From: Psychroserpens ponticola
GTDB lineage: Bacteria > Bacteroidota > Bacteroidia > Flavobacteriales > Flavobacteriaceae
Direction of reading: 5' to 3'
Length of the DNA stretch: 64,000 bases
Assembly: GCF_023556315.2 (NCBI RefSeq)
Contig: NZ_CP116221.1
Span: forward strand, 2,553,001 to 2,617,000
Shown here: positions 1-64,000 of the stretch, one piece after another
Numbering within the stretch: position 1 is the first letter of the stretch
Layout of the letters: the number at the start of each line of letters is the position of its first letter
Translations under genes and position numbers: made by a program
Notes under the pieces: generated by a model
The model's input: only the letters and a program-made list of their open reading frames with translations
Database searches by the model: none
What the model was told of the DNA's origin: nothing

Positions 1-687
1 CGTATGCGCTACTCGGCTATTCCAACAATTTCTGCTCCTCACGGAATGGCTCTTGGTGGTGGTTGTGAGTTATCAATGCATGCAGATAAAGTTGTTGCTG
101 CTGCCGAAACTTACATAGGACTTGTAGAGTTTGGTGTTGGTGTGATTCCTGGTGGTGGAGGTTCTAAAGAAATGGCTTTAAGAGCTCAAGACATTTTCAA
201 AAAAGGTGATGTTGAACTAAATGTACTACAAGAGTATTTCTTAACCATAGGAATGGCAAAAGTAGCAACGTCAGCTTATGAAGCATTTGATTTAGGAATT
301 CTTCAAAAAGGAAAAGACATTGTTGTTGTGAATAAAGACAGACAGATTGCAACTGCAAAAGCACATGCAAAATTAATGGCTAATGCTGGTTACACGCAAC
401 CTGTGAAACGCAATGACATTAAAGTTCTTGGTAAACAAGCTTTAAGTATGTTTTTAGTAGGAACAGATTCTATGGAAGCAAGTCATTACATAAGTGAACA
501 TGATAAGAAAATTGCAAATAAATTAGCATACGTTATGGCTGGAGGAGATTTATCTGAACCAACTTTAGTAAGCGAACAATACTTATTAGATCTTGAACGT
601 GAAGCGTTCTTATCACTATGTACTGAACGTAAAACTTTAGAAAGAATTCAGCACATGTTAAAAACTGGAAAACCGTTAAGAAACTAA
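1..687 (+). CDS. 3-hydroxyacyl-CoA dehydrogenase/enoyl-CoA hydratase, C-terminal part (partial)
   Basis: This is the 3' end of a larger gene; the reading frame is open to the left edge, so the first ATG at base 4 is probably internal. The visible 228 residues carry the crotonase fold: a GGGCEL segment and a VEFGVGVIPGGGG segment, which hold the two glutamates that activate water for enoyl-CoA hydration. In Bacteroidota this module usually follows an N-terminal 3-hydroxyacyl-CoA dehydrogenase domain in a protein of about 800 residues; that domain would lie outside the window. It catalyses the middle steps of beta-oxidation in the cytoplasm. The thiolase gene starts 4 bases after its stop, and an acyl-CoA dehydrogenase follows, so this is a beta-oxidation operon. 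The family call is secure; the N-terminal domain is inferred. Confidence 0.88.
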   Translation, partial: RMRYSAIPTISAPHGMALGGGCELSMHADKVVAAAETYIGLVEFGVGVIPGGGGSKEMALRAQDIFKKGDVELNVLQEYFLTIGMAKVATSAYEAFDLGILQKGKDIVVVNKDRQIATAKAHAKLMANAGYTQPVKRNDIKVLGKQALSMFLVGTDSMEASHYISEHDKKIANKLAYVMAGGDLSEPTLVSEQYLLDLEREAFLSLCTERKTLERIQHMLKTGKPLRN

Positions 688-691
688 AAAA

Positions 692-1885
692 ATGAAAACA
701 GCATATATAGTAAAAGCATATAGAACAGCAGTTGGTAAAGCACCAAAAGGCGTGTTCCGTTTTAAAAGGACAGATGAATTGGCAGCAGAAACCATCAAAT
801 ATATGATGAAAGAATTGCCAAATTTAGATCCAAAACGTATTGATGATGTTATTGTTGGAAACGCAATGCCAGAAGGCTCTCAAGGACTAAACATGGCACG
901 TTTAATCTCATTAATGGGATTAGAAGTTATAGATGTTCCTGGTGTTACTGTAAACCGTTTTTGCTCTTCTGGAGTTGAAACTATCGGAATGGCAACTGCA
1001 AAAATTCAAGCCGGAATGGCAGATTGTATAATCGCAGGTGGAGCAGAAAGCATGTCTAGCGTACCAATGACTGGATTTAAACCAGAATTGAATTACGATG
1101 CCATAGTAAAAGCTGGTCATGAAGATTATTATTGGGGAATGGGAAATACTGCTGAAGCAGTTGCAAATCAATTTAAAGTCTCTCGTGAAGATCAAGATGA
1201 ATTTGCTTACAATTCTCACATGAAAGCTTTAAAAGCACAAGCTGAAAATCGTTTTCAAGATCAAATTGTACCAATAGAAGTTGAACAAACCTATATTGAT
1301 TCCAACGGAAAAAAAGCAACGAAATCATATACAGTAACAAAAGACGAAGGTCCTCGTGCTGGTACAAGTAAAGAAGCTTTAGCAAAATTAAGAGCTGTGT
1401 TTGCAGCTGGAGGAAGTGTTACTGCTGGTAATTCATCACAAATGAGTGATGGTGCAGCTTTTGTAATGGTTATGAGTGAAGCTATGGTGAAAGAATTAAA
1501 TCTTGAACCAGTAGCTAGAATGGTAAACTATGCAGCTGCAGGTGTTGAACCTCGTATCATGGGAATTGGTCCAGTAAAGGCAATACCAAAAGCTCTAAAA
1601 CAAGCTGGATTACAACAAAACGATTTATCACTTATTGAATTAAACGAAGCTTTTGCTTCTCAGTCTCTTGCAGTTATAAGAGAATTAGAATTAAATCCTG
1701 ATATCATTAATGTAAATGGTGGAGCAATTGCACTTGGTCATCCACTAGGATGTACTGGAGCAAAACTTTCAGTACAGCTATTTGATGAAATGCGTAAACG
1801 TGATATGAAAGGCAAATATGGAGCAGTAACCATGTGCGTTGGTACTGGTCAAGGTGCTTGTGGAATATTTGAATTTTTAAGTTAA
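692..1885 (+). CDS. fadA: acetyl-CoA C-acyltransferase (3-ketoacyl-CoA thiolase)
   Basis: A 397-residue thiolase, the last step of beta-oxidation, releasing acetyl-CoA from 3-ketoacyl-CoA. The nucleophilic cysteine is C91 in the segment NRFCSSG. The C-terminal half has GGAIALGHPLGCTGA, with the active-site histidine, and CVGTGQGACG, with the second catalytic cysteine. Length and motif order are those of a complete type I thiolase. It follows the multifunctional beta-oxidation gene by 4 bases and precedes an acyl-CoA dehydrogenase, which supports a degradative rather than a biosynthetic role. The symbol is by analogy to FadA. Confidence 0.95.
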   Translation: MKTAYIVKAYRTAVGKAPKGVFRFKRTDELAAETIKYMMKELPNLDPKRIDDVIVGNAMPEGSQGLNMARLISLMGLEVIDVPGVTVNRFCSSGVETIGMATAKIQAGMADCIIAGGAESMSSVPMTGFKPELNYDAIVKAGHEDYYWGMGNTAEAVANQFKVSREDQDEFAYNSHMKALKAQAENRFQDQIVPIEVEQTYIDSNGKKATKSYTVTKDEGPRAGTSKEALAKLRAVFAAGGSVTAGNSSQMSDGAAFVMVMSEAMVKELNLEPVARMVNYAAAGVEPRIMGIGPVKAIPKALKQAGLQQNDLSLIELNEAFASQSLAVIRELELNPDIINVNGGAIALGHPLGCTGAKLSVQLFDEMRKRDMKGKYGAVTMCVGTGQGACGIFEFLS

Positions 1886-1903
1886 AAAAATCAATTCTGT
1901 CCA

Positions 1904-1962
1904 GTCGAGCGCAGTCGAAACCTTTTGATCGGACAAACTAAATTAGTTCTCGACTGCGCTCC
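1904..1962. repeat. Inverted dispersed repeat (TCGAGCGCAGTCGA family)
   Basis: GAGCGCAGTCGA at 1907-1918 is repeated in inverted orientation as TCGACTGCGCTC at 1950-1961. The same word or close variants recur at 12796-12845, 15550-15607, 35005-35022 and 35666-35680, always between genes. A 12-bp stem with a 31-base loop could form in RNA downstream of the thiolase gene. I take it as a dispersed intergenic element, possibly acting as a transcript end. Confidence 0.6.
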
Positions 1963-2005
1963 AACATACAATTATTAATAAAGAACCTAATACAATTATT
2001 ATACA

Positions 2006-3814
2006 ATGGAAGCAACTGAAAACAACATCTTACGTGGAGGACAATTCTTAGTAAAAGAAACAAAATGCGAAGACGTATTTACTCCTGAAGATTTTTCGGA
2101 AGAACAAAAAATGATGAAGGATGCTGTAATGGAATTTAATGATCGTGAGATTATTCCACATAAACCTCGTTTTGAAGCTAAAGATTATGCCTTAACTGAA
2201 GACGTTATGCGTAAAGCTGGAGAACTTGGTTTTCTAGGTGTAGCTGTTCCTGAAGCTTATGGTGGACTAGGAATGGGATTTGTTTCAACAGTTTTAACAT
2301 GTGATTATATTTCATCTGGAACGGGTTCTTTTAGTACAGCATTTGGTGCGCATACTGGAATTGGAACAATGCCAATTACACTTTATGGTACCGAAGAACA
2401 AAAACAAAAATACGTTCCTAAATTAGCTACAGGTGAATGGTTTGGAGCATATTGTTTAACTGAACCTGGAGCAGGATCTGATGCCAATTCTGGTAAAACA
2501 ACTGCAGAACTTTCAGCTGATGGAAAATCGTATAAAATTAACGGACAAAAAATGTGGATCTCAAATGCAGGTTTCTGTAGCTTGATGATCGTTTTTGCTC
2601 GTATTGAAGACGATAAAAACATTACTGGATTCATTGTAGAATATGACAAAGATAATCCTAACGGAATTACTTTAGGTGAAGAAGAACACAAATTAGGTAT
2701 TCGTGCAAGTTCAACGCGTCAAGTGTTCTTTAGTGATTGTGTTGTTCCTGCTGAAAACATGCTAGCTGGTCGTGGTGAAGGTTTCAAAATTGCCATGAAT
2801 GCGCTTAATGTTGGTCGTATTAAATTGGCTGCTGCTTGTTTAGATTCTCAAAGACGTATTTTATCAATTGCGGTAAGCTATGCTAACGAGCGTAAACAAT
2901 TTAAAACACCTATTGCAGATTTTGGAGCGATTAAAACTAAATTAGCCGAAATGGCTAGTAGTGCTTATGCTGGTGAATCTGCAACCTATAGAGCTGCAAA
3001 AAATATTGAAGATCGCATCGCAATTCGTGAGGCTTCTGGTAATTCTCACCAAGAGGCTGAACTTAAAGGTGTTGAAGAATATGCAATAGAATGTTCAATC
3101 TTAAAAGTTGCGGTATCTGAAGATGTACAAAACTGTGCTGATGAAGGTATCCAAATTTTTGGTGGTATGGGATTCTCTGAAGAAACTCCAATGGAATCTG
3201 CCTGGAGAGATGCTCGTATTGCTCGTATTTATGAAGGTACTAATGAAATTAACAGAATGTTATCTGTTGGTATGTTAGTAAAAAAAGCTATGAAAGGGCA
3301 TTTAGATTTATTAGGCCCTGCTCAAGCTGTACAAGAAGAGCTTGTAGGAATTCCTTCTTTTGAAACACCAGATTATTCTGAATTATTTTCAGAAGAAAAA
3401 GAAATGATTAAGAAACTAAAAAAGACCTTCTTAATGGTAGCTGGTGGAGCTGTTCAAAAATATGGACCACAATTAGAAGATCATCAACAATTATTAATTG
3501 CCGCTGCAGATATTTTAATTGAAATATATATGGCTGAGTCTGCAATTTTAAGAACCGAAAAGAATGCCAAACGTTTTGGTGAAGATACACAATCTGCTCA
3601 AATAGCTATGGCGAAACTATATTTATATCACGCGGTAGATATCGTAGAAGAAAAAGGAAAAGAAAGTATTATTTCTTTTGCTGAAGGTGATGAACAACGT
3701 ATGATGTTAATGGGACTCAAACGCTTTACCAAATATCAAAATTATCCAGACATCGTCGATTTACGTATTGAAATTGCTGAAAAAGTAAAAGCAGAAAGCA
3801 AGTACTGCTTCTAA
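2006..3814 (+). CDS. acyl-CoA dehydrogenase with C-terminal extension
   Basis: A 602-residue flavoprotein for the first, alpha/beta-dehydrogenating step of beta-oxidation. The N-terminal 400 residues are a standard acyl-CoA dehydrogenase: CLTEPGAGSDA near residue 150, WISNAG near 184, and QIFGGMGFSEE followed by ARIYEGTNEINR. The glutamate in YEGT (E410) is the expected catalytic base. Beyond residue about 430 there is a helical extension of about 170 residues, as in VLCAD-type and many Bacteroidota enzymes, which are longer than the roughly 380-residue short-chain forms. It lies 120 bases downstream of the thiolase gene, with an inverted repeat between, so it may be a separate transcript of the same pathway. 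Substrate chain length cannot be told from sequence. Confidence 0.93.
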   Translation: MEATENNILRGGQFLVKETKCEDVFTPEDFSEEQKMMKDAVMEFNDREIIPHKPRFEAKDYALTEDVMRKAGELGFLGVAVPEAYGGLGMGFVSTVLTCDYISSGTGSFSTAFGAHTGIGTMPITLYGTEEQKQKYVPKLATGEWFGAYCLTEPGAGSDANSGKTTAELSADGKSYKINGQKMWISNAGFCSLMIVFARIEDDKNITGFIVEYDKDNPNGITLGEEEHKLGIRASSTRQVFFSDCVVPAENMLAGRGEGFKIAMNALNVGRIKLAAACLDSQRRILSIAVSYANERKQFKTPIADFGAIKTKLAEMASSAYAGESATYRAAKNIEDRIAIREASGNSHQEAELKGVEEYAIECSILKVAVSEDVQNCADEGIQIFGGMGFSEETPMESAWRDARIARIYEGTNEINRMLSVGMLVKKAMKGHLDLLGPAQAVQEELVGIPSFETPDYSELFSEEKEMIKKLKKTFLMVAGGAVQKYGPQLEDHQQLLIAAADILIEIYMAESAILRTEKNAKRFGEDTQSAQIAMAKLYLYHAVDIVEEKGKESIISFAEGDEQRMMLMGLKRFTKYQNYPDIVDLRIEIAEKVKAESKYCF

Positions 3815-3938
3815 AATATATTTAGTTGATTTGTTGATTTGAGTACATCCTTTACGCCATAAAATTTAGATTGTACTCAATAAGACAGTTACAGTTTGTT
3901 TATAAGTTTAGGCTAATTCAAAATTTTATAAACAGTAG

Positions 3939-3967
3939 AAAGCCAATTCACTAACGGAATTGGCTTT
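3939..3967. terminator. Bidirectional intrinsic terminator
   Basis: An 11-bp perfect stem (AAAGCCAATTC at 3939-3949 with GAATTGGCTTT at 3957-3967) encloses a 7-base loop. It is flanked by a T-rich run on the plus strand and lies between convergent genes, the acyl-CoA dehydrogenase (+) and the M56-amidase fusion (-). Confidence 0.85.
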
Positions 3968-3986
3968 TCTTTTCTAGTTTTTAAAA

Positions 3987-5399
3987 CTATTTCGTTGCTC
4001 GTATCTCTAATAAACTTTTAAATAAAGATTTCGCAATAGCCTTCTGATTTTCTCCGTTAGTTAAGATGGCCTTGTCTTTTTCATTAGTTATAAATCCAAG
4101 TTCTAATAACACCGCAGGACAATTCACATTTTTGAGGATATAAAAACCCGCTTGTTTAATTTTTCTTTTACTAGAAAATAAATGCAATTGGTTTTGAAGT
4201 AAAATTTTACTGTAATCATGTGATTTTTTACCATAATTATTTTTATCATAATAATAAGCTTCAACACCTCCTACAGAAGTGTCTTTATAGGCATTAGTAT
4301 GCAAACTAATAACTAAATCTGCATTTTTATCATTAATAAAATTCACACGATCTTCAAGAGACCAAAACTTATCTTTGTCTCTAATTGTTATGATCTTAAT
4401 TTTTTCATTACTCATTTTTGATAGCTGTTTCGAAATTCTAAGCACAATATCTTTTTCATTTAAATTCCCTGGATCTTTACCACCATGTCCAGCATCTACA
4501 ACTACAATTAATGGTTCTTTTAAATCTTTGAAGGAGCTAAACATAAAAACACTTGCAAATAGCAACAGTGCAGCTGTGATTTTTAAGGTTCGTTTTAATA
4601 CTGATGATTGTGATTGATGTAACATAGTAATTCTATTTTTGATTTGAATGAAATTAAATCCGCTAGTTAATGGAACGCGGTATTCCTTATGACTTGAATG
4701 AATAATGATTTGTGAATAATTTATAATATCAATACCAGATTGAACTGTATTACCATCTGCAATAAATTCATGATTTTGAACTATAGCCATTCTATAAAAC
4801 CAAATAAATGGATTAAACCAAAATGCGCATAACAATAATTCTAATACAATAACATCTAAAGTATGCCATTGATTGCAATGCACAAGCTCATGTTGAATCA
4901 TAGAATCTGAATAACACTTATCTTTTAAAGATTCAGTATTAATAAATAGATAATTAAAAAAACTTGAAGCATTTTTTCCATCATTAGTTTCTACTAATTT
5001 CAAGCTTCCAATACGTCCATGACTTCGTTTTGTGAGCTTAATAATTCCGAATATGTTTTTTATAAATCTAATTGCAAAACAAATTGATATCGTAAGATAT
5101 ACATACCACAAAATGTAAAATATTGAGTATTTAGGCTTTTGAATTTCAGCCACTGTAACTCCTTCTAATATCTCATGGGAAACAACACTTACTTCTGAAG
5201 GTTCTAAGGAGATTTCAGTAATACTTGGCATCGTATCTAAAACATTAATCTCCATAATTGGTGCCATCAAACTGAGAAGTAGTGTTCCTAAAAGGAAAAA
5301 ACGATTAAACTGAAATGTCTTTTGTGCTTTTAAGACTAGTTGATATATTAAATAAGCACAGCCTAAACTTACGATTGTATAAAAAATGTAGTTAATCAT
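3987..5399 (-). CDS. BlaR1-like M56 metallopeptidase fused to N-acetylmuramoyl-L-alanine amidase
   Basis: A 470-residue membrane protein with two catalytic modules. Residues 1-290 look like a BlaR1/MecR1-type M56 peptidase: membrane segments near 3-20, 34-50, 92-112, 182-200 and 273-290, a zinc-binding HELVH at 170-174, and the third ligand region NHEFIAD near 210-215. After the last membrane segment, residues 296-470 form an Amidase_3 domain with intact zinc and catalytic positions: H305 (DAGHGG), E315, H367 (SLHTNA) and E433 (LLELGF). BlaR1 normally carries a penicillin-binding sensor domain in this external position; here an amidase takes its place. The start overlaps the blaI-type gene by 4 bases, so the two are translationally coupled. 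I infer a cell-wall stress sensor that contacts peptidoglycan; no beta-lactamase gene is nearby. Confidence 0.85.
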   Translation of the reverse strand: MINYIFYTIVSLGCAYLIYQLVLKAQKTFQFNRFFLLGTLLLSLMAPIMEINVLDTMPSITEISLEPSEVSVVSHEILEGVTVAEIQKPKYSIFYILWYVYLTISICFAIRFIKNIFGIIKLTKRSHGRIGSLKLVETNDGKNASSFFNYLFINTESLKDKCYSDSMIQHELVHCNQWHTLDVIVLELLLCAFWFNPFIWFYRMAIVQNHEFIADGNTVQSGIDIINYSQIIIHSSHKEYRVPLTSGFNFIQIKNRITMLHQSQSSVLKRTLKITAALLLFASVFMFSSFKDLKEPLIVVVDAGHGGKDPGNLNEKDIVLRISKQLSKMSNEKIKIITIRDKDKFWSLEDRVNFINDKNADLVISLHTNAYKDTSVGGVEAYYYDKNNYGKKSHDYSKILLQNQLHLFSSKRKIKQAGFYILKNVNCPAVLLELGFITNEKDKAILTNGENQKAIAKSLFKSLLEIRATK

Positions 5400-5779
5400 T
5401 TAGACTTTTTTTGATTAATTTTCTGTTGTAATAATTCCTGAAGATCTTCTAATTCTTGCATAGATAAATCAGCATTTTTAGTAAAAAAAGAAGCAAACTG
5501 CGATTTAGAATCATTAAAAAAATGCGTGATCATTCCATTAACTTGAGTTGAGAAATACTCATTTTTTTTCAAAATTGGATGATATTGTTTATCTCTTCCT
5601 AAGCGTTCAAAACCTATGTAATCTTTATCACACATACGCTTTAAAAGTGTAGAAATAGTCGTGTAAGCTGGTTTAGGCTCAGGGAATTGCTCAACAATAT
5701 CTTTCATAAATCCTTTTTTTAGATTCCACAAATATTTCATGATTTGCAATTCTGTTTTATTCAACTGTTTTATATCCAC
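5396..5779 (-). CDS. blaI: BlaI/MecI/CopY-family transcriptional repressor
   Basis: A 127-residue winged-helix repressor. The N-terminal 80 residues fit BlaI: an ELQIMKYLW helix, a PAYTTISTLLKRM recognition helix, and a wing. The C-terminal half would dimerise and hold the site normally cut after signalling through the M56 partner. It is the first gene of a two-gene unit with the M56-amidase fusion, overlapping it by ATGA. Its own promoter carries a MecI-type palindrome at 5794-5809, which points to autorepression. In this family the co-encoded peptidase inactivates the repressor when the cell wall is damaged. Confidence 0.9.
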   Translation of the reverse strand: MDIKQLNKTELQIMKYLWNLKKGFMKDIVEQFPEPKPAYTTISTLLKRMCDKDYIGFERLGRDKQYHPILKKNEYFSTQVNGMITHFFNDSKSQFASFFTKNADLSMQELEDLQELLQQKINQKKSK

Positions 5780-5793
5780 AATTATAGTTTTAA

Positions 5794-5828
5794 TACTACA
5801 AATGTAGTAATAAAATTGAATTACACAA
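5794..5828 (-). promoter_or_regulatory. blaI promoter with overlapping BlaI operator
   Basis: A palindrome TACTACA-AA-TGTAGTA occupies 5794-5809 and closely matches the known MecI/BlaI operator core (TACA-N2-TGTA). Read on the minus strand it contains a perfect Bacteroidota -7 element TACATTTG (5799-5806), and exactly 19 bases upstream there is TTG (5826-5828), matching TTG-N19-TAnnTTTG. The repressor would therefore sit on the -7 element, about 20 bases from the blaI start codon. Confidence 0.82.
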
Positions 5829-5882
5829 ACTTTTATAAAATCAACATTAAAACTTTCATATCTTTAACCTAAATAAAAGTTT

Positions 5883-7151
5883 ATGAAAACAATACCTTGC
5901 TTCCTAGCCTTCTTGGGAACAATCTTTATTATTAATGCGCAATCTAACACTGAAGTTTTCTTATTCGATTTAGAAGCTAATTCTTCAAAAATTGAAGTTA
6001 AAAACGCAAAAAACTTATCAAATAATGAAGGTTATGACAATCAGCCTTCTTTTTTAAACGATAGATATATTTTGTTTGCGTCAACTAGAAATGGACAAAC
6101 TGACATTGCAAAATATGATACGCGTTATGGATCAAAATCTTGGTTAAATGCTACTGAAGGAGGAGAATATACACCGCTTAAACATCCTATTAATAATGAA
6201 ATTTCAGCAGTGCGTTTAGATAAAGACGGAAAACAACGCTTATATTCTTATAGTGGTAGCAATGGTGAATCTACAGTACTTATCAAAAATTTAGTTGTGG
6301 CTTATTACACTTGGTATGATGAACACACTATTGTTTCTGCAGTTATAGAAAATGATAATCTTAACTTATTTGTAAGTAATCTTCAAGATGGAACGAACAC
6401 AAAATATGCAACTAGTGTTGGTCGCTCTTTTCACAGAATTCCAAACTCTAATCTTGTGAGTTTTATTTCTAAAGACAATGAAAATCAATGGCAAATAAAA
6501 TCACTGAATCCCAAAACTGGAGCCATAAAAGTGATTGCAAATACGCTTGAAGGTATTGAAGACATTTGCTGGCTAGACGGAAAAACTTTACTTTCAGGTA
6601 AAGAGAGTACCTTATTCAAATTACGCCTTCAAAGAGATAATAATTGGAAGCAAATTACCGATTTAAATTCTGATGGAATTACTAAAATCACACGTTTAGC
6701 GGTTAATTCAGAATCTAACAAACTGCTTATTGCTGGAGATATTAGTCCGAAAACTGAAGCTATAGATGCTACAAAAGACACTTCTAATACCGAAAAAACT
6801 GAAACAAAAACCTCTACAAGTACGTCAGAAGTTGAAGCTATAGTTCAAAGAAATCTCGATGCTTATAACGCTAGAGATATAGATGCTTTTATGAAAGATT
6901 ATGCTGCTGATGTGAAATTATATGCCTATCCGAACACCTTACAAACTGATGGTAAAGAAGCCATGCGAAAAAGCTATAAAGATTGGTTTGACAATGTTAA
7001 AGATTTAAGAGCTTTCGTAAAAAAACGAATTGTAATTGGCAATAAAGTGATCGATGAAGAGCAAGTTACAGCTAATGGAAAAATACGAAATGCTGTTGCC
7101 ATTTACGAAATAGAAAATGGAAAAATAGTTACAGTTACATTCATTCAATAA
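5883..7151 (+). CDS. Secreted beta-propeller (PD40-like) protein with C-terminal SnoaL/NTF2-like domain
   Basis: A 422-residue exported protein starting with a Sec signal peptide (residues 1-20, ending INAQ). Residues about 35-290 contain TolB/WD40-like repeats with phrases such as QPSFLNDRYILFAS and DIAKYDT. A threonine/serine-rich linker near 295-312 leads to a C-terminal SnoaL-like (NTF2 fold) domain of about 110 residues: AIVQRNLDAYNARDIDAFMK and following. Either module alone is common; the join is less usual. No catalytic residue can be assigned, and the function is unknown. It may be co-transcribed with the next two genes. Confidence 0.7.
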   Translation: MKTIPCFLAFLGTIFIINAQSNTEVFLFDLEANSSKIEVKNAKNLSNNEGYDNQPSFLNDRYILFASTRNGQTDIAKYDTRYGSKSWLNATEGGEYTPLKHPINNEISAVRLDKDGKQRLYSYSGSNGESTVLIKNLVVAYYTWYDEHTIVSAVIENDNLNLFVSNLQDGTNTKYATSVGRSFHRIPNSNLVSFISKDNENQWQIKSLNPKTGAIKVIANTLEGIEDICWLDGKTLLSGKESTLFKLRLQRDNNWKQITDLNSDGITKITRLAVNSESNKLLIAGDISPKTEAIDATKDTSNTEKTETKTSTSTSEVEAIVQRNLDAYNARDIDAFMKDYAADVKLYAYPNTLQTDGKEAMRKSYKDWFDNVKDLRAFVKKRIVIGNKVIDEEQVTANGKIRNAVAIYEIENGKIVTVTFIQ

Positions 7152-7159
7152 AATAGCTT

Positions 7160-7630
7160 ATGAAGTACATTGTTATCTTATACTTTGCTTTTACGTTAAC
7201 TACAGTAGCGCAAAATGACCTACAATTAGAACCTAAATTAGAAAATTGCGCTTGGATTGCTGGCAATTGGAAAGGCGAAGCTTTTGGTGGACAAACTGAA
7301 GAAAATTGGAGCGAACCTTCAGGTGGTTCCATGATGGCAACATTTAAACTCATAAATGATGATAAAGTCTCTTTTTATGAAATTGAAATTATAAGAGAGG
7401 TTGAAAACACATTAGTGCTTCAGTTAAAACATTTTGATAGCGACCTTAAAGGTTGGGAAACTAAAAACGAAACTGTAGATTTTCCATTAAAAGAAATTAC
7501 TGCTACTAAAGTTATTTTTGAAGGCATGACTTTTGAAAAAATTAGCCATAATGAAATGAATGTGTTTGTTGATATAGAAAATGAAGAAGGTGATATTCAA
7601 ATTGTAACATTTAATTACAAAAAGAAATAA
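7160..7630 (+). CDS. Secreted DUF6265-like protein
   Basis: A 156-residue protein with an N-terminal signal peptide (cleavage probably after VAQ near residue 18). The mature part begins with CAWIAGNWKGE, and continues with a W-S-E-P-S-GGSMMATF segment that I associate with the DUF6265 family of small lipocalin-like barrels. It starts 8 bases after the preceding gene. No biochemical function is known to me. Confidence 0.65.
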   Translation: MKYIVILYFAFTLTTVAQNDLQLEPKLENCAWIAGNWKGEAFGGQTEENWSEPSGGSMMATFKLINDDKVSFYEIEIIREVENTLVLQLKHFDSDLKGWETKNETVDFPLKEITATKVIFEGMTFEKISHNEMNVFVDIENEEGDIQIVTFNYKKK

Positions 7631-7649
7631 ATATTATTTAATCATATCA

Positions 7650-8204
7650 ATGGAATACTATTTTAAAACCGACACAGAATGGAGGAATTGGCTTAAAGAA
7701 AATTATAATTCTTCTAATGGCATTCAATTAATTTTTTATAAAGTAGATCACGAAAATCAATCGATGCGTTGGGAAGAAGCCGTAAGAGTTGCTTTATGTT
7801 ATGGTTGGATTGATTCTACTGTTAAAAGTTTAGGTAATGGGAAGCGCAAACAATACTTCTGTGAAAGAAATGAAAAAAGTGTTTGGAGTGCTTTGAATAA
7901 AAAACACATAAAAGAACTTACAACTTCAGGATTGATGCATGAAAGTGGTTTAGAGAAAATTAAAATTGGTAAACAAAATGGAAGTTGGTCAGCTCTAGAT
8001 GATGTTGAAAAAGGCATTATTCCAATAGCACTGAAACAAGCCTTTGATATAAACCCTAAAGCTTTTGATAACTTCAACAATTTCGCGCCTTCTTACAAAA
8101 AAGGATATTTATATTGGCTAAATCAAGCAAAACGTGACGCTACTCGCGAAAAACGAATAATTGAGATAATTAAATTATGTAACTCAAATATTAAAATGAG
8201 ATAG
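7650..8204 (+). CDS. YdeI/OmpD-associated family protein
   Basis: A 184-residue cytosolic protein. The N-terminal part has the YdeI-family features W-x-x-WL, then WEEAVRVALCYGWIDS, and a basic stretch with ERNEKSVWSALN. The C-terminal part ends in the helical segment YWLNQAKRDATREKRI typical of the family. Members have been linked to stress and antimicrobial peptide tolerance in enterobacteria, but the mechanism is unclear. It follows the DUF6265-like gene by 19 bases and may share its transcript. Confidence 0.8.
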   Translation: MEYYFKTDTEWRNWLKENYNSSNGIQLIFYKVDHENQSMRWEEAVRVALCYGWIDSTVKSLGNGKRKQYFCERNEKSVWSALNKKHIKELTTSGLMHESGLEKIKIGKQNGSWSALDDVEKGIIPIALKQAFDINPKAFDNFNNFAPSYKKGYLYWLNQAKRDATREKRIIEIIKLCNSNIKMR

Positions 8205-8284
8205 CGATAATATTCAAGAGGTATTAACGTCTCTTTAAGATAATGTAATAGACTTTTTTTTTAGATTCGTAGTTTATTTTATCT

Positions 8285-8848
8285 GTGAAAAAGAAAAACA
8301 AATCTTTAGCAAAATCTACTCGTTGGTATCGCAAATCGCATCGTTTTGTTGCCATTATTTTATTGCTCTTTATTGTTATAATGAGTGTCACAGGATTGCT
8401 ACTTACCTGGAAAGATGAATTAGAATTAAAACCTTCAACAACAAATATTGCAGCAAATGGAAGGCCCTTAATTTCTCTTGCTGAAATTGAACAAAATGCT
8501 GTACATTTTATAGACAGTTTAAAGCTTTCTAAAACTATAAATAGAATTGATTATAGACCAAGAAAAGGCATTGCTAAAGTTAGGTTTGAAGAGCATTTTA
8601 CTGAATTACAAATCGATTGCTACACTGGAGCAATTATTTCGCAAAAAACTAGAACTGCAGATATTATTGAGATGATTCATGATGGTTCAATTGTTGGCTA
8701 TTTATTTAAATCTGAAGGAAAACCAACAAAATTATTTTACTCAACATGTATTGCTTTTGGCTTATTATTTCTATCGTTTAGCGGCTTTTGGTTATGGTTA
8801 AAACCTAAGCAGATTAAAAATAACAAAAGCAAATTATCAAAACTATAG
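8285..8848 (+). CDS. PepSY-associated transmembrane protein (short)
   Basis: A 187-residue inner-membrane protein using a GTG start. The opening RWYRKSHRFVAI followed by a membrane helix (about 22-42), an extracytoplasmic PepSY-like region, and a second helix (about 157-175) are typical of PepSY_TM proteins, which are often linked to iron or siderophore reduction. It is about half the length of the usual four-helix members, so it represents the minimal two-helix form. It stands alone between the YdeI-like gene and the Rrf2 regulator. Confidence 0.75.
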   Translation: MKKKNKSLAKSTRWYRKSHRFVAIILLLFIVIMSVTGLLLTWKDELELKPSTTNIAANGRPLISLAEIEQNAVHFIDSLKLSKTINRIDYRPRKGIAKVRFEEHFTELQIDCYTGAIISQKTRTADIIEMIHDGSIVGYLFKSEGKPTKLFYSTCIAFGLLFLSFSGFWLWLKPKQIKNNKSKLSKL

Positions 8849-8928
8849 AAAGGTTTCAATATTTTATATAAGACAATAACATCCTATTTAAAATATTTTT
8901 CAGATATTTGCAATTAAATTACAATCCT

Positions 8929-9372
8929 ATGTTTTCCAAAGCTTGTGAATATGGCATCAAAGCATCTATTTTTATTGCGATTAATTCGTATGAAAATAAA
9001 CGCGTAAGCCCGAAGGAAATCTCTGAAGAAATAGATTCTCCTAAAGCGTTTACTGCTAAAATTTTACAAGCCTTAGTAAAGCATGATGTTATAAATTCTG
9101 TACAAGGTGCATATGGTGGGTTTGAAATTGAGAAAGAAAAAATTTCTACTATAAAGCTCGCTCAAATTGTTAATGCTATCGATGGTGACAGTATTTATAG
9201 AGGTTGTGGTTTGGGATTACATATTTGTGATGACAAACATCCTTGTCCTGTTCATGATAAATTTAAAATCGTACGTTCAGAATTAAAAAACATGTTGGAA
9301 AACACCAATTTAGAACAACTAGCATTGGACATCAAATCTGGAACATCATTTTTAAAAATTAAAGGAGACTAA
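8929..9372 (+). CDS. Rrf2-family transcriptional regulator, NsrR-like
   Basis: A 147-residue regulator. I choose the ATG that gives MFSKACEYGIKA, the canonical Rrf2 N-terminus, rather than an in-frame TTG seven codons upstream. The wing-helix spans residues 1-70. Three cysteines in CGLGLHICDDKHPC (spacing x6 and x5) match the Fe-S ligand cluster of IscR and NsrR, although the first gap is usually five. The gene is followed by the nitric-oxide repair protein RIC, and a palindrome shared by RIC and the nos promoter lies close by. This suggests an NO or Fe-S responsive repressor. Confidence 0.85.
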   Translation: MFSKACEYGIKASIFIAINSYENKRVSPKEISEEIDSPKAFTAKILQALVKHDVINSVQGAYGGFEIEKEKISTIKLAQIVNAIDGDSIYRGCGLGLHICDDKHPCPVHDKFKIVRSELKNMLENTNLEQLALDIKSGTSFLKIKGD

Positions 9373-9391
9373 AAAAATTTAATTATAAATA

Positions 9392-9405
9392 GGATAAAAA
9401 TATCC
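9392..9405. promoter_or_regulatory. Putative Rrf2/NsrR-type operator upstream of ric
   Basis: The palindrome GGATA-N4-TATCC lies 14 bases before the ric start codon. Its flanks (AAATA before and GAAATA after) are also found, in inverted orientation, around the identical palindrome at 21898-21911 upstream of the nos operon. The position overlapping the leader fits repression. Confidence 0.6.
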
Positions 9406-9419
9406 GAAATAAACTAATT

Positions 9420-10151
9420 ATGGAAACATTAGAAAAATACACAGAAGTAGAGATTGGACAATTTGTAGCAGAAGACTACAGAACAGCAGCAATTTTTTCG
9501 AAATACAAAATTGATTTTTGTTGTAATGGTAATAGAACAATCAATGAAGCTTGTGAAAAAAAAGGCATTGACAGCAAAATCTTAATAGACGAAATTAATT
9601 CTATTTTAAATTCTAAAGGAGCAGAAACTATTGACTATAAATCGTGGCCAATAGATTTATTAGTTGATTATATTGAAAAGAAACATCACAGATATGTTGA
9701 AGAAAAAACACCAATTCTAAGACAGTTTTTAGATAAGCTATGTCGTGTTCATGGTGAACGTCATCCAGAATTGTTAAAAATCAATGAATTATTTACAGCT
9801 TCAACCGTTGAGCTAGCTTCTCATATGAAAAAAGAAGAACTCATACTCTTTCCGTTTATAAAACAATTAGTAAAAGGCAAATTAAAAAACATAGCTGTAC
9901 AATCACCACAATTTGGCACAATAGAAAGCCCAATCGCGATGATGATGCAAGAACATGATAATGAAGGTGAGCGTTTTAGAAAAATAGCAGAACTTACAGA
10001 AAATTACAATCCACCAGCAGATGCCTGTAATACTTATAGAGTTACCTTTGCAATGCTAGACGAATTTGAAAAAGATTTACACTTACATATTCATTTAGAA
10101 AATAATATCCTTTTTCCGGAAGCTATAAAACTGGAAAAATCATATAGTTAA
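9420..10151 (+). CDS. ric: Iron-sulfur cluster repair di-iron protein (RIC/YtfE/ScdA)
   Basis: A 243-residue protein with the two-part RIC architecture. The N-terminal ScdA_N (DUF542) domain has FSKYKIDFCCNGNRT and a further cysteine. The rest is a hemerythrin-like four-helix bundle with H and E ligands in EKKHHRY, CRVHGERH, SHMKKEEL, QEHDNEG and HIHLENNILFP. RIC proteins hold a di-iron centre and restore Fe-S clusters damaged by nitric oxide or oxidants. It lies 47 bases downstream of the NsrR-like regulator behind a GGATA-N4-TATCC palindrome, the arrangement expected for NsrR control. Confidence 0.93.
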   Translation: METLEKYTEVEIGQFVAEDYRTAAIFSKYKIDFCCNGNRTINEACEKKGIDSKILIDEINSILNSKGAETIDYKSWPIDLLVDYIEKKHHRYVEEKTPILRQFLDKLCRVHGERHPELLKINELFTASTVELASHMKKEELILFPFIKQLVKGKLKNIAVQSPQFGTIESPIAMMMQEHDNEGERFRKIAELTENYNPPADACNTYRVTFAMLDEFEKDLHLHIHLENNILFPEAIKLEKSYS

Positions 10152-10289
10152 CGATTGGTTTTACGTTGAAGCTTCACTTCCTTTGAGTTACTTAACCTAC
10201 TGTAATAACTGTTTTTTTCGAGGGAATAAACAGAAATTGCAATAATTTGGACCAAGGGAAGTGTTCTTTTTAATATAAAATTCAAAACA

Positions 10290-10754
10290 ATGCCACATCA
10301 ACCTCAAAAACGACATAAAGCTTTACAACCGCTAAGTAGAGAGCACCATCATGGCTTATTATTATCTTGGAAAATTAGATCTGGATTTAGTAAAGAAATT
10401 GCTCCTAAACGCATTCGACTATATGCAGACTGGTTTTTTGACAACCATTTAATTCCGCATTTTGAAATTGAAGAAAAACACATCTTCCCTATTCTAGGCC
10501 AAGATCATGAACTTGTTAAAAGAGCTTTAACAGAACACAGTCGAATAAAATGCTTATTTAATGAAAGTAAGGATGATGATGCAAAAACATTAAGTAGTAT
10601 AGAAGAAGAATTAGAAAAACACATCCGATTTGAAGAGCGTGTTTTATTTCCAGAAATTCAAAAAGTAGCAACTGAAGCGCAAATGCTTCATATAGATAAA
10701 ATACACCATCCAGATCGTTTTGAAGATAATCTAGATGATGTATTTTGGACTTAA
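10290..10754 (+). CDS. Hemerythrin-domain protein
   Basis: A 154-residue cytosolic four-helix protein. Histidines and acidic ligands appear in SREHHHGLL, HFEIEEKHIFP, LTEHSRIK and HIRFEERVLFPE, in the order of a hemerythrin HHE domain. It probably binds a di-iron centre that senses or binds O2 or NO. It follows ric by about 140 bases and is convergent with the TonB receptor gene, whose stop is only 2 bases away. Confidence 0.85.
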   Translation: MPHQPQKRHKALQPLSREHHHGLLLSWKIRSGFSKEIAPKRIRLYADWFFDNHLIPHFEIEEKHIFPILGQDHELVKRALTEHSRIKCLFNESKDDDAKTLSSIEEELEKHIRFEERVLFPEIQKVATEAQMLHIDKIHHPDRFEDNLDDVFWT

Positions 10755-10756
10755 AC

Positions 10757-12757
10757 TTATTGTAATACCACAGACAAATTCATATAAAAATTACGTCCTT
10801 GTCTCGGAATGTTATTCCAATCTGAAAATGTTGAATATTCAGTATCTAAGAGATTTTCAATTCCATATTTTAAAACGAACTTAGATTCTTTCGCATAAAT
10901 GACATTTCCGAAATTAAGATTTAAAATACCATAAGCAGATGTTTCATCTTCACCATAAAAGCTACTGTAACTACTTTGATTTCCGTTACCTTCTAATTGA
11001 AGTGCTGCATTAAAATGCTTTGTTTTATAATTCACTTCTGTTAAATATGAAAATGGTCTTATCAATGGTAAATTTTCATCATTGCTTCCTCTGCCATAAT
11101 TATAACCAATTGTTCCATTTACTGAAAAGGAGTTAGATAATTCATAAGACGAATTTATATACACATCAAATATAGATGCGCTTGAAAGTGCTTTATAAAT
11201 TCTAACACCATTGGCACCAATAGTCATAGAACTTAACGACTCATCAATATCTCCAATAATAAAATCTTTGATATAAAAATAGGAAGCCTCTACTCCAACA
11301 TGAAATTTATCAGTATGATAATTGGCTTTAGTATTAATTTCAATCGCTTTTTCATTATCAAGTGTTGGATTCCCTATATAATCATAGTTATCAAAACTAT
11401 TAAATAAGAAAAAACCATAACCTTCACTCACAGAAGGAGCTCGTTCTCCATAACCCAAACCAAAAGACAAATCATAGTCTGTTGTTTTATAAGTATAATC
11501 TGATGATAGGCTGGTTAAAAATCTACTTTTAGAATCATCAATTTCAGGGTAAAATATTTGCAAACTTTCCAGTCCTGATTCTTCAGCGATTCTATTGTTT
11601 TGATAACCCAATCGTAAGGACATCGAAAGTTGATTTTTTTCATTCAACACAACTATATCTTTTGCAAAAACTCCAGTATAAAACGTTCTAAGATCTGGCC
11701 AAGTATACATAAACATTGCTGGTTGATTAGAATCATTTGGATACATCGTCATCTCTGCTAATGATTTATTATAATAGCCATTTATATTAAATAGTAAGTT
11801 ATGCCTTTTACGTGTTGTGGTTGCTTTAGAATAAAATCCGTAAGTATCACTCCAACCTGGCATATCCATTCTAATTGGAACATCTGGACGTTTGGAATCA
11901 TCCATAATATGCGTAATGGTATTAAAATAAAACTTAGTTTCTAGAGTTTTGAAAAACGTAGAATCATTTACATAATTATGTGTCACCGAAGTTATTAAAG
12001 CTTCAGCCAAAGACACATCCATAGGTAAGGCTGGATAACCAACATCTGTGGCTTTATCATAAATAATATTTGCATCTATGGAATGCTTTTCAGAAAGTTT
12101 AAACCCTGTTTGCAAAGAGACATTATACTTTTGAAACTGAGAATACATTACTTCATTCGTTCCACCAGCATCATAATTATCTGATTTTCTAAAAATACCA
12201 TCAGCATTTAAATAAAATGAATTTCCTGAGTATTCAAGATCTAAACCAACTACTCTATAATTTCCATTCGTTTCATAACCCAAATCGAAATTGGTTTTTA
12301 ATCCAGATTGATAAAATTTGCTAGAAGTCAATTGTAAATCGATTCCACCACCAACGCAATGTCCATTTTCGGTTCCTGTTTGCCCAGAACCAATATTTAC
12401 TTGTTCAAGATTTGAAACGTCTACATACGATGTAATAGGATCCATCTTATCTGTACAAGCACCAAAAATTTGCATGCCATCAATAGTAACGTTTAAACGA
12501 TCGCTATTCATGTTATTTAAAGAAGGTTCCCAAGCATAATTACCACGTTTTATCATGGTAATTTTGTTAGATTTCTCTAAAAAATCATCAATACTTGACA
12601 AGGTTTTTTCTTGTCGATGGTTATTCAATTTACGTCTACTTAAAATGATAACTTCAGTTAACTTTGTTGTGTCTTTTTTAACAACAGGTTCTTCTTCTTG
12701 AGCGGAAATAATTCCGCAAAAAAGTAAACAAACACTATATATAATGAATTTTTTCAT
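10757..12757 (-). CDS. TonB-dependent outer-membrane receptor, OprC/NosA-like (copper)
   Basis: A 666-residue outer-membrane protein with a signal peptide (1-20), a plug domain and a beta-barrel ending in aromatic/hydrophobic strands. It carries both parts of the copper site described for OprC: CxxxM at C101-M105 in ACTDKMDP, and HxM at H283-M285 in THIMDD. The plug also contains VTIDGMQIFGAC, as in NosA/OprC receptors. It is the last gene of a minus-strand unit with a methionine-rich lipoprotein and a small Cys-containing protein, immediately downstream of the nos genes. It most likely imports copper for NosZ. The copper call rests on motif and context; other TonB receptors lack this pair of motifs. 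Confidence 0.85.
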   Translation of the reverse strand: MKKFIIYSVCLLFCGIISAQEEEPVVKKDTTKLTEVIILSRRKLNNHRQEKTLSSIDDFLEKSNKITMIKRGNYAWEPSLNNMNSDRLNVTIDGMQIFGACTDKMDPITSYVDVSNLEQVNIGSGQTGTENGHCVGGGIDLQLTSSKFYQSGLKTNFDLGYETNGNYRVVGLDLEYSGNSFYLNADGIFRKSDNYDAGGTNEVMYSQFQKYNVSLQTGFKLSEKHSIDANIIYDKATDVGYPALPMDVSLAEALITSVTHNYVNDSTFFKTLETKFYFNTITHIMDDSKRPDVPIRMDMPGWSDTYGFYSKATTTRKRHNLLFNINGYYNKSLAEMTMYPNDSNQPAMFMYTWPDLRTFYTGVFAKDIVVLNEKNQLSMSLRLGYQNNRIAEESGLESLQIFYPEIDDSKSRFLTSLSSDYTYKTTDYDLSFGLGYGERAPSVSEGYGFFLFNSFDNYDYIGNPTLDNEKAIEINTKANYHTDKFHVGVEASYFYIKDFIIGDIDESLSSMTIGANGVRIYKALSSASIFDVYINSSYELSNSFSVNGTIGYNYGRGSNDENLPLIRPFSYLTEVNYKTKHFNAALQLEGNGNQSSYSSFYGEDETSAYGILNLNFGNVIYAKESKFVLKYGIENLLDTEYSTFSDWNNIPRQGRNFYMNLSVVLQ

Positions 12758-12795
12758 TGATATGTATTTAAAAAATGAAAGAAAACAACTGTTTA

Positions 12796-12845
12796 TTGAG
12801 CGTATCCGAAATACATTAATCTTAAAATTATTCGACTACGCTCAA
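12796..12845. repeat. Inverted dispersed repeat variant
   Basis: TTGAGCGTA at 12796-12804 and TACGCTCAA at 12837-12845 form a 9-bp inverted repeat; the second arm extends to the family word TCGACTACGCTCAA. It lies between the methionine-rich lipoprotein gene and the TonB receptor gene, both on the minus strand. Confidence 0.5.
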
Positions 12846-12865
12846 TATGTCAGTTGAGAGTCTTT

Positions 12866-13723
12866 TTAGAATTCTAATTCTAAATACAGAGAACTTTGTG
12901 TATTCTCTTCTGTGACATCTTCACCTTTAAGCACATCATCATTAGTGTTCATTAATTTTAAATTAAGAACCCAATAGCCAGTCATTGTTAAAGATAAATT
13001 TCCATGATACATATCATCAGACATACTATATGACAAATCTGTATTATTTGGCGAGCTATGATTTCCCATTCCAGGCATTCTAGGATCTAATGCGATTGAA
13101 AAATTTTCAACAACAGGAAATGACATCATGCTCTCCATTTTGTAAACACCAACCATTAAATCATTAATTCCAATAATTGGATTGTTAGGTTTAATCATTG
13201 AAATGATATAACGATTATCATCACTTCCCATAAAACTAGTGACGTTTTGATTGTCATTTTGCCAAACAGAAATCGCATCGCTTGCAGTATAATCTACACC
13301 ATCAATTGTGTAATTTACTGTTATAGACCAACCAGAGCCATCTGTATTTGTCATTTGATATATGATATAACCTTCAAAAACAGTATTCTTTCCTGAAGCC
13401 TTAGCGATAGTAGATCTTGGACATGAATGCTCCATCATAGGCATTTGCATCATTGGCATCCATGAGAATGATGCATCTTCTATGTATGAATCTGTTGCAT
13501 TATCCTTTAACCTCATACTAACAGCATTATAGCCTGTATAAAAATCACCTTCCTTGTTAAATAATTCAACTGTATGCGTTGCGTTCGTGATGTCTTGAAT
13601 TTTAAAAAGACCTTCAACTTCGTTAGTGATTTTTGGTTCGTCATTGTCATCGTCATTTGAACATGACGTGGTCAGTACAGATAAAAACAATACTGATAAA
13701 AACATATATTTAAGTGAATTCAT
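12866..13723 (-). CDS. Methionine-rich lipoprotein with two YtkA/FixH-like modules
   Basis: A 285-residue lipoprotein (signal peptide with lipobox before C21, followed by an acidic SNDDDND tether). Two related segments contain clustered Met and His: WMPMMQMPMMEHSCP near residue 90 and LDPRMPGMGNHSSP near 218. This pattern recurs in YtkA/FixH-like domains and in periplasmic copper-binding proteins. It lies between a small Cys-containing protein gene and the OprC/NosA-like receptor, so a role as copper binder at the cell surface or in the periplasm is reasonable but inferred. Confidence 0.65.
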   Translation of the reverse strand: MNSLKYMFLSVLFLSVLTTSCSNDDDNDEPKITNEVEGLFKIQDITNATHTVELFNKEGDFYTGYNAVSMRLKDNATDSYIEDASFSWMPMMQMPMMEHSCPRSTIAKASGKNTVFEGYIIYQMTNTDGSGWSITVNYTIDGVDYTASDAISVWQNDNQNVTSFMGSDDNRYIISMIKPNNPIIGINDLMVGVYKMESMMSFPVVENFSIALDPRMPGMGNHSSPNNTDLSYSMSDDMYHGNLSLTMTGYWVLNLKLMNTNDDVLKGEDVTEENTQSSLYLELEF

Positions 13724-13826
13724 AATGTTAGATTTAATATTAAAATAGAATATAAAACTCCGTGCTCACTTGTATATTAAAGTAAGAACTGAAGTAAAAT
13801 CAATATGATTTTATAATTTTAAAAAA

Positions 13827-14222
13827 CTAACAAAAGTTTGGTGGAGGTGTATCTATTTCGAGATACATTTTTATTATTTTGGGAGTAGAAATTATCAATT
13901 CTTGAAGCCTTGATTGAAATTCTTGATTAGATGGAACAATTTGATTTATATCTGATATAAAGAACGCATCTAAAACGAGTGGTTTATTTTCCTGAAATGG
14001 TGTTTCAGTGTTTGAATTGGCATTACTTTCAGTTAACTCTTTACGCAATTGACATTTACCATTACAGCCTTTTTGTGCTTCTTTTTGAATACATAACGTC
14101 TTTGCTATAAATTCTTGATTTATTAAAAAGTCACCAATAATAGCCAGTGTATTTATATTATGTGAAAATAATATAAATACCAAAACGAATGCGGTTATTC
14201 TATTGATTACTGTTGGTATCAT
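13827..14222 (-). CDS. Small exported Cys-containing protein of the copper operon
   Basis: A 131-residue protein with a hydrophobic N-terminal helix (about 8-28) and a short motif with cysteines, TLCIQKEAQKGCNGKCQL near residues 42-60, followed by a polar C-terminal half ending in PPPNFC. I do not recognise a named family; similar small proteins accompany copper-related TonB receptors in Bacteroidota. An FNR-type site and a perfect -7 element (TAGATTTG, 14227-14234 on the minus strand) end only 5 bases before the ATG, so the mRNA may be leaderless. It is the first gene of the unit leading to the OprC/NosA-like receptor. Confidence 0.65.
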   Translation of the reverse strand: MIPTVINRITAFVLVFILFSHNINTLAIIGDFLINQEFIAKTLCIQKEAQKGCNGKCQLRKELTESNANSNTETPFQENKPLVLDAFFISDINQIVPSNQEFQSRLQELIISTPKIIKMYLEIDTPPPNFC

Positions 14223-14226
14223 ATAA

Positions 14227-14269
14227 CAAATCTAAGCCATTGCTATTTTATAAAAGCTGACTACTATCA
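14227..14269 (-). promoter_or_regulatory. FNR-type class II promoter for the copper-receptor operon
   Basis: TGA-CTACTA-TCA at 14258-14269 is followed on the minus strand, after exactly 23 bp, by the -7 element TAGATTTG (14234-14227). The site overlaps the stop codon of the upstream lipoprotein gene. The same spacing is found at seven other promoters in the window. Confidence 0.68.
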
Positions 14270-14719
14270 TACTTCAAAAAACTTAAAATAGGCATTAATA
14301 AGTTGTTCTAAATTATAAAAAGCGGATTTAATTTTTTGATCATCATCTTCCTCTCTTAACACAGAAATTTCATCAAGCATAGGAATTAAAACGATATGCA
14401 ATTGATCATGTGACTCACCTTTCATACTACAATGTTTGATGATATAACCTGTTTGTTGAGCAAGGTTTTCCCCTAAGGTTTTATAATCAGTACTATTGTC
14501 AGCTTTAAATGCTGAAATAATAGAATTCATTTTGGTTAGGCCTTTGTGTGTTTCCACATTAGCAATCCACTTTTTGTTAGCATTCAATTTCAATGGTAGG
14601 GAATCTACAATTGAAATGGTTTCAATATCAGGATTATAACCTGAATCACCTTTTTTTGTATCACTTTTACAGCCAATAATAAAAATTAGTGAGCATGTAA
14701 TTATAAAAAATCTAATCAT
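14267..14719 (-). CDS. Lipoprotein of the nos locus
   Basis: A 150-residue lipoprotein (lipobox before C17 in IIGCKSD). The mature part is helical, with a central KHCSMKGESHDQLH segment rich in potential metal ligands (H, C, M, H, H). This is reminiscent of small copper-binding DUF3347-type proteins, though I cannot assign it firmly. It begins 22 bases after nosY and is probably the last gene of the nos operon. A function in copper handling for NosZ is inferred only from position and ligands. Confidence 0.55.
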   Translation of the reverse strand: MIRFFIITCSLIFIIGCKSDTKKGDSGYNPDIETISIVDSLPLKLNANKKWIANVETHKGLTKMNSIISAFKADNSTDYKTLGENLAQQTGYIIKHCSMKGESHDQLHIVLIPMLDEISVLREEDDDQKIKSAFYNLEQLINAYFKFFEV

Positions 14720-14741
14720 AATTCAAAGGTATTAATTAATT

Positions 14742-15524
14742 CTAAAAATCTTTCTTACGAGATTTAAAAATAATTCGAAATACAGGTAAAACAACCCAAA
14801 CTGTCAACATAACAAATGATACTATAAGTCCGAAACTAGTTCCGAAAAATTGTTTAAAAACTGCTCCTGTATATCCTAATAAAGCTGAAATATCTAATTT
14901 TAAAAGAATTAGAGTTCTTGATAAATCTATAGGATTTAGCATGGTTCCAACTAATGATAATTTATCTAAGGGGTAATCTTCAAACATAATTAAAGTCATT
15001 AAAAACAAGCCATCATAAATAATAGCTAAAAACAGCCATAACAGAATTGCATAACCAAATCCTTTAATTTTATTTTCATTTGACAGCGCAATATTAAACG
15101 CCAAAGCCGTAAAGATTAGCGTTAAAAATGTTCCTGTAATTAACAGTAAAGAAAAATCCCAAATGGCACTACTTTCAAATAAGCCATAGAAAACAAAAGG
15201 AATTCCAAGTCCGAGAATCAAACTAATAGAAAGTGATAATGCTACACCTAAATATTGTCCAAGAAATATGGAAGATCGTTTTAAAGGTTGTGCAAGGAGG
15301 AGTTCGGTAAATTCTTTAGAATTATAATAATACATGACGCCAAAAATGGTTCCAATTAAAGGTACTAAAACGATAATTACATTCATTAAAGTGATGACCG
15401 CTTTTGATAAATCATTATTTAAAAACAAGAGTACAACTCCGAGTAATAAATAGAATGCAAAATAGACGTAACTCCAACGGCTACGCATTAAATCGAAAAA
15501 ACTATATTTTAATATTTTAAGCAT
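14742..15524 (-). CDS. nosY: NosY, ABC transporter permease for nitrous oxide reductase maturation
   Basis: A 260-residue integral membrane protein with about six helices, beginning LKYSFFDLMRSRWSYVYF, and the segment EFTELLLAQPLKRSSIFLGQYLG that couples ABC-2 type permeases to their ATPase. It lies downstream of nosF and nosD, so it is NosY. NosDFY energises delivery or assembly of the CuZ centre. An 85-base gap with a strong inverted repeat separates it from nosF. Confidence 0.9.
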   Translation of the reverse strand: MLKILKYSFFDLMRSRWSYVYFAFYLLLGVVLLFLNNDLSKAVITLMNVIIVLVPLIGTIFGVMYYYNSKEFTELLLAQPLKRSSIFLGQYLGVALSLSISLILGLGIPFVFYGLFESSAIWDFSLLLITGTFLTLIFTALAFNIALSNENKIKGFGYAILLWLFLAIIYDGLFLMTLIMFEDYPLDKLSLVGTMLNPIDLSRTLILLKLDISALLGYTGAVFKQFFGTSFGLIVSFVMLTVWVVLPVFRIIFKSRKKDF

Positions 15525-15549
15525 GATTGTTTTTATGGTTTATTTACCT

Positions 15550-15607
15550 CTCGACTGTACTCGAAGTGACATTTTATTAATTATTTGTCAGGTCGAGTAC
15601 AGTCGAG
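15550..15607. repeat. Perfect 15-bp inverted repeat between nosF and nosY
   Basis: CTCGACTGTACTCGA (15550-15564) is the exact reverse complement of TCGAGTACAGTCGAG (15593-15607). TGAC and GTCA can extend the stem after a small bulge. It starts 2 bases after the nosF stop on the minus strand and belongs to the same dispersed family as 1904-1962. It could slow or end transcription inside the nos operon. Confidence 0.72.
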
Positions 15608-15609
15608 AC

Positions 15610-16317
15610 CTAACTATTATTATTGGTTAATATAGACGCAATAGCATGTTCAAAATCTGGTTGATTGGTCTTGGTTTTTAATTCTGAAATTGAGCCTTTA
15701 AAGTAGATTTTGCCTTCAAGCAAAAAGACAATTTCATCTGAAACCTCTTCTACAAAACTCATAATATGTGAGGTGATTAAAACAGTTTTTCCTTTGGCTT
15801 TTTCGGCTTGAATTAAATCTTTCAAACGTATTAATGAAATAGGATCTAGACCAGTAGTTGGCTCATCTAAAATAATTAACGGACTATCGAACATAAAAGT
15901 TAAAACGATATTTACTTTTTGTTTTGTTCCACCAGAAAGTGTTCCTAATTTTTTATCTAAAAAAGGCTCTAATTTGAAAAGTTCAATTAATCGCTCTTCT
16001 TCATTAGTATGATGACGTAAATCTTTAATCATTTTAATTAACTCCCTTACTCTTAGATTACTAGGGAAATTAGCAATTTGTGGCAAATAGTCAATTTTGT
16101 GTCGATACTCAGCGTTTTTCTTAATGTTTTCTCCTAGTACATTGATTATGCCTTTATCTGGAATAACCATTCCTAAAACAGATTTAATCAATGTTGTTTT
16201 TCCAGAGCCATTTGGTCCGAGTACAGCGAAAATTCCGCCTTCACTTATGGTCAAATCCAAACCACTTAGCACTGGATTTTTACCAAATTTTTTATATAAA
16301 TTTTCAATACTCACCAT
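15610..16317 (-). CDS. nosF: NosF, ABC transporter ATP-binding protein
   Basis: A 235-residue ABC ATPase: Walker A GPNGSGKTT near residue 35, signature LSGGTKQKV near 127, Walker B IILDEPTTGLD near 150, and switch histidine in ITSH. It pairs with NosY and the periplasmic NosD to mature nitrous oxide reductase. Its start codon overlaps the nosD 3' end by 7 bases. Confidence 0.94.
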   Translation of the reverse strand: MVSIENLYKKFGKNPVLSGLDLTISEGGIFAVLGPNGSGKTTLIKSVLGMVIPDKGIINVLGENIKKNAEYRHKIDYLPQIANFPSNLRVRELIKMIKDLRHHTNEEERLIELFKLEPFLDKKLGTLSGGTKQKVNIVLTFMFDSPLIILDEPTTGLDPISLIRLKDLIQAEKAKGKTVLITSHIMSFVEEVSDEIVFLLEGKIYFKGSISELKTKTNQPDFEHAIASILTNNNS

Positions 16318-17546
16318 ACGATTCTCTTTGTTAACGGGTTATTATCTAGAAGGTTATCTGGCGTAAACACTGGTGATACTTTTTCAGAAAAATCAATGAT
16401 ATCAATAAACATACTACGCAATAAAATAATGGTTTCTGGAGTTCGATTTACGATATATGAAAATAATTTTACAGGTCTGTAAGGCACATCTCCTACTCCA
16501 TTTTTATCCAAATCATAGCCTGTATAATTACTCCAATAATTTCTGTCGAATACGTTATCATTAATTTTACTATTGTAAGCAATATCAAAAGAATTATATA
16601 AAAAATTGTTTTCGATAAAAGTATTTTTGTAGCAAGCGCCTTTTACTTTTATTGCCCAACCATTATTTGAAAAATCATTATGCTTATAAGTGATGCGATT
16701 TGAACCTTCTATATTAATTCCTATGGTATTATTTTCAAAGATATTACCTTCAATTTCGGCATCATTAATTTCTTTAAGTAATAAACCATATGATGCAGTT
16801 CCCCAATTTTCTTTAAATGTATTATTATACATTTTAATTTTTTTAGAAAACATCACAGCTACTCCTGCTCCATTATTTTCAAACGTATTGTCTTGATAAG
16901 TATCATCATTTGAAAACATAAAGTGCAAACCATATCTTATATTTAAAGCACTCACATTATTCTTAATTATACAGTCATCAGAAAACTCTAAATAAATACC
17001 ATCGCGAACATGTTCAACATAGTTATGTTCTATTTCAATATGGTTGCTATACCATAATTGTATTCCGTTTCCAGAATTATATTCCTCAATAGCATCACCA
17101 ATAATTTTATTATGAAACACTTTTCCATAACTTGACTTTTCGATATATATTCCGAAGAATAATTTTTCAAGCACCAAATTTTTGATTACAAAATGCTTGC
17201 TTTTTCTAACACGAATCGCAGCATAATCTTCTGTATAACTTGTACCAACATTGATAATAAACAAGCCATCTACAGTAACATTATCAGATATAATTGTAAT
17301 GATTTCACCTTTTAATTCGCCATCAATTATGGGGTAATTTTCACCAATAATCGTTAAAGGTTTATTAACTAAAATATCGTATTCTTTATAAGTGCCTTTT
17401 TTAACTAAAATAGTATCAAAATCTTTTGATTTTAAAATAGCATTTTGCAATGTTGAAATGGAACAATCATTACAAACTTCTATTTGTGAAGCATAATTAG
17501 AAATGGTCATAAAAATGACAGCTAAAAAAATGAATCTATGTTTCAT
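16311..17546 (-). CDS. nosD: NosD, periplasmic copper-processing beta-helix protein
   Basis: A 411-residue protein with a signal peptide (1-19) and many right-handed beta-helix repeats of the carbohydrate-binding/CASH type (phrases such as NGIQLWYSNHIEIEHNYVEH, IYLEFSDDCIIKNN, GLHFMFSNDDTYQDN). It ends with NRTPETIILLRSMF and a short tail, as NosD does. NosD interacts with NosFY and delivers copper to NosZ in the periplasm. It sits between nosL (4-base gap) and nosF (7-base overlap). Confidence 0.94.
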   Translation of the reverse strand: MKHRFIFLAVIFMTISNYASQIEVCNDCSISTLQNAILKSKDFDTILVKKGTYKEYDILVNKPLTIIGENYPIIDGELKGEIITIISDNVTVDGLFIINVGTSYTEDYAAIRVRKSKHFVIKNLVLEKLFFGIYIEKSSYGKVFHNKIIGDAIEEYNSGNGIQLWYSNHIEIEHNYVEHVRDGIYLEFSDDCIIKNNVSALNIRYGLHFMFSNDDTYQDNTFENNGAGVAVMFSKKIKMYNNTFKENWGTASYGLLLKEINDAEIEGNIFENNTIGINIEGSNRITYKHNDFSNNGWAIKVKGACYKNTFIENNFLYNSFDIAYNSKINDNVFDRNYWSNYTGYDLDKNGVGDVPYRPVKLFSYIVNRTPETIILLRSMFIDIIDFSEKVSPVFTPDNLLDNNPLTKRIVW

Positions 17547-17550
17547 AGTA

Positions 17551-17988
17551 CTAGTCCTTAAAATGTACTAATAATTCATTCCAAGTATATAATTCACCTC
17601 CTTTTTCAGTTTGTGTTTGTTGAGCTTTGCTTTTATCTTCAAAAGCCGATAAAAATGCTCCCATTGGACTAGGAATATTTTTGCTTATTAAAAATGTAGC
17701 TTTTGTAGCATCGGTAAGTGTTTTAGGTTTTGCATAGTCATTTGAGAGATACAATGCTATTTCAGAAGTGTCAAACTCATCCATAAAATGGATCATGCAT
17801 TCGGTAGCATCGAATTTATATACTTTTCCTTTTTGGGTTACAATTTCTGCAGCATGAACTTTGTCGACAATAGTCATTTTACAAAAATGACAGCCATCGT
17901 TACCATAATCTATAGGCTTTGGTGACACATTACAGTTGAAAAAGAACAATAGCAATGCAAAGATTGAATAGTGTTTTAGTGTTTGCAT
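17551..17988 (-). CDS. nosL: NosL, copper chaperone lipoprotein
   Basis: A 145-residue protein with an N-terminal hydrophobic signal that may be lipidated at C19. The mature protein has the Cu(I) site CHFCKM (C33, C36, M38) and the conserved FDATECMIHFM segment. NosL supplies copper to apo-NosZ for CuZ assembly. It lies between a conserved membrane protein gene and nosD in the nos operon. Confidence 0.93.
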   Translation of the reverse strand: MQTLKHYSIFALLLFFFNCNVSPKPIDYGNDGCHFCKMTIVDKVHAAEIVTQKGKVYKFDATECMIHFMDEFDTSEIALYLSNDYAKPKTLTDATKATFLISKNIPSPMGAFLSAFEDKSKAQQTQTEKGGELYTWNELLVHFKD

Positions 17989-18018
17989 GATTTTAGTGTT
18001 TTAGTGTTTTGATCTTGT

Positions 18019-18618
18019 CTACATCAATAAAGATTTTTTATGATTTTTCTTTCCAATAAAGTAAGCTATTAATCCTGTCGCAATACCAAGAGTTAAAAAT
18101 AAAGCTCCTAATTGCGGATAAGAATGTGCTTTAAAATTCAGGATATCTCTACTTCCAAAAAGTGGTGGCTGAAATCCCATTTGAGTACCATCTGGATTGG
18201 TGAATTTCATAATCGCTTTTGGATCGAGGTTATGACCATAATCATGTTCCCATAAATAAAAATCATACATTCCTGCAGCGCTTATAGCAATCATCAAAAT
18301 AAACCATCCTAAAAACCATTTATAATTCCCTTTAAATGCAATCAAAAGTCCAATAACACTTGTGATAATTATTCCTATCGGAAAGATTTTAAACTCAGGA
18401 ATCGCATCTGGAATATATTTCATTCCAACATAATGATTCATCAAGTTTATGTTTTTAATGTCATGAGGATTGGCATCCGAAAAATCATTGATATGGATAT
18501 ACATTCCTAAAGGTATTGGATATTGTGGTGCTTCTAAAGTGATCTTCCATAATGGAAACAAAAATAGTCCTAAAGGCAGAATTGCTGCGAGTAACATGAT
18601 GATATTTGACTTTTTCAT
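18019..18618 (-). CDS. Conserved membrane protein of clade II nos operons
   Basis: A 199-residue protein with about four membrane helices (near 8-25, 78-94, 101-118 and 170-188). Between them are extracytoplasmic stretches containing WKITLEAPQYP, MYIHIND, a MNHYVGMKYIPD segment and YDFYLWEHDYGHNLDP. Similar proteins lie between nosZ and nosL in Bacteroidota. The His/Met residues suggest copper or cofactor handling, but no function is established to my knowledge. It is 115 bases downstream of nosZ with a hairpin between. Confidence 0.7.
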   Translation of the reverse strand: MKKSNIIMLLAAILPLGLFLFPLWKITLEAPQYPIPLGMYIHINDFSDANPHDIKNINLMNHYVGMKYIPDAIPEFKIFPIGIIITSVIGLLIAFKGNYKWFLGWFILMIAISAAGMYDFYLWEHDYGHNLDPKAIMKFTNPDGTQMGFQPPLFGSRDILNFKAHSYPQLGALFLTLGIATGLIAYFIGKKNHKKSLLM

Positions 18619-18656
18619 CTTAAAGGATTTAGTGGTTTTTATAGTGTTTTGAAAAG

Positions 18657-18690
18657 AAAGGCGAGAGCGAAAAAATTAACCCTCGCCTTT
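18657..18690 (-). terminator. Hairpin between nosZ and the downstream nos genes
   Basis: AAAGGCGAG (18657-18665) pairs with CTCGCCTTT (18682-18690), a 9-bp G+C-rich stem with a 16-base loop, followed on the minus strand by a T-rich run. It may act as a partial terminator or 3' stabiliser, giving nosZ mRNA in excess of the accessory genes. Confidence 0.6.
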
Positions 18691-18732
18691 TTATAGGAAA
18701 ATAAACACTAAAACAAAATTTCCCTAGTTTCT

Positions 18733-20703
18733 TTATTCAATATCTTCTCCTAAAGACCATTTTATCGGTGTGTTGCTATCTGCAGGAGAAACTCTAATAT
18801 AACCTTGCATTTCTTGATGAAGTGCAGAACAGAAATCTGTACAATAGAATGGCCAAACGCCTACTTTTGTTGGTTCCCAAACTGAAGATTTCGTTTGTCC
18901 TGGCATGATTAATAGTTCAGAAGTGTTTTGACCAAGTACAGCAAAACCGTGTGGCACATCAAAATCTTGTTCTAAATTAGTCACATGGAAATATACTTTG
19001 TCTCCTACTTTAACACCTTCAATATTATCTGGAGAGAAGTGACTTCTAATGGTAGTCATATATATATGAACTTCATTTCCCTTTCGAACTACTTTAGTAT
19101 CATCATCTGTAAAAGCAGCATAAGGATGTTTGTTATCTTCCAAATTGTAGATTTTTTGAGAACGTTCCTTAATCAAGTCTGCTCTCATTGCTGCAGCATA
19201 ATGAGGTTCTCCATGTGTTGGAAAATCTAAAAGCAATTCCATTTTTTCGCCTGAGATATCATACAATTGAGCTGAGTGCTCCATTTCAGGACCAGTTGGC
19301 AAGTATCTATCTTTGGTGATTTTATTCATCGCGAACATATATTTACCTTGTGGTTTTCCAGAATTTCCTCCAGGAATGGTTAAATGACCAACAGAGTAAT
19401 AGGTAGGTTTTCTATCAATAACTTCCCAAGTTCCTAATTTCCATTTTACAACTTCAGATGAAATAAAGAATGTTGTATATGCATTTCCTTGACCATCAAA
19501 CTCTGTATGTAAAGGCCCTAAACCTGGTTGCTCTACAGAACCTGCCAATACATCTTCGAATTTTAAAATAGGAATTCCATATGCTTCACCATCAAATTTT
19601 TCTCCTTCAATAGCTGCCAACATTTTTGTAAATGAATGCACTGTTAAGTTAGCAGACAACTTTCCATTACCAACAATATATTCTCCAGAAGGATCAACAT
19701 CACAGCCATGCGGAGATTTTGGAGTCGGCAAGAAAAATACAGCTCCAGGAACATCAACAGGGTTTACAACACGCACTTCTTTTTTCATTGTAGACGTTGC
19801 AGTATGAGTGTGCTCATCATATACATTATGTGCATAATCGGCTGGCATCATTGTACCACCACCATTATTTACATAATCTTCAATTTTTTTCCAATTCACA
19901 GCTGCAATAAAATCTTTATCATTTTGCGAAGCATTAACTTCTAATAAACTACTTGCTTCTTCTGTATTATATGTTGTAAAAAAGAACCAACCATGAGATT
20001 TCCCTCTTCCTGGATGTGATAAATCGTAGTTAAATCCTGGCATTAGAACTTGGAATTTTATATCCATATTTCCCGTTTCTGGTGCGACGCTTATAAAAGA
20101 TAGTGCACCTTGAAAGTTGCCTTTATACTCATTAATTGGCATATCACGTTGAGGAATTGGCACAGAAAAACGTGTACCTGCAACCACATACTCTGTGTTT
20201 TCAGTTACAAAAGAAGAACTGTGATTACCAGCACTATTAGGTACTTCGATGATTTCAGTTGTTTCAAAAGTTTTTAAATCTATTTTCGCAATTCTTGGTG
20301 TATTGTTTTCATTAATAAAAACAAAACGACCATCAATTTCCCCTTTTGTTTGAGAAATATCAGGATGGTGAGAATCTCCCCAAGGAATAAATCCGTGAGA
20401 TGTATTCAACATAGGTTTCGTTTCTTCAGAATAGCCATATCCTGAAGTTGCAAATTGAGAAAATACAGGTATTTCCTTAAACATTCTTCCAGAAGGCAAG
20501 CCATAAACAGTTAAGTTACCACTATATCCTCCAGAGATAAATGCATAAAATTCATCATGTTCACCAGGAGCAACGTATACTTTTTCGGCAACATTACTTG
20601 CCAATGCACCAGATTTATTATCAGATGATTTTGAATTATTGCAACTTGTATAAGTAAACAATACAAATACAAGAGCAAGTGTTAGTTTTAATAAATTTTT
20701 CAT
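18733..20703 (-). CDS. nosZ: Nitrous oxide reductase NosZ, clade II (Sec-dependent)
   Basis: A 656-residue enzyme that reduces N2O to N2 as terminal oxidase. The N-terminal leader is Sec-type without a twin arginine, and has a lipobox-like end (TYTSC, C21), so the protein may be membrane-tethered. The N-terminal beta-propeller has the CuZ histidine segments: DSHHPDIS, SHGWFFFTTYN, HTATST, SPHGCDVDPSG, LHTEFDGQGNAYT and GHLTIPGGNSG. The C-terminal cupredoxin domain has the CuA site C621-x3-C625-x3-H629-x2-M632 in CTDFCSALHQEM. Both copper centres appear complete. It follows the cytochrome c and fasciclin genes in the FNR-linked operon. Confidence 0.97.
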   Translation of the reverse strand: MKNLLKLTLALVFVLFTYTSCNNSKSSDNKSGALASNVAEKVYVAPGEHDEFYAFISGGYSGNLTVYGLPSGRMFKEIPVFSQFATSGYGYSEETKPMLNTSHGFIPWGDSHHPDISQTKGEIDGRFVFINENNTPRIAKIDLKTFETTEIIEVPNSAGNHSSSFVTENTEYVVAGTRFSVPIPQRDMPINEYKGNFQGALSFISVAPETGNMDIKFQVLMPGFNYDLSHPGRGKSHGWFFFTTYNTEEASSLLEVNASQNDKDFIAAVNWKKIEDYVNNGGGTMMPADYAHNVYDEHTHTATSTMKKEVRVVNPVDVPGAVFFLPTPKSPHGCDVDPSGEYIVGNGKLSANLTVHSFTKMLAAIEGEKFDGEAYGIPILKFEDVLAGSVEQPGLGPLHTEFDGQGNAYTTFFISSEVVKWKLGTWEVIDRKPTYYSVGHLTIPGGNSGKPQGKYMFAMNKITKDRYLPTGPEMEHSAQLYDISGEKMELLLDFPTHGEPHYAAAMRADLIKERSQKIYNLEDNKHPYAAFTDDDTKVVRKGNEVHIYMTTIRSHFSPDNIEGVKVGDKVYFHVTNLEQDFDVPHGFAVLGQNTSELLIMPGQTKSSVWEPTKVGVWPFYCTDFCSALHQEMQGYIRVSPADSNTPIKWSLGEDIE

Positions 20704-20729
20704 GTTTTATTTTAAATTTGATTAGTGTT

Positions 20730-21305
20730 TTATTCTTCTGAAGGTGGTAATAATACTTTATCTATAACATGTACAATACCATTACCTGCTTTCACGCTTC
20801 CTAGTATTTTAGCACCTCCAATGATAGGTTCTCCATCTACAACTTCTACTTTTACATAACCATTATTAGCTTGTCCAAGTTTTTTAAATTTCTTTAAAAA
20901 GTCTTTTGAATAGTTTCCAGGTGTCACATGATACTTTAAAATATTAGCTAACAGATCTTTGTTTTCTGGTTTCAATAAATTCTCAACAGTTCCCTCAGGT
21001 AAGGCGGCAAAAGCTTCATTAGTTGGAGCAAAAACCATGAGTGGTCCAGCATTCACTAAAGCATTTTCTAATTGTGCAGCTTGAACTGCAGCTACTAACG
21101 TAGTATGATCTTTAGATCCAATGGCTATACTTAAAACAGTTGTACTTTCGTCTCCCTCAATAAAGGCTTGACCAGTTCGATCTGTTGATTCATTTTCAGC
21201 AACTGAAACTGTAGAGTTCGATATCACTTCTTTGTTGTCTGTTTTACAAGAAAAAATTAGTGTAGCACAGGCTAATCCGAAAAATAGTTTTTTTAATATT
21301 TTCAT
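20730..21305 (-). CDS. Fasciclin (FAS1) domain lipoprotein of the nos operon
   Basis: A 191-residue lipoprotein (C20 in IFSCKTD) with a single FAS1 domain: VFAPTNEAFAALP, ILKYHVTPGNYS (the H-box), and the end GNGIVHVIDKVLLPP. FAS1 domains mediate adhesion or binding. It lies between the cytochrome c gene and nosZ, an arrangement recurrent in Bacteroidota nos loci. Its role in N2O reduction is not known. Confidence 0.9.
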   Translation of the reverse strand: MKILKKLFFGLACATLIFSCKTDNKEVISNSTVSVAENESTDRTGQAFIEGDESTTVLSIAIGSKDHTTLVAAVQAAQLENALVNAGPLMVFAPTNEAFAALPEGTVENLLKPENKDLLANILKYHVTPGNYSKDFLKKFKKLGQANNGYVKVEVVDGEPIIGGAKILGSVKAGNGIVHVIDKVLLPPSEE

Positions 21306-21328
21306 TGGTTAGTAGTATTTAGTTAGTA

Positions 21329-21829
21329 TTATAATGTTCTAAAATATTCTAATACAGCTCTAGCATCTTCTTTAGATAAGTTTTGATTTGCCATTGGAGA
21401 GCCATTAAATTCCATCAATAATTCTTTAGCCAAAGGATCCTCTTTTACCATTTGCTCTGGATTTAATATCATGTTCATAATCCATTCTGGAGTACGTCGT
21501 TCTAGAATTCCTGTTGGTGCAGGTCCAATAAATTTTTTGTCTGCTCTATGACAAGCCGTACACATTTTTTTGTAAACTTCTTCTCCATGTTTAACCATCT
21601 TTTGGTCAATTTCAGAATCTAAAGTCACTGATGTGATTGGACCTAATCCTTTATTCGTTAAGTCAATTTTTTTTGATGCTAGTATAGCTTTCTCCTTAGG
21701 AGTTTCCTTTTTTGCAGGAGCTTCTTTTCTGCCATAAGAGATAGATTCTTTTTTCTTTTCTTCTTTGCCTCCACAACTTAAAAGTAGTGTTACAAATAAT
21801 ACAGTCATTAGTTTTAGTGTTGTCTTCAT
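21329..21829 (-). CDS. Monohaem cytochrome c lipoprotein, first gene of the nos operon
   Basis: A 166-residue lipoprotein (C19 in LLLSCGG) followed by a charged tether and one cytochrome c domain: haem motif CTACH near residue 90, and an axial Met probably in SPMANQNLS. It likely donates electrons to the CuA centre of NosZ. It is the first gene after an FNR-type promoter (21849-21891) and an Rrf2-type operator (21898-21911). Confidence 0.9.
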   Translation of the reverse strand: MKTTLKLMTVLFVTLLLSCGGKEEKKKESISYGRKEAPAKKETPKEKAILASKKIDLTNKGLGPITSVTLDSEIDQKMVKHGEEVYKKMCTACHRADKKFIGPAPTGILERRTPEWIMNMILNPEQMVKEDPLAKELLMEFNGSPMANQNLSKEDARAVLEYFRTL

Positions 21830-21848
21830 TTGTTTTGATTTTATTCAA

Positions 21849-21891
21849 CAAAAATAAAGCTCATAACTGTCAAAAAATATGACAATTATCA
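21849..21891 (-). promoter_or_regulatory. FNR-type class II promoter of the nos operon
   Basis: TGA-CAATTA-TCA at 21880-21891, then 23 bp, then the -7 element TATTTTTG (21856-21849 on the minus strand). The predicted start point near 21844 puts the palindrome at about -41.5, the position for class II activation. Confidence 0.78.
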
Positions 21892-21897
21892 TATTTC

Positions 21898-21911
21898 GGA
21901 TAAAATTATCC
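21898..21911. promoter_or_regulatory. Putative Rrf2/NsrR-type operator at the nos promoter
   Basis: GGATA-N4-TATCC, identical in arms and in flanks (CGAAAT and AAATA) to the palindrome upstream of ric at 9392-9405, here in the opposite orientation. It is 6 bp upstream of the FNR-type site. Confidence 0.58.
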
Positions 21912-22028
21912 TATTTAAAATTTATAACTTTCAAACTCTCATTTTTGTTAAAGGTTTATGTGTAAATCAACATCCAATAACTTTTGATTATCTTTATGCA
22001 ACTTTAAAAAAAAGCAAACTTTTCACAC

Positions 22029-25000
22029 ATGAAAAAAACAATTCATCTATTGATGCTTTTAGCATCTTTTTCTCTTTTCGCTCAAGAATTATCTATGGAT
22101 TTAGTCAAAAACATGACACCTCGTAATATTGGTCCAGGAGGTATGTCTGGTCGAGTTACAAGTATTGATGTAGTTCATAAAAACACAGATATAATGTATG
22201 TTGGAACAGCTTCTGGTGGTTTATGGAAATCTACTTCTGGTGGTATAAAATGGAATCCTATTTTCGAAAAAGAAGCGACTGCTTCTATTGGTGCTGTAGC
22301 TATTCAACAATCTAATCCAAGTGTCATTTGGGTTGGAACAGGTGAAGGGAACCCAAGAAATAGTTTAAATGGTGGTTATGGAATTTATAAATCATTAGAC
22401 GCTGGTAAAACTTGGCAATTAATGGGTTTAAAGAACACACGTCATATTCATCGTGTAATTATTGACCCTACTAATCCTAATGTAGTTTATGCAGCTGCAA
22501 TTGGCTCACCTTGGGGAGAACATCCTGAACGTGGAATTTTTAAAACAATTGATGGTGGTAAAACATGGAAAAAAATTCTATTTGCAAATACTAAAACTGG
22601 AGCTGCAGATTTAGTAATGGATCCTACAAACCCTAATAAGTTGATTGCTGCCTTATGGGAACATAAACGTGACCCTTGGTTTTTTAATTCTGGTGGTGAA
22701 GGTTCTGGTGTACACATCACATACGATGGTGGTAAAACATGGAAAAAAGTTACGGATAAAGAGGGATTTCCTGAAGGAAATTTAGGTCGTGTTGGAGTTG
22801 CAATTGCTCCAAATAAACCAAATATTGTATATGCTCTAGTAGAAGCCAAAAAGAATGCTTTATATAAAAGTGAAGATGGTGGTTTTAATTGGAAAAAAAT
22901 AAATGATAATTCTTCAGGTAGAGGAAGTGGTGGTATTGGCAATCGTCCGTTTTACTATGCCGAAATCTATGTAGACCCTCAAAATGAAAATCGTGTCTAT
23001 TCAATATTTACCTATGTAAATGTCTCTGAAGATGGTGGAAAAAGTTTTAGTCAATTAATGCCTGCATATGGTGTTAACAACGGAATTCATCCAGATCATC
23101 ACGCTTGGTGGATTCATCCTACAAATGGTGACTTTATGATAGATGGTAATGATGGCGGAATGAATATCACTAAAGATGGTGGGAAATCTTGGCGCTTTAT
23201 TGGTAATTTACCTGTCGCACAATTTTATCATATAAATGTTGATAATGAAATTCCTTATAATGTGTATGGAGGCATGCAAGATAATGGATCATGGAGAGGT
23301 CCTGCCTATGTATGGCGTGTTCAAGGCATCAGAAATAGTTACTGGCAAGAAATTAGTTTTGGTGATGGATTTGATGTCGTACCAGATAAAGACGATTCTC
23401 GTTTTGGTTGGACGATGAGCCAACAAGGTTATGTTAGTCGATACGATTGGCAAACAGGAAACAACTATACAGTGAGACCTATACATTCTGATCCTGAAGT
23501 TGAATTGCGTTTTAATTGGAATTCTGCAATTAACATCGATCCGTTTGATAATAATACCTTGTATTTCGGAAGTCAGTTTGTTCATAAATCAACTGATAAA
23601 GGACAAACTTGGACTGTCATTTCTAAAGATTTAACTACTAATGATCCTGAAAAATTAAAACAAAACGAAAGTGGTGGCCTAACAATGGATGCTACTGGAG
23701 CCGAAAACCATTGCTCTATTTTAGTTATTGAACCTTCTCCTATAGAACGAAATATGTTCTGGGTTGGAACTGACGATGGAAAAGTACATTACACACAAAA
23801 TGGTGGACAAACCTATATTGATGTTACAAATAATATCAAAGGCTTACCTGCAGGAAGCTGGATTCCTCAAATAAAAGCATCTAATAAAAATAAAGGTGAA
23901 GCCCTTTTAATTGCCAATGATTACAGACGCTTTAATTATACACCTTATGTGTTTCGCACAAAAGATTATGGTAAAACATGGCAACGTATTGCAGATGGCA
24001 ATGATGTAGAAAGCTATGCGTTATCCATTATTGAAGATCCAATTGAGAAAAATTTAGTTTTCTTAGGTACTGATGATGGCTTATATGTGTCTATTGATGC
24101 AGGTAATATTTGGACAAAATGGACTCAAGGTTTTCCAACAGTTTCAGTGAAAGATTTAGTCATTCATCCAAGAGAACATGACCTAATTATTGGAACATTT
24201 GGACGTGCAGCTTGGGTCTTAGATGATATACGTCCACTTAGAGCAATGGCTAAAAACAAACAAATTATTAATCAGAAATTAGAATTATTTACACCTCCAA
24301 CTGCGTATCAAGCAGCATATCAACAACCAACTGGAAGTCGTTTTGGAGCAGATGCTATGTATCATGGTGAGAATAGAGGTTATGGTGCACAGTTTTCATA
24401 TTATGTAAAAATAGATGAAATTAAAAAAAACGAAAAAACTGAGGACGAAGAAAAAGAAAATGATGAAGATGATGTCATTCAGAATGATAGCAAAGAATCT
24501 CAAGACACAAAAGTAAAATGGGATTCATTAACTATGAAAATCTATGATGGTGAACGCTTAATGAGAACATTAAAACAAAAAGCTCCTGATTCTACTGGAA
24601 TTCATAAATGGACTTGGTATATGGATGAAGCTGGAGTTTCAAATGCTTCAAGAACGATTAGAAAAGAAAAAAGAGAGCCAAGTGGTGTTTCGGTTAAACC
24701 TGGAACCTATAAAGCTGTTTTACATTTTGGAGACCAAAGCTCTGAAGAAATGATTACAGTTCTATCTGATCCAAGATTAGATGTTTCTATCGCTAAAACT
24801 AATGAAGTGTATCACGCTTCTAAAAAGCTAGAAAAGATGCAAGAAACGGTTTCTAATGCTGTTAAACAATTAGTGGAAAGCAAACAAATAGCGACTAAAT
24901 TCAAAGGTGATTTGACCAAGTTGGATAAAGGCAAATACAAAGATGACATTAAAGCTTCTAAAGATTTAATTAAAGAAATTGATGACCTCATCGACTTGTA

Positions 25001-25274
25001 TTTAGGCAAACAAGACAAACGTCAAGGAATCACTAATACATCTGTTGTTTCTGTTGACGATAGGTTAGGTATTGCTGATTGGTATGTTAGTTCTAGACAA
25101 AATGGGATAACAGAAACTGAAAACTCATTAATAAAACAAGCTGAAGATGCAATAAATGATGTGCTTGAAAAAACAAATACTTTCTTTAATAAATCTTGGA
25201 CAACTTACCAAACTAAAATGGAAGCACTGCAAACGAATCCCTTTAAAGAGATTAGTACGTTTAAACTAGATTAA
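22029..25274 (+). CDS. Large secreted VPS10/BNR-type beta-propeller protein
   Basis: A 1081-residue protein with a signal peptide (1-18, ending LFAQ). Residues about 30-750 contain sialidase-like BNR/sortilin repeats of the S-x-D-x-G-x-x-W type, seen as YKSLDAGKTWQ, FKTIDGGKTWKK, ITYDGGKTWKK, NITKDGGKSWRF and FRTKDYGKTWQR. These form one or two beta-propellers. After an acidic linker near residue 800-830, a C-terminal region has a beta-sandwich-like segment (SVKPGTYKAVLHFGDQ) and a coiled-coil-like helix. No catalytic residues of a glycoside hydrolase are evident, so binding or structure is more likely. Many Bacteroidota have such proteins; the substrate is unknown. It is divergent from the nos operon. 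Confidence 0.8.
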   Translation: MKKTIHLLMLLASFSLFAQELSMDLVKNMTPRNIGPGGMSGRVTSIDVVHKNTDIMYVGTASGGLWKSTSGGIKWNPIFEKEATASIGAVAIQQSNPSVIWVGTGEGNPRNSLNGGYGIYKSLDAGKTWQLMGLKNTRHIHRVIIDPTNPNVVYAAAIGSPWGEHPERGIFKTIDGGKTWKKILFANTKTGAADLVMDPTNPNKLIAALWEHKRDPWFFNSGGEGSGVHITYDGGKTWKKVTDKEGFPEGNLGRVGVAIAPNKPNIVYALVEAKKNALYKSEDGGFNWKKINDNSSGRGSGGIGNRPFYYAEIYVDPQNENRVYSIFTYVNVSEDGGKSFSQLMPAYGVNNGIHPDHHAWWIHPTNGDFMIDGNDGGMNITKDGGKSWRFIGNLPVAQFYHINVDNEIPYNVYGGMQDNGSWRGPAYVWRVQGIRNSYWQEISFGDGFDVVPDKDDSRFGWTMSQQGYVSRYDWQTGNNYTVRPIHSDPEVELRFNWNSAINIDPFDNNTLYFGSQFVHKSTDKGQTWTVISKDLTTNDPEKLKQNESGGLTMDATGAENHCSILVIEPSPIERNMFWVGTDDGKVHYTQNGGQTYIDVTNNIKGLPAGSWIPQIKASNKNKGEALLIANDYRRFNYTPYVFRTKDYGKTWQRIADGNDVESYALSIIEDPIEKNLVFLGTDDGLYVSIDAGNIWTKWTQGFPTVSVKDLVIHPREHDLIIGTFGRAAWVLDDIRPLRAMAKNKQIINQKLELFTPPTAYQAAYQQPTGSRFGADAMYHGENRGYGAQFSYYVKIDEIKKNEKTEDEEKENDEDDVIQNDSKESQDTKVKWDSLTMKIYDGERLMRTLKQKAPDSTGIHKWTWYMDEAGVSNASRTIRKEKREPSGVSVKPGTYKAVLHFGDQSSEEMITVLSDPRLDVSIAKTNEVYHASKKLEKMQETVSNAVKQLVESKQIATKFKGDLTKLDKGKYKDDIKASKDLIKEIDDLIDLYLGKQDKRQGITNTSVVSVDDRLGIADWYVSSRQNGITETENSLIKQAEDAINDVLEKTNTFFNKSWTTYQTKMEALQTNPFKEISTFKLD

Positions 25275-25299
25275 ATAAAACAACTTAAACTAAAAAAGG

Positions 25300-25325
25300 C
25301 TCTAAAATTTTAGAGCTTTTTTTTA
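25300..25325. terminator. Bidirectional intrinsic terminator
   Basis: GCTCTAAAA (25300-25308) and TTTTAGAGC (25309-25317) form a perfect palindrome flanked by A and T runs. It lies between the convergent beta-propeller gene and the FNR-type regulator gene. Confidence 0.88.
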
Positions 25326-26000
25326 TTCAATACGCTTCAAACCTTCAATATTTTCAATCTTAATCTGTTTCCCTTTTGTAGAAATTAGATTTTCCTTTTT
25401 AAATTGTGACAGGATTCTAATTGCAGATTCTGTTGCTGTTCCAACAATATTAGCATAGTCTTCTCTTGAAAGTGTAATGGACAAGTATCCATCTTCATCT
25501 ACTCCAAAATGCGCATTCAAATAGATTAAAACATCAGCTAATCGATTCTTAACAGATTTCTGAGCCATATCAACGATGACATTATCAGAATCTTTTAAAT
25601 CATGAGCCATTTTTTGCAAAACGTCTAAAGTAAACTTAGGATTGTTTTGAAGATCTGTCATAATCTCACTCTTAGGAATAAAACAAACTTCCATATCATT
25701 AAGAGCTACAGCACTTAAATTTGCCGACTCCTCACCTATTAGCGAACGTTGTCCTAATAAATCACCTTTAACTACTAATTTTACAATTTGATCTTTACCA
25801 TTAGCACTTAATTTTGATAATTTACAAACACCATCTTTAACACAAAACACGCCATTTACTGTTTCTCCTTCTTCAAAAATGACTTCACCTTTCTTGATGA
25901 CTCTTGATGTTTTACAACCGGAAATCCGAACTAACTCCTCTTTTGTTAAGGCTTTTAGAGAATTAAACTGTCTAATAATGCATTGTTCGCATTTGCTCAT
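25323..26000 (-). CDS. fnr: Crp/Fnr-family transcriptional regulator, FNR-type
   Basis: A 225-residue regulator. I start it at the ATG giving MSKCEQCII, because the longer frame upstream runs through the promoter region and overlaps the divergent ccoI start. Residues 1-130 form the cyclic-nucleotide-like beta-roll; cysteines C4, C7, C29 and C53/C59 could bind a [4Fe-4S] cluster, as C20, C23, C29 and C122 do in E. coli FNR, though the spacing differs. The C-terminal HTH has a recognition helix containing TESAIR; the Glu and Arg that read the TGA half-site are kept, while the Ser of E. coli FNR is Ile. A site for this type of protein lies at 26038-26049, between fnr and ccoI. It is the obvious candidate regulator of the FNR-type promoters in this window. 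Confidence 0.85.
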   Translation of the reverse strand: MSKCEQCIIRQFNSLKALTKEELVRISGCKTSRVIKKGEVIFEEGETVNGVFCVKDGVCKLSKLSANGKDQIVKLVVKGDLLGQRSLIGEESANLSAVALNDMEVCFIPKSEIMTDLQNNPKFTLDVLQKMAHDLKDSDNVIVDMAQKSVKNRLADVLIYLNAHFGVDEDGYLSITLSREDYANIVGTATESAIRILSQFKKENLISTKGKQIKIENIEGLKRIE

Positions 26001-26037
26001 ACCTAAAAAATGTTTATCTTCAAAAATACTAAAAACA

Positions 26038-26080
26038 TGATAAAAATCATAGTTTAAAACGGTCTCTTTACCAACCTTTG
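26038..26080 (+). promoter_or_regulatory. FNR-type class II promoter of ccoI-hemN
   Basis: TGA-TAAAAA-TCA at 26038-26049, 23 bp, then AACCTTTG (26073-26080), which differs from TAnnTTTG at one base. ccoI starts 26 bases later. On the other side, a -7-like TATTTTTG (26028-26021, minus) lies only 9 bp from the palindrome, so the same site could repress fnr. Confidence 0.68.
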
Positions 26081-26105
26081 TATCAGGTATAAATGAGCAA
26101 ATAAT

Positions 26106-28484
26106 ATGGAACAAACAACTTGTTTCCACTGTGGTGACGATTGTAATACAACAATAATATCCTTTGATGATAAAAATTTCTGCTGTAATGGTTGCAAAAC
26201 TGTTTATGAGATTTTTTCTGAAAATGATTTGACCTGTTATTACGATTTACAATCTTCTCCTGGTACAATTCCAAAAGAGATTGAAGGGAAATACGATTTT
26301 CTTTCACAGGAAACTATTATTGAAAAACTTACAGAGTTTAATGATGGAAATACACAAATCGCTACATTATTCATTCCTCACATTCATTGTAGTTCTTGCA
26401 TATGGATTTTAGAAAACCTAAACAAATTAAATCCGAATATCACCTCATCACAAGTTAATTTCGGAAAGAAAACGGTTCGTGTCACTTATAAATCTGAAAA
26501 TTGTTCGCTTAAAGATGTTGTACTTCTATTAAGTTCTATTGGCTATGAACCTTATATTTCTTTAGACGATTTTAAAACTGGAAAACAGGACGTTAATCGC
26601 AGTCTAATTTATAAATTAGGAATAGCTGGTTTCGCCTTTGGTAATGTTATGTTTTTATCTTTTCCTGAGTATTTTGAAGTTGGTGAGTTTTGGCTAGAAC
26701 AATATAAACACTTATTCCGTTGGTTGATGTTTGCCTTTTCTATTCCTGTAGTTTTTTATGCTGGAAGTGATTATTTCGTTTCTGCTTATAAAGGATTACG
26801 TTCTAAATTATTAAATATTGATGTGCCTATTGCACTTGGTATTACTGTTCTATTTATTAGGAGTACAGCTGAAATTATATTTGATTTAGGATCTGGATTT
26901 TTTGATAGCTTAACTGGACTCATTTTCTTTTTATTACTCGGAAAGTTCTTCCAACAAAAAACATATACATTTTTATCTTTTGAACGTGATTACAAATCTT
27001 ATTTTCCAATAGCAATAACCAAAATAAATTCGGTAGGCAATGAAACGCCAATTCAGGTTTATGATATTGAAAAAGGTGATCGCTTACTTATTAGAAACGA
27101 AGAATTAATTCCTGTTGATGGTATTCTTATTAACGGAAAAGCAAAAATTGATTATAGCTTTGTTACTGGAGAATCTGAATCGGTTGGCAAAGAATCTGGA
27201 GACAAATTATTCGCTGGAGGAAAACAAACCTCTGGTGTTATTGAAATGGAAGCTCTTAAATCTGTTGAACAAAGCTACCTCACTCAATTGTGGAGTAATG
27301 ATGTTTTTAGTAAAAATAAAGAAGATGGATTTACAACACTAACCAATACAATAAGTAAACGTTTCACATACATCGTTTTAAGTATTGCAATTATTGCGAC
27401 TACCTTTTGGTTATTTACTGATGCTTCAAAAGCTATGAATGTATTTACCGCAGTATTGATAATAGCGTGTCCATGTGCTATTGCATTATCTGCTCCTTTT
27501 ACGTTTGGTAATTTGCTTCGCATCTTCGGAAAGTTGAAATTCTATGTCAAAAATGCTTCAGTTATAGAACAGTTAGCAGGAATTAATACCATTATTTTTG
27601 ATAAAACTGGGACCATAACCTCTAGTAAAAGTAGTACAGCAAATTATGATGGTGTTGCATTAACACCTTCCGAAGAACTGTTACTAAAAAACACGCTTCG
27701 AGGCTCTAATCATCCATTAAGCAGGACTTTATATGATATTTTAGATGAACATTGTATTATCACTTTAAATCATTTTGAAGAACATTTAGGCAAAGGTATT
27801 GAAGCTAAACATAATAATGAACACATCAAAATTGGGTCTGCAAGTTTTGTAGGCGCTGAAGAACCTTCAGTGTTAAATACAACGGTTCATATTAGCACAA
27901 ATAATCAATATAAAGGAAAGTATACGTTTTATAATAGCTATAGAAAAGGACTATCGAAACTATTTAACAAACTTAAAAAGCATTTTGATTTAGTCATTCT
28001 CTCTGGTGACAATGAAGGGGAATTCGAAAATCTGAAGAAGTTATTGCCTTCAAAAACAAAATTAATCTTTAATCAAAAGCCAGACGACAAGCTTGAATAT
28101 ATTAAATATCATCAAACCGAAGGAGCAAAAGTGCTTATGATTGGTGACGGACTTAATGATGCTGGAGCATTAGCACAAAGCAATGTTGGCATAGCAATTT
28201 CAGAAAATGTGAACGTTTTCTCTCCTGCTTGTGATGCCATTTTAGATGCAACTAAATTTAATCAACTATACAACTTTATAAAAGCATCAAAGAGTGCTAT
28301 TACAATCATAAAATGGAGTTTTGTGTTATCGTTTATCTATAATATAATCGGACTTTACTTTGCGGTTACAGGTCAATTAGCTCCTGTTGTCGCTGCAATT
28401 CTAATGCCTTTAAGCTCTATAAGCATTGTCGTATTTACAACTATTACTACAAATATTATTGGCAGAAAATTATCAAAATCATGA
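26106..28484 (+). CDS. ccoI: CcoI-type copper-transporting P-type ATPase
   Basis: A 792-residue P1B ATPase. The N-terminus has a cysteine-rich metal-binding region (CFHCGDDC and CCNGCK) followed by an HMA-like domain whose site reads HCSSCIW. The membrane metal site is CPC in IIACPCAIALS near residue 453, the phosphorylation motif DKTGT near 498, and the hinge GDGLNDAGALAQS near 680. The FixI/CcoI type exports or delivers copper for cbb3 oxidase assembly. Its stop overlaps the hemN start (ATGA), and it is divergent from fnr with a shared FNR-type site. Confidence 0.93.
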   Translation: MEQTTCFHCGDDCNTTIISFDDKNFCCNGCKTVYEIFSENDLTCYYDLQSSPGTIPKEIEGKYDFLSQETIIEKLTEFNDGNTQIATLFIPHIHCSSCIWILENLNKLNPNITSSQVNFGKKTVRVTYKSENCSLKDVVLLLSSIGYEPYISLDDFKTGKQDVNRSLIYKLGIAGFAFGNVMFLSFPEYFEVGEFWLEQYKHLFRWLMFAFSIPVVFYAGSDYFVSAYKGLRSKLLNIDVPIALGITVLFIRSTAEIIFDLGSGFFDSLTGLIFFLLLGKFFQQKTYTFLSFERDYKSYFPIAITKINSVGNETPIQVYDIEKGDRLLIRNEELIPVDGILINGKAKIDYSFVTGESESVGKESGDKLFAGGKQTSGVIEMEALKSVEQSYLTQLWSNDVFSKNKEDGFTTLTNTISKRFTYIVLSIAIIATTFWLFTDASKAMNVFTAVLIIACPCAIALSAPFTFGNLLRIFGKLKFYVKNASVIEQLAGINTIIFDKTGTITSSKSSTANYDGVALTPSEELLLKNTLRGSNHPLSRTLYDILDEHCIITLNHFEEHLGKGIEAKHNNEHIKIGSASFVGAEEPSVLNTTVHISTNNQYKGKYTFYNSYRKGLSKLFNKLKKHFDLVILSGDNEGEFENLKKLLPSKTKLIFNQKPDDKLEYIKYHQTEGAKVLMIGDGLNDAGALAQSNVGIAISENVNVFSPACDAILDATKFNQLYNFIKASKSAITIIKWSFVLSFIYNIIGLYFAVTGQLAPVVAAILMPLSSISIVVFTTITTNIIGRKLSKS

Positions 28485-29845
28485 ACACATCTCTAATCCA
28501 AAAATATAACATTCCTGGTCCAAGATATACGAGTTATCCAACAGTACCATTTTGGGATGAAGCAAAATTTTCTAAAGAAAAGTGGTTAAAAACGTTTAAA
28601 GCATCATTTGAAGAAAGCAATTCTGAACAAGGCATCAGCCTATACATTCATCTTCCGTTTTGCGAAAGTTTATGCACGTTTTGTGCTTGCCATAAGCATA
28701 TTACAAAACGACATTCAATGGAAGACATTTATATAGAAACCGTTTTAAAAGAATGGCATTTATATGTTGAATTAATGTCTTCTAAACCTATTATAAAAGA
28801 AATTCATTTAGGTGGAGGAACACCAACCTTCTTTTCAAGTGACAATTTAAGTAAACTGATTAATGGTTTGTTAGAACCCTCAGAATTGCATAATGATTAT
28901 GAATTTAGTTTTGAAGGACATCCAAACAATACAACCAAAGAACACCTTCAAACACTTTATAATTTAGGATTTACGCGTGTCAGTTTTGGGATTCAAGACT
29001 ATGACGAAACTGTGCAAAAAGCCATTCATCGCATCCAATCCTTTGAACAAGTTCAAAAAGTAACCGAATGGTCAAGATCAATTGGCTATACCTCTATTAG
29101 TCATGATCTAATTTTCGGATTGCCATTTCAAAACATTGAGACTATGACCGAGAGTATTAACAAAACGAAACGCTTACGTCCTGATCGTATTTCGTTTTAT
29201 AGTTATGCTCATGTACCATGGGTAAAAGGTGTTGGTCAACGTGGCTTTAATGAAGATGATTTGCCTAAAGGTGATGAAAAACGCGCTTTATATGAAACTG
29301 GCAAACAACTCTTAACCGGTTTAGGTTATGAAGAAATTGGCATGGATCATTTCGCATTAAAAACCGACCATCTATATACAGCTATCATCAATAAAACCTT
29401 ACACAGAAATTTCATGGGTTACACCGCAAATACAACACAACTAATGATTGGTTTAGGCATGTCTGCTATAAGTGATAGTTGGTATGGCTTTGCTCAAAAT
29501 GTTAAAACTGTTAAAGAATATGAAGCTATTGTGACTTCAAAAGAAATACCAATATTTAGAGGTCATATTTTAACCGATGAAGATTTGGTTATTAGACAAC
29601 ATATTCTTAATATTATGTGTCATTTAGGAACCTCATGGAGCGATGAAAGTCTAAAATTCTCAAAGCTGAATACCGTTTTAGAAGCCTTAAAAGAAGCTGA
29701 AAAAGATGGATTAATTCTAGTTGATAAAAACGCTTTAAAAGTTTATGAAGAAGCTAAGCCATTTATAAGAAATATATGCATGGGATTTGATTTAAGACTT
29801 CATGAAAGTCGACCAGAAACGCAAGTATTTTCAATGACTATATAA
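28481..29845 (+). CDS. hemN: Oxygen-independent coproporphyrinogen III dehydrogenase HemN
   Basis: A 454-residue radical SAM enzyme of haem biosynthesis, which decarboxylates coproporphyrinogen III without oxygen. The SAM cluster motif is C61-x3-C65-x2-C68 followed by C70 in CESLCTFCAC. GGGTP (glycine motif) and a C-terminal HemN domain are present. It overlaps ccoI by 4 bases and precedes the cco operon, consistent with haem supply at low oxygen. Confidence 0.95.
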   Translation: MNTSLIQKYNIPGPRYTSYPTVPFWDEAKFSKEKWLKTFKASFEESNSEQGISLYIHLPFCESLCTFCACHKHITKRHSMEDIYIETVLKEWHLYVELMSSKPIIKEIHLGGGTPTFFSSDNLSKLINGLLEPSELHNDYEFSFEGHPNNTTKEHLQTLYNLGFTRVSFGIQDYDETVQKAIHRIQSFEQVQKVTEWSRSIGYTSISHDLIFGLPFQNIETMTESINKTKRLRPDRISFYSYAHVPWVKGVGQRGFNEDDLPKGDEKRALYETGKQLLTGLGYEEIGMDHFALKTDHLYTAIINKTLHRNFMGYTANTTQLMIGLGMSAISDSWYGFAQNVKTVKEYEAIVTSKEIPIFRGHILTDEDLVIRQHILNIMCHLGTSWSDESLKFSKLNTVLEALKEAEKDGLILVDKNALKVYEEAKPFIRNICMGFDLRLHESRPETQVFSMTI

Positions 29846-29858
29846 TTTTTTTTAAACA

Positions 29859-29901
29859 TGACAAATATCATATTCTTAAAGCTTAAACGAACGTAATTTT
29901 G
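29859..29901 (+). promoter_or_regulatory. FNR-type class II promoter of the cco operon
   Basis: TGA-CAAATA-TCA at 29859-29870, then 23 bp, then a perfect -7 element TAATTTTG (29894-29901). ccoS starts 21 bases later. The predicted start point near 29906 gives a site centre at about -41.5. Confidence 0.8.
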
Positions 29902-29921
29902 AATCATAACTTCTAATAGGT

Positions 29922-30110
29922 ATGAGTGTTATATATATTTTACTGAGTATCAGCATTATCGTTGCCATTGTGTTTTTTATAGCGTTTATAACTGCTGTAA
30001 AAAGTGGACAATACGACGATAGTTATACTCCATCTGTTAGAATGCTTTTTGAAGACGAACTCGTTAAAGAGCAACCTAAACCATCTATTAAATCAAAAAA
30101 GACTAATTAA
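29922..30110 (+). CDS. ccoS: CcoS, cbb3 oxidase assembly protein
   Basis: A 62-residue single-helix membrane protein (helix about 3-26) with the typical CcoS C-terminal motif SGQYDDSYTPSVRMLFED. CcoS is needed for insertion of haem and copper into CcoN. It precedes ccoNO by 6 bases. Confidence 0.92.
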   Translation: MSVIYILLSISIIVAIVFFIAFITAVKSGQYDDSYTPSVRMLFEDELVKEQPKPSIKSKKTN

Positions 30111-30116
30111 ATTATT

Positions 30117-32306
30117 ATGGAAGTCCAACAATTTTATTACGATAACAAAATCGTCAAAAATTTCCTTTATGCAACAATGCTTTGGGGAGTTGTAGGAATG
30201 TTAGTAGGTTTACTACTCGCATTTATGTTTTTATTCCCAAATTTAACTGATGGAATTTCCTGGTTAAGTTTTGGTCGTCTTAGACCATTGCATACCAATG
30301 CAGTTATCTTTGCTTTTGTTGGTAATGCCATTTTTGCTGGTGTATACTACTCATCGCAACGTTTACTTAAGGCGAGAATGTTTAGCGACCTTTTAAGTAA
30401 AATTAATTTTTGGGGTTGGCAATTAATTATTGTTGGAGCTGCAATAACTCTTCCATTAGGTTATTCTACATCTAAAGAATATGCCGAATTAGAATGGCCT
30501 TTTGATATTGCTATTGCATTGATTTGGGTAGTTTTTGGTTGGAACTTGATTGGAACATTGCTCAAAAGAAGACAACGTCATTTATATGTTGCCATTTGGT
30601 TTTACTTAGCAACGTTTGTAACCGTTGCTGTACTTCATATTTTTAATAGTTTGGAATTACCTGTTAGTGGACTCAAAAGTTACTCTGTATATGCTGGTGT
30701 TCAAGATGCCTTAGTACAATGGTGGTATGGTCATAATGCGGTTGCATTTTTCTTGACAACACCTTTCTTAGGTTTAATGTACTACTTCGTACCTAAAGCA
30801 GCTAACAGACCAGTGTATTCATATCGTTTATCTATTGTACATTTCTGGTCATTAATCTTTATTTATATTTGGGCTGGACCTCACCATTTATTATATACCG
30901 CTTTACCTGAATGGGCTCAAAATTTAGGTGTCGCATTCTCTGTAATGTTATTGATGCCATCTTGGGGTGGAATGATTAACGGACTTCTAACACTTCGTGG
31001 TGCTTGGGATAAAGTACGAACAGATCCTGTTCTTAAATTTATGGTAGTCGCAATTACTGGTTATGGTATGGCAACCTTTGAAGGACCTATGCTATCTCTT
31101 AAAAATGTAAATGCTATTGCACACTTTACTGATTGGATTATTGCTCACGTTCATGTTGGAGCACTAGCATGGAATGGTTTTCTTGCCTTTGGTATGATTT
31201 ATTATTTAATACCTCGTTTAGTAAAAACAAAATTATACTCAACTGCCTTAGCTAATCTGCATTTCTGGATAGGTACACTTGGTATCATCATGTATGCTCT
31301 TCCAATGTATGTTGCTGGTTTCACACAAGCAAGTATGTGGAAACAATTTAATCCTGACGGCACTTTAGTGTATGGAAATTTCTTAGAAACCGTATCCGAA
31401 ATTATGCCAATGTATTGGATGCGCGCTATTGGAGGAACACTTTTTATTGCAGGAATGTTAATTTTAGTTTACAATATAATAGCAACCATTAGAAAAGGTA
31501 GCGCTGTAACTGATGAATTAGCGGAAGCTCCTGCATTACAAAACGTATCTAAAAGACGTGTTGCTGGTGAAGGATGGCATACTTGGTTAGAAAGAAAGCC
31601 GATTAAATTAACAATTTATGCAACTATTGCGATTCTAATTGGTGGTATTGTACAAATTGTTCCAACCATAATGGTTAAATCAAATATCCCAACAATTAGT
31701 AGTGTACAACCATATACACCTTTAGAGTTAGAAGGTCGTGATATTTATATACGTGAAGGTTGTGTTGGCTGTCACTCGCAAATGGTAAGACCATTTAGAA
31801 GTGAGGTTGAACGTTATGGTGAATACTCCAAAGCTGGAGAATTTGTTTATGATCATCCTTTCCTTTGGGGAAGTAAACGTACTGGTCCTGATTTACATCG
31901 TGTTGGTGGGAAATATTCCGACAATTGGCACTTAAACCATATGTATGATCCACAAAGTACTTCTTCAGGTTCTATAATGCCTGCTTACCAATGGTTAATA
32001 AAAAACAAACTTGATAAATCTCTAACTGAGACTAAAATGAAAGCAATGGTAAGTCTAGGTGTACCTTATACTGAAGATGATATTGCCAATGCGCAACAAT
32101 CTATGACTGAACAAGGTACTAAAATTGAGAAAAACTTGTATTCAGATCCAGATTTTGCTGATACTTATGAAGCCGACAAAAAAGCTGGCGGACAAGATTT
32201 CGTTGAAATGCGCAATCGTGAAATCGTTGCTGTTATCGCATACTTACAACGATTAGGAACAGATATTAAAGTAAAAGATGACGAAGTAACATCAAATAAA
32301 AACTAA
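30117..32306 (+). CDS. ccoNO: cbb3-type cytochrome c oxidase, fused CcoN-CcoO subunits I and II
   Basis: A 729-residue fusion. Residues 1-470 are the catalytic CcoN: low-spin haem ligand H59 (RPLHTN), CuB ligands H206 (WYGHNA) and H256/H257 (GPHHLLY), and haem ligands near H344/H346 (AHVHVG), with about twelve helices. Residues 500-729 are the monohaem cytochrome c CcoO, anchored by a helix at about 498-516 and with the haem motif CVGCH at 549-553. In Proteobacteria the two are separate; the fusion is typical of Bacteroidota. This high-affinity oxidase works at low oxygen in the inner membrane. Confidence 0.96.
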   Translation: MEVQQFYYDNKIVKNFLYATMLWGVVGMLVGLLLAFMFLFPNLTDGISWLSFGRLRPLHTNAVIFAFVGNAIFAGVYYSSQRLLKARMFSDLLSKINFWGWQLIIVGAAITLPLGYSTSKEYAELEWPFDIAIALIWVVFGWNLIGTLLKRRQRHLYVAIWFYLATFVTVAVLHIFNSLELPVSGLKSYSVYAGVQDALVQWWYGHNAVAFFLTTPFLGLMYYFVPKAANRPVYSYRLSIVHFWSLIFIYIWAGPHHLLYTALPEWAQNLGVAFSVMLLMPSWGGMINGLLTLRGAWDKVRTDPVLKFMVVAITGYGMATFEGPMLSLKNVNAIAHFTDWIIAHVHVGALAWNGFLAFGMIYYLIPRLVKTKLYSTALANLHFWIGTLGIIMYALPMYVAGFTQASMWKQFNPDGTLVYGNFLETVSEIMPMYWMRAIGGTLFIAGMLILVYNIIATIRKGSAVTDELAEAPALQNVSKRRVAGEGWHTWLERKPIKLTIYATIAILIGGIVQIVPTIMVKSNIPTISSVQPYTPLELEGRDIYIREGCVGCHSQMVRPFRSEVERYGEYSKAGEFVYDHPFLWGSKRTGPDLHRVGGKYSDNWHLNHMYDPQSTSSGSIMPAYQWLIKNKLDKSLTETKMKAMVSLGVPYTEDDIANAQQSMTEQGTKIEKNLYSDPDFADTYEADKKAGGQDFVEMRNREIVAVIAYLQRLGTDIKVKDDEVTSNKN

Positions 32307-32312
32307 TTTATC

Positions 32313-32498
32313 ATGCTAAAATTTGTAAAAAACCATATGGAAAGTATCACTGGAATAGAAATATATCCTATGATCTCCTTACTCATATTTTTCAGTTTTT
32401 TCGTCGTCCTTTTCTGGTGGGTAATTACCGCAAAAAAAGACTATATCAACACCGTGAGTAACCTTCCTTTAGACAACCAAAACACTACAGAATTATGA
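32313..32498 (+). CDS. ccoQ: CcoQ-like small cbb3 oxidase subunit
   Basis: A 61-residue protein with one membrane helix (about 19-38, followed by WWVITAKKDYI). Its position between ccoNO and ccoP and its size match CcoQ, which stabilises the oxidase. It overlaps ccoP by 4 bases. Confidence 0.82.
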   Translation: MLKFVKNHMESITGIEIYPMISLLIFFSFFVVLFWWVITAKKDYINTVSNLPLDNQNTTEL

Positions 32499-33433
32499 GA
32501 AATTTCATTCCTTCTTGGATAAGAGTACCTGCAGTATTCTTTATTATTGCTGGTATCGTAGAATATACTATAGATTCTGGTGATAAACCCGCGTTTATTG
32601 AAAAACCAATGGTATTACTATTCTTAATATTAGTACTATTAATAATTATTGCTATTGAAGCTATAGTGTCTTCAATTAACAATGTATTATATCAAAGTTT
32701 AGATGAAGCAGCAAAAGCACGTTATAATGCTCAAAAATCAAAGACACCAAAACTTATAAGTTGGACTTCTGAAGCATACCAAAAATTACTAGGTAGCAAA
32801 CCTATGGAAGAAGAACATGAAATTGTCTTAGATCATAATTACGATGGCATAAAAGAATTAGATAATAATCTTCCACCATGGTGGATCTATGGGTTTTATG
32901 CAAGTATCGTTTTTGCAGCAATTTATTTAGTGCGTTTCCATGTGTTTAATGGGGAAAATCAGTATGATGAACTCGAATCTGACTTAGTTCAAGCTAAAAT
33001 TGACATCGAAGAATATAAGAAAAATGCAAAAGATTTGGTCGACTTTAATACCGTAGAATTATTAACTGAAACTAGTGATTTAAAAGCTGGACAAAAACTA
33101 TTTGAAATGAACTGTGTGGCTTGCCATAAAGCTGATGGTGGAGGCGGAATTGGCCCGAACCTTACCGATAAACATTGGATCTTGGGTGGTGGAATTAATA
33201 ACGTTTTCAAAACAGTTTCAGAAGGTGGTCGTGATGGAAAAGGTATGATTGCTTGGAAACAAAGTTTGAAACCAGCAGAAATCGCTCAAGTAGCTAGTTA
33301 TCTACTCCAATTTCAAGGCACAACACCTGCAGAACCGAAAGCTCCTGAAGGTGATATTTGGATCGATAAAAATGCTCCAACCGAAGACGTTGTAACTGAA
33401 TCAGTTGAAGTTCAAGACATAAAAGAAGATTAA
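32495..33433 (+). CDS. ccoP: CcoP, cbb3 oxidase cytochrome c subunit III
   Basis: A 312-residue protein with N-terminal helices (about 10-25 and 40-58), a further helix near 130-147, and a single cytochrome c domain with haem motif CVACH at 207-211 and GPNLTDKHWI. Proteobacterial CcoP usually has two haems; only one CxxCH is present here, as in other Bacteroidota. The PWW motif at 127-129 before the third helix is conserved in CcoP. It passes electrons to CcoO/CcoN. Confidence 0.93.
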   Translation: MRNFIPSWIRVPAVFFIIAGIVEYTIDSGDKPAFIEKPMVLLFLILVLLIIIAIEAIVSSINNVLYQSLDEAAKARYNAQKSKTPKLISWTSEAYQKLLGSKPMEEEHEIVLDHNYDGIKELDNNLPPWWIYGFYASIVFAAIYLVRFHVFNGENQYDELESDLVQAKIDIEEYKKNAKDLVDFNTVELLTETSDLKAGQKLFEMNCVACHKADGGGGIGPNLTDKHWILGGGINNVFKTVSEGGRDGKGMIAWKQSLKPAEIAQVASYLLQFQGTTPAEPKAPEGDIWIDKNAPTEDVVTESVEVQDIKED

Positions 33434-33482
33434 TTTTATTGATTCTTAGATAAGAACTGCTAAGTTTCAAAATAAGACTGTT

Positions 33483-34907
33483 ATGAACACACCTGAAAAC
33501 GAAACATTTAGAGATTCTATTGGAACCATCAATGAAGATGGAAATCGTGCTTGGGTGTATCCTAAAAAACCAAGTGGATGGTATTATGAAAAACGTAAAA
33601 TTGTAAGTTATGCCTTATTAGCATTTCTTTTTGCTGCACCTTTTATTAAAATTAACGGCAATCAGTTTTTGATGTTTAATGTTTTAGAACGACGTTTTAA
33701 CATCTTCGGATTCCCCTTTTGGCCACAAGATTTTCATTTGTTTGTGATTTCAATGTTGGTTGCTGTCATTTTTATCACATTATTCACGGTTGGTTTCGGA
33801 CGTATTTTTTGTGGATGGATTTGTCCGCAAACCATTTTTATGGAAATGGTTTTCCGTAGAATTGAGTATTGGATTGATGGCGACAGAAATAAACAACGAA
33901 AACTACAAAGACAAAAATGGGATGCTGAAAAAATCAGAAAACGCATCTTTAAATGGTTCATATTTTTAGTCATATCCTTTTTAATTGCTAATATCTTTTT
34001 GGCCTATCTTATTGGAAGTGACAAGCTTTTAAGATATATCATTGATGGGCCATTTGAACATTTAGGTACGCTATTTCCTTTGATTATTTTTACTGGAGTA
34101 TTCTATTTTGTTTTTGCATGGTTTAGAGAACAAGTTTGTATTATTGCTTGTCCATATGGAAGACTTCAAGGCGTCCTTCTAGATAATAAATCTATTATAG
34201 TCGCTTATGATCATAAACGTGGTGAAGCCGAAAATGGAAGAAAGAAATTTAGAAAAAATGAAGACAGAGAAGCACTTGGTCATGGCGATTGCATTGATTG
34301 TTTACAATGTGTAAATGTTTGTCCGACTGGAATAGATATTAGAAATGGTACGCAATTAGAATGTGTTAATTGTACTGCATGCATTGATGAATGCGATCAT
34401 ATTATGGAAAGTATTAATCTTCCTAAAGGGTTGATCAGATATGCAAGTGAAGATAATATTGAAAAGGGAAAGAAATTTGAATTTACACCTAGACTAAAAG
34501 GCTATTCGGCAGTATTATTTATTTTAACAGGTGTTTTATGCGGCATGTTGTTATTAAGAAATGATGTTGAGGCTAGAGTATTACGGTTACCTGGTCAACT
34601 TTATGAACACAAAGGTGAATCTATAATTAGTAATGTATTCACCTATAAACTTGTAAATAAAACCACTGAAAAAATTGAAGATGTCAATTTTAAGTTGAGA
34701 GCATACCAAGGAGAAATTAAATTGGTTTCAAATACAGGCAAGGTTGAAGTTCCTGAGCAAGGATTAGCTGAAGGCACTTTATTTATAGAGATTGACAAAA
34801 GTGAATTAAAAGGCGATAAAAACAAACTCATGATTGAAGTTTACAGTGGAGAAGAACTCATTGAAACGACAACAGTTAACTTTTTAGGACCGAGAAGTTA
34901 TAATTAA
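33483..34907 (+). CDS. ccoG: CcoG, cbb3 oxidase accessory ferredoxin
   Basis: A 474-residue membrane protein: about five helices, a first cysteine motif CGWICPQ, a CIIACPYGRLQ segment, and two ferredoxin-type clusters, CIDCLQCVNVCP and CVNCTACIDEC. A C-terminal immunoglobulin-like domain follows the last helix. CcoG reduces Cu(II) for CuB assembly in the oxidase. It is 49 bases downstream of ccoP, and a 12-bp hairpin follows the stop codon. Confidence 0.94.
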   Translation: MNTPENETFRDSIGTINEDGNRAWVYPKKPSGWYYEKRKIVSYALLAFLFAAPFIKINGNQFLMFNVLERRFNIFGFPFWPQDFHLFVISMLVAVIFITLFTVGFGRIFCGWICPQTIFMEMVFRRIEYWIDGDRNKQRKLQRQKWDAEKIRKRIFKWFIFLVISFLIANIFLAYLIGSDKLLRYIIDGPFEHLGTLFPLIIFTGVFYFVFAWFREQVCIIACPYGRLQGVLLDNKSIIVAYDHKRGEAENGRKKFRKNEDREALGHGDCIDCLQCVNVCPTGIDIRNGTQLECVNCTACIDECDHIMESINLPKGLIRYASEDNIEKGKKFEFTPRLKGYSAVLFILTGVLCGMLLLRNDVEARVLRLPGQLYEHKGESIISNVFTYKLVNKTTEKIEDVNFKLRAYQGEIKLVSNTGKVEVPEQGLAEGTLFIEIDKSELKGDKNKLMIEVYSGEELIETTTVNFLGPRSYN

Positions 34908-34942
34908 CAAAAGTTAAAAGGCATTAGGAATTTTAACTTTTG
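34908..34942 (+). terminator. Hairpin downstream of ccoG
   Basis: CAAAAGTTAAAA (34908-34919) and TTTTAACTTTTG (34931-34942) are exact reverse complements with an 11-base loop. The stem is A+T-rich and is not followed by a long T run, so termination would be incomplete. Confidence 0.55.
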
Positions 34943-35143
34943 CCCTTAAACTTCCAATTGAAAGTCGCATTAAGGATTGAAACGGCATCCTTTTTATTTG
35001 TCTCTTCGAGCGCAGTCGAGAAGTTGTCAAATAAAAAGATACAGTGTAAAGCCTGACGCTTTTGATTGCAATGAAAAAGGGTAATGCCCTAAAACAAACA
35101 ATATGATTCTGAAATAAGTTCAGGATGACAAAATAAATAGGTT
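34943..35143. repeat. Composite intergenic element between ccoG and ccoH
   Basis: A non-coding stretch with nested symmetry. CTTTTTATTTG (34990-35000) pairs exactly with CAAATAAAAAG (35028-35038); inside it lies the dispersed word TTCGAGCGCAGTCGAGAA (35005-35022). Further right is a small hairpin CTGAA/TTCAG (35109-35123) within a phrase that recurs in flavobacterial intergenic DNA, as far as I remember. No start-to-stop reading frame of note is present. Confidence 0.5.
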
Positions 35144-35590
35144 ATGAAAATAAATTGGGGAACAGGCATCGTACTAGCATTTATTGGGTTTATTAGCTTT
35201 ATAATGTTCTTTGTTATTCGTATGAATACAGATAATAAATTTGATCATGATTTGGTTACCGAAAATTATTACAAAGCCGAATTAGAATATCAAAATGATA
35301 TTAATAAAGAGGAAAACTCTAAAACCTTAAGGTCTGATATTACTTGGAAAAAAACCTCAGAAGGTTTACTCATTATATTTCCCGAAGATCTAAAATCTCA
35401 AAACATTGAAGGAAAAGTGTTCCTATATAGACCATCTAACAAACAAGTAGACTTTGAAAGCTCAATTTCATTGTCTGATCACAATTTGCTCATACCTGAC
35501 AAACGTTTGTTGGATGGTCGTTGGAACATTAAAATTGATTGGCAATATAACGGAAAATCCTATCTCTACAAAAAAGAGATCGTGTATTAA
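35144..35590 (+). CDS. ccoH: CcoH/FixH family protein
   Basis: A 148-residue protein with one N-terminal helix (about 7-26), the FixH signature DLVTENYYKAELEYQ, and a periplasmic beta-sandwich domain. FixH/CcoH takes part in assembly of cbb3 oxidase. It lies 236 bases after ccoG, with a composite repeat between. Confidence 0.9.
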   Translation: MKINWGTGIVLAFIGFISFIMFFVIRMNTDNKFDHDLVTENYYKAELEYQNDINKEENSKTLRSDITWKKTSEGLLIIFPEDLKSQNIEGKVFLYRPSNKQVDFESSISLSDHNLLIPDKRLLDGRWNIKIDWQYNGKSYLYKKEIVY

Positions 35591-35603
35591 ATAGAATGTC
35601 TCC

Positions 35604-35680
35604 TCGAGCAATACAGCAATTAAAACATGTTTATATTGAAAGAAACGAGAGGTTAATAAAGAGGTTTCGACTGTGCTCGA
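35604..35680. repeat. Dispersed repeat downstream of ccoH
   Basis: TCGAGCA (35604-35610) and TGCTCGA (35674-35680) are complementary, and the second arm is part of TTCGACTGTGCTCGA (35666-35680), a member of the family also seen at 1904-1962 and 15550-15607. It fills most of the gap between ccoH and the TauE/SafE gene. Confidence 0.5.
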
Positions 35681-35704
35681 CCTAACACATATACAACATA
35701 ATTT

Positions 35705-36406
35705 ATGCTTTGGTCTGCTCTCATATTTGGTTTACTAGGAAGTTTCCATTGCGTTGGAATGTGTGGCCCTATTGCCTTTATGTTACCTGTTGACAGAAGT
35801 AACTCTTTAAAAAAAGTCTCTCAAATTACAACCTATCACTTAGGAAGATTATTGGCATATGCACTAATTGGTTTGGTTTTCGGTTTGGTTGGAAAGAGTC
35901 TATATATCTTTGGAATTCAACAACAATTATCAATAGTCATTGGTATATTAATGATTGTTATCATTCTTATTCCTGTGCACACCTTTAATAAATACAACTT
36001 TTCTAAGCCGTTATACAGAATTATTTCAAAAGTAAAATCATCACTTGGTAAAGCGCTCAAAAAGAAAACAGCAGATACGTTCTTAACCATAGGTTTCTTA
36101 AATGGTTTTTTACCTTGTGGCTTGGTTTACATGGCTGTTTTTGCATCATTAACAATGTCAAGCGCAATTGAGAGTAGCCTGTATATGATGCTATTCGGTT
36201 TAGGAACGATTCCGTTGATGACAACAGCAATATATTTAGGGAAATTTTTAAACGCAACAGTTAAGCAACGCATTCAAAAAGCCATTCCTGTTTTTGTTGT
36301 AATTATCGGATTGCTATTTATTGTTCGTGGTATGGGATTAGGTATTCCTTACCTCTCTCCTGCTCCAATAATTGATGTTAGTTCTAGTACAATTGATTGT
36401 CATTAA
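35705..36406 (+). CDS. TauE/SafE-type (UreH-like) membrane protein of the cco locus
   Basis: A 233-residue membrane protein with about six helices, opening LIFGLLGSFHCVGMCGP and containing a second FLNGFLPCGLVYMA motif, both typical of the UreH-like TauE/SafE proteins found next to cco genes. The conserved Cys-containing motifs HCxGMCGP and PCG could bind copper. It may assist metal delivery to the oxidase; annotations as sulfite exporter are by family only. It is the last gene of the cco cluster. Confidence 0.82.
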   Translation: MLWSALIFGLLGSFHCVGMCGPIAFMLPVDRSNSLKKVSQITTYHLGRLLAYALIGLVFGLVGKSLYIFGIQQQLSIVIGILMIVIILIPVHTFNKYNFSKPLYRIISKVKSSLGKALKKKTADTFLTIGFLNGFLPCGLVYMAVFASLTMSSAIESSLYMMLFGLGTIPLMTTAIYLGKFLNATVKQRIQKAIPVFVVIIGLLFIVRGMGLGIPYLSPAPIIDVSSSTIDCH

Positions 36407-36431
36407 TGATTTTAAATTCGTTGTGTAAAAC

Positions 36432-36474
36432 TGACTTTCATCATAGTTTATTTTAGTTAATTTCAGTAACTTTA
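36432..36474 (+). promoter_or_regulatory. FNR-type class II promoter of usp-PPOX
   Basis: TGA-CTTTCA-TCA at 36432-36443, then 23 bp, then TAACTTTA (36467-36474). The universal stress gene starts 20 bases later. Confidence 0.7.
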
Positions 36475-36493
36475 GTTCATAAGGTTAAGAGAT

Positions 36494-37321
36494 ATGAAAA
36501 CGATTCTATTACTCTCCGATTTTTCTAATAATGCAACAAACGCAATACATTATGCGATGCACTTTTTTGAATCTGAAACATGTACTTTCTACATAATGAA
36601 TGTACATAAAGCAGGTTCATTTATTTCAGATGATTTGATGACTTCTTCTACTGAAAACATTTATGAATCATTTACAAAAGTTCCTAGACAGAAACTTAAT
36701 ACACTTGTTGAAGATTTAAAAACCAACTACAACAACCCAAATCATACATTTGAAATTATAGTAGATTTCGATGTATTTACTGATGCTGTAAATCAAGCCA
36801 TTAAGCATAATTCTATCGATTATGTTGTTATGGGATCAAATGGTGCTACAGGTGCCATTGAAGTTGTTTTTGGTAGCAATACCATTAATGTCATTAGACA
36901 AGTGATTTGTAAAACGTTAATCGTTCCAAATGAATATTCATTTAAACCGATTTCAAATTTTTTATTGCCTTTACAATTTGATGACGCTATTAAAAGTGAG
37001 CAAATAAATGTCATAAATGATTTTACAAAATACCATAACCTTAAATTACATGTATTGAGAGTATGTGATAAAAATGAAACAAACAGTATTTCAAATGACC
37101 AAGAAATGCTAGATGCGTTTAACTGCAAGTATTCTCTTGAAGAAGAAACTTCATTTTATAATGCAGTAACAAATTATCTAAAAACAAATGCAATTGATTT
37201 GACAGGTTTGATTGTTCATGACAAATCATTTATAAAACGATTTTTCACAGAATCACCAAGTATAGAATTAAGCAAGGTCATTAAATTACCTTTAATGATA
37301 TTTCATAGTAGAGACATTTAA
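36494..37321 (+). CDS. Universal stress protein with tandem UspA domains
   Basis: A 275-residue protein. The first UspA domain (1-150) begins KTILLLSDFSNNATNAI and has the nucleotide-binding type motif MGSNGATGAIEVVFGSNT. The second domain (about 155-275) is degenerate and lacks this motif. Universal stress proteins accumulate on respiratory or redox stress. It follows an FNR-type promoter and shares a unit with the PPOX gene, 18 bases downstream. Confidence 0.85.
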   Translation: MKTILLLSDFSNNATNAIHYAMHFFESETCTFYIMNVHKAGSFISDDLMTSSTENIYESFTKVPRQKLNTLVEDLKTNYNNPNHTFEIIVDFDVFTDAVNQAIKHNSIDYVVMGSNGATGAIEVVFGSNTINVIRQVICKTLIVPNEYSFKPISNFLLPLQFDDAIKSEQINVINDFTKYHNLKLHVLRVCDKNETNSISNDQEMLDAFNCKYSLEEETSFYNAVTNYLKTNAIDLTGLIVHDKSFIKRFFTESPSIELSKVIKLPLMIFHSRDI

Positions 37322-37339
37322 TTTAAACCGTAATTAGTT

Positions 37340-37789
37340 ATGATTAAAAATTTAGACAAAGCAGATTGTCAACTGATTTTAAGACAAAATTACATAGGTC
37401 ATTTGGGCTATATTTATAGAGATAGACCTTTTGTGATTCCTATAACGTATTTTTTTAAAGACAATAGAATTATTTGCTATTCTGGTGAAGGCCATAAAAT
37501 TATTGCCATGAGAAAACATGGACCAATAACCTTAGAAGTTTCAGATATAACATCTGTTGACCATTGGCAATCTATTGCAGTACATGGAAATTATGAAGAA
37601 TTTGAAGGCAGTGCAGCCAAAGCTTTGCTTCATGATTTTTCATTAGGAATTAAAGATGTTATTTTAAATAAAGAACATAGAGACTTAAACTTTATAAGTG
37701 AATTTTCAGCCAAAATAGCGAAGAATGATCTCCCAATTGTATTCGTTATCAATATTGAAGATGTCACTGGAAAAGTGCGACGCAAATAG
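37340..37789 (+). CDS. Pyridoxamine 5'-phosphate oxidase-like flavin-binding protein
   Basis: A 149-residue split-barrel protein. Features are GHLGYIYRDRPFVIPITYFF, GEGHKIIAMRKHG and WQSIAVHGNYEEFEG, in the order of PPOX/NimA-like flavin nucleotide-binding proteins. It may bind FMN or F420-like cofactor and reduce small molecules. It is co-oriented with, and 18 bases from, the universal stress gene, and its stop is 2 bases from that of the convergent aspartoacylase-like gene. Confidence 0.8.
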   Translation: MIKNLDKADCQLILRQNYIGHLGYIYRDRPFVIPITYFFKDNRIICYSGEGHKIIAMRKHGPITLEVSDITSVDHWQSIAVHGNYEEFEGSAAKALLHDFSLGIKDVILNKEHRDLNFISEFSAKIAKNDLPIVFVINIEDVTGKVRRK

Positions 37790-37791
37790 TA

Positions 37792-38952
37792 TTAAATAAA
37801 AGGTATCACTTTTCGATCACGTTTCATGAAATGAATCTTATCTTCTATTATCACCTTCTTTCTATACCCAAATAAATGAAATATTTTAGTCGTTAGAAAC
37901 AAAGTGATTCTTCTGTTAGCTATTAAACAATAATCATTGTTAGGGTGTTTTTTAATTCCTGGTAGTAGCCTTAAAAACTGATGACATTTCAAATTCCGTA
38001 ATATTACTGAAAACAATAACCAGAATTTAGATAGTTTTCTTACGATGAAAAAACCGTCTTCACCTTGTTTTTGATATAATGGCATAAAAATCAATCCGTT
38101 AAATGCACTTTTAACTTCTCTTACGTCTTCATTAGCTAGAGTTTGATACTTCAATACTGGTTTAAAATTTATAAAACCAGGTTTCATCTTAAACTGATTC
38201 ATTTCTGATAAAGCATGTCTATAAATAATTTCATAAAATCCTTTATTAAAATTCAGCACTCTACTTAAACGTTTATAATCAAACTTGTTTTTTGAAGTCA
38301 ATCCTAATTTTTCCATAACTAACCATATAAAAGCTTCACAATACAACACAGATTTTTCATCATCGTGTTGTCCAGCTTCAAAACCTAATGATACATGTCC
38401 AAATTCATTTATGTAAGACAGCAATGGTCCATCGAGATATTCTTCAATACCTAAAACAATAGGAATATGAAACTTATCTGCTAAACTTCTATTGTTTAAT
38501 GAATCACTAATAGTTATAAATGGCACTGTAGGAGACGATGTGGTATGCAAATCTATAAATACAAAGTCACCATGATTACTATTACAAATTTCTTTAATGG
38601 TTGTGTATAATTCGTATTGTTCTTTCTGCTCATCAAATTCATATTGATTATCATCTCTTAAGGATTCAATTTCATAGGTCGTCCATAATCTATTTAAGTC
38701 AAAATCTTTATATCGTACACCAGATTGTAAAGCATTCATATTGCCCAATAGTGCATAAAAATTACCTTTAAATTTAATATCATTTACAATAATATCACTA
38801 ATCACTTTTTGTAATCCATAGACACCAGCAGGTTCATTTCCATGAATACCTCCAATACAGATTAATGTTATACCATTGACATCATTATTTTGGCTATAAA
38901 AAATTCTATCTTCAGTTATATATGTCTTAGGTTTGGCGCTTTCTTTTATCAT
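37792..38952 (-). CDS. Succinylglutamate desuccinylase/aspartoacylase family zinc hydrolase
   Basis: A 386-residue M14-type amidohydrolase. The zinc site is GGIHGNEPAG (H37, E40), and a second His lies in DLHTTSSPT. The catalytic Glu is probably in LGFEAGQH. A C-terminal beta-domain follows, and the last 80 residues are basic. Members cleave N-acyl amino acids such as N-acetyl-aspartate. It starts 3 bases after the GCS2-CBS ligase gene, so an amide-forming enzyme and an amide-cleaving enzyme are coupled; the substrate is unknown. Confidence 0.82.
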   Translation of the reverse strand: MIKESAKPKTYITEDRIFYSQNNDVNGITLICIGGIHGNEPAGVYGLQKVISDIIVNDIKFKGNFYALLGNMNALQSGVRYKDFDLNRLWTTYEIESLRDDNQYEFDEQKEQYELYTTIKEICNSNHGDFVFIDLHTTSSPTVPFITISDSLNNRSLADKFHIPIVLGIEEYLDGPLLSYINEFGHVSLGFEAGQHDDEKSVLYCEAFIWLVMEKLGLTSKNKFDYKRLSRVLNFNKGFYEIIYRHALSEMNQFKMKPGFINFKPVLKYQTLANEDVREVKSAFNGLIFMPLYQKQGEDGFFIVRKLSKFWLLFSVILRNLKCHQFLRLLPGIKKHPNNDYCLIANRRITLFLTTKIFHLFGYRKKVIIEDKIHFMKRDRKVIPFI

Positions 38953-38955
38953 GAC

Positions 38956-40818
38956 TTATGAATTAAGTTTCTCTAAATCTGTTTTGGTTAATATTCCAAC
39001 CAACTCATTGTGATCTATAATTGGGAGGCATCGTATATTATTCTCAAGCATTATAGATTTAGCTTCTTCAATATGCATGTCTGGAGTTCCGTACTTAATA
39101 TCTTTTTGCATGACTTGAGATGCAGAATGGTCATCAAACTTATCCACATTAGAAATGTCACTTGTTGAAATAATACCAACAATTTTATGCTCTTCATTAA
39201 TAACAGGAATGTGATTTATATCTTTCCATTGCATAATATTCTTAATAAGTCTCATTGAATCATTTTCATGGACTGTAAAAATTTGAGTTGACATCACTTT
39301 ATGTACTTTATCATTAGAGCTAGCATCTTTTCTTGCTAAAGGTTTTGCTAATTCCCACTCGCTTACAGGTAAATTTTCTTGTTGATTTTTATGCATATGA
39401 TAGGTTAATAAGATGTTGGCTTCTTCTCTAGAAACATCTTCTTGAAGCATTCTACTACTTCTTACCAACCATTTACTTCCAGTTGTATTTTTGTCTATTC
39501 GTTCTTTTATTATATTGAGGTAAAACTCAATATCCTCAATATTTATATTAGCTTTTAAAAGTCCATCATGAGCCATTGGCAACAAGATTTTTTTTGCTAA
39601 TTTTTTTGCAGAAACACCTTTTCCAAACCAATTAAAATAAGTATCTAAGCCAGTTCTTGCCGCTTTTATAAAATTACCTTTTGCATCTTTAAAAGCCATA
39701 CGTTTCCATATCGATTTACAATCTTCAGGCATGCCTAACATCACACCAATCCAAAACATAGCATTTGCAATTTCATCTTTAATACTTGGTCCAGATGGTA
39801 TGTACCTATTTTCAATTCGTAAATGCGCCACATTTTTATGAACGCCATAACAGACTCTATTCCATTTATAAAGTGTTCCGTTATGCAAACCAATAGCCTT
39901 TAATTCTGGTTTGATTCCGTTTTTTAAATCTTCTATAGGATTGCCTTCAAGCTCTGAAGTCACTAAAGGTGCATATCGTGAAACATCATCTGTAAAGACT
40001 TCAATAATTGAATCTTTAATCCAATCATTGCCAAAGTTCACTCTTGCCTTTTGCTCTCTAAGTAATTGTGATCTATTTCGTAAATCTATACTCTGCTGAA
40101 ACAAAGCAATACGTGTTTCGCTCCAAAGCTCACGTCCTAAAAGCATAGGAGAATTCGTCATAACTGACAAAATTGGACCAGCAATAGCTTGAGACCAATT
40201 ATACTGATCGACTATATCATCTAAGTCAATTTGTAAATGCACTTGAAAACTTGTATTACATGCTTCAAATAAAATAGATTCATGGTCTAATATTAGCTCA
40301 TCAACTCCTCTTACTTTCACTCTAAAATTATTTCCTCTAACTTTTTTCATGACATCATTCAACACTTTATAACGTTGAAAAGGCGTCATGTTTTCAAACA
40401 CGAGATCTTTACGTTTAAAGGTTGGTAAAATACCTGTGAGTATGATTTTATTGAAGTCTATAGCATCTGCAGCTTTTATGGCTTTCTCTACCAATTCGGA
40501 AAGGTCTTTTTCGAGTTGTGAAAAGCAAGTTCCTTTTAATTCTAATGGATCTAAGTTGGCTTCTAAATTAAAAAGCCCAAGCTCAGTTGTAAAATGAACA
40601 TCATTAATTTCTGCTAAGATTTCTAAGGCATTAAATGATGGTCTATAATATTGATCTACAATGCAAAATTCTTGTTCAGCACCAATACGCTGAATTCCTT
40701 TTTCGAAGGCATCAGATTTAATCATCATGTCTAATGCTTCTATATCATTTAACAAATGATTTATAAACACCTTTCTTTCAGTTTTATTAGTTATTGGCTT
40801 AACCGATTGTGACCCCAT
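38956..40818 (-). CDS. Glutamate-cysteine ligase family 2 (GCS2) domain protein with C-terminal CBS pair
   Basis: A 620-residue cytosolic protein. Residues about 40-480 resemble GCS2 carboxylate-amine ligases: RIGAEQEFCIVD, FNLEANLDPLEL, RVCYGVHKNVAHLRIENRYIPSGPS. The C-terminal 120 residues hold two CBS motifs (KVMSTQIFTVHENDS... and VMQKDIKYGTPDM...), which usually bind adenine nucleotides and regulate the attached enzyme. I choose the ATG at 40818: an upstream in-frame GTG (40848) would place the -7 promoter element TAAATTTG inside the coding region. It precedes the aspartoacylase-like gene. The product may be a gamma-glutamyl or similar amide, not necessarily glutathione precursor. Confidence 0.82.
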   Translation of the reverse strand: MGSQSVKPITNKTERKVFINHLLNDIEALDMMIKSDAFEKGIQRIGAEQEFCIVDQYYRPSFNALEILAEINDVHFTTELGLFNLEANLDPLELKGTCFSQLEKDLSELVEKAIKAADAIDFNKIILTGILPTFKRKDLVFENMTPFQRYKVLNDVMKKVRGNNFRVKVRGVDELILDHESILFEACNTSFQVHLQIDLDDIVDQYNWSQAIAGPILSVMTNSPMLLGRELWSETRIALFQQSIDLRNRSQLLREQKARVNFGNDWIKDSIIEVFTDDVSRYAPLVTSELEGNPIEDLKNGIKPELKAIGLHNGTLYKWNRVCYGVHKNVAHLRIENRYIPSGPSIKDEIANAMFWIGVMLGMPEDCKSIWKRMAFKDAKGNFIKAARTGLDTYFNWFGKGVSAKKLAKKILLPMAHDGLLKANINIEDIEFYLNIIKERIDKNTTGSKWLVRSSRMLQEDVSREEANILLTYHMHKNQQENLPVSEWELAKPLARKDASSNDKVHKVMSTQIFTVHENDSMRLIKNIMQWKDINHIPVINEEHKIVGIISTSDISNVDKFDDHSASQVMQKDIKYGTPDMHIEEAKSIMLENNIRCLPIIDHNELVGILTKTDLEKLNS

Positions 40819-40836
40819 AATTTTATGCAATGTTCT

Positions 40837-40879
40837 CAAATTTAACACATTACTAGCGTAGGTTTTATGACTTTTATCA
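40837..40879 (-). promoter_or_regulatory. FNR-type class II promoter of the GCS2-CBS unit
   Basis: The palindrome TGA-CTTTTA-TCA (40868-40879), read on the minus strand, is followed after exactly 23 bp by the -7 element TAAATTTG (40844-40837). This supports the ATG at 40818 as the true start, with a leader of about 14 bases. Confidence 0.68.
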
Positions 40880-40910
40880 TAGTTTTTAGCCTTGTATATG
40901 GCTAACTTTA
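40868..40910 (+). promoter_or_regulatory. FNR-type class II promoter of the CBS gene
   Basis: The same palindrome (40868-40879) read on the plus strand is followed after 23 bp by TAACTTTA (40903-40910). The CBS gene starts 24 bases later. One site thus serves two divergent promoters with the same spacing. Confidence 0.7.
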
Positions 40911-40934
40911 ATAGATAAAATAAAACCTAACATT

Positions 40935-41354
40935 ATGAAAAAACGTACACCAGTGTCAGCTATTATGACCAAGAATATTATTGCAGTAAACAGAACAGAT
41001 GATTTAGAGACTGCAGAGAAACTTTTTAAACAACATCATATTAGACATATTCCAGTTGTTTCTGGAGATGTAATTATTGGGATGTTGAGTTATACAGATT
41101 TACTTCGCATTAGTTTTGCTGATGCAGTAAATGAAAATGAAACAGAAGTAGACACTGTTGTTTACAACATGTTTACTATAAATCAAGTGATGAGTAAAAA
41201 TGTAGTAACAATTAGTTCAGAAGTTACAATAAAAGAGGTTGCTGAATTATTGGCTAAAAATGAGTTCCATGCTTTACCAGTTGTTGATGAAGGTCAACTT
41301 GTAGGTATTGTAACCACAACAGATTTAATAAATTATTTAATTGATCAGTTTTAA
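40935..41354 (+). CDS. CBS-domain pair protein
   Basis: A 139-residue protein made only of two CBS motifs: PVSAIMTKNIIAVNRTDD and VMSKNVVTISSEVT, each followed by an HIPVV/HALPVV and GMLSYTDL/GIVTTTDL segment. Such stand-alone pairs sense adenine nucleotides. It resembles the CBS tail of the divergent GCS2 protein and shares an FNR-type site with it. Confidence 0.88.
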   Translation: MKKRTPVSAIMTKNIIAVNRTDDLETAEKLFKQHHIRHIPVVSGDVIIGMLSYTDLLRISFADAVNENETEVDTVVYNMFTINQVMSKNVVTISSEVTIKEVAELLAKNEFHALPVVDEGQLVGIVTTTDLINYLIDQF

Positions 41355-41370
41355 TCAAAATCACAACCAT

Positions 41371-41402
41371 AAAAAAAGAGTTAGTTTCCTAACTCTTTTT
41401 TT
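41371..41402. terminator. Bidirectional intrinsic terminator
   Basis: AAAAAAAGAGTTAG (41371-41384) and CTAACTCTTTTTTT (41389-41402) form a perfect 14-bp stem with a 4-base loop between convergent genes (CBS and universal stress). Confidence 0.9.
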
Positions 41403-41422
41403 ATGCCTTAACTTTAGTTCAA

Positions 41423-42256
41423 TTAGATTCTAAATGTAATCACTGGCAACGTTGAATGATTAGCTATATCTTCACCAATGCTTCCGCTAAAAAAGTGAGA
41501 TATTCCTCTGCGACCATGTGTTGGTACTGCAATTAAATCACCACCTACAATATTTGCAAAAGTGAGTACACCTTCTTCTACAGTATAATCGGAAATGTAT
41601 TGGATCTCGTTTAACTTATTTAAGTTCCCATCTGCTTTTTCAAGAAATTTAGCGACTGTTGCTTCCATTTCGGTAGAACTTTTAAAACGTTCACCTGGCA
41701 AGTTCACATATAAAAGTTTTAAGTTAGAAGACGTATTTTCAAAAAACTGACATGCTTTTAAATAAGGTTCTACCATTTCTTCTGAAAAATCACAAGCAAA
41801 AACAACCGTCTCAAATTTCACATTAGCTGGTTTCTGCTTTACAACAAGAACAGGGATTTCAGAATGCCTTACTACTTTTTCAGTATTCGAGCCAACTAAA
41901 ATTTCGGTAAAACCACTTGCTCCATGTGAACCCATAACAATTAAATCTGCATTGTGTTCTTTAGCAACATCACTAACTTCACGAAATACTTTAAAGTGCT
42001 TTACTATTGGAGTAACAGTAATGTCTTTTAAATAATCTCGTTCTAGAAACTCTTTAAATTTCTTTTCAGCAAGTTTCAAAAAGAATACAGTTTGCATTTG
42101 TTGTTCATCATTAGAATCTACAAGCATAGTATTAGCCATTTCTAACATGTGCAATGCAATAACTTCAGCATTATTTTTCTTTGCCAAAATTGCTGCAGTT
42201 TCAAGTGCATATTCAGAATGTTTAGAAAAGTCAATTGGTACTATTATTTTGTTCAT
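41423..42256 (-). CDS. Universal stress protein with tandem UspA domains
   Basis: A 277-residue protein with two UspA domains. The first (1-145) has KIIVPIDFSKHSEYAL and the nucleotide-binding motif MGSHGASGFTEILVGSNT; the second ends with VPTHGRRGISHFFSGSIGEDI, close to the same motif. Both sites could bind ATP. It is transcribed from a promoter with an FNR-type site (42327-42369), as the other usp gene is. Confidence 0.92.
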   Translation of the reverse strand: MNKIIVPIDFSKHSEYALETAAILAKKNNAEVIALHMLEMANTMLVDSNDEQQMQTVFFLKLAEKKFKEFLERDYLKDITVTPIVKHFKVFREVSDVAKEHNADLIVMGSHGASGFTEILVGSNTEKVVRHSEIPVLVVKQKPANVKFETVVFACDFSEEMVEPYLKACQFFENTSSNLKLLYVNLPGERFKSSTEMEATVAKFLEKADGNLNKLNEIQYISDYTVEEGVLTFANIVGGDLIAVPTHGRRGISHFFSGSIGEDIANHSTLPVITFRI

Positions 42257-42326
42257 ATTTATAGTTTTAGTGATTTATTATAAAACCATTTCCATCTTTA
42301 GAAATGTTTAACGTTTAATTACACGA

Positions 42327-42369
42327 TAAAGGTATTGGCTAACCTTCAGAATAAAAATGACATTTATCA
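42327..42369 (-). promoter_or_regulatory. FNR-type class II promoter of the second usp gene
   Basis: TGA-CATTTA-TCA at 42358-42369, 23 bp, then TACCTTTA (42334-42327 on the minus strand). The divergent sodC gene has no -7 element at this spacing. The 5' leader of usp would be about 66 bases. Confidence 0.66.
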
Positions 42370-42455
42370 TACTGTTATTTAAACTTTAATTAATTTTAAT
42401 TGGAATTAAATAATCAGTATCTTTCAAGTTGAATTAACTACTTAAAAACGATACA

Positions 42456-43097
42456 ATGAAACACAAAATTTTAGGACTTGCAGTTGTTGCACTATGCTTA
42501 GTTGCTTCCTGTAAAAGCGATAAAAAGGAAGCGGAAACTATTGTCGAAGAAGCCGTTACAGAAACAAGCACTGAATCGACAGAAACAACTACAGATAGAA
42601 GAGAGCCAACGGAAGTCAAAGAAAAACCAGCTTACTTTTCTGAAAAAAGAAAAGTAACAATGAGTTTAGAATCTAAAAGCGGAAGTACTACTACAGGTAA
42701 TCTTGTGTTTAAACAAGAAGAAGGTACTGTTACTATGATTGCTGTCCTTAGTGGATTAACACCAGGAGAACACGCCATTCATATTCACGACAAAGCAGAT
42801 TGTACTTCTGATGATGGAAGTTCATCTGGTGGACACTGGAATCCTACAGCACAACCACACGGAAAATGGGGAGATGCAAAAGGCTATCACAAAGGAGATA
42901 TTGGAAACTTTACAGCCAATGCAGAAGGTCAAGGAACCATCACTAAAATCACTGACGAATGGTGTATTGGTTGTGGTGACGCTACCAAAGATATTTTAGG
43001 AAAAGCCATTATTGTTCACCAAGGTACAGATGACTTTACGTCTCAACCTTCTGGAGCTGCTGGAGCACGAGTAAGTTGTGGTGGTATTATTGAATAA
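42456..43097 (+). CDS. sodC: Cu-Zn superoxide dismutase, lipoprotein
   Basis: A 213-residue lipoprotein (C19 in VASCKSD) with an acidic Thr/Ser/Glu-rich tether up to about residue 60. The SOD domain has copper and zinc ligands in HAIHIHDKADC, GGHWNPTAQPHGK, KGYHKGDIGNF and IIVHQGTDDF, and the disulfide cysteines. It converts superoxide outside the cytoplasm and uses copper, like its neighbours on the locus. A clear terminator follows. Confidence 0.94.
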   Translation: MKHKILGLAVVALCLVASCKSDKKEAETIVEEAVTETSTESTETTTDRREPTEVKEKPAYFSEKRKVTMSLESKSGSTTTGNLVFKQEEGTVTMIAVLSGLTPGEHAIHIHDKADCTSDDGSSSGGHWNPTAQPHGKWGDAKGYHKGDIGNFTANAEGQGTITKITDEWCIGCGDATKDILGKAIIVHQGTDDFTSQPSGAAGARVSCGGIIE

Positions 43098-43119
43098 TGC
43101 ACTAAGAATACAAATTTAT

Positions 43120-43156
43120 AAAGAGCGATAACTTGATGTTATGGCTCTTTTTTTTT
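43120..43156 (+). terminator. Intrinsic terminator of sodC
   Basis: AAAGAGC (43120-43126) with GCTCTTT (43144-43150), extended by ATAAC/GTTAT beyond one mismatch around a 5-base loop, and then a run of T. Confidence 0.85.
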
Positions 43157-43299
43157 AATTTTTTTTTATATTAAACCGTGTTTTATTTTTATTTAAATTT
43201 ACCAATAATAAAAAACGAAATAAAGTAGATTCTCCAGATATAAAGGTTTCAATATATCAAGTTAATACATATTAAGATTACTCAAAACACCATACCTAT

Positions 43300-43944
43300 A
43301 TGAACAAAATTAAATTATTATTAATCGCTATTGGATTCATTTTTTCTTTGAATTTATATGCACAAAATGATTTTAAAATTGGAATAAATGTTGGTATAAA
43401 CTATCCAAAAGTTCGCGGACACGAGTATGCTAAATACAATAATTTTAAAGTAGGATACTTATTCGGCGTTTCCATTGACTATTATTTAAAAGAAAATTTA
43501 TCCTTAAAGACTAATATTAACTACGAAAGGAAAATCAAAAAACTACAACTGACTTACTTTAGTTATACTTCAGAAGAAATTGGCACCGAAAATTTCAGTG
43601 AAATATATGAATACATAAATATTCCAATTCTACTAAAATACGAATTTGGAAATTCAACATTTTTTGTAAATGGAGGACCATTCTTCAACTATTTATTAAA
43701 CAATAAAATTGAGCCAGATTTCCCTAATGAGGATAGTGACTCATATACAGAACAGAAAAAAATTGACTTCGGATTCTCCTTAGGAATTGGAACTAATATA
43801 TCTCTTAATGAAAAAAATGACATAACCATTGAAATAAGAGATGATTTAGGAATTATAGATACAGGATATGTTCCAAAGAGCGTAAAAGGAACAGTAAAAA
43901 CAAATGCTGTAAAATTTATATTAGGTTGGAATTTGGGAATCTAA
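43300..43944 (+). CDS. Outer-membrane beta-barrel protein (PorT-like)
   Basis: A 214-residue protein with a signal peptide (1-21, ending LYAQ). Alternating strands such as FKIGINVGINYPKVRG, GYLFGVSIDYYLKENLS, IPILLKYEFGNSTFFVNGGPFFNYL and VKFILGWNLGI indicate an eight-stranded barrel of the outer-membrane-protein beta-barrel family. The next 189 bases (to 44133) contain no gene that I can see. Function unknown. Confidence 0.8.
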   Translation: MNKIKLLLIAIGFIFSLNLYAQNDFKIGINVGINYPKVRGHEYAKYNNFKVGYLFGVSIDYYLKENLSLKTNINYERKIKKLQLTYFSYTSEEIGTENFSEIYEYINIPILLKYEFGNSTFFVNGGPFFNYLLNNKIEPDFPNEDSDSYTEQKKIDFGFSLGIGTNISLNEKNDITIEIRDDLGIIDTGYVPKSVKGTVKTNAVKFILGWNLGI

Positions 43945-44133
43945 CACTTACCACCAACACATACAAACAACTAATTACTAAAGACATACACAGAAAACTC
44001 AAAAAATGTCCTTCTGCTTAGTTTTCTTTTATTAACTTGTTTCCAACTTTCACAATCACGTAGTTATCTGTTTCAATAACAATCCGTTGAAGTCACTTAT
44101 AAAAATAGAAAGTCAAAATACATTTTACTAAAA

Positions 44134-45321
44134 ATGAAACCAATTACAAAATATGCAATAAACAATGATATAAATATTGCATATCAAATCGTTGGAAATG
44201 GTCCTGTTGACCTTATTTTTATTCCTGGTTGGGTTTCAAATATTGATATGATGTGGCTAGATTATAAATTGGCCGAATTTCTAACTAGACTTACTCAATT
44301 TTCAAGACTCATAATATTTGATAAAAGAGGTACTGGACTTTCAGATAGAGTAAATCCATTATGTTCTCTCGATGAAAGAATGGATGATATTTTGAGCGTC
44401 ATGAATGCAGCAAAATGTGAAAAAGCAATTTTCTTTGGGCATTCTGAAGGCGGAACAATAGCAAGTCTTTTTGCATCTAGATATCCAAAACGAATCCAGT
44501 CTTTAATCACATTCAGCATTTTTGCAAAAAGAAAATATGATATCGATTATCCTTGGGCACCAAAACCAAATGAACGAGACGTTTTTTATGAAACCATTCA
44601 AAAAGAATGGGGAAATGGTAAAAAAATGGGATTAGAAATAATAATGCCTTCTATGGCTAATAATCCCGACTATTACGATTGGTTTGCAAGTTATTTAAGA
44701 TCTGCTGCTAGTCCTAGAGCTGCTCTTGCACTCGCTAAAATGAATACAGAAACAGATATTTCCGATATTTTAAAAACCATCAAAATTCCAACTTTAATCC
44801 TTCATAGAACTGATGATTTAGATGTAAATGTAGAAGAAGCTAAATATATTGCAAACCGAATTTCTAATTCAAAATTTGTTGAATTACCAGGCAACGATCA
44901 TTGTTTTTGGGTAGGTGATTCCAAATCAGTACTCGATGAAATTGAAGAATTCGTTACAGGAATACGACCTTTAAGTAAAACCAAACTGTCTATTCATTCA
45001 AAAAATAATTACACTAAAATAGATATTGAAAAAACAATGTTAGATAATTTTCAATACAATTTAAAAATTGAAGATTTTGCAAAACTTTGTGGACGCAGTT
45101 TGTCTGTATTTAAAAGAGATTTTAATACTCATTACAACACAACACCATATCGATGGTTAAAAGAGAAACGCTTAGACTATGCTAAAATGCTTCTTCTTGA
45201 AAGTGATTTAAACGTTAACCAAATATGCTATGAAAGTGGTTTTAAAAACAACTCACATTTTATCCAATCGTTTAAAGAAAAGTTCAAATTACCTCCTAAC
45301 CAATTCAAAATGAACACTTAA
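44134..45321 (+). CDS. Alpha/beta-hydrolase fused to AraC-type HTH domain
   Basis: A 395-residue two-domain protein. Residues 1-275 form an alpha/beta-hydrolase with the nucleophile S104 in GHSEGG, an acid near D227/D228 in HRTDDLD, and H256 in GNDHCFW, so the triad looks complete. The hydrolase resembles those attached to adenylate cyclases and regulators. Residues about 295-395 form an AraC/XylS-like double helix-turn-helix: LKIEDFAKLCGRSLSVFKRDF and LNVNQICYESGFKNNSHFIQSFKEKF. I infer a regulator that binds or hydrolyses a small ester or lactone; the target is unknown. The next gene, a methyltransferase, lies 103 bases downstream. Confidence 0.87.
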   Translation: MKPITKYAINNDINIAYQIVGNGPVDLIFIPGWVSNIDMMWLDYKLAEFLTRLTQFSRLIIFDKRGTGLSDRVNPLCSLDERMDDILSVMNAAKCEKAIFFGHSEGGTIASLFASRYPKRIQSLITFSIFAKRKYDIDYPWAPKPNERDVFYETIQKEWGNGKKMGLEIIMPSMANNPDYYDWFASYLRSAASPRAALALAKMNTETDISDILKTIKIPTLILHRTDDLDVNVEEAKYIANRISNSKFVELPGNDHCFWVGDSKSVLDEIEEFVTGIRPLSKTKLSIHSKNNYTKIDIEKTMLDNFQYNLKIEDFAKLCGRSLSVFKRDFNTHYNTTPYRWLKEKRLDYAKMLLLESDLNVNQICYESGFKNNSHFIQSFKEKFKLPPNQFKMNT

Positions 45322-45424
45322 ATCTACTAGATTTGAACCTTAGAGAACACTTTTTGAATGTTTAAGGATATCAAATGTCTTTCTTTTAGTTGAATTTTGT
45401 TACACAACCAAACACTAAACTAAA

Positions 45425-46162
45425 ATGAAAAAAGTAGTTATCTTTATTTACGGAGCAATAGCATATATTATTTTTCTAATTGCCTTTCTTTACGCCATTG
45501 GATTTGTAGGTAACATTTACGTCCCTAAAACAATAGACTCTGGAACAGAACCCTCAATAATGAATGCCATTTTAATCAATTTGGTTTTATTAAGTGTATT
45601 TGCACTTCAGCATAGCATTATGGCTAGACCTGCATTTAAAAAAAGGTTTAACGCAATTTTTAGTCAAGCTATGGAACGTAGTACTTATGTTCTACTATCT
45701 AGTTTAGCTTTAATTTTAATTTACTGGCAATGGCAACCCATAACAACTATAGTTTGGGACGTCGAAAATGAAATTGGTGGTTATATTTTGACTGGAATAT
45801 TCTTTTTAGGTTGGCTTATCGTATTACTTTCTACATTTATGATTAACCATTTTGAACTTTTTGGATTAGCTCAAATTTTTGATAATCTAAAAAATAAACA
45901 AACGGCTCATCCTAAATTTCAAACAAATTATTTATATAAACTTGTAAGGCATCCAATAATGCTAGGTTTTTTAATTGCATTCTGGGCAACACCAGTCATG
46001 ACAATAGGACATTTATTATTTAGTATTGTAACGACACTTTACATTATTATTGCAGTTAAGTATTTAGAAGAAAAAGATCTTAAAAAATTCATTGGAGAAG
46101 ATTATGAAACTTACCAAAAAGAAGTCCCTATGATTGTTCCTTTTACAAAAATAAAATCATAG
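45425..46162 (+). CDS. NnrU/MddA-like membrane methyltransferase
   Basis: A 245-residue integral membrane protein with about six helices. It contains ALQHSIMARPAFKKRF and a C-terminal YKLVRHPIMLGFLIAFWATP motif, which marks isoprenylcysteine carboxyl methyltransferase relatives, including methanethiol S-methyltransferase MddA and NnrU. MddA makes dimethyl sulfide from methanethiol with SAM. The tail has EEKDLKKFIGEDYETYQKEVPM, as in MddA. The MddA reading is likely but not proven. The RidA gene starts 5 bases after it. Confidence 0.68.
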   Translation: MKKVVIFIYGAIAYIIFLIAFLYAIGFVGNIYVPKTIDSGTEPSIMNAILINLVLLSVFALQHSIMARPAFKKRFNAIFSQAMERSTYVLLSSLALILIYWQWQPITTIVWDVENEIGGYILTGIFFLGWLIVLLSTFMINHFELFGLAQIFDNLKNKQTAHPKFQTNYLYKLVRHPIMLGFLIAFWATPVMTIGHLLFSIVTTLYIIIAVKYLEEKDLKKFIGEDYETYQKEVPMIVPFTKIKS

Positions 46163-46167
46163 GATTA

Positions 46168-46623
46168 ATGAGTAAAATAGAATCAAGACTAACTAAGATG
46201 GGAATTCAATTACCTGAAGTCCAAAAACCTGTTGCAAATTATATTCCTGCTAAGCGTACAGGCAATTTGATTTATGTTGCTGGTCAAATTCCGGTAGAAA
46301 ATGGCATCATAAAAAAAGGCAGGCTTGGTAAAGATTTATCTTTGGAAGAAAGTAAATATGCCACAAAACTTTGTGCTATTGGCTGCTTAGCAGCAATAAA
46401 AACTATTTGCCCACTAGATAAAGTAACTAGCATTGTCGCTATGCATGGCTTAGTAAACTCTACTTTAGAAAACACTGAACAAGCAGATGCTATGAATGGT
46501 GCTTCCGATTTTGTTGTTGAAGTATTTGGCGACCTTGGAAAACACACTAGAACAGCAGTTGGTGTTAGTGTGCCTCATAATATTGCAGCTTCTGTTTATA
46601 TGGTTGTTGAAATTGAAAAATAA
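46168..46623 (+). CDS. RidA family (YjgF/YER057c/UK114) protein
   Basis: A 151-residue protein of the longer RidA type (YjgH/YoaB-like): PVANYIPAKRTGNLIYVAGQIPVENG, a GCLAAIKTICPLD helix, and the C-terminal GKHTRTAVGVSVPHNIAASVYMVVE. The conserved Arg of the enamine-binding site is in HTRTAVG. Such proteins hydrolyse reactive imines and enamines. It begins 5 bases after the methyltransferase. Confidence 0.88.
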   Translation: MSKIESRLTKMGIQLPEVQKPVANYIPAKRTGNLIYVAGQIPVENGIIKKGRLGKDLSLEESKYATKLCAIGCLAAIKTICPLDKVTSIVAMHGLVNSTLENTEQADAMNGASDFVVEVFGDLGKHTRTAVGVSVPHNIAASVYMVVEIEK

Positions 46624-47024
46624 AAACCCTTGAAAATATAAATTAACAAGGGTGTTTACTGATTATCTTGATTGATGTGTAATATCTAAATAATCTGCTA
46701 CTAACTGTATCGTCTTTTGGTATTCCAAACATATGTTTTCGTACTGTTTGATGTCGCTGTAATTTTATTTGTATTTAATGTTCTCATGGTTATGATTATT
46801 TTGATTGTTTATACTCTATAGACGATGCTATTCTAAAATTGTTACAGTTGTTAACCTTAGTTAACAAACATTAACAAAACACTAAAGAATAAGACAGATT
46901 CTCCCTACAATTATTAGTATAATTAATTATATCTTTTGCCTGTATTCATTTTCTTTTATTAATTTAGAGCTGGTAAAATAAAAATCAGAGAGATCTTAAC
47001 TCTAGTCTATTGAAATAATAAATT
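46624..47024. other. 401-base intergenic region with a terminator and a possible gene remnant
   Basis: Near the left end is a terminator (46626-46653). On the minus strand, 46663-46764 can be read as 33 codons (NYSDIKQYENICLEYQ... ending LDITHQSR and a stop), protein-like but with no start codon and a stop directly upstream; it may be a remnant. The rest, up to 47024, is A+T-rich and holds nothing I can name. Confidence 0.4.
46626..46653 (+). terminator. Terminator-like hairpin after ridA
   Basis: ACCCTTG (46626-46632) pairs with CAAGGGT (46647-46653), a 7-bp stem, followed by GTTTACT. It starts 3 bases after the RidA stop. Confidence 0.6.
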
Positions 47025-47249
47025 ATGAAATTAAACTTATTGTCTTGCGATGCTCAAAGTCCAGATAGAAGAGCGATAGCAAAATGCATCGCAGAGGTCT
47101 CACCTAACATTAGTGAATCCTTATCAATTGAACTTACAGATATACTCTTAGAAGGTGACGCAGTAGATATTGAGGTAAAAGACAAAAATTCGGGATCTAC
47201 GTTAAGAGCTTTACGAAAACTAAGTATTGACTACGAAATTATAGAATGA
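47025..47249 (+). CDS. Small conserved-looking protein coupled to a phospholipase D lipoprotein
   Basis: A 74-residue acidic protein (MKLNLLSCDAQSPDRRAI... DIEVKDKNSGSTLRALRKLSIDYEIIE). I do not recognise a family; the C-terminal half has the alternating pattern of a small alpha/beta fold, vaguely like a ribosomal L7/L12 C-domain. Its stop overlaps the next gene's start (ATGA), so it is probably translated and coupled to the phospholipase D-like protein. Confidence 0.6.
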   Translation: MKLNLLSCDAQSPDRRAIAKCIAEVSPNISESLSIELTDILLEGDAVDIEVKDKNSGSTLRALRKLSIDYEIIE

Positions 47250-48787
47250 ACCAAATAAAAATAATTTTCAAATATTATTATATAGTTGCCTTACTAGTTT
47301 TGATGTCTTGTAGTAAAACCAAAAATACTACAATTGAAACAGATTTTTGCACAACAATTCATAGAAACCAAACTACTTCACTTTCTAAAGAACTCGAAGA
47401 CGTTGCTGAACTTATGACTACTAAAACTGGTGTTTATGTGCTAGAAGATGGAAGCGGCTCCATGGTTGCTAGAGCATGGCTAAGTGAATATGCTGAACAA
47501 ACAATAGACATTCAATACTTCATTTTCTCAACAGATAATGTTGGACTAATTGCTTGTGATTATTTGATAAGAGCAGCAGATCGAGGTGTCAAAATTAGAA
47601 TTATTGTTGATGATATTATGGTAGATTCTGATATTCAGGACATATTAACTTTTGATTCTCATGAAAATATTAACGTAAAAATCTATAATCCAGGCGTAAA
47701 TTTAGGAAAAAACATCATTAGTAAAATTACAAAATTTGCTACAGATTTTAGATCTGCAAATCAACGTATGCATAATAAAACCTTTATTGTCGATGGAAAA
47801 GTAGTCATTACTGGTGGACGAAATATTGCAGATGAATATTTTGACTACGACCATGAATATAATTTTAGAGATCGAGATATTTTATTGCTAGGTAAAGTTT
47901 CTGAAAAAGTAAATAATTCATTTAACGACTTTTGGAATAGCGATTTGAGCAAAAACGTGACCAGTATTATTAATGAAAAACCTGAAAACATTAATTCAGA
48001 TCAGCGATTTGACAACCTTCATGAATACGCTTGCAATCCTAATAACTTCTGGCCTCAAATACGCGAAAGAATTGCAAGATTACCAAGTACATTTAATACC
48101 ATAAAAAAATCTGGAGAATTAGTTTGGTTGGATGATGTCGATTTTATTTCAGATGCTCCAGGTAAAAATGATGGCAAAAACGGTTTAGGTGGTAGCGGAA
48201 TTTCAACGACTGCATTAATTGATTTAGTAAAAAATGCTAAATCATCAATAGACATTCAAACACCATATTTAATTACTACAGAGTTATCTCAAAACCTTTT
48301 TAAAGATGCTGTAGATCGTGGTGTAAACATAAGAATTCTCACTAACAGTTTAGCTTCAACAGATAATATAGAAGCGTTTAGTAGTTATCAATCAGATAGA
48401 AAAAAATTATTAAACACTGGTGTTAGAATTTTTGAATTCCGACCTGATGCAGCAGAACGAACACAAATAATGACAGGAGAATTACAAGAACAGTTAGATC
48501 ATAAACCCATATTTGGGCTTCATGCTAAATCGATGGTTATAGACAAACAAACAACAGTTATTGGTACATTTAACCTTGATCCCAGAAGCGCGAATTTAAA
48601 TACGGAATGTATTGTTATTGTTCATTCTGATAAAATATCAAAAGGTGTTTTAAAAGGAATGGAACAAGAATTTAAACCTGAAAATTCTTGGGAAACCACA
48701 TTAGAATTTAATCCAGATTCTAAAGTAAATAACTATAAGCGTTTAAAAACTTGGACCCGAAAAATATTACCTAAAGACATTTTGTGA
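47246..48787 (+). CDS. Phospholipase D family lipoprotein
   Basis: A 513-residue lipoprotein (lipobox VLMSC, C22). It has both HKD motifs: H176-x-K178-x4-D183 in HNKTFIVDG, and H426-x-K428-x4-D433 in HAKSMVIDK, each followed by GGRN or GTFNLDPRS. The architecture is that of cardiolipin synthase/YmdC-like secreted phospholipase D. It could act on phospholipids in the periplasm or on the outer membrane. It overlaps the small preceding gene by 4 bases. Confidence 0.88.
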   Translation: MNQIKIIFKYYYIVALLVLMSCSKTKNTTIETDFCTTIHRNQTTSLSKELEDVAELMTTKTGVYVLEDGSGSMVARAWLSEYAEQTIDIQYFIFSTDNVGLIACDYLIRAADRGVKIRIIVDDIMVDSDIQDILTFDSHENINVKIYNPGVNLGKNIISKITKFATDFRSANQRMHNKTFIVDGKVVITGGRNIADEYFDYDHEYNFRDRDILLLGKVSEKVNNSFNDFWNSDLSKNVTSIINEKPENINSDQRFDNLHEYACNPNNFWPQIRERIARLPSTFNTIKKSGELVWLDDVDFISDAPGKNDGKNGLGGSGISTTALIDLVKNAKSSIDIQTPYLITTELSQNLFKDAVDRGVNIRILTNSLASTDNIEAFSSYQSDRKKLLNTGVRIFEFRPDAAERTQIMTGELQEQLDHKPIFGLHAKSMVIDKQTTVIGTFNLDPRSANLNTECIVIVHSDKISKGVLKGMEQEFKPENSWETTLEFNPDSKVNNYKRLKTWTRKILPKDIL

Positions 48788-48890
48788 TTTTAAAAAATTT
48801 TAGCAATTGTTATTTTTAATCCTAGATTCGTTTTCTTTTGTTAATTTAGAGGAAACCAAACACAAACAATTTTAACACCTTAGAATAGCT

Positions 48891-49394
48891 ATGATTATAG
48901 GATTACTCATACGAATGCTTACTTTCCCAGGAGTAATGTTAGATGCCCTTATTAATAAAAAGACATGTCAATTTTTAAATATTGAATTATACCAAGTAAA
49001 CTATTTTTCTATTGCAGGAGAAGAATTACCTGTGATTCATGAAATTCCAAAAGAATATTCGAAAACATTTGGCATTGCAATTTATCCTTTTGTAATCATG
49101 TCGATGATAGCAATTGCTGTATTTTATATAGGTAATTATCTTTTTCCAAGTATAGAATTTATATTTATTTGGCTTGGTATTTCAGTAGCTGCTCATTCTT
49201 TTCCTAATACTGTTATGGGAGATTTACTTTGGAAAAGTAGTATTTCCGAAATTAAAGGTGGAAATTATCTTGCAATTATTGGAATTCCATTAGTAGCAAT
49301 CATTTATTTGGCAAGAATGCTGCATTTTTTCTGGTTAGACATCATTTATGGTGTTATCCTTTATATACTTATAATAAGAGATGGTGCTATTTAA
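48891..49394 (+). CDS. Membrane protein related to M50/DUF3267-like zincins, without the catalytic motif
   Basis: A 167-residue membrane protein with about four helices. The opening LLIRMLTFPGVMLDALINKKTCQFLNI aligns by eye with the FPGVxVHELAH segment of small membrane zincins, but the HExxH is replaced by LDALI, so it would be inactive. VIHEIPKEYSKTF and the helix with HSFPNT follow the same layout. Family assignment is from visual resemblance only. Confidence 0.55.
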   Translation: MIIGLLIRMLTFPGVMLDALINKKTCQFLNIELYQVNYFSIAGEELPVIHEIPKEYSKTFGIAIYPFVIMSMIAIAVFYIGNYLFPSIEFIFIWLGISVAAHSFPNTVMGDLLWKSSISEIKGGNYLAIIGIPLVAIIYLARMLHFFWLDIIYGVILYILIIRDGAI

Positions 49395-49429
49395 ATAGTA
49401 ATATCAACACCCTAAAAACCAAAACAACA

Positions 49430-49867
49430 ATGTATAACTCACTTAAAAAAATCTCATTACTATTTTCAATTTTAATAATAGCATCTTGTAATACAGTTGA
49501 TAATGACGGAAATAATGATATTGATGATCCAATAATAGGAATGTGGGAATATTCTACACAGTTTTTAAATGATGTAGAAACTACTGTTAATGATTGTCAG
49601 TTGTCAACCATAGAATTCACCACATCTGGAAACCGAACGGATTTATATTACGACGACTACTCAGGAGATTGTATCGTTGTCGACACTGTAAATATGACTT
49701 GGGAATATTTAGAAAACGATTCCTATCAGTTTACTCAAAATGGTTTTTCATTTACCGAAACAGTAATCTTTGAAAATGAAAATAATACGCTTAATTTAAT
49801 TAGTTCAGATTCTAATGGAAATGGAGGTGTAAACAATCATCAATTTGTTTATACGAGAATAAATTGA
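49430..49867 (+). CDS. Lipocalin-like lipoprotein
   Basis: A 145-residue lipoprotein (lipobox IIASC, C20, then an acidic tether DNDGNNDIDD). The mature part has IIGMWEYSTQF, STIEFTTSGN and TWEYLENDSYQF, typical of lipocalin_5-like domains of Bacteroidota. Two or three cysteines may form a disulfide. Ligand unknown. A hairpin follows at 49963-49999. Confidence 0.75.
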   Translation: MYNSLKKISLLFSILIIASCNTVDNDGNNDIDDPIIGMWEYSTQFLNDVETTVNDCQLSTIEFTTSGNRTDLYYDDYSGDCIVVDTVNMTWEYLENDSYQFTQNGFSFTETVIFENENNTLNLISSDSNGNGGVNNHQFVYTRIN

Positions 49868-49962
49868 AAAGCAAATTATAACAGATATTAAAATCTCATA
49901 GAAATAAATTAAGCATTTAAACATGCATTAATAACAATCAATTTACTAAAATAGTAAATACT

Positions 49963-50004
49963 AGAAAAGCACTTTATTATAGCAATAAAGCGCTTTTCTT
50001 TTTA
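49963..50004 (+). terminator. Intrinsic terminator upstream of the ECF sigma gene
   Basis: AGAAAAGCACTTTATT (49963-49978) pairs with AATAAAGCGCTTTTCT (49984-49999) with one mismatch and a 5-base loop, followed by TTTTTAT. Confidence 0.85.
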
Positions 50005-50034
50005 TCTTTACAAATACATAATTCAAATCACTAC

Positions 50035-50565
50035 ATGCAATTAGAAACACTAATTTCTCAATTTCAACAGAAAGACGAGAAAGCCTTTGAGCAGCTATAC
50101 AACATGTATAGTGATAGTATGCATGGTGTGATTTATAATATTGTAAGAGATCATGACATTGCTCAAGAAGTCATGCAAGATGTATTTGTAAAAGTTTGGA
50201 ATAATGCCAGTAGTTATAATGCGAGTAAAGGACGATTTTTTACATGGATCCTAAATATTTCCAGAAATGCAGCTATAGATAAGACACGTTCTAAAGCGTT
50301 TAAAAATTCTGGTAAAAACCTCGATGCGCAATTTTTCGTAGATATTTTGGAAACAAGTGAGAGTTTAAACGATAAAACTGATGCTATTGGAATTAAGAAT
50401 TTCGTAGGGAAATTAGCAAAAAAATGTATTGAAGTGATTGAATTACTCTACTTTAAAGGCTACACTCAAAAGGAAGCCTCTGAAACCTTAGAGATGCCAA
50501 TTGGAACCATAAAAACAAGAAACAGAAATTGTATCAAAGAGTTACGTAAAATGGTACTAAAATAA
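50035..50565 (+). CDS. ECF-type RNA polymerase sigma factor
   Basis: A 176-residue sigma-70 family factor: region 2 in FEQLYNMYSDSMHGVIYNI and IAQEVMQDVFVKVW, with the -10 reading helix GRFFTWILNISRNAAID; region 4 in IELLYFKGYTQKEASETLEMPIGTIKTRN. The ATG gives a good N-terminus, 34 bases after a terminator. It is followed after 1 base by an anti-sigma factor gene. The convergent DUF4331 locus may be under its control. Confidence 0.94.
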   Translation: MQLETLISQFQQKDEKAFEQLYNMYSDSMHGVIYNIVRDHDIAQEVMQDVFVKVWNNASSYNASKGRFFTWILNISRNAAIDKTRSKAFKNSGKNLDAQFFVDILETSESLNDKTDAIGIKNFVGKLAKKCIEVIELLYFKGYTQKEASETLEMPIGTIKTRNRNCIKELRKMVLK

Positions 50566-50566
50566 A

Positions 50567-51364
50567 ATGGATATTAACGCTTACATAGAATCTGGAGTAT
50601 TAGAACTGTATGTTGCTGGTCAGCTTTCTGAACAAGAAAACCAGGAGGTATATGAACTTATGCTTAAACATCCAGAACTATTACAAGAAGTATTATCTAT
50701 TGAAGCTGCAATAATAAAACTTACTGCTGCAACATCTTCAAATAAAAATGAGAACACGTTACAACGTATTAAAGATCAATTAAAATTTGGTAACGCTTCT
50801 AAAGTGGTTCAAATGTCTAAACCGAAAACCAATTGGTTTACATACACAGGATGGGCTGCAGCATTATTTATTGGTGCAGGATTATTATGGACACTAAATC
50901 AAAACAAAGAATTGGAAGCGCAACTCTCTGATGTTGATACAGAAAAGGCTTATTTAGAAACACAAATTGAACAAGCAAAAACAAATTTGGCAGTAAAAGA
51001 AAACTTACTAAACGTTTTACGTGATCGAGACATTATTACTGTACCACTTGGAGGTCAAGGAAGTTTTGCAAACTCCTATGCCAAAGTATATTGGAATAAA
51101 TCCAATAATAATATTTACTTAGACGCACAAGGTTTGCCTGAAGCTCCAGAAGGTAAAGTTTGGCAAGTTTGGTCTTTAACACTTAACCCATTAACACCAA
51201 AAAGTTTAGGGACAATTACAGACTTTAATACTGACGAGAATAAGATTTTTACTATTGCCAATGCTAACGAAAGTGAAGCATTTGGTATCACTTTAGAACC
51301 AACTGGAGGAAGTCCAACGCCTACAATGGAACAACTGCATACTTTAGGAGTCGTTACGCCTTAG
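50567..51364 (+). CDS. Anti-sigma factor (RskA-like)
   Basis: A 265-residue membrane protein. The N-terminal 75 residues (VLELYVAGQLSEQENQEVYEL) form the sigma-binding domain, without a CxxC zinc site. A membrane helix spans about 89-107, then a coiled-coil to about 148, and an extracytoplasmic RskA-like domain with GKVWQVWSLTLNPLTPKSLG and FGITLEPTGGSPTPT. It keeps the sigma factor, encoded 1 base upstream, inactive until a signal releases it. Confidence 0.9.
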   Translation: MDINAYIESGVLELYVAGQLSEQENQEVYELMLKHPELLQEVLSIEAAIIKLTAATSSNKNENTLQRIKDQLKFGNASKVVQMSKPKTNWFTYTGWAAALFIGAGLLWTLNQNKELEAQLSDVDTEKAYLETQIEQAKTNLAVKENLLNVLRDRDIITVPLGGQGSFANSYAKVYWNKSNNNIYLDAQGLPEAPEGKVWQVWSLTLNPLTPKSLGTITDFNTDENKIFTIANANESEAFGITLEPTGGSPTPTMEQLHTLGVVTP

Positions 51365-51371
51365 AAAAAAA

Positions 51372-51399
51372 ACACCTGTTCAATTTCTTGAACAAGTGT
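51372..51399 (+). terminator. Terminator of the sigma/anti-sigma operon
   Basis: ACACCTGTTCAA (51372-51383) pairs with TTGAACAAGTGT (51388-51399) with one mismatch and a 4-base loop. Confidence 0.7.
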
Positions 51400-51426
51400 C
51401 TTCTATCAACAAAAAAACCCTAAAAC

Positions 51427-51446
51427 TACCATATCTCCATATGGTA
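51427..51446. repeat. Short perfect hairpin
   Basis: TACCATAT (51427-51434) and ATATGGTA (51439-51446) form an 8-bp stem with a 4-base loop in the gap between the anti-sigma gene and the minus-strand 161-residue protein gene. No T run follows. Confidence 0.5.
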
Positions 51447-51501
51447 AACCTTATAAATTATAGATGGATTGCTGTTAATTCACTTAGCATGATCTTAATT
51501 T

Positions 51502-51987
51502 TCAAAAACTATAAGTAATCATAAGTTTCAATATGGTATCAGCTTCATGCGAAAAATAGAATGCATCTATAATTCCCTTAGATGATTCTAACATAGGATC
51601 AATACCAAAATTGCTATTTTTCAGATTCAAAAAATTCTCAAGCGACATACTAAAACTAAACTTATTAATTGCATAAGAAAAACCTAAATCTAAATAATAA
51701 AACGCATCATAATCATAATTACCTTCTTCAAAAGGCAACTCCTCTTCTACTCTTGAATACATTCCAACTGAAAAATCATCTTGCTCAAATTTTAATATCT
51801 GCATCGTATATGCATCATAAACTTGCAAAAAAGAAAGTACATTAGATTGCATGTCTTCCTCAAAATTAAAATCGATTTCTTGATTAGTCAATGCTTCTAA
51901 ATCCAATGGCATTGGTCTTAATTCTTGTGAAAACACGTGTCCGAAACACAAAAAAATCGATAGATATGTGATTACTCTTGTTTTCAC
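51502..51987 (-). CDS. Small exported protein of the DUF4331/TPR cluster
   Basis: A 161-residue protein with a signal peptide (1-21, ending VFSQ). The mature part is acidic, with alternating aromatic strands (DAFYYLDLGFSYAINKFSFSMSLENFL and a final LKLMITYSF), so it is probably an outer-membrane barrel of few strands. No family is recognised. It starts 3 bases after the TPR gene and is likely co-transcribed. Confidence 0.65.
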   Translation of the reverse strand: MKTRVITYLSIFLCFGHVFSQELRPMPLDLEALTNQEIDFNFEEDMQSNVLSFLQVYDAYTMQILKFEQDDFSVGMYSRVEEELPFEEGNYDYDAFYYLDLGFSYAINKFSFSMSLENFLNLKNSNFGIDPMLESSKGIIDAFYFSHEADTILKLMITYSF

Positions 51988-51990
51988 CTT

Positions 51991-53289
51991 TTAAAGATTT
52001 AATATTTTAACCTCCATACCTGGACCCAATTCATAAATACTGGTTAACAATTCTTCTTTTAACGGTTTCATAGCTTTGTTTTTCCCAGCTGCTTTATAAA
52101 TTTCAGCAATATGATATAAGGTCTCAGGTTCAAAGGTTTTATTGATGATATGCTTTTCTACAATTTGTAGCGCTTCGTTTATTTTTCCATTTTTAAAATA
52201 AGTCCAAGCCAATAAATCATATGATTGAGGTGTAGGTCTGTTTTCAATTTCAGTTTTAGCAATGGATATTGCTTCCTCTAAATTCGTTTTAGAATCCACA
52301 TATAACAACACATTATATTTGTTATACATGTCTCCATATGTCTTATTTCTCATAGCATTTTCATACAAATCCAATTGTTCTTTAACCAAAGTTTCATCGT
52401 TTATAAATTCAGCAATTTCAGCTTTCAATAAAAAGTAATCTGGAGCAAAATAAGTTTCGGTAACTGCATTTAAAATTCGTAAAGCCTCTTCTGGATTTTT
52501 TTCATGTGAAAACACAATCCAAGCGATTCCCTTTTTTGCATAAGCATCATTTGGATCTAAAGCCAATGCTTTTAGAAAGTATGCATACGATTTTTCAATG
52601 TCGCCTGCATGACCATAAAAATCTGCAATATTGGTATATGACCATTGTTTCAAAGGAGTAAGATTAGAGGCCTCAGCAATGAGCATTGCTTTTTCCATGT
52701 AATTAATAGCAGCAACTAAGTTTCCTTTATGATCGCTCCATTTTGATAAACGAATGAGATAATCGAAATCACTAAAATTTTCAAAAGTTAAAAGATACAT
52801 ATGAGCCATTTCATAATTACCAAGTTCAAGATGTACATCAAATAACATTTTTTGAGTTTCCTGAAGGTTTTCTCCCAAAATTTCTGCTTTAGTTAAATGC
52901 TCGAGAGCTTCTTTAAATTTATGTTGAGAGATATAATTATAAGCAAGACTTTTAAGATACGACGGATTGTTATACTTGGTAATCTCGTTTACCTTTATTA
53001 AATGATTTTCAGCTTTTTTAAGATAATCAATATTACCAGTAGCTGAAAAATAATTAGAATAGGTTGATGCTAATTTTCCGATATAAGGAAATTGATTTGG
53101 AGTTTGTTCTAGCTTTTGAAACCAAAACACTTCGTTCTGTCTGGCACGTTCAAGTGTTTCATTTTCTGAAACATTTAAGTAAGCATTATAATCATTTGCA
53201 TTTGTTATTTGTGATTTAGTAGCTTCTTTACAGTTAGCAAATAAAGCAGCTATCAATACGAAAATTAATATGTTGTATTTAGAGTTCAT
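51991..53289 (-). CDS. TPR-repeat lipoprotein
   Basis: A 432-residue lipoprotein (lipobox FANC, C20). Most of it is tetratricopeptide repeats, e.g. NPSYLKSLAYNYISQHKFKEALEHLTKAE, SYAYFLKALALDPNDAYAKKGIAW and TPQSYDLLAWTYFKNGKINEALQIVEK. TPR arrays mediate protein contacts. It is in one unit with the small barrel-like protein, 3 bases downstream, and is preceded by a terminator from the DUF4331 genes. Confidence 0.85.
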   Translation of the reverse strand: MNSKYNILIFVLIAALFANCKEATKSQITNANDYNAYLNVSENETLERARQNEVFWFQKLEQTPNQFPYIGKLASTYSNYFSATGNIDYLKKAENHLIKVNEITKYNNPSYLKSLAYNYISQHKFKEALEHLTKAEILGENLQETQKMLFDVHLELGNYEMAHMYLLTFENFSDFDYLIRLSKWSDHKGNLVAAINYMEKAMLIAEASNLTPLKQWSYTNIADFYGHAGDIEKSYAYFLKALALDPNDAYAKKGIAWIVFSHEKNPEEALRILNAVTETYFAPDYFLLKAEIAEFINDETLVKEQLDLYENAMRNKTYGDMYNKYNVLLYVDSKTNLEEAISIAKTEIENRPTPQSYDLLAWTYFKNGKINEALQIVEKHIINKTFEPETLYHIAEIYKAAGKNKAMKPLKEELLTSIYELGPGMEVKILNL

Positions 53290-53321
53290 TTTTGAATGTT
53301 TTTGAGTGAGTATTCTTTGTT

Positions 53322-53362
53322 AAAAAACTCCAAAATAGAACTCTAAGAATTCCATTTTGGAG
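53322..53362 (-). terminator. Intrinsic terminator downstream of the DUF4331 pair
   Basis: CTCCAAAAT (53328-53336) and ATTTTGGAG (53354-53362) form a 9-bp stem; on the minus strand it is followed by a run of six T (53327-53322). It separates the DUF4331 genes from the TPR gene. Confidence 0.8.
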
Positions 53363-53375
53363 CCTATAATATAAT

Positions 53376-53948
53376 CTACCAAGGCGAAGCTAAGTAAGGA
53401 AAAGTTGCAGAAAATGATTTATCATTAGCACTAACATTATCATTTGTTAACCCTGGATTATCAGCTCCAGCTGGTCCACCAAATATTAAGAGTAATTCTG
53501 TTGAAATCACATCATCATCTAATGCACGACCTGTTAATATATTAGTTCCATCAAAAAATGTAGTTGTGCCAACTAAAGACACTGTTAAAACATCTGTAGC
53601 TAATGCACCAGTAAATTGCTCAGCATTGAATCCTAAGGCATTTGTATACATTGGGTCTGTATGCGCAGGATTTAAAGCTTCTAACTTATTTTGAAATTTT
53701 GTTTGAAAAGCTGCACCTTGATTTGAAGGCAGCGTAACATTGTAAATGTTTTTATCTGCCATATCTACAAATACCGTGTTTATAGCTGGTCGACCCATTT
53801 GATCTTCCTGTGTAAACGTTCCAGAAAAGTCTGGAGGTGTTTGTTGCATTGGATCATTAGATCCGTTATCGTCGTCATTACTACAATTGAATGCTGTAAA
53901 CGATACAAGCATTGCAATTATTACTAATTTTATATTGTTAAGTTTCAT
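53376..53948 (-). CDS. DUF4331 family lipoprotein (C-terminal type)
   Basis: A 190-residue lipoprotein, starting at the ATG giving MKLNNIKLVII, with C22 as lipidation site and a SNDDDNGSND tether. An in-frame ATG 17 codons upstream gives a charged non-signal extension and overlaps the preceding gene. The mature part corresponds to the second half of DUF4331 proteins: GRPAINTVFVDM, LTGRALDDDVISTELLLIFGG and SFSATFPYLASPW. It is the companion of the preceding gene, which has the first half. Function unknown. Confidence 0.8.
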   Translation of the reverse strand: MKLNNIKLVIIAMLVSFTAFNCSNDDDNGSNDPMQQTPPDFSGTFTQEDQMGRPAINTVFVDMADKNIYNVTLPSNQGAAFQTKFQNKLEALNPAHTDPMYTNALGFNAEQFTGALATDVLTVSLVGTTTFFDGTNILTGRALDDDVISTELLLIFGGPAGADNPGLTNDNVSANDKSFSATFPYLASPW

Positions 53949-53976
53949 GTTTTTGAATTTTAAAAGTTTAAATTTT

Positions 53977-54669
53977 TTATTGTTTTCTCTTTGACTCAAC
54001 CCATAGATTCACTGAATCTCCACTACCAACCATAGCTTTTGGCAACTCAACTACAATTGAAAGTACATTTGTTCCAGCGAATGTGTCTGAAGCAAAACCA
54101 TCCCCAGTTCCTTCAGGTAAAAAAGCACCTTCTTCCATCCCATCATTATCATCATCACCAGGAGTTACAATTTGTGTATAGCGAACAAAATCCATAAAGA
54201 AAGGATCATCTCTAGGTCCAGCAAAAAAGCGCATGTCATTATTAGATTCAATAATAGCATCGTCTCCATAATTAGTAATCGCAACAGCGTTTGTGGTTGC
54301 TGTGGTTACAATTGAACTATTTAATCCCGTTTGAGATGGCGCAGTTGGACCAAAGAAATACATTTTACCATCCCTTGCAGTAGCTTGAATTACTAAGTCT
54401 GCAACAGCATCTCCATTGTTATCAATATTAAATTCGAAGAGCACATTTTCGTCAAATGCAGCAGAAGATGTATTTGCAGGACTTATTAATCCTTGAACAT
54501 TTGCTACAAAAACAATAGTGTTAGTGTCTTGCCCTTGAAAACCGTAGATGTCAGTAATATCACTTGTACCACCTGCAACTGCAGGCGCATCGATATGATC
54601 TGCTGAAATTGCAAAATAGCCTGCAATTGCGATAATTGCAGTTCCAATTAAGATTTTTGATTTTTTCAT
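53977..54669 (-). CDS. DUF4331 family exported protein (N-terminal type)
   Basis: A 230-residue protein with a signal peptide (1-22). DHIDAPAVAGGTSDITDIYGFQG and FAGPRDDPFFMDFVRYTQI are hallmark segments of DUF4331; FAGTNVLSIVVELPKAM is near the end. Full-length DUF4331 proteins carry the features of this gene and of the next in one chain. Each of the two genes has its own secretion signal, so the split is not a sequencing frameshift. It is the first gene of the minus-strand unit facing the ECF sigma pair. Confidence 0.82.
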   Translation of the reverse strand: MKKSKILIGTAIIAIAGYFAISADHIDAPAVAGGTSDITDIYGFQGQDTNTIVFVANVQGLISPANTSSAAFDENVLFEFNIDNNGDAVADLVIQATARDGKMYFFGPTAPSQTGLNSSIVTTATTNAVAITNYGDDAIIESNNDMRFFAGPRDDPFFMDFVRYTQIVTPGDDDNDGMEEGAFLPEGTGDGFASDTFAGTNVLSIVVELPKAMVGSGDSVNLWVESKRKQ

Positions 54670-54791
54670 AATAATGAGGTTTTTGTTAATTATTTATTTG
54701 TCTCTGGAAACACTTACGTAAAAATCACAGGTACGGTTTTATTTAATTTTTGTAATTAAAAATAAAATCGTCGAACGAACAGATAAAAAAT

Positions 54792-54799
54792 TAACTTTG
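54792..54799 (+). promoter_or_regulatory. Candidate -7 element upstream of the LETM1-related gene
   Basis: TAACTTTG matches TAnnTTTG perfectly and lies 21 bases before the start codon at 54821; I find no good TTG at the -33 position. Confidence 0.4.
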
Positions 54800-54820
54800 T
54801 AGAGACATTAAAACTCAAGT

Positions 54821-56005
54821 ATGAATCCATCTACTGCTGGCTGGATAGAAAAATTTTGCTCGCAAATTTCTAAAAAAGGCATTCCTTTTGAAAACTACCA
54901 TACCATGTATAGTAGCTTAAAAAGCTATGGGTTTATTTATGGTGTTAATATTAGTATGACGGATAAGGTTGATGGAACTCTTACATATTCTGAAGATGAA
55001 TTAGCCAAGACCAATCTCATTACAGGATTATATCATGTGTATTACTTTCATAAAGGAGAGGTTACAACAAAAGCTTTTATTGAAATCTTACTTGACTTTT
55101 ACAAATCGCTTGAAGTGTCTGATTTATCCCTTTGGGACAAATTGGTCATTGGTAAAAGTGAAACTTCAATGCTAGAACGATTAATACATGATCGCGTTCA
55201 AATTGATGATAACATCATTACAAGAAGCTTTAATAAATCCATTACCAATTCTTTATTATTTGTTGATGTCTTAGCCTTTGATAGTTATTTATCAACTTCA
55301 ATAGAACCAAAATCATATACTGCACATCTTGAAAGTATTATAATTGGAACGCTATACAAATCGTTAAATTCTAAAAGTAAGATTACAGACTATGACAAGG
55401 AGATTATTGATGTGATTGAAACGTCATCATCTTTACCAGATTTAGATGTTGATATAGAAGATCTTATTTATGATATTGATTATAATATCAATACCAATGA
55501 AAAAAAATACCTAATTGATTTAATGTGTTTGTCCATTTGGGATGATGAAATTCTTGAAAAATCAGAATATCAATTCTTAGTACAGCTTGCAAAACGCTTA
55601 AATATTGAAGTGAGTGTTATTCAAGATTCCATTTTGTGTGTGTTTAACTTTCATACTACGCATCAAAAGGAAGTACTTTTATTTCAGCAGAAAAATCCCA
55701 TTTCAAACTTTTACGAAAACTCATCGCAATTGGTTACAAAGCTAATCAGAAGGAATAGCAAACGTATTGTAAAAGAAATTAGGCAGAGTAAGGAATTGAT
55801 GTTACTAATCACAAAATCTACACATTCTGATTTAAGTAAAGAGGAACAAAAAAAGTTACAAGCACAACTTGTAGATGTATTAAAAACCATTCCTAGTTTA
55901 GCTATTTTCTTACTTCCTGGTGGTGCGATTTTATTACCAATATTTGCAAAACTAATTCCTAATTTACTGCCTTCATCATTTGATGACAATCGCATTGAAA
56001 AATAA
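54821..56005 (+). CDS. LETM1-related, biofilm-associated-type protein
   Basis: A 394-residue protein. The bulk is helical and acidic with few recognisable motifs; it contains a TerB-like helical segment (LIDLMCLSIWDDEILEKSEYQFLVQLAKRLNI). The C-terminal part has SDLSKEEQKKLQAQLVDVLKTIPSLAIFLLPGGAILLPIFAKLIPNLLPSSF, the LETM1-like hydrophobic signature. Flavobacterial proteins of this form are annotated as LETM1-related biofilm-associated proteins. Its biochemical role is unknown; a membrane-associated location is likely. Confidence 0.75.
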   Translation: MNPSTAGWIEKFCSQISKKGIPFENYHTMYSSLKSYGFIYGVNISMTDKVDGTLTYSEDELAKTNLITGLYHVYYFHKGEVTTKAFIEILLDFYKSLEVSDLSLWDKLVIGKSETSMLERLIHDRVQIDDNIITRSFNKSITNSLLFVDVLAFDSYLSTSIEPKSYTAHLESIIIGTLYKSLNSKSKITDYDKEIIDVIETSSSLPDLDVDIEDLIYDIDYNINTNEKKYLIDLMCLSIWDDEILEKSEYQFLVQLAKRLNIEVSVIQDSILCVFNFHTTHQKEVLLFQQKNPISNFYENSSQLVTKLIRRNSKRIVKEIRQSKELMLLITKSTHSDLSKEEQKKLQAQLVDVLKTIPSLAIFLLPGGAILLPIFAKLIPNLLPSSFDDNRIEK

Positions 56006-56075
56006 ATTTGAATATTAAATTCTCTATTACGTAACTATCGTCATAAAATTACGTCAAATAGAAAACGTGTAATCT

Positions 56076-57098
56076 ATGACAAGTAAAACTTCGTTTTTAA
56101 AAGCTAACAGCATTGCTTTCATAATTCCTATTACACTGATTTTAGCATTAATCTTTCTGCTAAATTCAACAGCTTTCACAAACAATCAAAACATATTATC
56201 GACCTTTATTACTATTGATTTTATCATTACGATTCCATTGGTCTATTTCTTAATAGTTAGAAAAACTAAAATTTCAAATCTTACTATTGCACCATTTTTA
56301 ATAATCTGTGTTATCATTGCTTCTTATGTCATTCCTGCTGCCAATCAAGAGACTTTATCAATAGCAAAAACGTGGTTGATTCCTATAGTAGAATTAAGTG
56401 TGCTTTCCATAATTATTCTGAAGGTGAGAAAAGCCATTCAACACTATAAAAAAGTAGCTAACAACCATCAGGATTTCTATAGCATTCTTCAAGACACTTG
56501 TAAATCAATATTTCCTGAAGTACCAGCAAAGTTAGCAGCAAATGAAATTGCACTCATTTATTATGGTTTTTTTAATTTAAAAAAAACTAATCTTAAATCT
56601 AATGAGTATACAAATTATAAAGGTTCAGGTATTTTATCGACACTTGTTGCAGTGATTTTTTTGGTTGCAATTGAAATGGTAACCATTCATCTTCTAGCTG
56701 TAAAATGGAATACAACATTTGCTTGGATTTTAACGGGTTTGAGCATCTACTCAGCTTTACAAATTATTGGAATTATAAGATCGGTTCCAAAACGACCAAT
56801 TGCAATCAATGATAACGAATTAATACTCCGTTTCGGAATACTTAGTGAAACAATTATTCCTATTGAAGACATCGAAACAATTGCATTGGCAGATTCATCG
56901 GATTTTGATAAAGAAAAATCAACTAAAACATTATCTCTTCTTGGTGAATTAGAAAACAGTAACGTTGTCATTCAGTTAAAAACACCTCAGCACTTGCATT
57001 TTATCTACGGAAAATCAAAAACGTATACAAAACTATTATTTTTTGTTGATGATAATCAGTCGTTTAAAATTAAAGTAGAAAAGCTACTTTCAAGATAG
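56076..57098 (+). CDS. Multi-pass membrane protein, unknown function
   Basis: A 340-residue protein with about six membrane helices, four within residues 10-115 and two within 185-240. A C-terminal cytosolic domain of about 100 residues has the pattern of a bacterial PH-like domain (AINDNELILRFGILSETIIPIEDIETIAL). It follows the LETM1-related gene by 70 bases. I recognise no family. Confidence 0.6.
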   Translation: MTSKTSFLKANSIAFIIPITLILALIFLLNSTAFTNNQNILSTFITIDFIITIPLVYFLIVRKTKISNLTIAPFLIICVIIASYVIPAANQETLSIAKTWLIPIVELSVLSIIILKVRKAIQHYKKVANNHQDFYSILQDTCKSIFPEVPAKLAANEIALIYYGFFNLKKTNLKSNEYTNYKGSGILSTLVAVIFLVAIEMVTIHLLAVKWNTTFAWILTGLSIYSALQIIGIIRSVPKRPIAINDNELILRFGILSETIIPIEDIETIALADSSDFDKEKSTKTLSLLGELENSNVVIQLKTPQHLHFIYGKSKTYTKLLFFVDDNQSFKIKVEKLLSR

Positions 57099-57138
57099 AT
57101 GACTTATGAAATTCGTTTAGAAATTTCTTCGAGAGATT

Positions 57139-57894
57139 TTAAGCTAACCAATCTTTAAACTCTTTAACGCGCTCTCTTGCTACTATTATGTCTTGCTCAT
57201 TAAAGGTGTTTAGTTTTATTTGCAATCTGGAGTTTGTATAACTTACCATATCTTTAATTGCATTCACATTGACATAAAACTTTCGACTGATTCTAAAAAA
57301 CTTATGTGGCTCTAACTCATCTTCTAATTGTTCAAGAGTGGTATCTAACAAATAATTTCGTCCTTCAGAAGTATAAGCATAAGTACCTTTGTTTTCGCTA
57401 TAGAAACATTCGATATCATCAATATTTATGAGTTTTAAATGCTGACCAACTTTAACAGAAAAACGTTTTTTATATTCACGTTCTATCGGATTTACCAATA
57501 GCTTTTTTATATCATTAAAATCTAAAGTAACCGATTGTTGTTCAGGTATACGCTCTTTATATTTTGAAACTGCTCTTGTCAAATCATCTTCATCAATCGG
57601 TTTCAATAAATAATCAATGCTGTTGAGTTTAAATGCCTGTAATGCGTATTCATCGTAAGCTGTAGTAAAAATTACTGCGGAATTAATATCAATCGTTTCA
57701 AAAATTTCAAATGATAAACCATCACTCAATTGAATATCTAAAAAAATCAAATCAGGATGTTCATTGTTTTGAAACCAATCAATAGATTCTTCGACAGAAT
57801 GTAACATCGTTTCAGCTTCCATTTGCAATTCTGTTAACATACGTTGCAGTCGTCTAGCCGAAGGTTTTTCGTCTTCAATAATAATGATACTCAT
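57139..57894 (-). CDS. LytTR-family response regulator
   Basis: A 251-residue regulator: receiver domain 1-120 with phosphoacceptor D53 in FLDIQLSDG, acidic pair near the N-terminus (IIEDEKPSARRL), and K in LLKPIDEDDL. The LytTR DNA-binding domain (about 145-250) has RFSVKVGQHLKLINIDDIECFYSENKG and ISRKFYVNVNAI. It is the partner of the LytS-like histidine kinase encoded upstream, with three 2TM genes between. Confidence 0.94.
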   Translation of the reverse strand: MSIIIIEDEKPSARRLQRMLTELQMEAETMLHSVEESIDWFQNNEHPDLIFLDIQLSDGLSFEIFETIDINSAVIFTTAYDEYALQAFKLNSIDYLLKPIDEDDLTRAVSKYKERIPEQQSVTLDFNDIKKLLVNPIEREYKKRFSVKVGQHLKLINIDDIECFYSENKGTYAYTSEGRNYLLDTTLEQLEDELEPHKFFRISRKFYVNVNAIKDMVSYTNSRLQIKLNTFNEQDIIVARERVKEFKDWLA

Positions 57895-57920
57895 TCTCTA
57901 AATTTATCTTTTATTAATAA

Positions 57921-58253
57921 TTATTCGTAACGCTTAATTTCGTTAGAATCTTTGTCCATCAGTTCTTTAATTTTCTTAGTCTCCCAATTTTTTCCAAAAA
58001 TCAAACTTGGTAAAAACACAGAACCAGCATGTGATAGCAAACCAACTCCCCAAAAAGAAAATGTGATAAAATTACGCCATTGAAAATAGCTTTCTCCATC
58101 ATTTAAATTTTGAATATTTATATAAACAAAAACTAAATTAACTAATGTAAAAATTAAGGCATGTGTGTAAAAGCCTTTAATTCGTTTGACTCTTTTTTCA
58201 GCAATTTGGTATCGCTGTTTTTGATTAAAATGATTATTATCCATTATTCCCAA
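57921..58253 (-). CDS. 2TM domain protein
   Basis: A 110-residue membrane protein of the 2TM family: YQIAEKRVKRIKGFYTHALIFTLVN (helix one), FWGVGLLSHAGSVFLPSLIFGKNWE (helix two) and a charged KIKELMDKD tail. It starts within the preceding 2TM gene (10-base overlap), and is followed by the LytTR regulator after 26 bases. Three more 2TM copies lie in this operon. Confidence 0.9.
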   Translation of the reverse strand: MGIMDNNHFNQKQRYQIAEKRVKRIKGFYTHALIFTLVNLVFVYINIQNLNDGESYFQWRNFITFSFWGVGLLSHAGSVFLPSLIFGKNWETKKIKELMDKDSNEIKRYE

Positions 58254-58588
58254 TACTTATTATCTTTTTCCATCATCTCCTTAATTTTACGTTCTTCCCA
58301 ATTCTTTCCGAAGAAAAAATTAGGTCCAAAAACGCCTAGGAAGTGAAAGGCTAATCCGATTCCCCAAAAAAATGCTGTAGAGAATGTTCCGAAGCTAAAA
58401 AACTTCACTCCATTACTGGTTATTAAAATGATAATAAATATATTCACAATCACATAAGACGCCAAATGCCAGTAAAATCCCATGATTGCTTTTACCCTTT
58501 TTTTAGCTCTTAAATATGCCTCTTCTTTTTTCCATGCATTTTCGGCCCTATTGTTTTCGTAAGGTTCTATATTATTTTCCATGATCAT
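58244..58588 (-). CDS. 2TM domain protein
   Basis: A 114-residue membrane protein. After an N-terminal acidic tail (ENNIEPYENNRAENAWKKEE), it has YLRAKKRVKAIMGFYWHLASYVIVN, FFWGIGLAFHFLGVFGPNFFFGKNWEE and RKIKEMMEKDNKYWE, the 2TM signature. It ends 10 bases into the next 2TM gene. Confidence 0.9.
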   Translation of the reverse strand: MIMENNIEPYENNRAENAWKKEEAYLRAKKRVKAIMGFYWHLASYVIVNIFIIILITSNGVKFFSFGTFSTAFFWGIGLAFHFLGVFGPNFFFGKNWEERKIKEMMEKDNKYWE

Positions 58589-58921
58589 TTATTCTTTATG
58601 ATTAAAAAAACGTGCTTCCTCTTCCAAACATTCTTGAAGCTTTCTGCTTTCCCAGTTTTTACCTAAGAAATAATCAAATCCATAAACTGAGAATGCATGA
58701 AATGTTATTCCAATTCCCCAAATCAGCCATACTGCTACTGTTCCGAAGTCAAACAAAGCTTCCTGTAATGTTTTTCCTTCATCTAAATCATCAATGATCT
58801 TTATAGTCGTTATAGTTGTATTAAAAATAACATAACCCATAAAATGTATATAAAACGCTCTTAGATTATCTACTTTATCTTTTATTTTTTTATATCTATA
58901 TACTTCTGTAAAATTTCCCAT
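58589..58921 (-). CDS. 2TM domain protein
   Basis: A 110-residue membrane protein, started at the ATG giving MGNFTEVYRYKKI; the frame is open upstream but that part overlaps the histidine kinase end and is not 2TM-like. It has YKKIKDKVDNLRAFYIHFMGYVIFN, IWGIGITFHAFSVYGFDYFLGKNWE and SRKLQECLEEEARFF. Adjacent 2TM copies are in the same unit. Confidence 0.88.
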   Translation of the reverse strand: MGNFTEVYRYKKIKDKVDNLRAFYIHFMGYVIFNTTITTIKIIDDLDEGKTLQEALFDFGTVAVWLIWGIGITFHAFSVYGFDYFLGKNWESRKLQECLEEEARFFNHKE

Positions 58922-58931
58922 GGCTTTAAAA

Positions 58932-60278
58932 TTAATTCCAACGTTTTTCTTCTTCTTCACGCATAAATTTTTCAATTTTACGTTTTTCCCATCCATTACC
59001 TAATACACCATCATTGACATACACTTTGTAGGCATGAAATGCTAATCCCATTCCCCAACCGAGCATTGGAAACCAAAACCATTGAATGGTATGTGGAGTG
59101 TATCGAAACCAAATAAAAATTAAAAATGGTATGACGATACAGTATGAGATTAAACTATAATAAAACTCTTTCATGTCTTCTACACGCTTACGTGCTCTAA
59201 CATATCTGTCGTCAAATTGTGTTTTTGGTTCTATTGTTCTCATGATTGATACTTGTTTTGTAAGCATTGGAATTGCAACTGCAAAACTACTAGCTTGTTG
59301 ATTGATTGATACTGTTTTATTTGATAGTAATTGATAGCGCTGTTTGATGTTTTCTAAACCTACACCACTACTCTTTTTCACGATTTGTTTTGGTTGAAGG
59401 TTATTCTCTACAATGAGCATGCCTTCAGATTCATAAATCTTAATATGCAAAGGCTTACTACTCGTCACCATATTATGCTTTACTGCATTTTCTAATAGTA
59501 ATTGTAATGATAAAGGAACCACCTTACTTTCTGAATTTGAAGCTCTATCTGGAATTTCGAATATAATGCTGTCTTCAAAACGCATTTTTAAAAGTGACAT
59601 ATAGGTTCTGGCAAAGTTTAATTCTTCATCTACAGTAATTAAATCTTTATTCTTTTGTTCTAAAACGTAGCGATATACTTTTGATAGAGACGTTGTAAAC
59701 TTTTGTGCATTTTTTGGATTTTCTTCAATTAAACTAGTTAATACATTTAAACTATTAAACAAAAAGTGCGGATCTAATTGATTTTTCAAAGCATCAAACT
59801 TGGCGCTTGCCGTTCCAGCAATGACCTTTTGTTCTTTTATTTTATTTTTCTGATATCTATTATAGAAAAATATAACATGAAATATTGAGACAATAGTTAG
59901 CGTAATCCACACGCCAAAAGTGTAACCTTGCCAAGTCTCATTTTTAATAAATGTTTCAAAAGAAACATCGTATAAAAAGACAGATGTTAAAGCTCTTAAA
60001 AAGAACAAACCAATAAGTGTAATCATTGTTGAACCTGCGATTCCTATTAAAACACGTTTAATGGTATCTCCTTTTTTCCATGTACGACGCTCCATATAAT
60101 CAAAGAATGCCATATTAGAATAGCCTAAAACAAAAGCATACAATTGATAGAATCCAAAATCAATTAAAAACTCACTGACTGTCTTATAATCAAATCCTCC
60201 AGAAAGCATATTGCCAATAACGTAGACAACGCTTCCGATGATTAAAGTAATAATGATATTTTTAGCTGATTTTGTCAT
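58932..60278 (-). CDS. LytS-type histidine kinase with C-terminal 2TM domain
   Basis: A 448-residue sensor kinase. Residues 1-145 have about four membrane helices. The His_kinase domain has the phosphoacceptor H171 in LDPHFLFNSLNVLTS, and a short ATPase domain with LLENAVKHN and GVGLENIKQRY. Residues about 350-448 form a 2TM domain (YVRARKRVEDMKEFYYSL... WGMGLAFHAYKVYV... GNGWEKRKIEKFM) just like the three small proteins that follow. It pairs with the LytTR regulator at the end of the cluster. The signal is unknown. Confidence 0.93.
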   Translation of the reverse strand: MTKSAKNIIITLIIGSVVYVIGNMLSGGFDYKTVSEFLIDFGFYQLYAFVLGYSNMAFFDYMERRTWKKGDTIKRVLIGIAGSTMITLIGLFFLRALTSVFLYDVSFETFIKNETWQGYTFGVWITLTIVSIFHVIFFYNRYQKNKIKEQKVIAGTASAKFDALKNQLDPHFLFNSLNVLTSLIEENPKNAQKFTTSLSKVYRYVLEQKNKDLITVDEELNFARTYMSLLKMRFEDSIIFEIPDRASNSESKVVPLSLQLLLENAVKHNMVTSSKPLHIKIYESEGMLIVENNLQPKQIVKKSSGVGLENIKQRYQLLSNKTVSINQQASSFAVAIPMLTKQVSIMRTIEPKTQFDDRYVRARKRVEDMKEFYYSLISYCIVIPFLIFIWFRYTPHTIQWFWFPMLGWGMGLAFHAYKVYVNDGVLGNGWEKRKIEKFMREEEEKRWN

Positions 60279-60284
60279 AATAAT

Positions 60285-60917
60285 TTATTCTTTACAAGAT
60301 GTTACAACTTGTTCTGCACGTCCTTTTCCCCAATTAGGATGAAATTCACTTTCAGGTTTAAAGTTAGTAAAAAGTTCAATTGATTTTTCTATTTCAGTAC
60401 AAAACGGTTTTGTGTCTTGTCCGAAATATTTAGCACTTCCCATTCCCCATTCTGCTTTACTAAACACAACTCTTGGGTTTTCAGGAGCCATAGCAGATGC
60501 CTTACTATATAGTTCAGTAATTTTTCCAGAATATTTCATTCCGTATGTCATACCATCAAAAGACACCCAATTGGTTAACACATGTGCTTGCAATACCAAA
60601 ATCTCAGGATTATCTTTGCTAATCGCCATTGCAGAGTTAAGGTGTTCTTGTGCTTTATCTAATTGTGCTTTTAAAATAGTTTCATCTTTTTGTCCCCAAC
60701 TTTTTATACTATTAATTTGTGCAATATAATAGTGAGGTAGCCATTGATCAATCTCTGCGTTTGAAATACGTTCAAACATATTTTCTGCTTCATCTGTATT
60801 TCCTTCTTGCCAAAGTGAAAATGCTTTTTGCATTCCTTTTTCAAAATTTGTTTGAGCTGGTATAAATCCTGATACTAATACAAATGCGATAATTATTAAA
60901 TTTTTCATAATATTCAT
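60285..60917 (-). CDS. Exported helical-repeat (TPR-like) protein
   Basis: A 210-residue protein with a signal peptide ending IPAQ. The ATG three codons in (MKNLIIIA) is an equally good start. The mature part has TPR-like helices: MQKAFSLWQEGNTDEAENMFERIS, LNSAMAISKDNPEILVLQAHVLT and ELYSKASAMAPENPRVVFSKAEW. It lies between a DUF2141 gene and the histidine kinase in one minus-strand unit, so it may be a periplasmic partner of the sensor. Confidence 0.78.
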   Translation of the reverse strand: MNIMKNLIIIAFVLVSGFIPAQTNFEKGMQKAFSLWQEGNTDEAENMFERISNAEIDQWLPHYYIAQINSIKSWGQKDETILKAQLDKAQEHLNSAMAISKDNPEILVLQAHVLTNWVSFDGMTYGMKYSGKITELYSKASAMAPENPRVVFSKAEWGMGSAKYFGQDTKPFCTEIEKSIELFTNFKPESEFHPNWGKGRAEQVVTSCKE

Positions 60918-60921
60918 AATA

Positions 60922-61347
60922 TTAAAGTGTTATAGTTTGTGTTATTGATTGATTTTTGATTTCAAATTTAGCGTCTTCCCATTTTGGTGGTCCCATAAAC
61001 CCTCTAGCATTATTAGAGCATCCATAATCTTCTTTAGGAATGCCTAAAAAATTAGTATCCATTTTTTTATTCTCATTTTCATCGTGAAAAAATGAAATTG
61101 CATAAATGCCTTTTGGAACATCTTTAAACGTAATTTCACAACTGTTGTTTTCAATACTACTAATGGTTGATTTGTAGCCTTTATTTAAAAAGGAAGCTTC
61201 AGTATTAAATAATGAAATGAATAAATGTCCTGCATTACTATTTAGGTTTACTATTTTTACTGTAACATTTTGTCCTTCTGATTCTTGTGCATAACTAAGT
61301 GTTTGACTTAATAAAACGAAAACTATAATTTTTGCTAGTGTACTCAT
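60922..61347 (-). CDS. DUF2141 family exported protein
   Basis: A 141-residue protein with a signal peptide (1-20, ending SYAQ). The rest is a beta-sandwich of DUF2141 type: NAGHLFISLFNTEASFLNKG, FKDVPKGIYAISFFHDENENKKMDTNFLGIPKEDYG and FMGPPKWEDAKFEI. It is the first gene of the unit leading to the histidine kinase and LytTR genes. Function unknown. Confidence 0.85.
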   Translation of the reverse strand: MSTLAKIIVFVLLSQTLSYAQESEGQNVTVKIVNLNSNAGHLFISLFNTEASFLNKGYKSTISSIENNSCEITFKDVPKGIYAISFFHDENENKKMDTNFLGIPKEDYGCSNNARGFMGPPKWEDAKFEIKNQSITQTITL

Positions 61348-61465
61348 AATATCTTTGTTTTTAATTGATGAGACAAATATCTAGCAGAAGTCTCTATTTT
61401 TAAAAAAGGAATTACCGAATTGTGTTTTTTTATGGATGAATTGTAAAACATAGTATACATGTAAC

Positions 61466-61498
61466 AAAAAAGCGCAACTCAATGAGTTGCGCTTTTAT
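61466..61498. terminator. Intrinsic terminator downstream of ndk
   Basis: AAAAGCGCAACTC (61468-61480) and GAGTTGCGCTTTT (61484-61496) form a perfect 13-bp stem with a 3-base loop; on the minus strand it follows the ndk stop and is trailed by a T run. Confidence 0.9.
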
Positions 61499-61519
61499 AT
61501 ATTATGAGTTCTATTTTAA

Positions 61520-61939
61520 TTAGAACATCTCTCTACCAGAAAAATGAAATGCACCTTCAATAGCAGCATTGTCATCACTATCACTTCCGTGAACTGCATT
61601 CTCACCAATAGAAGCAGCATACAACTTACGTATAGTTCCTTCAGCAGCTTCAGCAGGATTTGTAGCTCCAATTAAGGTTCTAAAATCTTCTACAGCATTC
61701 TCTTTTTCTAAGATTGCAGCTACGATTGGTCCACGTGTCATGTATTCAACCAATTCTCCAAAGAAAGGTCTTTCATTATGTACAGCGTAAAACGCTTGAG
61801 CGTCTGCAGTTGTCATTTGTGTTAATTTCATAGCTACGATTCTAAAACCAGAAGCTGTGATTTTTTCTAAAATTGCACCAATATTCCCTTTTTCAATAGA
61901 GTCTGGCTTAAGCATTGTAAATGTTCTATTTGTTGCCAT
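61520..61939 (-). CDS. ndk: Nucleoside diphosphate kinase
   Basis: A 139-residue enzyme that exchanges the terminal phosphate between NTPs and NDPs. The [16 protein letters not shown] start, [12 protein letters not shown], and the active-site H117 in NAVHGSDS are diagnostic. It stands alone on the minus strand, with a candidate promoter (-7 TACTTTTG, 61969-61962) and a strong terminator. Confidence 0.97.
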
Positions 61940-61961
61940 TTGTTTGTTTTAAATTTCGATG

Positions 61962-61969
61962 CAAAAGTA
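61962..61969 (-). promoter_or_regulatory. Candidate -7 element of ndk
   Basis: On the minus strand TACTTTTG matches TAnnTTTG, 22 bases before the start codon. No convincing -33 TTG at 19 bp is seen. Confidence 0.4.
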
Positions 61970-62028
61970 ATGTATTTCTTTAATAATTCGGTATAAACCA
62001 ATATTAAAAAATTGTATCTTCGTCATCT

Positions 62029-63045
62029 ATGAATAAAGACGATATTAATAGTATTAAAACGCTTTTAAGTTCACCAAAAGCAATTGTAATCATTCCACAT
62101 AAAAATCCTGATGGAGATGCTATAGGTTCTACACTCGGATTGTATCACTATTTAAAACAATACAATCACAATGTAACTATTATTGCACCTAATGATTATC
62201 CTCATTTTTTAAAATGGATGCCTGAAGAACATTCGATTTTAAAATATGACAATAAAAAGGAAGACTGTGATGCTTTAATCTATAATGCTGAACTAATTTT
62301 TACTTTAGATTTTAATTCTTTAGGACGCATTGGAAACATGGAAACTGTTGTTTCGAATTCTGAATCCATCAAAATAATGATCGATCACCATCAACAACCT
62401 GATGATTATGCCAAGTACATGTATTCTGATGTTTCGATGTCGTCAACATGTGAAATGGTATTCAATTTTATTGAGATGCTAAATGATGTAAATAAAATTA
62501 ATAGTGACATTGCTACATGCTTATACACTGGCATCATGACAGATACTGGCTCATTTCGTTTTGCTTCAACAACGAGTGCTACACATACTATTATTGGACA
62601 ATTAATTCAGAAAGGCGCAAACAATTCTGAAATACATAATAACATTTATGACACCAATAGCTATGCAAGATTACAATTACTTGGAAGAGCGCTAAGCAAC
62701 CTAAAAGTAATTCCTGAATACAGAACTGCGTATATCACATTAACTCAAGAAGAGCTGAACACATTCGACTTTAAAAAAGGGGACACCGAAGGTTTTGTAA
62801 ACTACGGATTATCTTTAAAAGGTATCATTTTTGCTGCCATTTTTATTGAAAGCCATCAAGATGAAATTATAAAAATATCCTTGAGAAGTAAAGGTGATTT
62901 TTCAGTAAATGAATTATCAAGAGCACATTTTCATGGTGGTGGACATACAAATGCTGCTGGAGGAAAAAGTGACTTAAATCTCAAAGAAACCATTGAAAAA
63001 TTTATTAGTATCTTGCCAACTTATAAAAAAGACCTCTATTTTTAA
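62029..63045 (+). CDS. nrnA: DHH-family phosphoesterase (NrnA-like oligoribonuclease/pAp phosphatase)
   Basis: A 338-residue enzyme. The DHH domain has PHKNPDGDAIGST (metal ligands), a DFNSLGRIG segment and DHHQQPDDYA; the C-terminal DHHA1 domain has GGGHTNAAGG. NrnA-type enzymes degrade nano-RNA and 3'-phosphoadenosine 5'-phosphate. It shares one base with gldI (TAATG). Confidence 0.92.
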   Translation: MNKDDINSIKTLLSSPKAIVIIPHKNPDGDAIGSTLGLYHYLKQYNHNVTIIAPNDYPHFLKWMPEEHSILKYDNKKEDCDALIYNAELIFTLDFNSLGRIGNMETVVSNSESIKIMIDHHQQPDDYAKYMYSDVSMSSTCEMVFNFIEMLNDVNKINSDIATCLYTGIMTDTGSFRFASTTSATHTIIGQLIQKGANNSEIHNNIYDTNSYARLQLLGRALSNLKVIPEYRTAYITLTQEELNTFDFKKGDTEGFVNYGLSLKGIIFAAIFIESHQDEIIKISLRSKGDFSVNELSRAHFHGGGHTNAAGGKSDLNLKETIEKFISILPTYKKDLYF

Positions 63046-63581
63046 TGAAACCTATAGTCATTTTACTAATAATAAGTTTAATTTTTAGCTGTAAATCTCC
63101 AGATGCGAGACGACCAGAATCTGTTCAGTCTGGTTCTTTCTATGAAGTTTCAGCTGAAAGAAATATTAAACTAAACAAAAAAGAACAAGCACTAATACAA
63201 AAAATAATAGATCGTAATCCTGATCAAGAATACATCGCTTCAAAAAGCGGATTTTGGTATTTTTACAACTCAAAAATAGAACTAGATACGATAACACCGC
63301 AGTTTGGTGATATCGTCAATTTTAAATACAATATTAAAGATCTTAATGAGAATACTATTTACTCTGAAGACGACATAAGAACTCAAAATTATGTCATGGA
63401 TAAAGAGGAATTATTTACAGGGCTTCGTGAAGGATTAAAACTCATGAAACCTGGTGAAGTCGTGACCTTTTTATTTCCATCTCAAAAAGCCTATGGCTAT
63501 TATGGAGATACCAATCGTATTGGCACAAATATTCCTTTAATTTGCAAAGTAACCGTAAATACAATTAAACAAAACCAATAA
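63045..63581 (+). CDS. gldI: GldI, gliding-motility FKBP-type peptidyl-prolyl isomerase lipoprotein
   Basis: A 178-residue lipoprotein (C16 in IFSCKSP). The C-terminal half is an FKBP domain: PQFGDIVNFKYNI, GLREGLKLMKPGEVVTFLFPSQKAYGYYG and PLICKVTVNTI. GldI is required for gliding and type IX secretion in Flavobacterium johnsoniae. It follows the DHH phosphoesterase and precedes a cyclophilin lipoprotein, the usual flavobacterial order. Confidence 0.9.
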   Translation: MKPIVILLIISLIFSCKSPDARRPESVQSGSFYEVSAERNIKLNKKEQALIQKIIDRNPDQEYIASKSGFWYFYNSKIELDTITPQFGDIVNFKYNIKDLNENTIYSEDDIRTQNYVMDKEELFTGLREGLKLMKPGEVVTFLFPSQKAYGYYGDTNRIGTNIPLICKVTVNTIKQNQ

Positions 63582-63588
63582 TACACTT

Positions 63589-64000
63589 ATGAAATTGATT
63601 AGCAAAACTCTACAGCTTTCTATGCTGTTTTTACTTATTACAGCAGCCTCATGTAAAGAAGATCATCCTGATTTAGAAGATGGTCTTTATGCTGAATTTA
63701 TTACAACTAAAGATACCATGATTGCAAAATTATTTTATGACAAAGTACCTGTTACTGTTGCAAATTTTGTTGCTTTAGCTGAAGGTACACATCCAATGGT
63801 TGACGAAGAATTTAAAGGCAAGCCTTATTATGATGGATTAACATTTCATAGAGTTATGAATAACTTTATGATTCAAGGTGGTGATCATACTGCTACTGGT
63901 TCTGGCACTCCTGGATATCGTTTTACTGCAGACTTTAGTTCAGAGTTAAAGCATGACAAACCTGGTATTTTATCAATGGCAAATGGAGGTGGCTTTAATA
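63589..64000 (+). CDS. Cyclophilin-type peptidyl-prolyl isomerase lipoprotein (partial)
   Basis: An open frame starting 8 bases after gldI and running off the window (137 codons visible). It encodes a lipoprotein (MKLISKTLQL..., lipobox before C22 in AASCKED) and a cyclophilin domain: VPVTVANFVALAEGT, YYDGLTFHRVMNNFMIQGGD and KPGILSMANGGG. It catalyses proline isomerisation in the periplasm; its C-terminus is outside the window. Confidence 0.88.
   Translation, partial: MKLISKTLQLSMLFLLITAASCKEDHPDLEDGLYAEFITTKDTMIAKLFYDKVPVTVANFVALAEGTHPMVDEEFKGKPYYDGLTFHRVMNNFMIQGGDHTATGSGTPGYRFTADFSSELKHDKPGILSMANGGGFN

Follow-up and report, generated by a model that had tools for sequence, protein, structure and literature searches.

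Palindromes at a class II distance from the -7 box probably mark a family-wide low-oxygen regulon shared by two CRP/FNR-type regulators in Flavobacteriaceae

The window, that is, the whole 64-kb stretch of Psychroserpens ponticola DNA analysed here, contains eight promoters at which a palindrome with the core TGA-N6-TCA stands exactly 23 nt from the -7 box (counted after TCA). The first-pass annotation had claimed this spacing, and the seven palindromes it placed at 14258, 21880, 26038, 29859, 36432, 40868 and 42358 are all found. The palindrome TGATAGTAGTCA (14258–14269, minus strand) shares the last 3 nt of the mechanically listed frame 14267–14719 and serves, through the -7 box TAGATTTG (14227–14234, minus), an operon that starts at 14222 with a 131-aa ORF, a 285-aa ORF and a TonB copper-receptor-like gene (10757–12757); the match of the latter to TIGR01778 reaches 139 bits, under the cut-off of 472. 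The nos genes (cytochrome c at 21329–21829, fasciclin, nosZ, a 199-aa ORF, nosL, nosD, nosF and an ABC-2 membrane protein) are preceded by the palindrome TGATAATTGTCA (21880–21891, minus) and the -7 box TATTTTTG (21849–21856, minus). An FNR-type regulator of 225 aa, starting MSKCEQC, is encoded in the middle of the cluster (25323–26000, minus), as the annotation had said. The GTG start at 26129 of its mechanical listing is too long, and the palindrome at 26038–26049 (plus) falls within this excess. That palindrome lies between the regulator gene and ccoI, a ccoI-type metal P-type ATPase gene (26106–28484, plus) followed by a radical SAM gene (28481–29845, plus; radical SAM domain match) that we take to be hemN. 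It is 23 nt from the ccoI-hemN -7 box AACCTTTG (26073–26080, plus); on the opposite strand the regulator gene's own -7 box, again TATTTTTG (26021–26028, minus), lies 9 nt away, and the palindrome overlies the -33 region of that promoter.

The cco operon has the palindrome TGACAAATATCA (29859–29870, plus) and the -7 box TAATTTTG (29894–29901, plus) ahead of its first gene, ccoS (29922–30110, plus; above the TIGR00847 cut-off), which precedes the ccoNO fusion, ccoP, ccoG, ccoH and DsbD_2 genes (30117–36406, plus). The palindrome TGACTTTCATCA (36432–36443, plus) and the box TAACTTTA (36467–36474, plus) belong to a universal stress gene (usp, 36494–37321) and a pyridoxamine-oxidase-like gene (PPOX, 37340–37789). 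At 40868–40879 one palindrome, without assigned strand, serves two divergent promoters at 23 nt each: that of a CBS gene (40935–41354, plus), with the box TAACTTTA (40903–40910, plus), and that of a 630-aa ORF (38956–40848, minus), with the box TAAATTTG (40837–40844, minus). Because this last box lies inside the mechanical GTG start of the ORF, translation probably begins at an ATG further downstream. The name GCS2, given earlier to the same ORF, found no support, as Pfam at E 0.001 returned CBS domains only and NCBIfam only sub-cut-off matches to the CBS region. The palindrome TGATAAATGTCA (42358–42369, minus) and the box TACCTTTA (42327–42334, minus) precede a further usp gene (41423–42256).

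The pattern TGAYN4ATCA occurs at 14 places within the window. All seven annotated palindromes have a box at 23 nt, and none of the remaining seven, all inside listed open reading frames, has one at that distance. With the strict box TANNTTTR at offset 23, 7 of the 28 oriented window palindromes are positive against 0.06 by chance (binomial P 2e-13, not corrected for the choice of offset); ccoI adds one non-strict case. The ccoI box AACCTTTG departs at the first base from the -7 consensus TANNTTTG. According to PMC6847099, the -7 element of Flavobacterium johnsoniae spans -12 to -5 and is followed by 4–5 nt to the start, the -33 motif is much less evident, and the primary sigma factor of Bacteroidota is described as divergent. 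When this F. johnsoniae numbering is applied, 23 nt to the -7 box places the dyad near -41.5 from the predicted start point, the position that defines class II CRP/FNR promoters, in agreement with the earlier assignment. No -33 TTG is evident at these promoters, but its absence is not diagnostic, since that motif is much less evident in F. johnsoniae promoters too (PMC6847099).

Extension of the search to the whole genome reveals that the regulon is not local, contrary to what had been proposed: of 24 candidate promoters, the window contains 8 and the rest of the genome 16. Among 64 palindrome/-7 pairs at gaps of 8–38 nt, 23 have the gap of 23, and the runner-up, a gap of 18, has 5; the reversed-pattern control gives 33 pairs summed over all gaps. 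Three of the 16 outside sites appear doubtful, as no ORF starts in range of those at 1141151 and 2807976, and none within 300 nt of that at 1742702. The site at 1742702 was considered as a neighbor of a third CRP-family gene and was rejected; two genes intervene. A second cluster of 23-nt sites, at 1.115–1.177 Mb, has a regulator of its own, a receiver-CRP fusion together with a PAS histidine kinase.

The spacing is conserved across the family. Across 119 Flavobacteriaceae genomes, 1552 pairs stand at 23 nt and 97 at 22 nt, and the reversed control of the 23-nt pattern gives 31 (control counts were added up by hand). As the reversed 22-nt control gives 29 against these 97, some 22-nt sites are probably real. 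At least one composite site is present in 106 of the 119 genomes and none in 13; a second genome of the genus (G232) has three. Of 80 close loci, 79 contain ccoI; its site at 23 nt was called in 77 of these, and L079 is positive too when read directly. Compared between loci, the ccoI spacer shows an identity of only 54%. Every one of the 76 loci with ccoNO has the cco site, which is found in 77 loci altogether, and the site of the first nos gene is present in 3/3 loci holding that gene. Conservation is lower at the usp and PPOX promoters, with a site in 3/9, 1/4 and 3/6 of the loci having the gene start. In 15 other genomes of the family, the ccoI side next to the regulator gene shows 23 nt in 10, 22 nt in L097 and 24 nt in L108 and L110; L099 has no box at 18–27 nt and L106 no palindrome. 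The word "invariant" in the first-pass annotation therefore holds for the window and not for other genera, where some 22- and 24-nt cases occur.

The regulator at 25323–26000 combines a cNMP-binding fold with a Crp-type HTH (PF00027 and PF13545 above cut-off, with an agreeing fold match); its score with the NCBIfam Fnr subfamily NF008365 is 96.2 bits, under the 228-bit cut-off. The ligand cysteines of E. coli FNR are C20, C23, C29 and C122. Three of these classical ligands have aligned counterparts in C4, C7 and C106; the third N-terminal one is absent, so the classical set is incomplete. A conserved C53 accompanies C4, C7 and C106 in 36 of the 50 homologues read (window protein included), and all four are kept in 79/79 full-length close relatives, the 80th being read one residue out of step. 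By jelly-roll topology, C53 and C106 presumably sit on neighboring beta-roll strands. The AlphaFold model has a pLDDT of 76.9, with about 55 for the first ten residues. In a tree of the 50 homologues, which has three rows on very long branches and several open forks, the nine proteins that lack C53 and carry an N-terminal cysteine at the classical spacing form one clade (100/99), which argues that the cysteine swap was probably a single event. The recognition helix of E. coli FNR contains E209, S212 and R213. The Glu and the Arg are present in all 79 full-length close relatives, and the Ser is replaced by Ile (I194 in the alignment).

The intergenic site common to the regulator gene and ccoI is found in nearly all of the 80 close relatives. 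On the regulator-gene side the distance is exactly 9 nt in 70 of the 80 loci. Among the 15 other family genomes it is 9 nt in four and 8, 10 or 11 nt in five; in L104 it is 23 nt, an activating distance. In this genome the palindrome overlies the -33 region of the regulator gene, and a dimer bound there to activate ccoI may at the same time act as a repressor of its neighbour, the regulator gene.

The second regulator, at 1.13 Mb, joins a receiver to cNMP_binding and HTH_Crp_2 in one protein and is paired with a FixL/DosP-like PAS kinase. Its recognition helix is that of the window FNR-type protein; the motif ATE[ST]xIR occurs in only these two of the four HTH_Crp proteins of the genome. The PAS of the kinase can be aligned without gaps both with FixL (1d06) and with the first of the DosP PAS domains. 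The haem-ligand His and the next Arg are kept in 4/4 aligned kinases, as in FixL-type PAS domains; we take both to be haem-related from their role in FixL/DosP, and the kinase is likely a FixL-like, predicted haem-PAS oxygen sensor. Receiver-CRP stands among 23-nt sites in four genomes (G000, G053, G088 and G130). Two of these, G053 and G088, have 23-nt sites before cco, hemN, nos or usp genes; no window-type FNR is detected in G053 or G130 at an E cut-off of 1e-20, and G088 has only a distant, classical-type FNR. The single regulator that had been proposed is hence probably not sufficient.

Composite-site counts track the presence of the regulators. Outside the family the mean per genome is 0.23 with neither regulator (n=142), 2.76 with the FNR type only (n=17), 2.18 with receiver-CRP only (n=17) and 4.67 with both (n=3). 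The medians within the family are 4 with the FNR type only (n=7), 8 with receiver-CRP and no window-type FNR (n=3) and 19 with both (n=9). Genomes with the FNR type only still have the cco, hemN and mostly the ccoI sites. G012 and G095 have nine sites each, though their FNR-type homologue has none of the four cysteines.

These observations make it likely that the palindromes are class II sites of a family-wide low-oxygen regulon, with the FNR-type protein and receiver-CRP as the likely activators at the window promoters. The original proposal of an FNR-type regulator serving these promoters stands as far as the class II geometry, the sites at respiratory genes and the gene in mid-cluster are concerned; its local scope gives way to a genome-wide regulon. 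It is unlikely that the FNR-type protein reads the window sites alone while receiver-CRP has a separate regulon. The intergenic site at ccoI and the sites retained in FNR-type-only genomes would fit such a division, but the identical helix of receiver-CRP, its position next to 23-nt sites in four genomes, and the sites kept by G053 and G088 without a window-type FNR speak against it. That the palindromes are repressor operators at a merely fixed place is very unlikely. The 9 nt to the -7 box at the regulator's own promoter in this genome is a repressing position, but the remaining promoters have the site at -41.5, from where CRP/FNR proteins activate, and in 76 of 77 loci the ccoI -7 box has no T at -12, as in a promoter that needs help.

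The nearest proposal in the openly licensed PMC literature is that of PMC8510549, which predicts carbon sensing for a Flavobacteriales metagenome bin and places the CRP/FNR homologues of that bin near MalR; the present sites would then respond to carbon state by way of a MalR/CRP-like regulator. We consider it highly improbable here, as the targets are cbb3 oxidase, nos, haem and copper genes, the four cysteines are kept in all 79 full-length close relatives, and the kinase adjoining receiver-CRP carries a PAS of the FixL/DosP kind. At 32% GC short degenerate boxes are frequent, and yet a chance or composition artefact of an AT-rich genome is practically negligible, given 1552 family pairs at 23 nt against 31 reversed and 97 shifted by one base, and the 7/7 positive annotated palindromes against 0/7 coding ones.

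For the likely two-regulator regulon we propose that a CRP/FNR-type dimer would bind ATGA(T/C)-N4-(A/G)TCAT centred at -41.5 and aid the Bacteroidota sigma-A polymerase at the -7 box. The FNR-type protein would sense oxygen through an Fe-S cluster whose third ligand is relocated to C53, and receiver-CRP would be driven by the FixL-like haem-PAS kinase; sharing one recognition helix, both could use the same palindromes. At the regulator's own gene the palindrome overlies the -33 region, which may couple ccoI activation to autorepression. We give even chances to a broader reading, in which Flavobacteriaceae have a single oxygen promoter code, with the palindrome at -41.5 and nearly constant spacing, served by two exchangeable sensors (the C53 Fe-S FNR, and the FixL-like haem kinase with its one-piece receiver-CRP), and genera would retain the promoters as sensors are gained, lost or exchanged.

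Comparison with known systems places the regulators. E. coli and Aliivibrio fischeri FNR (PDB 5e44) have the same CRP fold, CxxC and conserved beta-roll cysteine, and class II FNR promoters the same TGA-N6-TCA core with the site centre at about -41.5; here, in contrast, the classical third N-terminal cysteine is missing and C53 is conserved instead, the -7 box is TANNTTTG, and I194 replaces the helix serine. The closest solved structure, and the best sequence and fold match, is the Porphyromonas gingivalis Crp/Fnr protein 2gau (presumably HcpR), of the same superfamily and phylum; it aligns only from residue 35, which leaves the CxxC outside the alignment, and has other residues at C53 and C106. 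In rhizobia, according to PMC7888657, an hFixL-FxkR-FixK branch and an Fe-S FnrN branch, the latter auto-regulated, meet on TTGAT-N4-ATCAA upstream of fixNOQP, and the receiver protein, FixJ or FxkR, switches on fixK as a separate gene. A predicted haem-kinase branch and a predicted Fe-S FNR branch would likewise converge on common boxes here. In contrast to that network, receiver and CRP/FNR-type DNA-binding protein are here a single chain (receiver, cNMP_binding and HTH_Crp_2), the phylum and sigma factor are others, and some genomes have both branches while others have one of them. Searches of the openly licensed PMC literature, a body that mostly excludes subscription papers, yielded neither a Flavobacteriaceae oxygen regulon with a promoter rule nor a Bacteroidota FNR regulon. 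If the proposal is true, low-oxygen genes (cbb3 oxidase, nitrous oxide reductase, copper, haem, universal stress) can be proposed in 106 of 119 family genomes, sensors have been replaced in nature beneath retained promoters, and C4, C7, C53 and C106 offer a new, testable combination of ligands for the Fe-S cluster of an FNR protein.

The half-sites are TGAC/TGAT in most window sites and TGAT/TGAT in most sites of the second cluster. This asymmetry was considered as a mark of which regulator acts and was dropped, because FNR-type-only genomes carry both forms.

All seven palindromes of the window (TGA-N6-TCA, at 14258, 21880, 26038, 29859, 36432, 40868 and 42358) and their eight −7 boxes stand where the first-pass annotation placed them, and exactly 23 nt separate TCA from box in each of the eight cases. 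For the window the observation is confirmed; its interpretation, a local FNR regulon, is partly supported. A pattern scan for TGAYN4ATCA finds 14 matches in the window: these seven, each with a box at 23 nt, and seven others, all within open reading frames and none with a box at that distance. The strict box TANNTTTR stands at 23 nt from 7 of the 28 oriented window palindromes, where 0.06 are expected; the ccoI promoter, with the box AACCTTTG, is the eighth case.

The genome-wide scan peaks at the same spacing. The 4.03-Mb genome holds 64 palindrome-box pairs at gaps of 8–38 nt, 23 of them at a gap of 23; the next commonest gap has 5 pairs, and a reversed-pattern control gives 33, all gaps summed. 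Relaxing the box to VANNTTTG at 23 nt gains ccoI alone, and 1 pair in the reversed control. The regulon is not local: with ccoI counted there are 24 candidate promoters, 8 inside the window and 16 outside. Eight of the latter form a second group at 1.115–1.177 Mb, in the company of, among others, three universal stress (usp) genes, a regulator fusing a receiver to a CRP domain (receiver-CRP), a PAS histidine kinase, and TonB receptor, MlaE and patatin genes. Further sites lie upstream of a CBS gene, a rhodanese/metallo-beta-lactamase gene, PPK2, an ArsR-type gene and a pyridine nucleotide-disulphide oxidoreductase gene. Three outside sites look doubtful: neither 1141151 nor 2807976 has an ORF start in range, and 1742702 lacks one within 300 nt. 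At G000:C1:1175219-1175252 (L089; G000 is the whole genome), two palindromes 10 nt apart belong one to each of two divergent genes, an MlaE permease gene and a 128-aa ORF ahead of patatin, each at 23 nt; a similar pair occurs in genome G306. A CRP-family match at G000:C1:1744195-1744383 (loci L084, L091:5202-5834) had been flagged for an internal TAA, which by coordinates is the terminal stop of an open 210-aa gene overrun by the match.

Across the family, composites of palindrome and box were counted in 119 Flavobacteriaceae genomes. At 23 nt there are 1552, spread over 106 genomes (median 11), and the reversed pattern gives 31; at 22 nt there are 97, in 63 genomes, and the reversed pattern gives 29. 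The reversed controls were summed by hand. Thirteen of the 119 have no 23-nt composite, seven of these being at most 2.2 Mb. A same-genus genome (G232) has just 3, against 19 in the window's genome. A set of 198 Bacteroidota genomes yields 375 matches, found in 70 of them, and 17 with the pattern reversed.

Composite counts follow the presence of receiver-CRP and of the FNR-type regulator of the window (25323-26000, minus strand). Outside the family, mean raw counts, uncorrected for kinship, are 0.23 with neither regulator (142 genomes), 2.76 with FNR-type only (17), 2.18 with receiver-CRP only (17) and 4.67 with both (3). Presence was called to about E 1e-38 for FNR-type and to 1e-59 for receiver-CRP, receiver-alone matches left out. 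Within the family, raw counts, likewise uncorrected, are 3–6 with FNR-type only (7 genomes), 6–41 with both (9) and 7–9 with receiver-CRP without a window-type FNR (3).

Relatives were chosen by regulator, 80 loci (L001–L080) being kept of 519 found; the nearest are Psychroserpens-like Flavobacteriaceae. With the relaxed box NANNTTTR, gaps peak at 23 nt (170 pairs) and 9 nt (77 pairs). The ccoI gene, present in 79 of the 80 loci, has a called 23-nt site in 77, and reading finds one in L079 too; the L038 palindrome carries a single-base change. The cco promoter has the site in 77 loci, including all 76 with ccoNO; the other three loci are without ccoNO. The site also precedes the first nos gene (3/3 loci) and CBS (2/2), with weaker conservation at usp2 (3/9), usp1 (1/4) and PPOX (3/6). 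Mean identity of the ccoI spacer between loci is 54%, so length is conserved while the letters drift. The first base of the box is other than T in 76 of 77 loci at ccoI and is T in 75 of 75 at cco. In L001–L080 and in the window (26073-26080) the ccoI box thus deviates, with that one exception, at a base nearly invariant in published F. johnsoniae promoters (PMC6847099), and would read as a conserved weak promoter.

In 15 further family genomes, at loci beside the FNR-type gene (L097–L111), the outward gap is 23 nt in 10, 22 in L097 and 24 in L108 and L110; L099 has no outward box at 18–27 nt and L106 no palindrome. The spacing, first described as invariant, is so in the window (8/8) and not across other genera; with these exceptions it is a strong rule, not an absolute one.

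In F. johnsoniae (PMC6847099), the TANNTTTG box runs from −12 to −5, many starts lie 4–5 nt past it and a −33 motif is far less evident. Given that box position, a 23-nt spacer centres the dyad at −41.5. These sequences are best read as class II sites from which a low-oxygen CRP/FNR-type dimer would activate; binding, start points and oxygen response are predictions. The same palindrome perhaps represses the regulator's own gene. Of the 80 close-relative loci, 77 have a palindrome within 140 nt on that side, and in 70 exactly 9 nt separate it from TANNTTTR; at this gap the palindrome covers the −33 region. Among L097–L111 the regulator-side gap is 9 nt in four and 8, 10 or 11 in five, the rest having other gaps or none; autorepression thus appears to fit the close relatives and not the whole family. 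In L104 (genome G182), where the palindrome has a 23-nt box on either side, the arrangement would suggest positive autoregulation.

Which regulator accompanies the sites varies. Four proteins of the window's genome have a Crp-type HTH. The recognition helix is GTATESAIR in the window protein and GIATETLIR in receiver-CRP; neither of the remaining two (GTSRPTLNI, HTSRVVISR) has this helix type. In G053, where receiver-CRP and its kinase were found, the sites examined (six of seven) lie upstream of hemN, a 66-aa ORF followed by ccoNO, the first nos gene, ScdA, a usp-like gene adjoining receiver-CRP and one unnamed gene. The kinase and receiver-CRP genes of G088 are followed by a 290-aa gene and ccoI-hemN-cco-usp-CBS; here sites lie ahead of the kinase, the 290-aa gene, ccoI, cco and usp. 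Sites in G130 surround receiver-CRP and its usp genes, some without an ORF start in range. A window-type FNR was not found in G053 or G130 (cut-off E 1e-20); G088 also holds a distant FNR with classical cysteines. By gap scan, read by hand, matches at gap 23 number 11 of 25 in G130, 7 of 38 in G053 and 9 of 76 in G088, with all-gap reversed controls of 5, 21 and 75; the G088 total approximates its control, so enrichment there is at 23 only. G142, G084 and G057, which lack receiver-CRP, each have sites ahead of hemN and of the small pre-ccoNO ORF; two of them also have one at ccoI, and G142 has one at a usp-like gene. In the window, ScdA-type and hemerythrin genes (9420-10754) adjoin the copper-receptor operon; in G053 the ScdA gene carries a 23-nt site of its own. 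An ECF-type sigma factor gene, then an anti-sigma-K-like gene, lie at 50035-51364. In rhizobia (PMC7888657), a haem-kinase branch and an Fe-S FNR meet on similar boxes, with FnrN auto-regulated; in Psychroserpens ponticola, by contrast, receiver and DNA-binding parts form one protein.

Every full-length close relative (79 of 79) keeps cysteines C4, C7, C29, C53, C59 and C106 of the FNR-type protein; the reading of the 80th was off by one residue, and it is set aside. Three of these cysteines, C4, C7 and C106, fall on ligand positions of FNR. Among 50 homologues (the window protein, the 29 best and 20 picked from the remainder of the same list), 36 combine C4, C7, C53 and C106, another nine show a classically spaced N-terminal pair or triple with C106 and without C53, and five have neither set, three of these (G012, G095, G099) lacking all four. 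In the tree of these homologues, the cysteine swap looks like one event. The homologues of G012 and G095 (L113, L114; order-level relative) keep the recognition helix, and each genome has 9 composites. Alignment of the kinase's first PAS domain with FixL and with the first PAS of DosP is gapless and sets a His over the haem ligand and an Arg over the regulatory Arg; both residues are kept in all four aligned kinases. The CDIMMP acceptor motif of receiver-CRP is likewise kept in 4/4 aligned.
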